Shown here: positions 1 to 25,183 of the stretch, piece by piece
How the letters are laid out: every line of letters begins with the position of its first letter
Position numbering within the stretch: position 1 is the stretch's first letter
Virus record (IMG/VR): IMGVR_UViG_3300042937_000629
Coordinates: 1-25,183 of that record
Strand: one strand, 5' to 3'
From: a virus
DNA length: 25,183 nucleotides
Notes under the pieces: generated by a model
What the model was told of the DNA's origin: nothing
The model's input: the letters and a program-made list of their open reading frames with translations, nothing else
Databases searched by the model: none
Translations under genes and position numbers: made by a program

Positions 1-2
1 CA

Positions 3-464
3 ATCCGCTACCACCAGCGCCGCCGGGGCTTCTTTGACCGGCTAGATCAATTTTCCAACATGCTGTCGGTGATCTTCGGCTCAGCTGCGATTTACGGCAT
101 CCTGGCGCAAGACTTCAAATCTCTTGCGTTGGTTGCCTCTGGTCTGGTTACGGTGCTCGCTGCAATCAACTTGGTCATCGCGAGCGCTCAGCGTGCACGT
201 GCTCACAGCGACTTTGCTCGCCGCTATGTCGAACTGGAAAAGCGCATGCTGGCCAAGCCCTCCGAAGAAGAGTACTTGCGCGTTGCTGAGGATCGTCTTG
301 GCATCGAAGCTGAAGAACCGCCTGTGTTACATGTGCTGAACAGCATCTGCCACAACGAGACCATGCGAGCGATGGGGTACAAGAAAGAGGAGCTAGCGCA
401 GATAGGCTGGTTCCAACGTCTGGTTGCCCCGGTTTTCGACTTCTGCGAGCACAGCATCCACTGA
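3..464 (+). CDS. two-TM SLATT-like membrane protein, 5' end cut by window
   Basis: The frame is open to the window edge: upstream of the ATG at 60 it reads IRYHQRRRGFFDRLDQFSN, which is clearly coding, so the gene starts outside the window. Visible are a basic N-terminal stretch, two closely spaced hydrophobic segments (about SVIFGSAAIYGILA and SLALVASGLVTVLAAINLVIA), then a soluble charged helix with HSDFARRYVELEKRM and a conserved-looking EAEEPPVLHVLNSICHNE segment. This topology (short cytoplasmic lead, TM hairpin, helical tail with an acidic-proline motif) resembles the SLATT group of predicted pore-forming effectors, but the match is by eye only. It lies just before the lysis cassette, and its stop codon directly abuts the first late-promoter element. 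It could be a defence or exclusion protein, an early-region membrane protein, or a holin-like accessory. Confidence 0.6.
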   Translation: MRYHQRRRGFFDRLDQFSNMLSVIFGSAAIYGILAQDFKSLALVASGLVTVLAAINLVIASAQRARAHSDFARRYVELEKRMLAKPSEEEYLRVAEDRLGIEAEEPPVLHVLNSICHNETMRAMGYKKEELAQIGWFQRLVAPVFDFCEHSIH

Positions 465-518
465 CTCTTTAAACCGGATTAAAAGCTCTCCTGCAGCACG
501 CCGCCGATTATGGCGGCG
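465..518 (+). promoter_or_regulatory. putative late promoter, element copy 1 (lysis module)
   Basis: The 21-bp element at 465-485 has left arm CTCTTTAAACC, centre base G, right arm GATTAAAAG. It is an imperfect dyad about base 476 (7 of 9 base pairs symmetric). Twenty bp downstream is GATTAT at 506-511, a -10-like hexamer with the key A and T, followed by GC at 516-517 and a predicted +1 near 518. The dyad centre would then be at about -42, where class-II-like activators such as Mu Mor/C bind. It precedes the endolysin gene at 570. The element is seen; promoter function is inferred. Confidence 0.65.
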
Positions 519-520
519 TG
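497..520 (+). other. 9-bp inverted repeat overlapping the predicted lysis promoter
   Basis: Perfect 9-bp arms CACGCCGCC (497-505) and GGCGGCGTG (512-520) flank a 6-base loop, GATTAT, which is also the predicted -10 hexamer. TTCGTTT follows. Transcripts entering from the upstream gene would form this hairpin. Transcripts starting at about 518 would not. It may act as a weak terminator or insulator; the U-tract is poor. A second, weaker hairpin (GGCGCTC...GAGCGCC) lies just downstream, before the gene start at 570. Confidence 0.45.
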
Positions 521-569
521 TTCGTTTCTGGCGCTCGGTCTTCCTGAGCGCCCAGCAGCAGGAGGCGCT

Positions 570-1067
570 ATGCGACCTGAAACCCCTCGCGGTATTCGCA
601 ACTTCAACCCTGGCAACATCGACCGCGTGGACGGTGTGCGTTGGCAGGGCCAAGCCACTGACCAGAGTGGCGATCCTCGCTTTGTCGTGTTCAACGGCCC
701 TCGTTGGGGTGTCCGTGCCATCGCTCGGGTTTTGATCACTTACCAAGATAAGCGCCGCGCCAAAGACGGCAGCCGCATTGACTCAGTACGCGAGTTCATC
801 GAGCGCTGGGCCCCGGCCGTTGAAAACAACACCAACGCTTATGTCAAAGCTGTAGCCAGCGCATTGGGCGTGGGCCCTGACGACGAGGCCGTCGACGTCT
901 ACCGCTACGAAACGATGCGAACCCTGGTGCTGGCCATTATCCGTCATGAGAACGGCCCAGGCCCATTGCCGGGCGGTGCTTGGTATGGCGACACAATCAT
1001 CGCTGATAGCCTCGCGCTGGCCGGCATCGTGCCCGGTGTACAGCACGGCAAGGCGGTGGAGGCATGA
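570..1067 (+). CDS. endolysin-like protein (RGIRNxNPGNI / 'structural protein P5' family)
   Basis: 165-residue protein opening with MRPETPRGIRNFNPGNIDR. The RGIRNxNPGNI signature marks a phage family often annotated as structural protein P5 or a lysozyme-like peptidoglycan hydrolase. The ATG at 570 is preferred because GCAGGAGGC sits a few bases upstream; an in-frame ATG at 510 lies inside the hairpin and lacks a ribosome site. It is the first gene after promoter copy 1 and overlaps the holin by an ATGA. With holin and spanins immediately downstream, the best role is cell-wall degradation at lysis. No N-terminal signal peptide is seen, so export would depend on the holin. The catalytic residue cannot be assigned by eye. 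Confidence 0.75.
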   Translation: MRPETPRGIRNFNPGNIDRVDGVRWQGQATDQSGDPRFVVFNGPRWGVRAIARVLITYQDKRRAKDGSRIDSVREFIERWAPAVENNTNAYVKAVASALGVGPDDEAVDVYRYETMRTLVLAIIRHENGPGPLPGGAWYGDTIIADSLALAGIVPGVQHGKAVEA

Positions 1068-1282
1068 AGCTGATCGCCGAGTGGCGTCGTTGCCACACCT
1101 TCTACAGCGTGCAGCTGGCGGCGCTGATCGCCCTGTTTGGCTTCCTGCAGGTCACGCTGCTGCCGATCTGGCAGGCGCAACTGTCCCCGACTGCCTACGC
1201 CACCCTCAACAGCGTGCTGGCCGGCTTGCTGTTTATCGCCCGCCTGGTCAAGCAGGGGCCGGAACAGGAGTCCCAGCAATGA
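1064..1282 (+). CDS. holin
   Basis: 72-residue protein with two hydrophobic segments: about residues 15-35 (VQLAALIALFGFLQVTLLPI) and 46-63 (TLNSVLAGLLFIARLV). The N-terminus is charged and the C-terminus polar (KQGPEQESQQ). Size, two-TM hairpin topology and location between endolysin and spanins fit a class II-type phage holin, which would permeabilise the inner membrane to time lysis. It starts in an ATGA overlap with the endolysin and ends in an ATGA overlap with the next small gene, so translation is probably coupled. Family assignment is from topology and context, not a specific motif. Confidence 0.75.
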   Translation: MKLIAEWRRCHTFYSVQLAALIALFGFLQVTLLPIWQAQLSPTAYATLNSVLAGLLFIARLVKQGPEQESQQ

Positions 1283-1467
1283 TGCGCTGTCTGTTCGGCC
1301 GCCTCCTGGTGGCCATCGCCGATCTGCTGCCAAGGCCCTGGATGTCCAGTGTCCGTTATCTGCAGGAATGGCCCCAGGTGCGCCCCGGCAAGTCGGGTGT
1401 GGCAGCTGCTCGCCGCGCCGCCCGCAAGGCACGCAATCGCCGGAGGCAGCGCCATGGTCGGGCTTAA
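1279..1467 (+). CDS. small basic protein in lysis cassette, unknown function
   Basis: 62-residue reading frame starting MMRCLFGRLLVAIADLLPRP. The first ATG (1279) overlaps the holin stop and a second follows at 1282. The N-terminal third is hydrophobic or amphipathic; the C-terminus is strongly basic (AAARRAARKARNRRRQR). It overlaps the Rz-like gene by 14 bases. I do not recognise a family. The coupled start, filling of the gap between holin and spanin, and absence of another candidate here support it being real. It might be a lysis modulator or an RNA-binding peptide, but nothing in the sequence decides this. Confidence 0.5.
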   Translation: MMRCLFGRLLVAIADLLPRPWMSSVRYLQEWPQVRPGKSGVAAARRAARKARNRRRQRHGRA

Positions 1468-2059
1468 GAATCAGCCCCAGCAGGTGCTGCTCGGCCTGCT
1501 GGCCTGCCTGCTCTGTGCCTGCGCAGCCGGTGCCATCGGCTACGGCTTCGGTGCCCGCCATGCCGAGGCCCTGGGCAATGCCAGCCTGGATCGCCTCAAA
1601 GCCGAGCACGCCGAGCAGGCACGACTGGTGGCCATCGACAGCCGCGTGCAGCTTTTGCAGCAAGTCGAGCGCGCCAACCAGGCCGAAGAGAAGCTGCTGG
1701 GCCAGCAGTCCGGGCACGACCAGGAACACCAACAGCTCAAGGAGCGCACCACTCATGTCACGACTGTCTATCGGCCGGCACCAGCTGCTGCGCCTGTTGT
1801 TATCCCTCGCTGCGTGTTCACTGCTGGCTGGGTGCGCGACTTCAACCTCGCCCTCGGTGCCGGTTTGCCCGCCGCAGAAATCAGCACCGCTGCCTCCGGC
1901 ACTGCTCAAGCGGCCTGGCCCAACCCCGGTGCTGACGCCGAACTACTGGAAAGCGGTGTCACTCCAGCAGACATCCTGGCCCACGCCCAGGACTACGGCC
2001 GCTGGGCCCGCAACAACCTCTCCCAAATCAACGCCTTGCTCGATCTGCAAAAGGACTGA
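1454..2059 (+). CDS. Rz-like inner-membrane spanin (i-spanin)
   Basis: 201 residues from ATG 1454, with GGAGG eight bases upstream. An N-terminal membrane anchor (about residues 10-32, VLLGLLACLLCACAAGAIGYG) is followed by a long helical, charged periplasmic region rich in Q, E and A (about 37-100) able to form a coiled coil. The C-terminal part (DFNLALGAGLP, then ILAHAQDYGRWARNNLSQINALLDLQ) is typical of Pseudomonas phage Rz-like proteins. The lipoprotein Rz1 is encoded in the +1 frame inside its 3' part. Role: pairing with Rz1 across the periplasm to disrupt the outer membrane after endolysin action. The frame upstream of 1454 is open but lies over the small gene, so the earlier ATG at 1349 was rejected. 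Confidence 0.75.
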   Translation: MVGLKNQPQQVLLGLLACLLCACAAGAIGYGFGARHAEALGNASLDRLKAEHAEQARLVAIDSRVQLLQQVERANQAEEKLLGQQSGHDQEHQQLKERTTHVTTVYRPAPAAAPVVIPRCVFTAGWVRDFNLALGAGLPAAEISTAASGTAQAAWPNPGADAELLESGVTPADILAHAQDYGRWARNNLSQINALLDLQKD

Positions 2060-2075
2060 CACCACATGGATGTAG
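1755..2075 (+). CDS. Rz1-like outer-membrane lipoprotein spanin (o-spanin), nested
   Basis: 106-residue frame almost wholly nested in the Rz-like gene, in another frame. It begins MSRLSIGRHQLLRLLLSLAAC and has a lipobox L24-A25-G26-C27, so it should be cleaved before Cys27 and lipidated. The mature part is short and proline-rich at first (TSPSVPVCPPQKSAPLPP, then KRPGPTPVLTP), as in Rz1 proteins. It extends 16 bases past the Rz stop and overlaps the zinc-finger gene by 10 bases. This nested Rz/Rz1 arrangement is common in phages. The C-terminal tail beyond residue 60 is low in recognisable features and may be constrained by the overlapping Rz frame. Confidence 0.75.
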   Translation: MSRLSIGRHQLLRLLLSLAACSLLAGCATSTSPSVPVCPPQKSAPLPPALLKRPGPTPVLTPNYWKAVSLQQTSWPTPRTTAAGPATTSPKSTPCSICKRTDTTWM

Positions 2076-2284
2076 CTGACCTGGCTCTCGAAAACGACTT
2101 CACCGAAGCCGCCCTGCGTGCCCACGAATCCGGGCTGCAACGCCGCTCAGGCCCCTCGGCTTTCCGCTGCGAGGAGTGCGGCGATGCCATCGACGAGCGC
2201 CGCCGTCAGGCCGAGCCTGGTACCGAACACTGCACCGAGTGCAAAACCACCCTGGAACAGCTGAGCAAGCGAGGCCTGCGATGA
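2066..2284 (+). CDS. TraR/DksA-type C4 zinc-finger protein
   Basis: 72 residues with a C4 zinc finger: C35-x2-C38 and C56-x2-C59, in CEECGDAIDERRRQA and HCTECK. This is the C-terminal zinc-finger pattern of the TraR/DksA family. The N-terminal helix carries acidic residues (MDVADLALENDF), consistent with TraR, which enters the RNA polymerase secondary channel and mimics DksA plus ppGpp. A small phage TraR homologue could redirect host RNA polymerase during late expression. AAAAGGAC precedes the ATG. It overlaps the end of Rz1 and the start of the next gene (ATGA). Family assignment is firm; an effect on transcription is inferred from the family. Confidence 0.85.
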   Translation: MDVADLALENDFTEAALRAHESGLQRRSGPSAFRCEECGDAIDERRRQAEPGTEHCTECKTTLEQLSKRGLR

Positions 2285-2673
2285 ATATCTCCATTGAGTT
2301 CTGGCAACTCGTCAGCTTGCTACTGGGCTTCTTCGCCTTTCTTGGGGCCGCCGGAAAGATGCTCCTAGGACAGATTGATCAGCGCCTGGAAACCCGCTTC
2401 GCGTCCATGGAAGAGGCCCGCAAACTCAGCACGCTGCACTGGGACTCGCGCTTCTCCGCCTTGCTGAATCAGTCCAAGGAAGACGCCGATGCTGTGCGCC
2501 AGCTCGAACGCGATCTGATGGAATTGCGCGCCGAACTGCCGGAGCGCTACCTGCGCCGAGAGGATTACATCCGAGGCCAAAGCATCATCGAAGCCAAGCT
2601 CGACGGGCTGGCCATGAAAATTGAGAACGCCCGAATGCGCGTACTGTTAAACGGAGGCAACCATGCAAATTGA
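2281..2673 (+). CDS. Mu gp25-like (DUF2730-like) membrane-anchored coiled-coil protein
   Basis: 130 residues from the ATGA-coupled ATG at 2281. One N-terminal TM segment (about residues 6-26, EFWQLVSLLLGFFAFLGAAGKML) is followed by a charged, largely helical region with heptad character (ERDLMELRAELPERYLRRED). Size, topology and position just ahead of the Mu gp26/gp27-like genes match the small Mu gp25/DUF2730 group. The function of that group is unknown. The start at 2176 in the same frame was rejected because it lies within the zinc-finger gene and lacks a ribosome site. Confidence 0.6.
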   Translation: MNISIEFWQLVSLLLGFFAFLGAAGKMLLGQIDQRLETRFASMEEARKLSTLHWDSRFSALLNQSKEDADAVRQLERDLMELRAELPERYLRREDYIRGQSIIEAKLDGLAMKIENARMRVLLNGGNHAN

Positions 2674-2971
2674 CCTGGCCAAAACCCGGCGCGAAAGCCT
2701 GCGCTGGCTGATCATCCTGACCCTGAACAATGCCCGCCCGGTTGGTGCCTTCGAGGGGCCGATTCTATACGTCGCGCAGAGCGAATACCCGGATGCCACT
2801 CCGTTGTAGATCCGCCGCGAGCTGGATTACCTGGCTGACCGGGGCCTGTTGCGCCTGGACAAGCAACCCAGTGGCAAGTGGTTCGCCGATCTGACCCGCT
2901 ACGGTACCGACATGGCCGAATACACCATCGACTGCGCCCCCGGCATCGCCCGGCCGCAGAAGTACTGGTGA
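2663..2971 (+). pseudogene. Mu gp26-like (VpaChn25_0724-type) protein interrupted by an in-frame amber codon
   Basis: From ATG 2663 (GGAGG just upstream) the frame encodes 102 codons ending at TGA 2969-2971, but codon 49 is TAG (2807-2809). Before it: MQIDLAKTRRESLRWLIIL...YPDATPL. After it: IRRELDYLADRGLLRLD...FADLTRYGTDMAEY...PGIARPQKYW. The continuous similarity across the stop to small Mu-like phage proteins with a winged-helix look (a C-terminal LTxxGxDMA and PGIxRP motif) indicates that a Glu codon GAG probably became TAG by one change. It lies between gp25- and gp27-like genes. It could be inactivated, read through in a suppressor host, or a sequencing error. The gene product's role is unknown in Mu. 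Confidence 0.75.
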
Positions 2972-2976
2972 CCGCC

Positions 2977-3549
2977 ATGGGCCGCAAGTCTTCAATCATC
3001 CGCCTACCCGAAGCGATCAAGTCCTATATCGAAGGCAAACTGGCAGAGGGCCAGTTGACCTTGGATGAGCTGATCAGCGACCTGCGTGCCCGCTTCCCGG
3101 AACAAGCCGAGGAAGGCGAGCTGCCCAGTCGGGCGGCGGTGCATCGTTATGGCCAAAAGCTGGAGAGGCGTTTGTCGGCGATCCGCGCCAGTACCGAGGC
3201 TGCAAAGATCATCCGCGCCCAGGCCGGCGACAAGGAAGACGCCCGCAGTGAGGCATTGACCGCGATGATTCAGTCCGAGCTGTTCGAGTCGATCATGGCC
3301 CTGCAGGAAGCCGGTGACGATGAGATGGACCCCGCCGAGCGGGTGGGTTTGCTGGCGACGGCTGCCAAGAACATCGCCACCCTTACGCGCAGCTCGGTCA
3401 CCCTGAAGAAGTACCAGAACGAAGCCGAGGAGCGAGCCCGTAAGGCGCTGCTTGCGGAGCAGGCCGTGAAGCTCGATGAGATGGGCAAAGCTGGCACCCT
3501 CAGCGCCGAGACCCTGCAGCGCATCCGTCAGGAGGTCTACGGGCTATGA
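2977..3549 (+). CDS. Mu gp27-like protein (DUF3486), probable small terminase
   Basis: 190 residues from ATG 2977 (MGRKSSIIRLPEAIKSYIEGKL). The N-terminal part has the feel of a helix-turn-helix or DNA-binding region (LPEAIKSYI..TLDELISDLRARFP...PSRAAVHRYGQKLE), followed by long helices with many E, A and K. This matches the DUF3486/Mu gp27 family, encoded directly before the large terminase in Mu-like phages and thought to act as the small terminase subunit. No clear SD precedes 2977; an in-frame GTG at 2968 is an alternative. Translation probably depends on the upstream gene, so the amber codon there might reduce its expression. It ends in an ATGA overlap with the large terminase. Confidence 0.8.
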   Translation: MGRKSSIIRLPEAIKSYIEGKLAEGQLTLDELISDLRARFPEQAEEGELPSRAAVHRYGQKLERRLSAIRASTEAAKIIRAQAGDKEDARSEALTAMIQSELFESIMALQEAGDDEMDPAERVGLLATAAKNIATLTRSSVTLKKYQNEAEERARKALLAEQAVKLDEMGKAGTLSAETLQRIRQEVYGL

Positions 3550-4874
3550 GCAACAAGCAGCCTGCTATCCAGCTGTTCAACTACCAGAAGCAATGGCTGC
3601 TTGATCGCGAGCGCTTCAAGATCGCCATGTTTGCGCGTCAGACGGGCAAGACTTTCACCAGCACCCTAGAGATCGTCGATGACTGCTTCGAGGTCGAGTC
3701 GCGCGGTGGCCGCACTCGCTGGGTGATCCTGTCCCGAGGGGAGCGCCAGGCCAAGGAGGCCATGGAGGAAGGCGTGAAGAAGCACTGCCGCGCCTACAAC
3801 ATGGCGGTGCAGGAGATCGAGGGCGAGTTCAAGGGCAGCAACGGTGAGCGCTTCACCATGCTCGACGTGGTGCTGCCGGGCGGTTCCAGGATCACCGCGC
3901 TGCCGGCCAATCCCGACACCGCTCGGGGCTTCAGTGCCAACGTGTTCCTGGACGAGTTCGCCTTCCACCAGGACAGCCGCAAGATCTGGACGGCGCTGTT
4001 CCCGGTCATCTCCAACGGCTGGAAGCTGCGCATTACCAGTACGCCCAACGGCAAGGGCAACAAGTTCTACGAGCTTATGACCGACAAGAAACTCGCCGAT
4101 GTCTGGTCGCGGCATGTAGTCGACATTCATCGCGCCGTTGCCGATGGCCTGCCGCGCAACATCGAGGAGATGCGCGCGGCCCTCAACGACGAGGACGCCT
4201 GGGCCCAGGAGTTCGAGCTGAAGTGGCTGGACGAGGCCAGCTCCTGGCTGAGCTACGAGCTGATCAACGATGTCGAGCATGACCAGGCCGGCCGCCCCGA
4301 TCTGTATACCGGTGGGCCATGCTTCGTCGGCGTCGACATCGGCGCACGCAATGACCTGTTCGTCATCTGGGTGCTTGAACAGGTCGGCGATGTGTACTGG
4401 ACGCGGGAAATCATCACCCGCAAGCGTGCACCTTTTCACGAGCAGGACGCATTGCTGGATGACGTGTTCACCCGCTACCGCGTGTTGCGCTGCTGCATGG
4501 ATCAGACCGGCATGGGCGAAAAGCCGGTGGAGGATGCCAAGCGCCGCCACGGCTCCATGCGTGTCGAGGGTGTAATCTTCGGTACCGCCAGCAAACTGAC
4601 CATGGCAACGCGCGGCAAGGAAGTGTTCCAGGACATGCAGATCCGCATCCCCCTCGGCGACACCGAGCTGCGCAACGACCTGCACAAACTGCAGAAGGTA
4701 GCCGGGCCGACCGGGGCCCCACGCTTTATCGCCGAATCCGACTCGTCCGGCCACGCCGACCGCACCTGGGCGTGCTTCCTCGCACTCAACGCCAGCGACG
4801 GCCCCAATGGCCCGGTCATCGTTAAATCCCGTCGCCCACGCAAGGGCGCACGCATTACCCAGGGGTACGCATGA
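3546..4874 (+). CDS. terminase large subunit (Mu gp28-like)
   Basis: 442-residue packaging ATPase/nuclease. A Walker-A-like motif FARQTGKT is at residues 29-36 and a Walker B VFLDE at 133-137, followed by a coupling-type segment ITSTPNGKGNKFYEL. The C-terminal nuclease domain begins FVGVDIGARND with an acidic Asp near residue 264. The protein would cut and pump phage DNA into proheads through the portal encoded next. It is shorter than Mu gp28 as I remember it (about 550), so the C-terminal region appears compact, but the core motors and nuclease motifs are present. It overlaps both neighbours by 4 bases. In transposable phages packaging starts at the element's left end and runs into host DNA. 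Confidence 0.9.
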   Translation: MSNKQPAIQLFNYQKQWLLDRERFKIAMFARQTGKTFTSTLEIVDDCFEVESRGGRTRWVILSRGERQAKEAMEEGVKKHCRAYNMAVQEIEGEFKGSNGERFTMLDVVLPGGSRITALPANPDTARGFSANVFLDEFAFHQDSRKIWTALFPVISNGWKLRITSTPNGKGNKFYELMTDKKLADVWSRHVVDIHRAVADGLPRNIEEMRAALNDEDAWAQEFELKWLDEASSWLSYELINDVEHDQAGRPDLYTGGPCFVGVDIGARNDLFVIWVLEQVGDVYWTREIITRKRAPFHEQDALLDDVFTRYRVLRCCMDQTGMGEKPVEDAKRRHGSMRVEGVIFGTASKLTMATRGKEVFQDMQIRIPLGDTELRNDLHKLQKVAGPTGAPRFIAESDSSGHADRTWACFLALNASDGPNGPVIVKSRRPRKGARITQGYA

Positions 4875-6367
4875 GCAGCAAAGGTCTGTGGGTCAGCCCC
4901 ACCGAGTTCGTCCGCTTCAGTGAGCCTGCCGCAGGCAAGGCCCTCACCGACCATATCGCCAGCCGGGGCCGCAGCTTCGACTCCCAGGCCCTGGGCATGT
5001 ACCTGCCCAACCCCGACCCGATCCTCAAGGCCCAGGGCAAGGACATCACCGTCTACCGCGATCTGCGCAGCCAGGCCCTGGTAGGCGGCAACATCCGTCG
5101 CCGCAAGTCTGCGGTGCTCGCCCTGGAGCGCGACCTCAAGCGCGGCAATGCCCCGGTGCGGGTCGAGCGCTTCATCCGCGACTGGCTGGCCGACCTTGAT
5201 CTCGACCGCATCATCCGCGAGCTGCTCGATGCGCCGCTGTTCGGCTTCCAGCCAGTCGAGCTGATGTGGCGTCCGCTGGGCCTGCACCTGGTACCCGAGG
5301 ATCTGCTGGGCAAGCCGGCCGAGTGGTTCCTCTACGATCAGGACAACCGCCTGCGCTTCCGGGCCCGCGATGCCGGCCTGCAGGGCGAGCTGTGCGACCC
5401 GCAGCGCTTCGTGGTGGCGCGCCAGGACGCGACCTACAACAACCCCTACGGCTTCGCCGACCTGTCCATGTGCTTCTGGCCGGTGGTGTTCATGAAGGGT
5501 GGCCTCAAATTTTGGGTACAGTTCACCGAGAAGTACGGCTCACCGTGGGTGATCGGCAAGCACCCGCGTGGCGCAGCGACCAGCGAAACCGATCTGCTCC
5601 TGGACAGCCTTGAGGCCATGGTGCAAGACGCCGTGGCAGCCATTCCCGATGACTCCAGCGTCGAAATCCTCGAAGCGGCCGGCAAGGGTGCCAGCGCCGA
5701 GGTATACCGCGAGCTGCTGGTGTACTGCCGCAGCGAGATCAACGTCGGCCTGCTCGGCCAGAACCAGACCACCGAGGCCAACAGCAACCGGGCCAGCGCC
5801 ACGGCAGGCCTGGAGGTGACCAAGGATATCCGCGACGGCGACAAGGGCATCGTCGCCGCTACCCTGAATGCCGCCATTCGCCGGGTGGTCGACCTCAACT
5901 TCGGCGAGAACGTCGCCGCTCCGCTGTACGAGCTGTGGGAACAGGAGGAGATCGACAAGACCCTGGCCGAGCGTGACAAGGATCTGACCGACGCAGGCGT
6001 GCAGTTCACCCCGGCCTACTGGAAGCGCACCTACAACCTGCAGGACGGTGACATCGTCGAGGCTCCCGCAGCCGAACCTGGCCCGGCCTTCGCCGAACCG
6101 ACCTTGCGACCGATCCTGGATCAGGCTGCGCTCGACCAGGTGATCGACAGCCTGCCGGCCGAGCTGCTCCAGGAGCAGGCTCAGCAGGCGATTGCTCCGG
6201 TGATCGAGGCGCTGCTGCGCGGTCGCTCGGAGACTGAGGCCCTGGGCCTGCTGGCCGAGGCCTACCCACTAATGGATGATCAGGCCCTGCAGCAGACCCT
6301 GACCCGCCTGCTGTTCATTGCCGATACCTGGGGCCGGCTTACCGCCAACGCGGATCGGGAGGACTGA
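4871..6367 (+). CDS. portal protein (Mu gp29-like, DUF935)
   Basis: 498-residue protein. Recognisable DUF935 features: ITVYRDLRSQALVGGNIRRRKSAVLALE, then LLDAPLFGFQPVELMW, FGFADLSMCFWPVVFMKGGLKFW-like text and the helical GQNQTTEANSNRASATAGLEV segment typical of Mu portal proteins. It would form the dodecameric ring at the head vertex through which DNA enters, docked by the terminase encoded upstream. The C-terminal 100 residues are A/E/L-rich and likely helical. Coupled by ATGA to the terminase and by a one-base TGATG overlap to the gp30-like gene. Confidence 0.9.
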   Translation: MSSKGLWVSPTEFVRFSEPAAGKALTDHIASRGRSFDSQALGMYLPNPDPILKAQGKDITVYRDLRSQALVGGNIRRRKSAVLALERDLKRGNAPVRVERFIRDWLADLDLDRIIRELLDAPLFGFQPVELMWRPLGLHLVPEDLLGKPAEWFLYDQDNRLRFRARDAGLQGELCDPQRFVVARQDATYNNPYGFADLSMCFWPVVFMKGGLKFWVQFTEKYGSPWVIGKHPRGAATSETDLLLDSLEAMVQDAVAAIPDDSSVEILEAAGKGASAEVYRELLVYCRSEINVGLLGQNQTTEANSNRASATAGLEVTKDIRDGDKGIVAATLNAAIRRVVDLNFGENVAAPLYELWEQEEIDKTLAERDKDLTDAGVQFTPAYWKRTYNLQDGDIVEAPAAEPGPAFAEPTLRPILDQAALDQVIDSLPAELLQEQAQQAIAPVIEALLRGRSETEALGLLAEAYPLMDDQALQQTLTRLLFIADTWGRLTANADRED

Positions 6368-7203
6368 TGGCCAAGGCACCCACCCCAGCCGACCTGCAGG
6401 CCATCTTCGGCCTGGAGCCCGAGAAGGCCATCGCCTACCTGGAAGCCAAGGGCTACGCCATCACCTGGAACTGGCAGGAGATGCTCGATCAGGCGCACGA
6501 CCAGGCCTTCACAGTGGCCAAGGCGATGCGCCTCGACCTGCTCTCGGATATCCGCGCCGCCCTGGAGACCGCCTTGCAGGAGGGACAAACCCTCCAGCAG
6601 TTCATCGAGACGCTGCAGCCTATACTGGAAGCCCGGGGTTGGTGGGGAAAGCAGGTGATCGTCGACGGTGCGGGCAATGCTGAGCTGGTGCAACTGGGCA
6701 GCCCGCGCCGGCTGAAGACCATCTACCAGACCAACCTGCAGAGCGCCTACATGGCCGGCCGCAAGGCGAGCATGGAAGACAGCATCGACACCCACCCGTA
6801 CTGGCGCTACGTGGCTATCCTCGACGGACGCACCCGGCCCAGCCACCGTGCGCTGAGCGGCAAGGTGTACCGCCATGATGATCCGGTGTGGTCGGCAATC
6901 TACCCGCCCAACGGCTTCAACTGCCGCTGCCGGGTGAGCGCACTGTCCGGTGCCGCGCTGAAGCGCAAGGGGCTCCAGTTGGAGAGCAGTGCCGGGCGCG
7001 TGCAGACCGAGACGGTGGAGATCGGCGTGGACAAGCGCACAGGCGAGATTCGCACGGCCCAGGTGACCGGCGTGCGAACCACCGACGCGGCGGGCAAGCC
7101 AGTTATGTTCCGCACAGATCCAGGCTTCAACCATGCACCGGGCACCGGCCTGGCCGAGGCGCTGAAGCGTAAACAGGCCGCTTCCGGCCTGCAGGAGGTT
7201 TGA
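6367..7203 (+). CDS. Mu gp30-like head morphogenesis protein (Phage_Mu_F domain)
   Basis: 278 residues. The centre contains the Mu F-type minor head domain signature: TIYQTNLQSAYMAGRKASME, then RYVAILDGRTRPSHRALSG and YPPNGFNCRCRVSAL, with the conserved DGRTRPSH and CRCR patterns. This family (also SPP1 gp7-like) is a minor capsid protein associated with the portal and needed for head assembly. The start is the ATG in a TGATG overlap with the portal gene, and a GTG-started gpG-like gene follows directly. The N-terminal 100 residues are helical. The order portal, gp30, gpG is the same as in Mu. Confidence 0.88.
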   Translation: MAKAPTPADLQAIFGLEPEKAIAYLEAKGYAITWNWQEMLDQAHDQAFTVAKAMRLDLLSDIRAALETALQEGQTLQQFIETLQPILEARGWWGKQVIVDGAGNAELVQLGSPRRLKTIYQTNLQSAYMAGRKASMEDSIDTHPYWRYVAILDGRTRPSHRALSGKVYRHDDPVWSAIYPPNGFNCRCRVSALSGAALKRKGLQLESSAGRVQTETVEIGVDKRTGEIRTAQVTGVRTTDAAGKPVMFRTDPGFNHAPGTGLAEALKRKQAASGLQEV

Positions 7204-7204
7204 G

Positions 7205-7681
7205 GTGTTTACCGTCCAACTGGAGCACCAACGCCTGCAGGAAACCCTGCGCACTATCGAGTGGGCAGTGGGCGACCTGGCCCCACTGATGCGCGGCATC
7301 GCTGCCGAACTGGCCAGCCAGACCGAGGAGAATTTTGAGGCCGAGGGTCGGCCAGATTGGCAGCCGCTATCGGATGCCACCACCAAACGCCGGGAGAAGT
7401 CCGGCACCTGGCCGGGGCAGATGCTGCAGGTGAGCGCGGCCGGCCTGGCCGCCTCGATCGCCAGCCAGTCAGACGACAGCTCGGCCCTGGTCGGCAGCAA
7501 CAAGCCCTATGCGGCCATGATGCAATTCGGCGGCGACCAGTCAGACTTCCCCCACCTGTGGGGCGATATCCCCGGCCGTGCCTACCTGCCAATGGATGCC
7601 GAGGGTCAGCTGCAGCCCGAGGCAGAGGAAGCCATCCTCGATCTGGCCATGGATCACCTGAAAAGAGCCGCCCGCCTGTAA
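7205..7681 (+). CDS. phage virion morphogenesis protein (Mu gpG-like)
   Basis: 158 residues from a GTG at 7205, with GGAGG within the preceding gene's end (spacing about 7). Typical features of the virion-morphogenesis/tail-completion family: ENFEAEGRPDWQPLSDATTKRR, a central VGSNKPYAAMMQFGG and a C-terminal IPGRAYLPMDAEGQL. In Mu, gpG takes part in tail/head completion. It ends the first late transcription unit. A 150-base gap and promoter copy 2 follow. Confidence 0.85.
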   Translation: MFTVQLEHQRLQETLRTIEWAVGDLAPLMRGIAAELASQTEENFEAEGRPDWQPLSDATTKRREKSGTWPGQMLQVSAAGLAASIASQSDDSSALVGSNKPYAAMMQFGGDQSDFPHLWGDIPGRAYLPMDAEGQLQPEAEEAILDLAMDHLKRAARL

Positions 7682-7834
7682 GGCCCTCTGCTGCGTTTTG
7701 CGGGGCTATGCGCTCCGGTTCATCGTCCCGCACCCCAGAAAATCGCTGTAAAGGCTTTATAAAGCTGTTTTGCCCCGCTTCCACCCTGTAGCTCGGGCGT
7801 GAATCCAGCAGCACGGTGCGAATCTCCCCGAAAA
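7682..7834 (+). other. intergenic region with a 12-bp palindrome and paired GC blocks
   Basis: No gene is supported here. GCTTTATAAAGC at 7754-7765 is a perfect 12-bp palindrome. It sits between TTTTGCGGGGC (ending 7706) and TTTTGCCCCGC (ending 7778); the blocks GCGGGGC and GCCCCGC are complementary and could pair with a 65-base loop. The region may hold a weak terminator for the upstream unit (the palindrome is followed by TGTTTTG) or a protein site. A tRNA-T-arm-like string near 7820 does not fold into a tRNA. Confidence 0.35.
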
Positions 7835-7888
7835 CTCTTTAAACCCGATTAAAAGTCTGCAGGCGGCTCGGGCGGCAGGCTGTGCGCA
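7835..7888 (+). promoter_or_regulatory. putative late promoter, element copy 2 (protease/scaffold/capsid module)
   Basis: The 21-bp element at 7835-7855 has centre base C and is otherwise identical to the other copies. The hexamer CAGGCT at 7876-7881 keeps the A at position 2 and T at position 6 of a -10 box, GC is at 7886-7887, and the predicted +1 is 7888, the A of an in-frame ATG. It would drive protease, capsid, connector, sheath and tube genes up to the terminator at 13956. In Mu a late promoter sits before the equivalent gene I. Confidence 0.65.
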
Positions 7889-9036
7889 TGTACTACCACC
7901 CAAGCGCGCAGCCCATGAAGCCAATCCATATCTTCAAACCCGGTAAGCACGTCGCCATGAGCGGTGTGAGCCTCAACTTCAGCGAGTCCGACCTGGCCGC
8001 AACAGTGCGTGCCTATGACCCGGCATTGCACGAAGCACCGCTGGTGCTTGGTCATCCCAAGCACGACGCACCGGCCGGTGGCTGGGTTAAGTCACTGGCC
8101 AGCAGCGCCGATGGTTTGGTCGCCGAGCCGCACCAGGTTGCCCCGGAGTTCTCCGAGCAGATCGCCAGCAACCGCTTCAAGAAGATCTCCGCCTCCTTCT
8201 ATCACCCCGACGCGCCGAACAACCCGGTGCCGGGCGTTTACTACTTGCGCCATGTCGGCTTCCTCGGTGCCCAGCCACCAGCGGTGAAAGGCCTGCGTCC
8301 TATCGAGCTGGCCGAGGGCGAGGAAGGTGTCGTCGAGTTCTCCGACTACGGCCACGAGGTGGGTGCCAGCCTTTGGCGTCGCCTGCGCGACTGGCTGATC
8401 TCCGACCGAGGTCTGGAGGTGGCCGACCAGGTCATCCCCGACTGGCAAATCAAATCCCTGGACGAAGTCGCCCGCCGCGAAGACGAGCCACGTCCGTCCT
8501 TTTCCGAACCAACCCCAACCGCAACCACTGAGCCATCGACCGTAGAGGAAAGCACTGTGACGCCCGAAGAAATTGCCGCCATCCAGGCTGAAAACCTGCG
8601 GCTGAAGAACCAGGTGCAGCTGCACCAGGATCAACAGCTCCAATCCCGCAAGGAATCCACTCATGCCACCAATGTGGCGTTCGCCGAGGAACTGGTGGCC
8701 GCTGGCAAGCTGTTGCCTAAGCACACCGCCGCGCTGATCGCCTGTCTGGACTTTGCCAAGGACGGTGATACCCCGCTGGAGTTCGGCGAAGGCGACGCCC
8801 GTCAGCCAGTGTCCGCTGGCCTCAAGGCCATCTTCGGCGACCTGCCGCAGCAGATCGACTTCGCCGAGCAGGCCAGCGGTGCCCGCCGCAGTGGCGACGC
8901 ACAGGTCGCCGACCTGGAGTTCGCCGAGAAGAACACCGATCCCGACCGCCTTGCCCTGCATGCCCGCGCCACTCAGCTGGCTGCAGACAAGAACATCCCC
9001 TACGAGTCGGCCGTGCGCCAACTCATCACCCTGTAA
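7888..9036 (+). CDS. prohead protease/scaffold protein (Mu gpI-like)
   Basis: 382 residues from ATG 7888; a GTG at 7882 and an ATG at 7915 (MKPIHIFKPGKH) are other possible starts, and none has a good ribosome site. The N-terminal half matches the Mu I-type protease: HIFKPGKHVAMSG, APLVLGHPKHDAPAGGWV with likely catalytic His, and KKISASFYHPDAP with Ser in an SAS motif. The C-terminal half, after a P/T/E-rich linker, is helical scaffold (EEIAAIQAENLRLKNQVQLHQDQQ). The enzyme would cut the scaffold during capsid maturation. ATG 7888 is chosen because it falls on the predicted +1 of promoter copy 2, which would make the message leaderless. Confidence 0.82.
   Translation: MYYHPSAQPMKPIHIFKPGKHVAMSGVSLNFSESDLAATVRAYDPALHEAPLVLGHPKHDAPAGGWVKSLASSADGLVAEPHQVAPEFSEQIASNRFKKISASFYHPDAPNNPVPGVYYLRHVGFLGAQPPAVKGLRPIELAEGEEGVVEFSDYGHEVGASLWRRLRDWLISDRGLEVADQVIPDWQIKSLDEVARREDEPRPSFSEPTPTATTEPSTVEESTVTPEEIAAIQAENLRLKNQVQLHQDQQLQSRKESTHATNVAFAEELVAAGKLLPKHTAALIACLDFAKDGDTPLEFGEGDARQPVSAGLKAIFGDLPQQIDFAEQASGARRSGDAQVADLEFAEKNTDPDRLALHARATQLAADKNIPYESAVRQLITL
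8557..9036 (+). CDS. internal in-frame start for a scaffold protein (Mu gpZ-like), nested in the protease gene
   Basis: Within the protease gene a GTG at 8557 is preceded by AGAGGAA at 5-bp spacing, right after the P/T/E linker. It would yield a 159-residue protein, VTPEEIAAIQAENLRLKN onward, containing only the helical scaffold domain. Mu and many phages make the scaffold separately from an internal start in the protease gene, so that scaffold exceeds protease. The ribosome site and domain boundary are seen; expression is inferred. Confidence 0.5.
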   Translation: MTPEEIAAIQAENLRLKNQVQLHQDQQLQSRKESTHATNVAFAEELVAAGKLLPKHTAALIACLDFAKDGDTPLEFGEGDARQPVSAGLKAIFGDLPQQIDFAEQASGARRSGDAQVADLEFAEKNTDPDRLALHARATQLAADKNIPYESAVRQLITL

Positions 9037-9050
9037 GGAGTTGAGCAGCC

Positions 9051-9974
9051 ATGCCTGACCGTCTCAAGCAACTACGGATCGTTGATCCGGTACTGACCAA
9101 CATCGCGCGCGGCTACCGCAATGCGCAACTTGTCGGCGAGGCACTGTTCCCGCTCGCCGATATGGACAAGGAAGCGGGCATCGTGCCGCTGTTCGGTAAG
9201 GCAGCCTTCCGCCTGTGGGACACCGAGCGCGCTATTCGTGCCCAGTCCAATGTGATGACCCCCGACGACACCAACACCCTGGACGTGGTGCTGCGTGAGC
9301 ATGACCTGTCCTATCCGGTGGATTACCGCGAACAGGCCGAGTCGATGTTCGACGCCGAGGCCCGCGCGGCTAAGCGCGTCAAGGAAGCCATCGACCTGCG
9401 CCGTGAAGTGTCCTGCGCCGCGCTGGCACAGAACGTCAACACCTACCTCAGTGGCGGCACGGTTGCCCTGGCTGGTGCCAGCCAATGGAGCGCCAATGGC
9501 GGCGATCCTGTGGCGGTGGTCGAGACCGGCAAGGAAGTGGTGCGCTCGCGCATTGGTGTGCGCCCGAACACTATCCTGATGGGTGCCTCGGTGTACGCGG
9601 CTTTGAAGTTCCACTCCAAGCTGCAGGCCGCACTGGGTAGCAACGAAACCAAGCTCCTCACCCTGGAGCACCTGCGCGCGCTGTTCGGCATCCAGAACAT
9701 CGTGGTTGGCGAAGGTCTGGCCGGCGACACCACCACGGCGGATATCTGGAGCGACAACCTGGTGCTGGCCTATGTGGCTCAGCAAGGTGCGGGCGAGAAG
9801 TCGGACTACGAGACCCCGTCCTTCGGTTACACCCTGCGCAAGAAGGGCATGCCGGAAACGGACAAGTACGACACCAACGGCGGCAAGGTGCGCTATGTGC
9901 GCCACACCGACATGTACAAGCCCGTGGTGGTTGGCGCTGACGCCGGCTACCTGATTTCCGACATCGTCGCCTGA
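9051..9974 (+). CDS. major capsid protein
   Basis: 307 residues from ATG 9051, with AAGGAG upstream. It begins MPDRLKQLRIVDPVLTNIAR and continues with LVGEALFPLADMDKEAGIVPLFGKAAFRLWDTERAIRAQSN, a pattern known from a widespread HK97-fold major capsid family, and has PNTILMGASVYAALKFH and a C-terminal YLISDIVA. It does not resemble the start of Mu gpT as I recall it, so although position and neighbours are Mu-like, the capsid family appears to be a different branch. Position after protease/scaffold and before the decoration protein fits the main shell subunit. Confidence 0.85.
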   Translation: MPDRLKQLRIVDPVLTNIARGYRNAQLVGEALFPLADMDKEAGIVPLFGKAAFRLWDTERAIRAQSNVMTPDDTNTLDVVLREHDLSYPVDYREQAESMFDAEARAAKRVKEAIDLRREVSCAALAQNVNTYLSGGTVALAGASQWSANGGDPVAVVETGKEVVRSRIGVRPNTILMGASVYAALKFHSKLQAALGSNETKLLTLEHLRALFGIQNIVVGEGLAGDTTTADIWSDNLVLAYVAQQGAGEKSDYETPSFGYTLRKKGMPETDKYDTNGGKVRYVRHTDMYKPVVVGADAGYLISDIVA

Positions 9975-9982
9975 GGTGAGCC

Positions 9983-10285
9983 ATGAGCGATAAAGCCAAG
10001 GCCTACCGCGTTGTAGGCATCGACCTGGACATCGACGGCGAGCGCGTCCCCGAAGGCAGCGAGATCGAGCTGGTGGCTGAGCCATCACCCAAGCTCGCCC
10101 GCTATCTGGAACTGCTGGGGCCCGTCGAACAGGCCAAACCAGTCAAGTCGAACAAACCCAACAAGCCTGCCGATCCGGCCAAGCCCGAAACGCCTACCAA
10201 GGACGCCCAGCCAACTGGTGAAAACCAGGGCAACGAAGGCGACGACAAGAAGGCCGACGACAAAGCTGAGGAGACCAAAGCATGA
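9983..10285 (+). CDS. small head-module protein with K/P/A/D-rich tail, unknown function
   Basis: 100 residues, with GAGGTGA before the ATG. Residues 1-48 look folded (YRVVGIDLDIDGERVPEGSEIELVAEP..LARYLELLGPVE). Residues 50-100 are low-complexity, rich in K, P, D, E and A, and probably disordered. A similar short N-terminal domain with a charged tail is common between capsid and decoration genes of Mu-like phages. It could be a head-decoration or assembly accessory; I do not recognise a functional family. It overlaps the next gene by an ATGA. Confidence 0.65.
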   Translation: MSDKAKAYRVVGIDLDIDGERVPEGSEIELVAEPSPKLARYLELLGPVEQAKPVKSNKPNKPADPAKPETPTKDAQPTGENQGNEGDDKKADDKAEETKA

Positions 10286-10614
10286 AGTCGCAACAAGTAA
10301 TCCTGATCACCTCGGTGGTGGCCGCAGTCGAGCTGACTCGCCGTCGCTTCGTTGGCTTTGACGGCAACGTCTGCGCCAACGGTGCCAAGGCGCTGGCTGT
10401 GGTCGAGGCCGACACCGCTGCTGGCAACGTCGCCCCGGCCAACGTCCTGGGCGTGATCCTGGTGGAAGCCGGCGCGGCTATCTCGGCCGGTGCTGAGGTT
10501 CAGTCCGATGCCAGCGGCAAGGCCATCACCAAGGCTGCCGGTATCAGTAACGGCATCGCCTGGGACGCCGCCACGGCGGCTGGCGATGTGATTCGCATCG
10601 TGCGAGGTATCTGA
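10282..10614 (+). CDS. capsid decoration/cement protein (DUF2190-like)
   Basis: 110 residues, A/G/V-rich with beta-strand character: TSVVAAVELTRRRFVGFDGNV, ANVLGVILVEAGAAISAGAEV, QSDASGKAITKAAG, and a C-terminal GDVIRIVRGI. The pattern RFVGFDG...GVxLVEAGAAISxGAxVQSDASGKA is typical of the DUF2190 capsid-cement family, which trims the outside of the capsid. It follows the major capsid by one small gene, as expected. Coupled by ATGA upstream; GAGGT near its 3' end serves the next gene. Confidence 0.8.
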   Translation: MKSQQVILITSVVAAVELTRRRFVGFDGNVCANGAKALAVVEADTAAGNVAPANVLGVILVEAGAAISAGAEVQSDASGKAITKAAGISNGIAWDAATAAGDVIRIVRGI

Positions 10615-10616
10615 CG

Positions 10617-10841
10617 ATGGATAACCAGCATCGCCAGATATCTGGCTACCGCGAACTGAGCCAGGCCGAGATCGATCAGATGAACGCCGTGAAGGCCAAG
10701 GCGGCTGAGGTGGGAGCGCTACTCGATTCGCTTTCGGCTTCAGCTGGCCTGGATCAGCGTTGGGTTGGTATCGCTCGCAGTCACCTGCAGCAGGGCTTTA
10801 TGGCGGCAGTCCGCGCCATCGCCCAGCCCACCACGTTCTGA
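10617..10841 (+). CDS. Acb2/Tad1-hairpin-like protein, candidate anti-CBASS cyclic-nucleotide sponge
   Basis: 74 residues, two predicted helices: about 15-41 (SQAEIDQMNAVKAKAAEVGALL) and 47-69 (DQRWVGIARSHLQQGFMAAVRA), ending IAQPTTF. The opening HRQISGYRELSQAEIDQMN and the RWVxIARxxLQxGxMAxVRAIAxP segment match what I recall of Acb2 (phage T4 Vs.4 and Pseudomonas phage homologues), which sequester CBASS cyclic nucleotides. Tyr11 and Lys26 fall at the positions I remember as ligand-contacting in Acb2. The protein is shorter in the inter-helix loop than the phage forms I recall. GAGGT lies 8 bases before the ATG. It is embedded between decoration and connector genes, so it should be made late with structural proteins. 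Function is inferred from family. Confidence 0.7.
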   Translation: MDNQHRQISGYRELSQAEIDQMNAVKAKAAEVGALLDSLSASAGLDQRWVGIARSHLQQGFMAAVRAIAQPTTF

Positions 10842-10849
10842 GGCCAGCC

Positions 10850-11281
10850 ATGCACTACTGCACCCGCGCCGATATCGGCAAGGCCATCCCGGAGCTGACG
10901 CTGATTCAGCTCTCCAACGATGACCCAACCGTCGAGCTGCCCAATGAGAGCGTGATCGAGGACGGCGTCCGCCAGGCTGAAGAGCTGGTGGACGGCTACC
11001 TGCGAGGCCGCTACGACCTGCCGCTCGATCCGGTACCGAGCGTGCTGCGGGATGCCGTGGTGTACCTAGCCCGCCACTGGTTGTACCAACGCCGCCCCGA
11101 GGGAGCGCTCCCCGAGGCGGTGAAGGACAGCCGCAAGGACACCCTCAAGCTGCTGGAGAGCATTCGTGATGGCGTGGTCACCCTGGGTATGCCCACGGGT
11201 GAGGCCGCACCGGAGCCGGGCAAGATCCGCGCTCGCGCTCGTCGCCAGCAGTTCGGCGATGACTTCCTGGGGCGCTACTGA
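10850..11281 (+). CDS. head-tail connector, Mu gp36-like (DUF1320)
   Basis: 143 residues from ATG 10850 (MHYCTRADIGKAIPELTLIQLSND). The helical core (VIEDGVRQAEELVDGYLRGRYDLPL..VPSVLRDAVVYLARHWLYQRR) is the DUF1320/gp436 pattern of Mu-like phages, a head-completion adaptor that sits under the portal. The earlier in-frame ATG at 10760 lies inside the Acb2-like gene and is rejected. A TGATG junction couples it to the gp37-like gene. Confidence 0.85.
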   Translation: MHYCTRADIGKAIPELTLIQLSNDDPTVELPNESVIEDGVRQAEELVDGYLRGRYDLPLDPVPSVLRDAVVYLARHWLYQRRPEGALPEAVKDSRKDTLKLLESIRDGVVTLGMPTGEAAPEPGKIRARARRQQFGDDFLGRY

Positions 11282-11751
11282 TGAGCCAGACCGAGCAGCT
11301 CCTGGATGCGATTGTCGAGCGTCTGAAGATAGCAATGGGCCGCAATCTGATGGTGGAACTGTTCCCGGAGAACCCGGCGCAGTACCGCCTCAACCACCCA
11401 CGCGGCGCTGTCCTGGTGGCGTTCGGCAAGTCGACCTTCGGCGGCTCCCAGGCCACTGATGCGATGTTCCAGGAGCGCAACCTGGTAATCAGCCTGACCC
11501 TGGTGTTCCGCCAGCTCAACGGCAAGGACGGTGCGGTCAGCTACCTGGACCGCATCCGCGACACGCTGACTGGATGGTGGCCACCGCATTGCGACCAAGC
11601 CTGTCGTCCGGTCTCTGAGCGTTTCATCGGTCACCTGCAGGGCGTTTGGCAGTACGGCCTGGATATCGCAACCCGTGCAACTCAATTGCAATCCATGGCA
11701 CCACCGGCGGGCGCGCCGCTGCTGCCACCCACCTTTGAGGGAACTCTATGA
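11281..11751 (+). CDS. Mu gp37-like protein (DUF1834), tail terminator/connector
   Basis: 156 residues. It begins MSQTEQLLDAIVERLKIAMG and contains the mixed alpha/beta body GAVLVAFGKSTFGG..., ERNLVISLTLVFRQLNG, YLDRIRDTLTGWWPP, FIGHLQGVWQYGLDIA, with the layout of the Mu gp37/DUF1834 family. Its position after the gp36-like gene and before the sheath indicates the tail-terminator or head-tail joining protein. One-base overlap with the previous gene and ATGA overlap with the next. Confidence 0.8.
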   Translation: MSQTEQLLDAIVERLKIAMGRNLMVELFPENPAQYRLNHPRGAVLVAFGKSTFGGSQATDAMFQERNLVISLTLVFRQLNGKDGAVSYLDRIRDTLTGWWPPHCDQACRPVSERFIGHLQGVWQYGLDIATRATQLQSMAPPAGAPLLPPTFEGTL

Positions 11752-11963
11752 AACTCAAGCGCTACCGCTATTCCGGCCCGCAGAGCGCTGCATCTCTGCG
11801 CGTGGGCAAGGCTGGCGAGCTGCTGGATGTCCAGCTGCTGCCAGGCCAGCCTGTTGATCTGCCACCCGAGCATGAATACACCCAGGTACTGCTGGCCCTG
11901 AACCACCTGGAGCCGTTGGCGGATGACGCCGCTCCGGCCGAGAAGAAAGGAGAGAAAGCGTAA
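11748..11963 (+). CDS. small protein before the tail sheath (position of Mu gp38/DUF2635)
   Basis: 71 residues: MKLKRYRYSGPQSAASLRVG, then VQLLPGQPVDLPPEHEYTQVLLALNHLEPL and a short charged tail (EKKGEKA). Mu-like phages carry a similarly sized gene (gp38/DUF2635) directly before the sheath. The relation here is by size and place rather than clear sequence recognition. Coupled by ATGA upstream and TAATG to the sheath gene. Confidence 0.65.
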   Translation: MKLKRYRYSGPQSAASLRVGKAGELLDVQLLPGQPVDLPPEHEYTQVLLALNHLEPLADDAAPAEKKGEKA

Positions 11964-13390
11964 TGGCTGCCAACTATCTACACGGCATTGAAACCCTGGA
12001 AGTCGAGCGCGGGCCGCGTGCCATCCGCGTGGTCAAGTCTGCGGTGATCGCGCTGATTGGTGCTGCGCCGGTTGGGCCGGTGAACACCCTGACGCTGTCG
12101 CTGAATGATCGCGATGGTGCCCAGTTCGGCCCCGAGCTGCCTGGCTTCAGCATTCCGCAGGCACTGGCCGGCATTTACGACTTCGGTGCGGGTACCGTCA
12201 TCGTGGTCAACGTCCTCGACCCGCTCATCCACCGCACGGACGTTGTGGCCCAGGCTCGCCAGTTCGGCAACAACGACCGCCTGAAGCTCGGCCATGGTGC
12301 GCTGCAGGTGCTGACGCTCAAGTCGAGTGACGGCAACACCACCTATCAGCTCGACACCGACTACACACGTGACATGCTCACTGGTGAGGTGGTGCGCAAG
12401 CCCGGTGGCAACATCCCGGCGAATGCCCAGGTCAAGGCTGACTACACCTATGCCGACCCGAGCAAAGTCACTCCGGCCGACATCATCGGTGCGGTGACCA
12501 TCGCAGGCCTGCGTACCGGTCTCAAGGCTTTCCCGGATAGCTACAACCTGTTTGGCTTCTTCCCCAAGCTGTTCATCGCGCCTGGCTTCTCGACCCTCAA
12601 CGCGGTCAGCGTTGAGCTGATCGCAGCCGCTGAGCAGATGGGCGGCGTGGCTTATATCGACGCGCCTATCGGCACTACGCCGCAGCAGGTACTCGCTGGC
12701 CGTGGCCCACTCGGCAGCATCAACTTCAACACCAGCAGCGACCGGGTGCGTCTGTGCTACCCGCACGTCAAGGTGTACGACGCCGCTACCGATGGCGAGC
12801 GCCTGGAGCCGCTGTCGATCCGCGCTGCGGGCCTGCGGGCCAGGGTGGACTATGACAAGGGCTACTGGTGGAGCAGCTCCAACCAGGAGCTGGTCGGCGT
12901 GATCGGCCTGGAGCGTCCGCTCACTGCACGGGTTGATGACCCGGACAGTGAGGTCAACCTGCTGAACGAGGCTGGCGTCACCACGGTGTTCAACAGTTTC
13001 GGTACCGGCCTGCGGCTGTGGGGTAACCGCACGGCCGCCTGGCCGACCGTGACCCACATGCGCAACTTCGAGAACGTGCGCCGCACCAAGGATATCGTCG
13101 ACGAGTCGATCCGCTACAGCTCGCTGCAGTTCGTTGACATGCCGGTCACCCAGTCGCTGCTCGATAGCGTCACGGAAAGCGTCAACCTGTTCTTCCGCAA
13201 GCTGATCGGTGACGGTGCGTTGCTCGGTGGTGAGTGCTGGTTTGACCCGGCGCGCAACCCGCAGACCGAGCTTGAACTGGGGCATGTACTGTTCAACTAC
13301 AAACTGACGGTGCCGCTGCCGTTCGAGCGCGGCACCTTCGAAACCGAGATCACCGGGGAATACCTGGCCAACCTGAAGGGGGCTGCATAA
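11963..13390 (+). CDS. tail sheath protein (P2 FI / Mu L family)
   Basis: 475 residues. N-terminus MAANYLHGIETLEVERGPRAI, then VKSAVIALIGAAPVG, GGVAYIDAPIGT, VRLCYPHVKVYD and the C-terminal sheath-domain text DIVDESIRYSSLQFVDMPVT, LELGHVLFNYKLTVPLPFERGTFETEITGEYL. These are standard features of contractile-tail sheath proteins. It would polymerise around the tube encoded next and contract on injection. The window therefore encodes a myovirus-type tail. Confidence 0.93.
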   Translation: MAANYLHGIETLEVERGPRAIRVVKSAVIALIGAAPVGPVNTLTLSLNDRDGAQFGPELPGFSIPQALAGIYDFGAGTVIVVNVLDPLIHRTDVVAQARQFGNNDRLKLGHGALQVLTLKSSDGNTTYQLDTDYTRDMLTGEVVRKPGGNIPANAQVKADYTYADPSKVTPADIIGAVTIAGLRTGLKAFPDSYNLFGFFPKLFIAPGFSTLNAVSVELIAAAEQMGGVAYIDAPIGTTPQQVLAGRGPLGSINFNTSSDRVRLCYPHVKVYDAATDGERLEPLSIRAAGLRARVDYDKGYWWSSSNQELVGVIGLERPLTARVDDPDSEVNLLNEAGVTTVFNSFGTGLRLWGNRTAAWPTVTHMRNFENVRRTKDIVDESIRYSSLQFVDMPVTQSLLDSVTESVNLFFRKLIGDGALLGGECWFDPARNPQTELELGHVLFNYKLTVPLPFERGTFETEITGEYLANLKGAA

Positions 13391-13915
13391 ATGGCAGGCG
13401 TAAACGCGCATCGCATCACCAATGCCAACCTGTACCTGGACGGGCAAGACTTCTTCGCCAAGTCCGAGGAGATCGAGCTGGGCAGCGTCAAGGCAGTCAT
13501 GTCCGACTTCCAGGGGCTGGGTATGGTCGGCCTGATCGAGCTGCCGGACGGCCTCGACAAGTTGGAAGGCAAGATCGTCTGGAACAGCCTGTACAAGGAA
13601 GCCGGCAGCAAGCTGGCCAGCCCCTTCAAGACTGTACAGCTGCAGTGCCGCAGCAACGTCCAGGTGTTCAACAACGGTGGCCTGGTGGACGAGATCCCAC
13701 TGGTCACCCTGATGACCATCATGCCCAAGGAATACAACCTGGGCAGTTTCAAGCCGCGTGACCCGTCGAAGTTCGAGACACCGTTCTCAGCCATCTACGT
13801 GCGCCAGCTGCTGAACGGCGAGGAGGTGCTGCTCCTGGACTACCTGGCTAACATCTTCCGCGTGGGCGGCGAGGATCAACTGGCAAAGTACCGACGCAAC
13901 ATCGGGCAGGCATAG
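13391..13915 (+). CDS. tail tube protein (P2 FII-like)
   Basis: 174 residues directly after the sheath gene (no gap). It starts MAGVNAHRITNANLYLDGQD and includes EIELGSVKAVMSDFQGLGMVG, LPDGLDKLEGKIVWNS and NGEEVLLLDYLANIFRVGGEDQLAKYRRNIGQ, the last being typical of P2 FII-type tube proteins. It forms the inner tube through which DNA passes. It is the last gene before a strong terminator. Confidence 0.92.
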   Translation: MAGVNAHRITNANLYLDGQDFFAKSEEIELGSVKAVMSDFQGLGMVGLIELPDGLDKLEGKIVWNSLYKEAGSKLASPFKTVQLQCRSNVQVFNNGGLVDEIPLVTLMTIMPKEYNLGSFKPRDPSKFETPFSAIYVRQLLNGEEVLLLDYLANIFRVGGEDQLAKYRRNIGQA

Positions 13916-13955
13916 TTTTAACGGATGGGTATGGATGCCCAGGACACGGAAGTCA

Positions 13956-13986
13956 GAAGCCCCGCCTAGTGCGGGGCTTCGCTTTT
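13956..13986 (+). terminator. Rho-independent terminator after the tail tube gene
   Basis: Perfect 10-bp stem GAAGCCCCGC (13956-13965) / GCGGGGCTTC (13971-13980) with loop CTAGT, followed by GCTTTT. It would end the capsid-sheath-tube transcript. The T-run overlaps the stop codon of the convergent minus-strand gene. On the minus strand no U-run follows the hairpin, so termination is mainly for + strand transcripts. Confidence 0.85.
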
Positions 13987-14176
13987 ATCCCTTGCGCTTC
14001 AGGGTGCTGATGTAGCCGCGCAGGTGGGTCAGTGCGGCGTGCTCAGGATTGAGTCCGCGCAGCATAGTGCGCCGCTCGCTGCCATCGGGCAGGTAGGTCA
14101 GCAGCTCGTCGCCGATCTCGATATAGCTGGCCGTATAGGTCTCGCCTTCATGCTCCAGGGTAACGTTTTCTTCCAT
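13985..14176 (-). CDS. small minus-strand protein between tube and tail chaperone, unknown function
   Basis: 63 residues from the ATG at 14176 (MEENVTLEHEGETYTASYIE), with GGAGG five bases upstream on the minus strand; the codon before it (GTG at 14179) is too near the SD. Body: IGDELLTYLPDGSERRTMLRGLNPEHAALTHLRGYISTLKRKG, a beta-rich first half and a helical basic end. It is the only convincing minus-strand gene in the window, lying between terminator and promoter copy 3, an isolated position typical of morons or small regulators. I do not recognise a family. The start lies about 30 bases from the 21-bp element, so the same activator or a divergent promoter might affect it. Confidence 0.75.
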   Translation of the reverse strand: MEENVTLEHEGETYTASYIEIGDELLTYLPDGSERRTMLRGLNPEHAALTHLRGYISTLKRKG

Positions 14177-14206
14177 CACAGCCTCCGCGCTAGGTTATGG
14201 GCGCTT

Positions 14207-14260
14207 CTCTTTAAACCAGATTAAAAGGCAGCGCCAGTGTTAGGCGCGATGCTCAGGGCT
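14207..14260 (+). promoter_or_regulatory. putative late promoter, element copy 3 (tail chaperone/tape measure module)
   Basis: The 21-bp element at 14207-14227 has centre base A and is otherwise identical to the others. The hexamer GATGCT at 14248-14253 keeps A and T, GC is at 14258-14259, and the predicted +1 is 14260, leaving a 47-base leader with GGAG nine bases before the ATG at 14307. It restarts transcription after the terminator at 13956. Confidence 0.65.
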
Positions 14261-14306
14261 CTTACACAGAGCAACCGATCTCATTGATCAACCTGGAGCA
14301 TAAAGC

Positions 14307-14561
14307 ATGGCCAATAAATCCAACGTAACCCTCAAGCATCCGTTCACCACCGCTGCCGGCCAGAAAGTCGAGCGGCTGGAATTCCGTCGCCTGACAGTGA
14401 AAGACCTGCGTGCAGCCAATGAGCAGGCGTCTGGCAATGCTGCTGTCGAAGAGCTGGTGCTCATGTCGCGCTCGGTCGGGCTTGTCCTGGAAGACCTGGA
14501 TGCCATGGACATTGCGGACTACAAGTCCGCCCAGGAGCAGTTTCGGCTCTTGTCGGATTGA
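14307..14561 (+). CDS. tail assembly chaperone (P2 gpE-like)
   Basis: 84 residues: MANKSNVTLKHPFTTAAGQK, then VERLEFRRLTVKDLRAANEQ, VLMSRSVGLVLEDLDAMDIADYKSAQEQFRLLSD. The pattern (LxHP..xxGxxxxxLxxRRxTVxDLR...DxxAMDxxDYxxxQ) is that of the P2 E / phage tail-assembly chaperone family, which binds the tape measure during tail assembly. It lies directly before the tape measure gene, and a frameshifted extension follows. Good SD (GGAG) at 9-base spacing. Confidence 0.85.
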   Translation: MANKSNVTLKHPFTTAAGQKVERLEFRRLTVKDLRAANEQASGNAAVEELVLMSRSVGLVLEDLDAMDIADYKSAQEQFRLLSD

Positions 14562-14721
14562 TACCAGCCACCTCGACGAGTGCGAAGCCTTGCTTGCCAG
14601 GTGGTTCCGCTTTCAGCCCTCGGAGATCGAGCAGCTGACAGTAGAACGCTTCCTGATCTGGTGCGAGCAGGCCGAGCAGCAAATCCGCCAGCAAAGCGAA
14701 GCCAGCCGTGAGCAACCGTAG
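14560..14721 (+). CDS. frameshift extension of the tail chaperone (P2 E'-like)
   Basis: After the E-like stop at 14559-14561 another frame stays open and encodes DTSHLDECEALLARWFRFQP, then SEIEQLTVERFLIWCEQAEQQIRQ. The LLARWF...PxxxxxLxxxxLxxWxxxAxxQI pattern is the P2 E' (GpE) C-terminal module. It has no ribosome site of its own, so it should be made as an E-E' fusion by programmed frameshifting. Relative to E it is in the +1 (equivalently -2) frame. The shift must occur upstream of or at the E stop, within the overlap to about 14410; no slippery heptamer is obvious by eye. It overlaps the tape measure start by 14 bases. Confidence 0.7.
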   Translation, partial: DTSHLDECEALLARWFRFQPSEIEQLTVERFLIWCEQAEQQIRQQSEASREQP

Positions 14722-17098
14722 CCTTAGAGTAGGTCTAGAGATCGGCGCATCCGCCCGTGGGGTTCTTCCCCTGCTGGGCGGGGTGCGCCGCACCCTGACG
14801 GGCCTTGGTGACACGGCCAGCAAGCTGACTCGCCAGCATGCCGAGCTGGGTGCCTCGATCCAGCGCAACCTCGGTACGCTGGCACCCAGTACCGTCGCGG
14901 CGCTCAACCGCGACTATATTCGCCTTGGGCAAACCCTCGACACCGTTCGCCGCAAGCAAGAACAGCTCACGGCCCGTCTGGCGCGCCGGGATCAGCTGCG
15001 CAATCAGCGCGCCGAGTTGCGTTCCGGGGTGCTGGAGACCGTTGCTATCGGTGCCAGCGCGGCGCTGCCGGTCAAGCTGGCCATCGACTATGAGTCGGCC
15101 ATGGCCGATGTGAAGAAGGTGGTCGACTTCGACACGCCGGATGGCTTCGTCAAGCTCGGCGATGAACTGCTCAGGATGACCCGCACCTTGCCTTTGGCCG
15201 CTTCAGAGCTGGCGGCCATTGCCGCCAGTGGCGGTCAACTGGGTGTTGCAGCGGCGGATATTCCCAAGTTCACCGAGACCGTGGCGAAGATGTCCACGGC
15301 CTTCGATATGGCTGCAGAGGATGCCGGTGACTCGATGGCCAAGCTGGCCAACGTGTACCAGATCCCGATCTCGCAGATCGGTCGCATTGGCGATGCGATC
15401 AACCACCTGTCCAACGCTTCGCCGGCCAAGGCGCGCGACATCGTCCAGGGCTTGAATCGGGTGGGTGGTGTGGCCAAGCAGTTCGGCCTGGTCGAAACCC
15501 AGGCTGCAGCCTTGGTGAATGCCTTTGTCAGTTTGGGCAAGCCGCCTGAGGTGGCCGGTACCGCCATCAACGGGATGCTGGCGAAGCTGGCCACGGCCGA
15601 CAAGCAGCCGAAGAAGTTCCAGCGTGCGCTGCAGGAAATGGGCATGACGGCCGAGGGGTTGAAAGCCTCCATTGCCCAGGATGCACAGGGCGCGCTGACC
15701 AGCTTCCTGAACACCCTGAGCAAGGTGCCGAAAGCCGATCAGATGGGCGTCCTGGTTGATCTGTTCGGCCTGGAGTACGCCGATGATGTGGCGGTGCTGG
15801 CGGGCTCGATGGATACCTACGCCAAGTCCCTGGCACTGGTGAACAAGTCCTCGAACTACGAAGGTTCGATGGAGAAGGAATTCCAGGCTCGGGCCGAAAC
15901 AACCGAGAAGAATCTGCGGTTGCTCAAGAACAGCATGGTCGAGTTGGGGGTGAATGTCGGTGCCGCGTTACTCCCATCACTGAATAGCCTGGTTGATACG
16001 CTCAAGCCAATGATTTGGGGCTTTTCAACCTGGGCAAAAGAGAACCCGGAACTCGTCAGCGGCGTGATCAAACTTGTGGCCGGAGCTGTTGCGCTGAAGT
16101 TGGGCGTTGTCGGCCTGTCTTACGGGTTGAGCCTGGGAGCTTCTGGCCTGAACGGAGTGGGCATCGCGATCTCGCTGCTGTCCGGCAAGTTCACCATGAT
16201 GCGCGCCATGCTGTTGCTGGGTGGCCGTCTTGGCCCCTTCATCACCGGGCTTAGCCTGTTGCGTGGCGGGGCGATGCGGCTTGCGCCTGCACTTGGTATG
16301 GCGCGCACGGCGGTGCTCTGGTTGGGCCGCGCACTTCTGATGAATCCCATCGGCCTGCTGATCACCGGCATCGCTCTGGGTGCCTACCTGATCTACCGCT
16401 ACTGGGAGCCGATCAAGGGCTTCTTCGGCGGGCTGTGGACGGAGATCAAGGCCGGTTTCAGTGGTGGCCTGACGGGCATCCTCGGCCTGCTGATCAATTT
16501 CAGCCCGCTGGGCCTGTTCTACCGGGCGTTCAGCGGTGTCATGAATTACTTCGGGATCGAGCTGCCGGGCAAATTCACCGACTTCGGCGGCATGCTAATC
16601 AGCGGCCTGGTCAATGGCATTACGGCGAAGCTCAGCTCTGCCAAGGAAACGGTCGTCGGGTTCGGCAGTGACGTGGCTGGCTGGTTCAAGAGTACTTTGG
16701 GTATCCAGAGTCCAAGCCGCGTCTTCATGGCTGCCGGAGCCAACGTCTCGGAAGGTGCTGCGATTGGTATCACTGCCAAGCAGGGGCTGGTCAAGCGTGC
16801 CGCCTTGGGAATGGCAGCCGCGACTGCAGTCAGCCTTGCCACCCCGCAACTGGCTGCAGCTGAGGGGCCAGCTGCAACTGCAAGTCGCGTGGCCAACCTG
16901 GCACGAAGCGTTGGCCCTGCAGCTCTGTCAGGCCAAGCCAGTGGCGGCATCACCATCCACTACAGCCCCACGGTAACCGTCCAGGGCGGTGGCCCTGGTA
17001 CTCAGGAGGCTGTCCAGCAGGCCCTGCAGCTATCGCGTAATGACCTGGAGAAACTCATGCGAGAAGTCATCGCCGACCAGCAGCGGAGGGCCTTCTGA
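14708..17098 (+). CDS. tail tape measure protein (P2 gpT-like)
   Basis: 796 residues from GTG 14708 (MSNRSLRVGLEIGASARGVL), overlapping the chaperone extension. The N-terminal 100 residues are coiled-coil-like. From about residue 118 the tape-measure core follows (ALPVKLAIDYESAMADVKKV, LPLAASELAAIAASGGQLGV, PAKARDIVQGLNRVGGVAKQ, MGVLVDLFGLEYADDVAVLAG). Hydrophobic stretches near residues 455-500 and 545-565 (NPIGLLITGIALGAYLIYRYW) fit membrane insertion at infection. The C-terminus has a conserved STLGIQSPSRVF motif. It sets tail length and is probably injected ahead of DNA. The tail should be of moderate length, in line with about 800 residues. Confidence 0.92.
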   Translation: MSNRSLRVGLEIGASARGVLPLLGGVRRTLTGLGDTASKLTRQHAELGASIQRNLGTLAPSTVAALNRDYIRLGQTLDTVRRKQEQLTARLARRDQLRNQRAELRSGVLETVAIGASAALPVKLAIDYESAMADVKKVVDFDTPDGFVKLGDELLRMTRTLPLAASELAAIAASGGQLGVAAADIPKFTETVAKMSTAFDMAAEDAGDSMAKLANVYQIPISQIGRIGDAINHLSNASPAKARDIVQGLNRVGGVAKQFGLVETQAAALVNAFVSLGKPPEVAGTAINGMLAKLATADKQPKKFQRALQEMGMTAEGLKASIAQDAQGALTSFLNTLSKVPKADQMGVLVDLFGLEYADDVAVLAGSMDTYAKSLALVNKSSNYEGSMEKEFQARAETTEKNLRLLKNSMVELGVNVGAALLPSLNSLVDTLKPMIWGFSTWAKENPELVSGVIKLVAGAVALKLGVVGLSYGLSLGASGLNGVGIAISLLSGKFTMMRAMLLLGGRLGPFITGLSLLRGGAMRLAPALGMARTAVLWLGRALLMNPIGLLITGIALGAYLIYRYWEPIKGFFGGLWTEIKAGFSGGLTGILGLLINFSPLGLFYRAFSGVMNYFGIELPGKFTDFGGMLISGLVNGITAKLSSAKETVVGFGSDVAGWFKSTLGIQSPSRVFMAAGANVSEGAAIGITAKQGLVKRAALGMAAATAVSLATPQLAAAEGPAATASRVANLARSVGPAALSGQASGGITIHYSPTVTVQGGGPGTQEAVQQALQLSRNDLEKLMREVIADQQRRAF

Positions 17099-17970
17099 TG
17101 TGGGCAGTACTCGGCGATATCGAGTTCGAGGTGAAGTATCACCCCGGCCGGCAGGATGAGCGCTCAGCCGCGGACTACGCCCAGCATGCGTTGATCCAGG
17201 GTAAGCCGCGCTTGGAGTGGGTAGGCGACAGCCTCGACGAGCTGACCCTGGAGCTGACCCTGCACGCGCTCCTGGTCGACCCTGAGGCACAGATCCGCCG
17301 ACTGAAGACGGCGCTGCGGGCACATGAGCCGCTGCCGTATGTGCTGGGCTCCGGCGACTACCGGGGCGTTTACCTGCTCACCGAGGTGGGTACCGCCACG
17401 CGCCGGACGGACGCCCAGGGCCGGCTGATCTCGGCAACGGTCAGCGTCTCGCTGCTGGAGTACTCCGGGCAATACAAGAAGCCGTTGCCGGTACCGCGCG
17501 GCCTGAGCAACAGCCTGCTGGCGAACCCAGGCGCGCAGATCGGCGCTGCCGCTCAGGTGATCGTAACCCCCACGCAGCGCGTACTCGGCATGGCGCGCAG
17601 TGCCGGTAACCTGCTGCGCACAGGTGTCGAGGCCTACAGCCTGGCCAAGGCCCAGGGCAATAGCCCGAGCCTGCTGATGGGCCAGGCCAGCCTGCTGCTG
17701 AGCCTGACGGGGCAGGCACTGACGCCCTTGCTGGGCCTCCAGGATGCAGCCGGGCTGTTGAGCGATGGGGCTGACCTGGTACAGGTCGCCGCGCGCGCTG
17801 CCAGCGAGGTGCAGTACGCCCAGTCCGCCATGTCACCGCCCAGTCTGGAGGGCATCGTCAGCCAGGTGGAGTACGCAGCCGGGCATATGGAGGAGGCCCA
17901 GTCCACCCTGGCTGGTGCCTCAACCCGTCTGGCTAAGCTGGCCGCCGCCGTGATCACCAGGAGGGCTTGA
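17098..17970 (+). CDS. tail protein gpU-like with long C-terminal extension
   Basis: 290 residues in a TGATG overlap with the tape measure. Residues 1-125 match the P2 gpU domain (WAVLGDIEFEVKYHPG, LEWVGDSLDELTLELTLHAL, LPYVLGSGDYRGVYLLTEVG, ATVSVSLLEYSG). P2 gpU itself is only about 160 residues as I recall. The remaining 165 residues are A/L/G/S-rich, low-complexity and helical (AAQVIVTPTQRVLGMARSAG, LLMGQASLLLSLTGQALTPL), of unclear purpose. gpU is required for tail completion/baseplate formation. This longer form is known to me from some Mu/P2-hybrid phages but I cannot name the extension's function. Confidence 0.8.
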   Translation: MWAVLGDIEFEVKYHPGRQDERSAADYAQHALIQGKPRLEWVGDSLDELTLELTLHALLVDPEAQIRRLKTALRAHEPLPYVLGSGDYRGVYLLTEVGTATRRTDAQGRLISATVSVSLLEYSGQYKKPLPVPRGLSNSLLANPGAQIGAAAQVIVTPTQRVLGMARSAGNLLRTGVEAYSLAKAQGNSPSLLMGQASLLLSLTGQALTPLLGLQDAAGLLSDGADLVQVAARAASEVQYAQSAMSPPSLEGIVSQVEYAAGHMEEAQSTLAGASTRLAKLAAAVITRRA

Positions 17971-17971
17971 G

Positions 17972-18187
17972 ATGGCCGATCAGTACCTCAGCCACACCAC
18001 CCGCGAGGGTGAGCGCTGGGATCAGCTAGCGGTCACCTACTACGGCGACGCCACCCGCTATGAGCCCATCGTCCGCGCCAACCCGCAAGTGCCGCTGACC
18101 GGTGCCCTGCAGTCGGGCCTGACCCTGCGCATCCCGGTGCTCGATGTCGCCCCGAATAGCGAGGATCTGCCGCCGTGGTTCAAGTGA
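17972..18187 (+). CDS. tail protein gpX-like (LysM-type)
   Basis: 71 residues, with GGAGG before the ATG. TREGERWDQLAVTYYGDATR, then YEPIVRANPQVPL and SGLTLRIPVLD form a LysM-like fold typical of P2 gpX, a small tail/baseplate protein that may bind peptidoglycan or help hub assembly. The usual order U, X, D is kept. It overlaps the D gene by 13 bases. Confidence 0.9.
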   Translation: MADQYLSHTTREGERWDQLAVTYYGDATRYEPIVRANPQVPLTGALQSGLTLRIPVLDVAPNSEDLPPWFK

Positions 18188-19281
18188 GCGACATTCCTGG
18201 CCGCAACTCGGCCGAGCCCACCGTCTGGCGCATTGGTTACCAGGGCCGTGACCTAACGGCTGATCTGTCACCGTACGTCCTGGGCGTGACCTGGACGGAT
18301 TACCTGAGCGGCCAGTCCGACGAGATCAGCATCGAGCTGGAGGACGCCGATGACAAGTGGCTCGGCGTCTGGTATCCGGTCAAGGGTGATGCCTTGACCC
18401 TGTCCATGACCTATCCAGGGCAAGCACCGCTGAACTGCGGCAGCTTTGAGGTGGACGAGATCAACGCCAACGGCCCACCCTCGGTGGTGGTCATTCGCGG
18501 CTTGTCCGCTGGGGTCAGCAAGGGCGTGCGCACCCGCAAGGGTGTGGCCTATGAGAACACCACGCTGGCTGAGATCGCCCGCCAGGTGGCCAAGCGCAAC
18601 AAGTTCGACCTGGTCGGAGAGATCAAGCCCCTGCGCATCGACCGCATCACCCAGTTCCAGGAGCGCGACCTCGCCTTCATCACCCGCTTGGGCCGGCAGT
18701 ACGGCTATGCGGTCAAGCTGCGGGAAAACAAGCTGATCTTCACCGCCAAGTCCGCCCTGCGCGATGGTGCCCCGGTGCGTTCGATCCGCCGCCAGGAGTG
18801 CAGTCGCTACGACCTCAAGGACAAGATCAAGGACGTGTTCCGTACGGCTAAGAACACCCACCACGACCCGGACACCCAGAAGACTATCCGTAGCCAGGTC
18901 GAGGACAGCCGCGCGCCGGACAGCCCTGCCGGCATGGAGACCAGTGCCGACGAGCTGCGCATCAACCAGCGCGCGCCGGATGCCGACAGCGCCCAGGCCC
19001 AGGCCGACGCTGCCCTGAGTGACGCCAACGACGAGAGGGCCGGCGGCAGCCTGACATTGCCGGCCGACCGCCGCCTTGTGGCCGGTGCGGTGGTGGCCCT
19101 GGACGCCAGCTGGGGCCGCTTCGCGGGCGATTACCTGATCAACCAGGCCCGTCACAACAAGCGGCGCAGCAGCGGCACCACGGCCGACATCGAGATTCGC
19201 CGGGTGACGCCCGCGCCGGTACCGCCGATCCCGACCCTGGCCGGAGAGCCTACCCAGTCCAGTGCCGAGGTAACCGCATGA
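18175..19281 (+). CDS. baseplate hub protein gpD-like
   Basis: 368 residues from GTG 18175 inside the X gene. P2 D-family features: VWRIGYQGRDLTADLSPYVL, WTDYLSGQSDEISIELEDAD, GSFEVDEINANGPPSVVVIRG, then AYENTTLAEIARQVAKRNKF and ITQFQERDLAFITRLGRQYGYAVKL. The LTADLxPYV / SDxISIELED signature is that of late-control D proteins, a gp27-like tail hub. In P2, D is at the end of the tail cluster; here V and a PAAR gene follow. ATGA coupling to V. Confidence 0.9.
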   Translation: MVQVSDIPGRNSAEPTVWRIGYQGRDLTADLSPYVLGVTWTDYLSGQSDEISIELEDADDKWLGVWYPVKGDALTLSMTYPGQAPLNCGSFEVDEINANGPPSVVVIRGLSAGVSKGVRTRKGVAYENTTLAEIARQVAKRNKFDLVGEIKPLRIDRITQFQERDLAFITRLGRQYGYAVKLRENKLIFTAKSALRDGAPVRSIRRQECSRYDLKDKIKDVFRTAKNTHHDPDTQKTIRSQVEDSRAPDSPAGMETSADELRINQRAPDADSAQAQADAALSDANDERAGGSLTLPADRRLVAGAVVALDASWGRFAGDYLINQARHNKRRSSGTTADIEIRRVTPAPVPPIPTLAGEPTQSSAEVTA

Positions 19282-19721
19282 GCAGTGAAACCCTGGACGG
19301 CCTGCAATTCGGCCTGGTTAGCAAGCTGGACTACCTCAGCTGCCGGGTTAAGGTACGCCTGGAGGAGTTCGACGGCCTGGAGACCTGGTGGCTGAAGGTG
19401 CCCCAGCAGCACACTAAGGCGACCAAGAGCCGACCGCTGATGCCGGAGATCGGTGAGCAGGTGGCCGTGCTGCTGCAGCGCGACGGGGTCAACGGCGTGG
19501 TGTTGGGCGGGATTTACTCGACGGCCGAGCCGCCACCAGTGACGGATGAGGAAACCCACTACCTGCGTTTCAAGGACGGCACCACGGTGACCTACAACGT
19601 GCAGAGCGGTGCACTGGCCGTGAACTGTGTAGGCAGTGTGGCCGTCCAGGCCGCCACCACGATCACTCTGCAGGCCGGCGAGCGCATTGCGCTGACCGCG
19701 CCGCGCATCGACCTGAATTGA
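19278..19721 (+). CDS. baseplate spike protein gpV-like, short form
   Basis: 147 residues. An N-terminal OB-fold (LQFGLVSKLDYLSCRVKVRLE...ETWWLKVPQ, MPEIGEQVAVLLQRDGVNGVVLGGIYS) matches P2 gpV and VgrG-like spikes. A short repetitive beta region follows (VTYNVQSGALAVNCVGSVAV, TTITLQAGERIALTAPRIDLN) that would form a trimeric beta-helix. P2 gpV is longer (about 211) and ends in an iron-binding apex; no such apex is visible here, but a separate PAAR gene follows that could cap the spike. Confidence 0.88.
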   Translation: MSSETLDGLQFGLVSKLDYLSCRVKVRLEEFDGLETWWLKVPQQHTKATKSRPLMPEIGEQVAVLLQRDGVNGVVLGGIYSTAEPPPVTDEETHYLRFKDGTTVTYNVQSGALAVNCVGSVAVQAATTITLQAGERIALTAPRIDLN

Positions 19722-19728
19722 GTCCGTC

Positions 19729-20025
19729 ATGCCTGCCGCCGTCCGCTTGAACGATAGCTGTACCGGCCACGGCTGCTGGCCGCCTCGCGCCAATGATCAG
19801 GCCAGCGGGGATGTATTCATTAACGGGCGCGGCGCTCACCGCCAGGGCGATCACTGGGCCGCCCATACTTGCCCAAGCATTCCAGAGACCCATGACTCAG
19901 CTCTTGCAGTTGGCAGCCCGACTGTGTTCGTCAATGGCAAGCCGCTGGGCCGGATCGGAGATGCTGTGGCCTGTGGTTCGGAGGTGGCCACCGGCAGTGG
20001 CAACGTGTTCGCCGATGAGGGTTGA
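19729..20025 (+). CDS. PAAR-domain spike tip protein
   Basis: 98 residues: MPAAVRLNDSCTGHGCWPPR, DVFINGRGAHRQGDHWAAHTC, VGSPTVFVNGKPLGRIGDAVACG, GSGNVFADEG. The repeated VFxNGxxxxRxGD and AxxxG patterns, with several His and Cys (GHG, HRQGDH, AAHTC, ACGS) suited to metal binding, are PAAR hallmarks. PAAR proteins cap VgrG or gpV trimers and sharpen the tip for piercing the outer membrane. Gap of 7 bases after V. It ends the promoter-copy-3 unit. Confidence 0.92.
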   Translation: MPAAVRLNDSCTGHGCWPPRANDQASGDVFINGRGAHRQGDHWAAHTCPSIPETHDSALAVGSPTVFVNGKPLGRIGDAVACGSEVATGSGNVFADEG

Positions 20026-20027
20026 GC

Positions 20028-20081
20028 CTCTTTAAACCCGATTAAAAGCCACTCTCGGCTGGCTTCCCCACCATGGGCGCA
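20028..20081 (+). promoter_or_regulatory. putative late promoter, element copy 4 (W/J/I/fibre module)
   Basis: The 21-bp element at 20028-20048 has centre base C and is identical to copy 2. The hexamer CACCAT at 20069-20074 keeps A and T, GC is at 20079-20080, and the predicted +1 is 20081, the A of the ATG of the W gene, at exactly the same 33-base offset from the element as the ATG at copy 2. No terminator precedes it, so it boosts rather than restarts transcription. Confidence 0.65.
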
Positions 20082-20464
20082 TGACTACGCCCACTTCCTA
20101 TACCAGCATCACCGCCTCCCACTGGCAGCCGGCCCTCGGTTCGCCCGGTGAGGCCGACGAAGGCCTGCGCGATATCGACCAGGCCATCCGCATCATTCTC
20201 ACCACGCCTCGGGGCAGTGACCCCCACCGCCCCGAGTTCGGCAGCGACCTCCACCTTTATATCGACTGGCCCACCGACCGCGTCGTCCCGCACCTGGTAC
20301 GCGAGGCGGTCGAGGCCATTCGCCGCTGGGAGCCGCGAGTGATCCTGGTGCAGGTGCTGACCGAGATCGAGGAGGCCCACATCACACTGCGGGTGCAGTG
20401 GAAGGTGGCGGACGGTGTTCTCCAGCAAACCGAGGTGCCGTATGCGCGCACTACCAGCGCCTGA
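20081..20464 (+). CDS. baseplate wedge protein gpW-like (gp25 family)
   Basis: 127 residues from ATG 20081 (MTTPTSYTSITASHWQPALG). It contains LRDIDQAIRIILTTPRGSDPH, RPEFGSDLHLYIDWP and a C-terminal RVILVQVLTEIEEAHITLRV, the P2 gpW / T4 gp25 pattern (the RPxFG motif). No ribosome site is present upstream, which agrees with a leaderless start at the predicted +1. It begins the W-J-I block as in P2 and overlaps J by 23 bases. Confidence 0.88.
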   Translation: MTTPTSYTSITASHWQPALGSPGEADEGLRDIDQAIRIILTTPRGSDPHRPEFGSDLHLYIDWPTDRVVPHLVREAVEAIRRWEPRVILVQVLTEIEEAHITLRVQWKVADGVLQQTEVPYARTTSA

Positions 20465-21560
20465 GTTCGTCAAGATCGACCCGGCCGCTATTGAGGCGGC
20501 CCTGGTCGCCCGCTACGAGTCGAAGTCCGGCAAGACCCTGTACCCGGCGCAGATCGAGCGCCTGTTCATCGACCAGGTGGCCTATTCGCAGAGCCTGGCG
20601 CTGATGGCCATCCAGCATGCTGGCGAGCAGCTCCTGGTGCGCTTCAGCTCTGCCCCGATCCTTGACTACCTGGGCGAACTGGTCGGTACGCCTCGACTGC
20701 TCGCCCAGTCGGCGCGCTGCACGCTGCAGTTCAGCGTCAGCGAGGTCGCAGCACTGCCGTTGCTGATCCCCGCCGGCACCCAAGTGACCAGCCAGGATGG
20801 TCGCCTAATCTTCACCACTGACGCGGATGCCACCATCCAGGTCGGGCAGATCCAGGTGCAAGTCAAAGCCACCTGCCAGACGGCTGGCACCGTGGGTAAC
20901 GGCTGGGCCGTGGGGCAAATCAGCGTGTTGCCCAGTCCACCCCTCGACGGACTGGTGGCCAGCAACGTAACTGTGCCCGCCGATGGTGCCGACGAAGAGC
21001 AGGATGACCGCTACAAGGAGCGAATCATCCTGGCACCGGAGGCCTACACCAACGCTGGCAGCCGTGGCTCCTACCGCTACCACGCCTTGTCGGTTCACCA
21101 GAGCATCATCGACGTGGCCGTGCATGGGCCGGACGATGGCCAGCTCGATGGCCATGTCGCCCTGTATCCCTTGACCTCCAGCGGCCTGCCCACCGCCGAT
21201 CTGCTCACTCAGGTGGAGACCAGCTTGAGCGGCGAAAAGCGTCGACCGCTGTGCGACACGGTGCGTGCCATGGCTCCGCCCGAAGTGGCGTTCGCCATTC
21301 AGGCCAGCCTGATCTTCTACGCCACCGCAGACCGAGCCGGTGCCATGCAGCGGGCTCAGGCAGCAGCCGATGCCTGGGCGGCGGATCTGCGCGCCGGCCT
21401 TGGCCGCGACATCGTTCCCGAGCAGCTCACGGCTGTGCTGCAGGTGGTCGGGGTCTACCGGGCTGCCGTGGCCTTGCCGGTGCTGACTGACGTGCAGTCG
21501 CATCAGTGGGCCAACTGCACCGGCATCGTCCTGACGGACGCCGGGGTGGTCGATGGCTGA
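20442..21560 (+). CDS. baseplate assembly protein gpJ-like
   Basis: 372 residues from ATG 20442 (MRALPAPEFVKIDPAAIEAA), preceded by GAGGTG; the earlier in-frame ATG at 20415 is less well supported. Family features: IERLFIDQVAYSQSLALMAIQHAGEQLL, YLGELVGTPRLLAQ, PLLIPAGTQVTSQDGRLIFTT, DEEQDDRYKERIILAPEAYTNAGSRGSYRYH. These are the P2 gpJ/Mu gp47-like baseplate arm features. It overlaps W and I by short stretches, so the three are probably translated together. Confidence 0.92.
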   Translation: MRALPAPEFVKIDPAAIEAALVARYESKSGKTLYPAQIERLFIDQVAYSQSLALMAIQHAGEQLLVRFSSAPILDYLGELVGTPRLLAQSARCTLQFSVSEVAALPLLIPAGTQVTSQDGRLIFTTDADATIQVGQIQVQVKATCQTAGTVGNGWAVGQISVLPSPPLDGLVASNVTVPADGADEEQDDRYKERIILAPEAYTNAGSRGSYRYHALSVHQSIIDVAVHGPDDGQLDGHVALYPLTSSGLPTADLLTQVETSLSGEKRRPLCDTVRAMAPPEVAFAIQASLIFYATADRAGAMQRAQAAADAWAADLRAGLGRDIVPEQLTAVLQVVGVYRAAVALPVLTDVQSHQWANCTGIVLTDAGVVDG

Positions 21561-22134
21561 GCAACAGCTACCGCCGGCACTGGCCGGTGATGAGCGCTTC
21601 GCCATTCTGTGCGAGCTGCTCGCCGAAACCTATGCCGACCTCGATCTTGGGGCGATGGCCGTCTACCTGGTCGACCAGGCTAAGCCCTCGCTGCTGCCGA
21701 CCCTGGCTGAGCAGTTCTCAATGCTCGATGAAGCGGCCTGGCTGCTGGCCGAGTCGGAGGATGCTCGCCGCAACCTGATCAAGAACGCCGTAACCCTGCA
21801 TCGCTACAAAGGCACGCCCTGGGCGATCCGCGAGCTGATACGTCTGCTCGGCTTCGGCGAGGTCACCATTCTGGAGGGCTTGGGTGGCCTCGACTATGAC
21901 GCTCAGGCCTCCTTCGATGGCATCCGCGTATACGGCGACACCGGCAGTTGGCCGGTGTATCGAGTTTTCCTGGCCCAGCCCATCACCAACGATCAGGCAG
22001 AGCTGCTGCGCCGTGTGCTGCGCGCGACGGCACCAGCCCGCTGCCGCCTGGCTTCGCTGGAGTACTCAGCAGTGGCCATCCGTTACAACCAGACCGCCGC
22101 GTTCGACGGCCAATACAACCATGGGAGCAGCTAA
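21553..22134 (+). CDS. tail protein gpI-like
   Basis: 193 residues: LPPALAGDERFAILCELLAE, LVDQAKPSLLPTLAEQFSML, LIKNAVTLHRYKGTPWAIRELI, FGEVTILEG, and an IxxNQTAAFDGQYN-like end. The LIKxAVxLHRYKGTPWAIRE motif is typical of P2 gpI, a baseplate wedge protein that connects to the fibre. Overlaps J by 8 bases and joins the fibre gene by TAATG. Confidence 0.92.
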   Translation: MAEQQLPPALAGDERFAILCELLAETYADLDLGAMAVYLVDQAKPSLLPTLAEQFSMLDEAAWLLAESEDARRNLIKNAVTLHRYKGTPWAIRELIRLLGFGEVTILEGLGGLDYDAQASFDGIRVYGDTGSWPVYRVFLAQPITNDQAELLRRVLRATAPARCRLASLEYSAVAIRYNQTAAFDGQYNHGSS

Positions 22135-23078
22135 TGGCTAACTTGCCGGAAACGCCCGATTACCCTGCTGGCGTCTACCAGCTCGAAACATCCGACCCGG
22201 TGCTGGGTGGACCTGGTGGCATCGCCAACCGCCAGGCCGAACAACTGGGCTACCGCACCGCCTGGCTCAAGGACAAGATCGATGCCTTTCTCGCCGGCAC
22301 CGTGGCAGTATTCAAGGCGACCAGGCTCGCCGCCGCGCGCACCTTGTCGATCAGCGGTGCCGGCAGTGGCAGTGTCGACTTTGACGGCAGCACCAACGCC
22401 AACATCGTCCTGACCCTGGCCGATAGCGGCGTGGTGGCCGGTACCTACCCGAAGCTGACGATCAATGCAAAGGGACTGGTGACTGGCGGTGCCGGCCTGG
22501 CGCCCTCCGATATCCCCAGCCTGGACTGGAGCAAGATCACAAGTGGAACGCCAATGACGTTGGCTGGCTATGGCGTGACTCTCGCCACTCAGGCTGATGC
22601 TGAGGCAGGTACTGACAACGCGAAGCCGACCACTCCACTGCGCGTCTTCCAGGCGCTTCGCTCTGTAGCAGCGCTGGCTACCGAGGCTGTTCGTGGAGTA
22701 CTTCGTGTCGGTACTCAGGGAGAGGTAAACGCGGGTACGTTGGATGATGTAGTAGTCACTCCTAAGAAGCTGCGATGGGGGTTCGCTGCTCTTATTGCTG
22801 GCAATGGATATGTCGTGTTCCCCACCTGGTTGGGTGGGCTGATTATCCAATGGGGTACCGCTGGAGCTATTCCGGCAGGAGGTAGTCTCACGGTAGTACG
22901 GCCTCTCACCTTTCCGAATGCGGGCTATCTCACCGTTGTCGGTAACTCTTTTTCGCAAGGCTCGACCAGCTACTTCAGCAGTGTCGGCGTTCAGTATGTA
23001 AACAACGCTCAATTCAACATCTACGTCTATGGCTCAGTTGGGCAACCCAACGCGACATGGATCTCAATCGGACATTAA
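22134..23078 (+). CDS. tail fibre protein
   Basis: 314 residues from the TAATG start at 22134 (MANLPETPDYPAGVYQLETS). The N-terminal part (DPVLGGPGGIANRQAEQLGYRTAWLKDKID) is the baseplate-attachment segment common in Pseudomonas phage and R-pyocin-like fibres; a shaft with repeats (ISGAGSGSVDFDGSTNANI, TLADSGVVAGTYPKLTINAKG) and a C-terminal gp53-like beta tip (GYVVFPTWLGGLIIQWGTAG) follow. The fibre binds the host surface. It is short. Base composition changes: from about 22680 to the end GC falls to roughly 45-53% in lines I counted, against about 60-65% elsewhere, suggesting that the receptor-binding tip was acquired separately. Confidence 0.88.
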   Translation: MANLPETPDYPAGVYQLETSDPVLGGPGGIANRQAEQLGYRTAWLKDKIDAFLAGTVAVFKATRLAAARTLSISGAGSGSVDFDGSTNANIVLTLADSGVVAGTYPKLTINAKGLVTGGAGLAPSDIPSLDWSKITSGTPMTLAGYGVTLATQADAEAGTDNAKPTTPLRVFQALRSVAALATEAVRGVLRVGTQGEVNAGTLDDVVVTPKKLRWGFAALIAGNGYVVFPTWLGGLIIQWGTAGAIPAGGSLTVVRPLTFPNAGYLTVVGNSFSQGSTSYFSSVGVQYVNNAQFNIYVYGSVGQPNATWISIGH

Positions 23079-23087
23079 GGAGGTACC

Positions 23088-23675
23088 GTGATTTATTTCT
23101 CTCCCTCAGCAGCAGGATTCTTCCGCAGTGATGTTCATGGTGATCGTATGCCCGCAGATGTGGTGCCGGTAACCAAGGAGGATTACAACGCGCTTTTGGC
23201 GGGGCAGTCTTCGGGCAAAATTATCAAGCCAGACACCAACGGACATCCCGTCTTGGTAGATCTTCCTGCCCCCATTCTGACTAGCGAAAGTCTTTGCCGT
23301 GATATCGATCAGGCTGCAGACTCCGCCCGAGCTATGGTTGCCGGGGATCCGCTACGCGCTGTGGAGTACGAGAAAGCCGCCGTCGAGGCTCAGGTCTTCA
23401 AGGATTCCGGGTATCCGGCTGGGGTTGTGCCACGGACTGTGGCGGCCTGGGCCATCAACGGCCGTACCGCCCGACAGGCAGCGGACAACATCTTGGCTGA
23501 AGCAGCTGCCTACAACGAGGCGCTATATCAGATCCGCGAGGCTCGACTTAGTGCCAAGGAGCAGGTGCGCCAGGCCATGGCAGCCAACCAGGTGGAGCAG
23601 GCCCGCTTGATTGCCGCGGCCACCATCGACAGCATTCGCGCGGCGATCACCAGCATTGGTAACGCAGGAGCCTGA
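23088..23675 (+). CDS. tail fibre assembly chaperone-like protein
   Basis: 195 residues from GTG 23088, with GGAGG at good spacing. It begins MIYFSPSAAGFFRSDVHGDR, then MPADVVPVTKEDYNALLAGQSSGKIIKPDTNGHPVL. The second half is long, A/Q/E-rich helices. The N-terminal segment (xxYFSPxxxGFYxxxxHG...PxDxVxVxxxxxxxLxxGQxxGKxIxxDxxGxPVL) is the classical tail-fibre-assembly (Caudo_TAP/DUF4376-like) pattern. Such proteins help trimerise or attach the fibre encoded upstream. The first 150 bases share the lower GC of the fibre tip, in line with fibre tip and chaperone moving together. Confidence 0.85.
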   Translation: MIYFSPSAAGFFRSDVHGDRMPADVVPVTKEDYNALLAGQSSGKIIKPDTNGHPVLVDLPAPILTSESLCRDIDQAADSARAMVAGDPLRAVEYEKAAVEAQVFKDSGYPAGVVPRTVAAWAINGRTARQAADNILAEAAAYNEALYQIREARLSAKEQVRQAMAANQVEQARLIAAATIDSIRAAITSIGNAGA

Positions 23676-23677
23676 CC

Positions 23678-24135
23678 ATGGAGCGCATCCAGCTACTGTT
23701 CAGCACCACTCGCCACCCGTTCAGCGGTCTGATTCGCGTAGCCACCTGGTCGCGCTGGAGCCACGTCGCGCTGGTAGCTGGCCGCACGTGATCGAGGCCA
23801 TTGCCCTGGGCGGCGTGCGCCAGGTGTCCAAGGCCTACGCCATCCAGCGTGCCTCGGACTACTGCCTAGTAGAGCTGCCGGCCCACAATGCGCAGGCAAT
23901 CATCGACGCAGCGCGTAGCCAGATCGGCAAGCCCTACGACTGGACGGCCATAGTCGGTCTTGGTCTGCAGCGTGACTGGCAGGAAGACGATTCGTGGTTC
24001 TGTTCGGAGTTGGTGGCCTGGGCGGCCGATCAAGCGGGCGAGCCGTGGTTCCGCCAGGAGGCTTTGCGCCGAGTCACCCCTGAGCACATCTGGATGCTGT
24101 CACCCGAGCGAGGGCTCTGCCCAATAGAAGGATAA
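23678..24135 (+). pseudogene. YiiX/NlpC-P60-like papain-fold cysteine hydrolase, frameshifted
   Basis: From ATG 23678 (AGGAG upstream) the first frame reads MERIQLLFSTTRHPFSGLIR, VATWSRWSHVALVAGRT and stops at TGA 23789-23791 after 37 residues. The -1 frame then continues with VIEAIALGGVRQVSKAYAIQ, LVELPAHNAQAIIDAARSQI, GKPYDWTAIVGLGLQRDWQ, WFCSELVAWAADQAG, HIWMLSPE. Together they make one permuted papain-like protein with a likely catalytic His29 (WSHVAL) and a Cys (WFCSE). The frame relation fits loss of one base near 23775-23788, perhaps in the CC run before GCAC. It could be decay or a sequencing error. A GTG at 23788 could start the second part, but it lacks an SD and the His. Confidence 0.75.
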
Positions 24136-24144
24136 GAGAGGGCT

Positions 24145-24176
24145 GTCAGCCTGGGTGCGGTAACACCCAAGCTGAC
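24145..24176 (+). other. strong 13-pair hairpin before the com-dam genes
   Basis: GTCAGC (24145-24150), C, TGGGTG pairs with CACCCA, A, GCTGAC (ending 24176), with loop CGGTAA: 12 of 13 pairs match. No T-run follows, so it is not a standard terminator. It may be an RNA structure, an operator, or a Rho-linked end of the tail transcript. Confidence 0.55.
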
Positions 24177-24211
24177 CGCCAACCCGCAGATCAGGCCTGC
24201 AAGCCAGCCAA

Positions 24212-24244
24212 GGCCCCCTGCTCACGCGTGAGCGGCGGGGAGCC
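24212..24244 (+). promoter_or_regulatory. 14-bp palindrome within an extended hairpin upstream of com
   Basis: GCTCACGCGTGAGC at 24220-24233 is a perfect 14-bp palindrome. It is flanked by GGCCCCC on the left and GGCGGGGAGCC on the right, which can extend the stem with bulges. It ends about 25 bases before com. It could be a dimeric-protein operator controlling the modification genes, or a leader hairpin. No copy of the 21-bp late element is present here. Function is inferred from position only. Confidence 0.45.
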
Positions 24245-24269
24245 TACCAGAAGCGCAAAAGGTTTGCAG

Positions 24270-24464
24270 ATGATGAAAGATATTCGTTGTGGCCAATGTG
24301 GCCGCAAGCTGGCGACTGCCAGTGGCTTCACCGAGATACAGATCAAGTGCCCGCGCTGCCGGACACTCAATCACCTGAAGGCCGAGAGCCTCCTGTTACC
24401 GCCATCGAGCGCAACTAGCCATCAGGAGGCACCATGTCCGCACAACCGATCATCCCCTGGATAG
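24270..24464 (+). CDS. com: Com-like zinc-finger translational regulator
   Basis: 64 residues (MMKDIRCGQCGRKLATASGF, TEIQIKCPRCRTLNHLKAES). Zinc-finger cysteines C7-x2-C10 and C27-P-R-C30 match Mu Com (which reads similarly: KxIRCxxCxKxL...IxIxCPRC). Com binds the com-mom mRNA and frees the mom start for translation. AAAAGG lies 7 bases before the ATG at 24270; an ATG at 24273 is also possible. The last 31 bases overlap the methylase gene in another frame. Here Com would act on the methylase mRNA; a stem hiding its SD is present. Confidence 0.87.
   Translation: MMKDIRCGQCGRKLATASGFTEIQIKCPRCRTLNHLKAESLLLPPSSATSHQEAPCPHNRSSPG
24388..24430 (+). promoter_or_regulatory. stem sequestering the methylase ribosome-binding site
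   Basis: GCCTCCTG (24388-24395) is perfectly complementary to CAGGAGGC (24423-24430), which contains the full AGGAGG SD of the methylase gene starting at 24434. The loop is 27 bases. The left arm lies in the com coding sequence. The stem would block initiation unless opened by Com binding or by ribosomes translating com through it, as in Mu com-mom. Pairing is seen; the control is inferred. Confidence 0.6.
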
Positions 24465-25183
24465 GTGGCAAGCGCCGCCTTGCAGACCGGATATTTCCCT
24501 TGTTCCCTCAGCACAGCTGCTACGTCGAACCGTTCGCAGGCGGTGCAGCGCTGTTCTTCCTTCGCCCGGTACCGGCCGAGGTGGAGGTGCTGAATGATGT
24601 GAACGGCGATTTGGTCAACCTTTACCGGGTGGTGCAGAACCACCTGGAAGAGTTCGTCCGGCAATTCAAGTGGGCGCTGAGCAGCCGCCAGGTGTTCAAG
24701 TGGCTGCAGATGACCAGGCCAGAAACGCTGACTGATATCCAGCGGGCTGCCCGGTTCTACTACCTGCAGCAGAGTGCCTTCGGTGGTCGTGTCGATGGCC
24801 AGACCTACGGCACCGCGACCACCACGCCGCCAGGGCTCAACCTGCTGCGCCTGGAGGAGACCCTGTCCGCCGCCCACCTGCGGCTCAGCAACACCTACAT
24901 CGAGCACCTGAGCTGGCAGGAGGTAATGAAGAAGTACGACCGCGAGCACACGCTGTTCTACTGCGACCCGCCGTACTGGGAGACCGAGGGCTACGGCGTG
25001 CCCTTCGAGTTTGAGCAGTACCTGGAGATGGCTAGGATGCTCAAGGCGATCAAGGGCAAGGCAATCATCAGCCTCAACGACCACCCAGCCATCCGTGAAT
25101 GCTTCGCCGACTTCCACATCGAGACCACGGGCATCAAGTACACGGTTGGTGGTGGCAAGGGGAGCGAGGCGAAGGAGGTGCTG
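24434..25183 (+). CDS. DNA adenine methylase (D12/Dam class), 3' end cut by window
   Basis: 250 residues are visible from ATG 24434. Motifs: WIGGKRRLADRI (residues 9-20, FxGxK-type SAM/DNA site), YVEPFAGGAALFF (30-42, motif I), LNDVNGDLVNLYRVV, FGGRVDG, and FYCDPPYW (DPPY at 178-181, catalytic). This is an N6-adenine methyltransferase of the D12 class (Dam-like). It occupies the place of Mu mom, following com, and would modify phage DNA against host restriction. The target site cannot be told from sequence. Its SD lies in a stem with the com gene. Confidence 0.92.
   Translation, partial: MSAQPIIPWIGGKRRLADRIFPLFPQHSCYVEPFAGGAALFFLRPVPAEVEVLNDVNGDLVNLYRVVQNHLEEFVRQFKWALSSRQVFKWLQMTRPETLTDIQRAARFYYLQQSAFGGRVDGQTYGTATTTPPGLNLLRLEETLSAAHLRLSNTYIEHLSWQEVMKKYDREHTLFYCDPPYWETEGYGVPFEFEQYLEMARMLKAIKGKAIISLNDHPAIRECFADFHIETTGIKYTVGGGKGSEAKEVL

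Follow-up and report, generated by a model that had tools for sequence, protein, structure and literature searches.

Pm, the middle promoter of phage Mu, is bound by a Mor dimer on two 5-bp inverted repeats that flank a G/C-rich 6-bp spacer and are centred at -43.5, and it has a -10 element and no -35 element (PMC4390567; PMC4287176). An A/T-rich proximal UP element (-57 to -52) has been reported to strengthen Pm, and it does not define Mor binding (PMC4390567). The late promoters of Mu, namely Plys, PI, PP and Pmom, are activated by C (PMC4461284). Using the primer coordinates in PMC4390567 and the Mu genome, we located the arms of Pm as AGTAA-AGCCGG-TTAAT and its -10 as TATCCT, with 31.5 bp from the dyad centre to the -10 A. 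For Fc02, a Beetrevirus like B3, an RNA-Seq study describes three late clusters after induction, the first starting from holin-endolysin (PMC9936078). We found no published late-promoter motif for B3- or D3112-like phages in a literature search of partial coverage, so that an earlier report is possible.

We analyzed a window, by which we mean the whole stretch of DNA, of 25,183 bases; it is a virus contig classed as a possible fragment. It carries a contractile-tail Mu-like gene set (a terminase like Mu gp27/gp28, Portal_Mu, Mu F, a Mu-like protease, capsid E, tail sheath, tape measure, gp25/W and Baseplate_J), and the phage is a Mu-like Pseudomonas phage. A 21-mer, CTCTTTAAACCNGATTAAAAG, was matched exactly at four places, all on the + strand and all intergenic as judged by the likely genes; copy 1 begins directly 3' of a stop at 464 and copy 4 directly 3' of a stop at 20025. 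These copies and the genes used below are as follows.

465..485, + strand: putative late promoter 1 (lysis), 21-bp element; its 16-bp core, TTTAA-ACCGGA-TTAAA, lies at 468-483 (exact match, logo, Mu Pm geometry)
570..1067, + strand: endolysin gene downstream of promoter 1 (phrog_873, E=1e-56)
7835..7855, + strand: putative late promoter 2 (protease/scaffold/capsid), 21-bp element; core 7838-7853
14207..14227, + strand: putative late promoter 3 (tail chaperone, tape measure), 21-bp element; core 14210-14225
20028..20048, + strand: putative late promoter 4 (gp25/W, J, I, fibre), 21-bp element; core 20031-20046
20081..20464, + strand: baseplate wedge gene gp25/W (PF04965), its ATG at the predicted +1

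The module after copy 1 is lysis, with the phrog_873 endolysin; copy 2 is followed by the Mu-like protease and then capsid E, copy 3 by a Phage_TAC_7 tail chaperone and then the tape measure, and copy 4 by GPW_gp25 and then Baseplate_J. An initial annotation had described a 21-mer present four times on one strand between genes, had assigned the modules to lysis, protease/scaffold/capsid, chaperone/tape measure and W/J, and had proposed a scan for more copies. All of this was borne out: no further copy was found at up to 3 mismatches in the window or in the whole record, and 100 dinucleotide-preserving shuffles gave 0 matches to the 21-mer.

The same annotation had placed the variable base of the 21-mer on the axis of a dyad. 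Seven of nine pairs are indeed symmetric about that base, but moving the axis by half a base, to the midpoint of a 6-bp spacer, gives five contiguous pairs (TTTAA/TTAAA). We took the centre of the N6 spacer as the axis because the dyads of relatives share it, namely TCTTTAAAGC and GCTTTAAAAT on either side of the axis in Pasteurella phage AFS-2018a and TTTTCG-N6-CGAAAA in B3. Read in this way from its sequence, the variable base is a plain spacer base.

We next looked at the bases around the 21-mer, counting its first base as position 0. A logo built from 94 non-redundant copies in public virus contigs showed a core, TCTTTAAA-N3-GATTAAAAG, followed by about 20 little-informative bases, with almost no information 5' of the 21-mer. 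Past the gap, the same 94 copies had A at position 42 (97%), T at position 46 (96%) and GC at positions 51-52; A42 and T46 belong to a -10-like hexamer, [CG]A-N3-T, at constant spacing 3' of the 21-mer. Because the -10 columns played no part in choosing the copies, the logo is not circular. In the window, A42, T46 and GC 51-52, which had been overlooked in the initial annotation, are the only columns from position 21 to 100 common to all four copies; when four window positions were drawn at random, they shared an A-N3-T at one offset in 0.01% of draws. Within the sigma-70 -10 hexamer, conservation is highest at A-11 and T-7, four apart. A42 and T46 match these two bases, which predicts a start near position 53. 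At none of the four copies was there a suitably spaced -35-like hexamer or a run of T 3' of the dyad. The -10 hexamer lacks a T at -12, an unusual situation for sigma-70. The conserved columns indicate that the 21-mer is the upstream half of a promoter, with the following downstream features.

506..511, + strand: -10-like hexamer GATTAT of promoter 1 (positions 41-46, A42 and T46 invariant); predicted +1 ~518
497..520, no strand assigned: G+C-rich dyad CACGCCGCC-[GATTAT]-GGCGGCGTG enclosing the -10, at the lysis promoter only
7876..7881, + strand: -10-like hexamer CAGGCT of promoter 2; predicted +1 ~7888
14248..14253, + strand: -10-like hexamer GATGCT of promoter 3; predicted +1 ~14260
20069..20074, + strand: -10-like hexamer CACCAT of promoter 4; predicted +1 ~20081

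The endolysin start at 570 was preferred, a choice made from the sequence, because AGGAGG lies upstream of it and the ATG at 510 overlaps the -10. At promoter 2, an in-frame ATG of the protease ORF coincides with the predicted +1 (~7888).

Comparison with Mu Pm showed that all four copies read TTTAA-ACCNGA-TTAAA and that their dyad centre also lies 31.5 bp from the -10 A. The two systems thus share two 5-bp inverted arms, an N6 spacer, a TAA-N6-TTA core, the distance to the -10 A and the lack of a -35. The inner three bases of the arms (TAA/TTA) are identical and the outer ones differ (TTTAA vs AGTAA/ATTAA), so that the arms are TTTAA/TTAAA here and AGTAA/TTAAT in Mu; the -10 is also poorer here, and the columns 5' of the 21-mer hold no counterpart of the Pm proximal UP element. 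Whereas Mu has only one such known promoter, a middle promoter driving C, four are found here, before structural and lysis operons. In the strictest test, the pattern TAA-N6-TTA-N25-A-N3-T was written from Pm alone. It matched exactly the four sites in the window, with none expected, and four sites and no others in Pseudomonas phage Komp_PAO1_1; in Mu it matched Pm and three other places (0.45 expected per strand). In the distant Klebsiella phage KP12, it found sites before all four late modules (~0.1 expected per strand). KP12 has one more match, at 24023, on the opposite strand. AFS-2018a, a Pasteurella phage rich in A/T, has TTTAA-N6-TTAAA at its four module sites, two of them with the fully symmetric spacer AGCGCT, together with extra chance matches.

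The initial annotation had inferred an activator with a new DNA-binding specificity. Since the TAA-N6-TTA core and the exact -10 distance are common with Pm, the specificity appears to be Mor-like and not new, and by this analogy the elements probably work like Mor-dependent Pm-type promoters. The annotation had also set the element apart from what it gave as the Mor/C type, TTAT-N6-ATAA. The element does differ from it, its core being TTAA-N6-TTAA in all four copies with TTAT-N6-ATAA absent; however, TTAT-N6-ATAA is the C-type, and the Mor site is AGTAA-N6-TTAAT.

The distribution of the element was then analyzed in other genomes. When up to 2 mismatches were allowed, four copies were present in 24 of 27 larger motif-bearing records, three in two records and one in the last, with the copies of each record all on one strand; a reversed-pattern control gave none in these records. 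One of the same four gene types follows 124 of 127 viral copies. As an outside control, bacterial genomes were scanned with a 17-base pattern, whose matches are a mix of prophage and chance. Among the matches listed, A42 and T46 were both present in 57 of 57 copies that precede a module and in 11 of 74 others (Fisher p = 2.5e-26), and host-genome copies occurred only in prophages. Single 17-base matches in Neisseria, Gallionellaceae and Neptunomonas form no module cluster and were set aside as chance or unrelated. The copies in complete Pseudomonas genomes (6-7 Mb) form one cluster of ~20-25 kb, with 6-9 kb between neighbours. Of the 79 Pseudomonas species sampled, 72 lack any copy at up to 1 mismatch. 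Because of this single cluster and the many species that lack the element, the copies are not scattered through the host or early genes, a pattern that the initial annotation had named as contrary evidence.

A dimeric late activator encoded to the left had also been proposed, and the relatives agree with this. Exactly one gene of the Mor/C family (PF08765) was found in 26 of the 27 relative records, none in the other and two in none; it lies on the strand opposite the late operons, mostly near one (left) end of the record, as in B3. The 25-kb record itself holds no PF08765 gene and the left part of the phage lies outside it; mor is present in the closest relatives (81-87% DNA identity; G018 and G002 are among them) wherever the record is long enough, and this phage presumably has it as well. 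Mor/C-family genes number two in Mu (Mor and C) and one each in B3, D3112, phiSHP3, KP12, AFS-2018a and Komp_PAO1_1. The Mor sequences of the relatives match Mu C (9l0x) and Mor (1rr7/9l0y). A fold search with an AlphaFold model of one of them, a monomer of modest confidence (pLDDT 75) used for fold recognition only, gave low E-values only for 9l0x (C with RNA polymerase), 1rr7 and 9l0y (Mor). The predicted recognition helix starts with S-[LVM]-Q-[WFYH]-[IV]-Y in nearly all TTTAA-type phages, with T-E-D-W-I-Y in B3 and with T-F-N-T-V-Y in Mu Mor. These differences are suggestive of a pairing between protein and site; in a Mor tree built for site-protein co-evolution, the branches were too long and the support too low.

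Other known systems differ from the window to various degrees. The nearest named phage found with the motif, Komp_PAO1_1 (PQ287647), has the same 21-bp element four times, the same modules and one Mor, at ~73% DNA identity over 14.6 kb aligned. B3 and Fc02 share with it an inverted early region ending in one Mor gene. In both, an N6-spaced site stands before each of the operons for lysis, protease and tape measure, and its -10 keeps the spacing seen here except at one Fc02 site, where it is a base longer. They differ in having three copies, not four, no contractile baseplate operon and other arms, TTTTCG-N6-CGAAAA in B3 and TTTT[CA]G-N6-CCAAAA in Fc02. The three Fc02 sites, aligned by eye, precede holin, protease and tape measure; the -10 A is at the same offset in two and one base further in one. 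A real departure in specificity, as had been claimed for the element in the window, is seen in B3, whose annotated activator belongs to the same family. The 21-mer was not found at up to 5 mismatches in B3, Alteromonadaceae phage B23 or Rhodovulum phage vB_RhkS_P1. A search for each phage's own dyad returned TTTTCG-N6-CGAAAAG in B3 and nothing convincing in B23 or vB_RhkS_P1; D3112 and phiSHP3 each have a word common to two promoters (GTTGAACCCCTTCC and GTGCAAATGACCTG, respectively) and no clear N6 dyad. The P2 Ogr/Delta late promoter is a TGT-N12-ACA dyad, and the 21-mer contains neither TGT nor ACA, in agreement with the earlier statement that the element differs from the P2 Ogr type. The Mu C system also has four late promoters and one Mor/C-family dimer, with the lys and I modules in common (PMC4461284), and the two copies noted before Mu-equivalent genes (lys, I) overlap this C-dependent set. 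It differs in that C is a second, paralogous activator and in that Mu has P and mom promoters where tape measure and baseplate are served here. Overall, the window would differ from Mu in having Mor-type sites at all late operons and apparently no C.

Taken together, these data make it highly probable that the 21-bp element is the operator of a Mor-family dimer, centred ~42-43 bp upstream of the start in place of the missing -35, and that a single Mor switches the phage from early to late transcription at four promoters. The early operon, inverted and leftward, would end with the single mor gene. Its product would dimerize on TTTAA-N6-TTAAA at the four promoters and contact host RNA polymerase, enabling sigma-70 to use the poor -10 hexamer [CG]A-N3-T. 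The Mor of Mu contacts sigma-CTD and alpha-CTD. A single early protein would then turn on the lysis, head, tail-tube/tape and baseplate/fibre operons directly, and no further activator comparable to C of Mu would take part.

It is improbable that the late operator is bound by a non-Mor early protein, or by a second Mor/C paralogue encoded in the left part, with Mor only starting a middle transcript. Mu does work in two steps, Mor and then C (PMC4287176), and B3-like early regions encode other small HTH proteins; but none of the 27 relative records carries two Mor/C-family genes, Komp_PAO1_1 has one, the core, the spacer and the -10 distance of the site are those of Mu Pm, and no fifth copy precedes a candidate C gene. 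The repeats lie exactly at module boundaries and are near-identical although their flanks differ, as could be expected of short recombination linkers that promote the exchange of late modules among phages. However, conservation skips 20 variable bases to the single columns A42 and T46, which would be superfluous for a homology linker, the repeats are all on the transcribed strand, and the Pasteurella and Klebsiella phages keep the geometry with changed letters, leaving this reading very little probability. Slighter still is the chance that ordinary sigma-70 promoters, or terminators, were shared by descent and act without an activator: the -10-like hexamer is there, but neither a -35 nor a T run accompanies it, and a near-invariant dyad of 20 bases is more than RNA polymerase alone needs.

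Two further features accompany the Mor-type promoters. At promoter 4, the ATG of gp25/W lies at position 53 or 54 in 28 of 31 distinct copies; because the ATG is at the predicted +1, the gp25/W mRNA is predicted to be leaderless. At the lysis promoter, the 9-bp dyad around the -10 has arms with at least 8 of 9 bases complementary in 45 of 50 lysis copies vs 0 of 137 other copies, and compensatory changes on both sides were seen in 2 pairs. Since the +1 would fall inside the right arm, the transcript made from this promoter is unlikely to fold into the hairpin; the dyad could be bound by a protein or could form a structure in transcripts that read through it. We tentatively propose a two-stage programme for Mu-like phages other than Mu, whose late operons would all be fired directly by one Mor through near-identical promoters. 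It would include two extra controls, leaderless (AUG-start) baseplate mRNAs and a selected, lysis-only G+C dyad around the -10, through which lysis might be delayed by a second factor or by DNA structure; as a whole this is possible but doubtful.

The mechanism is a known one, and the regulon, the geometric rule and the two extra features appear to be new. An N6 dyad with the -10 A at 31.5 bp gives a rule for finding late promoters in such genomes. The natural activator-operator pairs (TTTAA, TTTTCG and others) offer material on how the Mor/C helix-turn-helix reads DNA. Mu's Mor-then-C relay may, we infer, be a derived duplication of a single-activator switch, a point that the Mor tree does not resolve. 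In the literature searched, the Mor-type promoter is experimentally known only from the single middle promoter of Mu, and the sites described here would extend it to the whole late programme of Mu-like phages of Pseudomonas, Pasteurella and Klebsiella.

At promoter 4 of the window, which precedes the gp25/W, J, I and fibre genes, transcription is predicted to begin at the start codon itself (20081), and at promoter 2, which precedes the protease, scaffold and capsid genes, the predicted transcription start (7888) falls on an in-frame ATG in this phage. These coincidences suggest that the late mRNAs from promoter 4 and, in this phage, from promoter 2 are leaderless. An ATG also lies at, or one base off, the predicted start position of the baseplate operon of the Klebsiella phage KP12 and of the B3 protease operon.

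Further features lie beside the promoters and near the right end of the window.

60-464, membrane-like protein gene (phrog_11791), immediately upstream of the lysis promoter
497-520, perfect G+C dyad CACGCCGCC/GGCGGCGTG enclosing the -10 hexamer, at the lysis promoter only
13985-14179, minus strand, 64-codon reading frame that runs away from promoter 3, from a start 28 bases upstream of it
24228-24464, Mu Com-like zinc-ribbon gene, close to the right end

The dyad around the -10 hexamer was kept, with compensatory changes, in 45 of 50 relatives. Comparison of the 64-codon frame with Pfam and PHROG gave no match. No fifth copy of the 21-bp element was present upstream of the Com-like gene, whose presence there suggests that a DNA-modification gene may follow beyond the right end of the record.

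Among the relatives, Komp_PAO1_1 (L244) has an annotated 2.1-kb minus-strand CDS (5112-7241) that overlaps promoter 2 at the expected place of the protease and capsid genes and is probably an annotation error. The record G027 (L071, L105) carries a Mor gene and only one detectable copy of the element, its remaining promoters having probably diverged. The beetreviruses B3 and Fc02 have their own set of three late sites, at the holin, protease and tape-measure operons, and D3112 and phiSHP3 each repeat a word before late operons.

B3 (L096), 11566, 19835 and 26818, late sites TTTTCG-N6-CGAAAA
Fc02 (L248), about 11701, 20113 and 25617, late sites TTTT[CA]G-N6-CCAAAA
D3112 (L243), 10698 and 19742, shared word GTTGAACCCCTTCC
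phiSHP3 (L247), 11191 and 19259, shared word GTGCAAATGACCTG

In D3112, CA(GG|CC)ATGGCGGCATG was found downstream of both copies of the word. The shared words of D3112 and phiSHP3, which are not clearly N6 dyads (two inverted arms around a 6-bp spacer), are likely to be late promoters of other specificities.

Follow-up and report, generated by a model that had tools for sequence, protein, structure and literature searches.

An Acb2-family predicted anti-CBASS gene between the cement and adaptor genes of a Mu-like phage

A 74-codon frame among head genes

Does a small open reading frame lodged between two head genes of a Mu-like phage encode a component of the particle, or a protein directed against host defences? 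The frame occupies positions 10617-10841, plus strand, of the 25,183-base stretch of phage DNA analysed here (hereafter the window). The original prediction had placed a 74-residue, Acb2-like anti-CBASS sponge at exactly these coordinates, between decoration and connector genes. Reading of the sequence confirmed an ORF of 74 codons starting with ATG and ending with TGA, whose product contains both of the motifs quoted at the time, ISGYRELSQAEIDQMN and RWVGIARSHLQQGFMAAVRAIAQP. The neighbours were also as announced. The gene on the left (10282-10614, plus strand) encodes a cement/decoration protein (PF09956 Phage_cement_2, E 5.2e-13; phrog_673 'head scaffolding', E 7.5e-31), while the gene on the right (10850-11281, plus strand) encodes a Mu gp36-type head-tail adaptor (PF07030, E 3.6e-34; phrog_195 connector, E 1.8e-45). 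The gene for the major head protein (9051-9974, plus strand; phrog_1005, E 1.8e-107) lies upstream from the ORF, here called acb2, in the same gene run.

A putative ribosome-binding site, GAGG (10604-10607, plus strand), precedes the acb2 initiation codon by 9 nt and falls within the 3′ end of the cement gene. A simple scan of positions 8900-12000, with phage-specific late promoters outside its reach, returned no promoter-like site, and a search of the 25,183-base window against Rfam gave no match. Presumably, acb2 is co-transcribed late with the head genes. Acb2 is described as active upon induction but not while lysogeny is maintained (review PMC12043709), a timing that agrees with late-gene expression.

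The window as a whole comprises genes for the head and tail of a Mu-like phage. It matches the Pfam models for Mu Gp27, Mu Gp36 and Com; a Mu-like protease scores slightly under the curated cut-off, and PHROGs identified the tail sheath. Among named phages the nearest is Komp_PAO1_1 of Pseudomonas (72.8% identity, with 84% of positions 8000-13000 covered). At the left end, an ORF cut on its 5′ side (3-464) shows hydrophobic stretches and matches PHROG 11791 (function unknown, E 4.5e-60) as well as, weakly, the '2TM' effector of PADLOC (E 2.1e-4). A 64-aa ORF on the minus strand (13985-14179), opposite to the adjoining tail genes, found no match in Pfam, PHROG or PADLOC. Near the right end, positions 23611-24135 encode a protein resembling permuted papain-like amidases (PF05708, E 9.2e-6, slightly under the cut-off). 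The interval 24228-25183 carries a Mu Com zinc ribbon and, after it, a gene for a type II DNA methyltransferase that is cut by the window end, presumably at the position where Mu has its mom gene.

Family, predicted fold and contact residues

The acb2 product matched the Pfam family Acb2_Tad1_hairpin (PF24729) over model positions 1-58 of 58 (E 1.6e-21; 76.6 bits, the curated cut-off being 27 bits) and PHROG 717 (E 6.2e-22), in which Vs.4 homologues have been grouped (Jenson et al. 2023, PMC10097602). A tblastn search with acb2 matched 231 phage records and, together with the two profile matches, this argued that the ORF is not a chance frame. When the PDB was searched with phmmer, two Acb2 entries came first (8h2j, E 1.6e-14; 8ixz, E 8.4e-14), followed by T4 Vs.4 (7uq2, E 0.028). 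PF24729 was matched by seven of seven proteins, namely those of the window, PaMx33, T4, JBD67, AV002 and loci L033 and L157. PADLOC and NCBIfam returned no family for the 74-aa protein.

An AlphaFold2 (AF2) model was computed from an alignment of 37 rows, made up of the window protein and 36 chosen loci. The predicted monomer (pLDDT 88.1, pTM 0.71) has helices at residues 4-7, 16-41 and 47-69, the first of them in a low-confidence stretch (residues 5-7 below 50); this agrees with the layout of one short and two long helices described for Acb2 (review PMC12043709). Foldseek searches with the model placed Acb2 structures at ranks 1-6 (E 1.3e-4 to 5.5e-4) and Vs.4 structures at ranks 7-9 (E 0.018-0.022), the first unrelated match being Rop with an E of 2.6. 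VIA-align gave Z values of 8.6 for 8h2j_A, 8.5 for Vs.4 (7uq2_A) and 6.7 for the next unrelated chain. Since helical hairpins readily reach middling structural scores, the Z of 8.6 is not decisive by itself; the VIA values are weak alone but not weak in combination with the sequence evidence. The original prediction was to be abandoned if no structural match to Acb2 existed, and such a match was found for the AF2 model with both programs. The alignment further places V32, A53, G60 and A64 of the window protein at the hexamer-interface positions of Vs.4 (L29, A66, A73 and A77), and these residues are compatible with that interface.

The residues of Vs.4 that contact cGAMP are given as Y8, H11, K23, R79 and F82 (PMC10097602), and the PaP2 protein structure has been solved with the same ligand (PDB 8H2J; PMC11722364). 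In the alignment, Y8, K23 and R79 correspond to Y11, K26 and R66 of the window protein and all three are kept; hence Tyr11 and Lys26, which had been singled out as ligand contacts, are present where expected and match Vs.4 contacts Y8 and K23. H11 and F82 are replaced by L14 and A69, the same L and A being carried by the Acb2 of PaMx33. Ten positions, I8, Y11, N23, K26, R48, Q58, G60, M62, R66 and P71, are invariant in the 37-sequence alignment, the window protein included. Among them, R48 is the equivalent of PaMx33 R67, which we take to be a trinucleotide contact. Profile matches, pairwise comparison of sequences, the predicted fold and the kept contact residues all bear out the proposed resemblance to Acb2/Vs.4, and this evidence supports assigning the 74-aa protein as an additional member of the known family.

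By analogy with Vs.4 and Acb2, the predicted helical hairpin would assemble into a hexamer and bind cyclic di- and probably trinucleotides from the host CBASS cyclase. The bound nucleotides would be held uncut and the CBASS effectors would stay inactive. Hexamer formation and nucleotide sequestration were demonstrated for Vs.4 (PMC10097602) and have been reviewed for Acb2 (PMC12043709). Acb2 is also reported to trigger Panoptes by removing its 2′,3′-c-di-AMP (PMC12657218, PMC12657230), and the gene might therefore be lost as well as gained.

State of the cement/adaptor junction in related phages

In locus L058, the flanks are nearly the same as those of the window (left, 95.0% over 3075 bases and 94.3% over 349; right, 97.5% over 434 bases and 97.9% over 375), and the cement gene directly abuts the adaptor gene, with both ORFs intact. 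The occurrence of a near-identical phage without acb2 makes the gene look like swappable anti-defence cargo. Comparison with the empty site suggests that this cargo is bounded by a direct repeat, TCTGA. The first copy ends the cement gene (10610-10614, plus strand) and the second ends acb2 (10837-10841, plus strand), after which come GGCCAGCC and the ATG of the adaptor gene. A crossover between the two copies would restore the empty site. In L060, whose adaptor is 95% identical to that of the window, the slot holds an acb2 gene with a longer loop, the contig beginning within the gene. Adaptors that are 95-99% identical are found across phages with empty, long-loop and short-loop states of the slot.

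Other genes occur at this place. In L159 the slot is taken up by an unrelated ORF of 77 aa (2984-3217), of a protein type (75-77 aa) with no Pfam match and a weak PHROG match; in L279 and L282 an open frame of 146-150 aa with a signal-like start lies 3′ of the cement gene. It is possible that the small ORFs of these three loci represent alternative slot cargo. L254 carries acb2 at the same cement/adaptor junction (3336-3626), with the conserved Arg66 changed to Ser; this is possibly a loss-of-binding allele.

A survey with the cement protein as query, in which near-copies were counted separately, yielded 79 loci. The adaptor was not detectable in 11 of them; the 68 that could be classified comprised 50 empty junctions, 12 with acb2 and 6 with another gene. 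A survey with the adaptor query, which overlaps the first, was combined with the earlier loci and gave 53 cases with this cement gene and adaptor: 43 empty, 9 with acb2 and 1 other. Six of these nine acb2 loci had been fetched by the acb2 query, the unbiased yield being L157, L158 and L165 only. In 66 of 118 loci (L062-L169), the ORF just before the adaptor gene matched no cement, acb2 or gp_unk model. Nearly all of these ORFs encode a head-region protein of another type, and the slot is therefore not comparable in those loci; most show a different protein of approximately 325 aa, in what looks like a swap of head modules.

The inter-helix loop had been described as shorter, and it is, by 19 residues relative to PaMx33 Acb2 (74 versus 93 aa). 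Among IMG/VR relatives, 51 of 54 loci were considered (L053, L054 and L055 were left out as incomplete) and, once duplicates were collapsed to 38 distinct full-length proteins, 25 of these measured 77 aa or less. Being the commonest form in this set, the short loop is no sign of novelty. A match above the cut-off, mostly of a 76-aa form, occurred in 25 of 398 genomes belonging to the genus Pseudomonas. The cement query returned 12 other acb2 genes at the cement/adaptor junction, every one of them long (97-99 aa), and the short form is unusual there. The Pseudomonas genome matches (L178-L202) are nearly uniform short-loop proteins of 76 aa across species, with an RW pair that lacks its W. An in-frame TAG is present in 3 of 28 Pseudomonas matches. 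In L180 the 76-aa Acb2 gene lies near ORFs that, by eye, resemble holin, HNH and small terminase genes.

Two trees were built to distinguish deletion of the loop in place from replacement by a foreign allele; the second omitted L060p, T4 and L053, which formed very long branches in the first, and L180 was the only Pseudomonas-genome sequence included. The window Acb2 grouped away from the long-loop set and near short-loop proteins of phages that lack the window's neighbours, L002 (68%) being the nearest. A single clade with the long-loop set was not rejected (p-AU 0.0924), with few columns, a bootstrap that had not settled and a poorly resolved tree. Over the last 99 bases of the window acb2, 75 match L060.

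We read the ORF as encoding a predicted anti-CBASS protein of the Acb2 (Vs.4) family, which a Mu-like phage, probably a Pseudomonas phage, carries as a single cargo gene within its late head operon, and put the probability of this reading at about 0.93. The location between the cement and head-tail adaptor genes would equally suit a virion or head-assembly protein. We consider such a role very improbable, however, given that L058 does without the ORF while its flanks are 94-98% identical and its neighbouring genes intact, that most classified junctions of the cement survey are empty, and that homologues reside elsewhere, for example in the T4 vs region or, in a Pseudomonas genome, between lysis-type and HNH/terminase-type genes. 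A head structural protein was rejected on the ground of the empty site in L058. The name of the matching Pfam model, which joins Acb2 to Tad1, might suggest a Tad1-type Thoeris sponge binding gcADPR, but in the AF2 model the 15 residues ahead of the first long helix form no strand, and both phmmer against the PDB and Foldseek returned Acb2 and Vs.4 and no Tad1. Tad1 chains are likewise missing from the VIA list, which is not evidence either way. The Tad1 assignment, hardly credible in our view, was rejected on architecture, the model having no N-terminal beta-sheet, and by this model the protein is Acb2-type, not Tad1-type. The in-frame TAG codons of Pseudomonas matches and the Arg66 substitution of L254 would be in keeping with a decayed or silenced family member that no longer binds and is retained by chance. 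For the window gene this appears improbable: its frame is intact and its product keeps 10 of the 10 invariant columns, being itself one of the 37 sequences.

Compatible with the anti-CBASS assignment, the short loop might alter the range of ligands, for instance through weaker or changed binding of cyclic trinucleotides at the channel ends, and direct the protein to other CBASS types than those of long-loop alleles. Cyclic trinucleotides are described as sitting at the channel ends, at the trimer interface and apart from the dinucleotide pocket (review PMC12043709). The 19-residue difference from PaMx33 Acb2 would favour such a shift, as would the 97-99 aa length of the other junction proteins and the longer loop of L060 next to a 95% identical adaptor. 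Against it, the prevalent short loops may simply be the plain version of the protein; we hold the idea to be doubtful. Tentatively, the site 5′ of the gp36-type adaptor might be a standing cargo slot of Mu-like phages, reused for sponges, in which loop-length alleles with differing ligand ranges are exchanged under opposing pressures from CBASS (to keep) and Panoptes (to lose). A literature search, with Huiting 2023 and Cao 2024 outside its coverage, found no paper dedicated to short-loop Acb2 or to this slot. A short, well-marked Acb2 in a Mu-like lineage is, on its own, expected biology. The window and L058 provide a natural near-isogenic pair, with acb2 present and absent, and L060 a long-loop relative; these three states are suited to asking whether the loop sets the range of alarm nucleotides and whether Panoptes drives gene loss.

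Comparison with Acb2, Vs.4 and Tad1 proteins

The Acb2 proteins of PaMx33 and PaP2 (8h2j, 8h2x, 8ixz) share with the window protein the Pfam domain, 47% identity and the predicted fold. The MDNQH start, GYR, K26, RW and RAIAQP...F are common to PaMx33 Acb2 and the window protein, whereas PaMx33 Acb2 has 19 residues more between the helices and its gene (ORF24) occupies a different site, 3′ of a MazG-like gene and directly before a terminator. T4 Vs.4 (7uq2) is alike in fold (VIA Z 8.5) and in the equivalents of Y8, K23 and R79; it differs in overall sequence (26-28% identity), in having H11 and F82 in place of L14 and A69, and in lacking the RW pair. Tad1 is covered by the same Pfam hairpin model, but its two helices are preceded by an N-terminal antiparallel beta-sheet (review PMC12043709). 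As this beta domain is missing from the window protein, activity against Thoeris would not be expected. The long-loop Acb2 proteins of L165, L157 and L158 (Burkholderia, Pandoraea and a Dechloromonas MAG) have the same cement and adaptor neighbours, and in L157 and L165 TCTGA ends both the cement gene and acb2; these proteins are 98 aa long, with a middle part exceeding that of the window protein by 24 residues.

The position among head genes has a precedent in JBD67, a B3-like, Mu-like phage in which gp34 (108 aa), immediately 5′ of adaptor gp35, is an Acb2 homologue, 34 residues longer than the window protein and 37% identical to it (tblastn). Its gp33 was considered as the Acb2 of this phage and rejected. 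Deletion of acb2 from JBD67, with an anti-CBASS phenotype, has been reported (PMC13083879; review PMC12043709); gp34 is presumably the gene concerned, being the sole place matched in the JBD67 record. Several B3-like records, vB_Pae_CF53b among them, label the acb2 stretch of JBD67 type 'NAD/FAD-utilizing enzyme', which looks like a misannotation. A query with the B3-type adaptor found acb2 before the adaptor gene in 15 of 17 IMG/VR loci; AV002 has the same arrangement as JBD67, B3 does not. Since B3-like phages, JBD67 included, carry acb2 directly 5′ of the adaptor gene, the head-gene position is not new. Mu-like phages of P. aeruginosa are also described as bearing single accessory genes, including anti-CRISPRs, at fixed sites (PMC4378225). 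Both the family of the window's acb2 gene and the kind of place it occupies are known ones.
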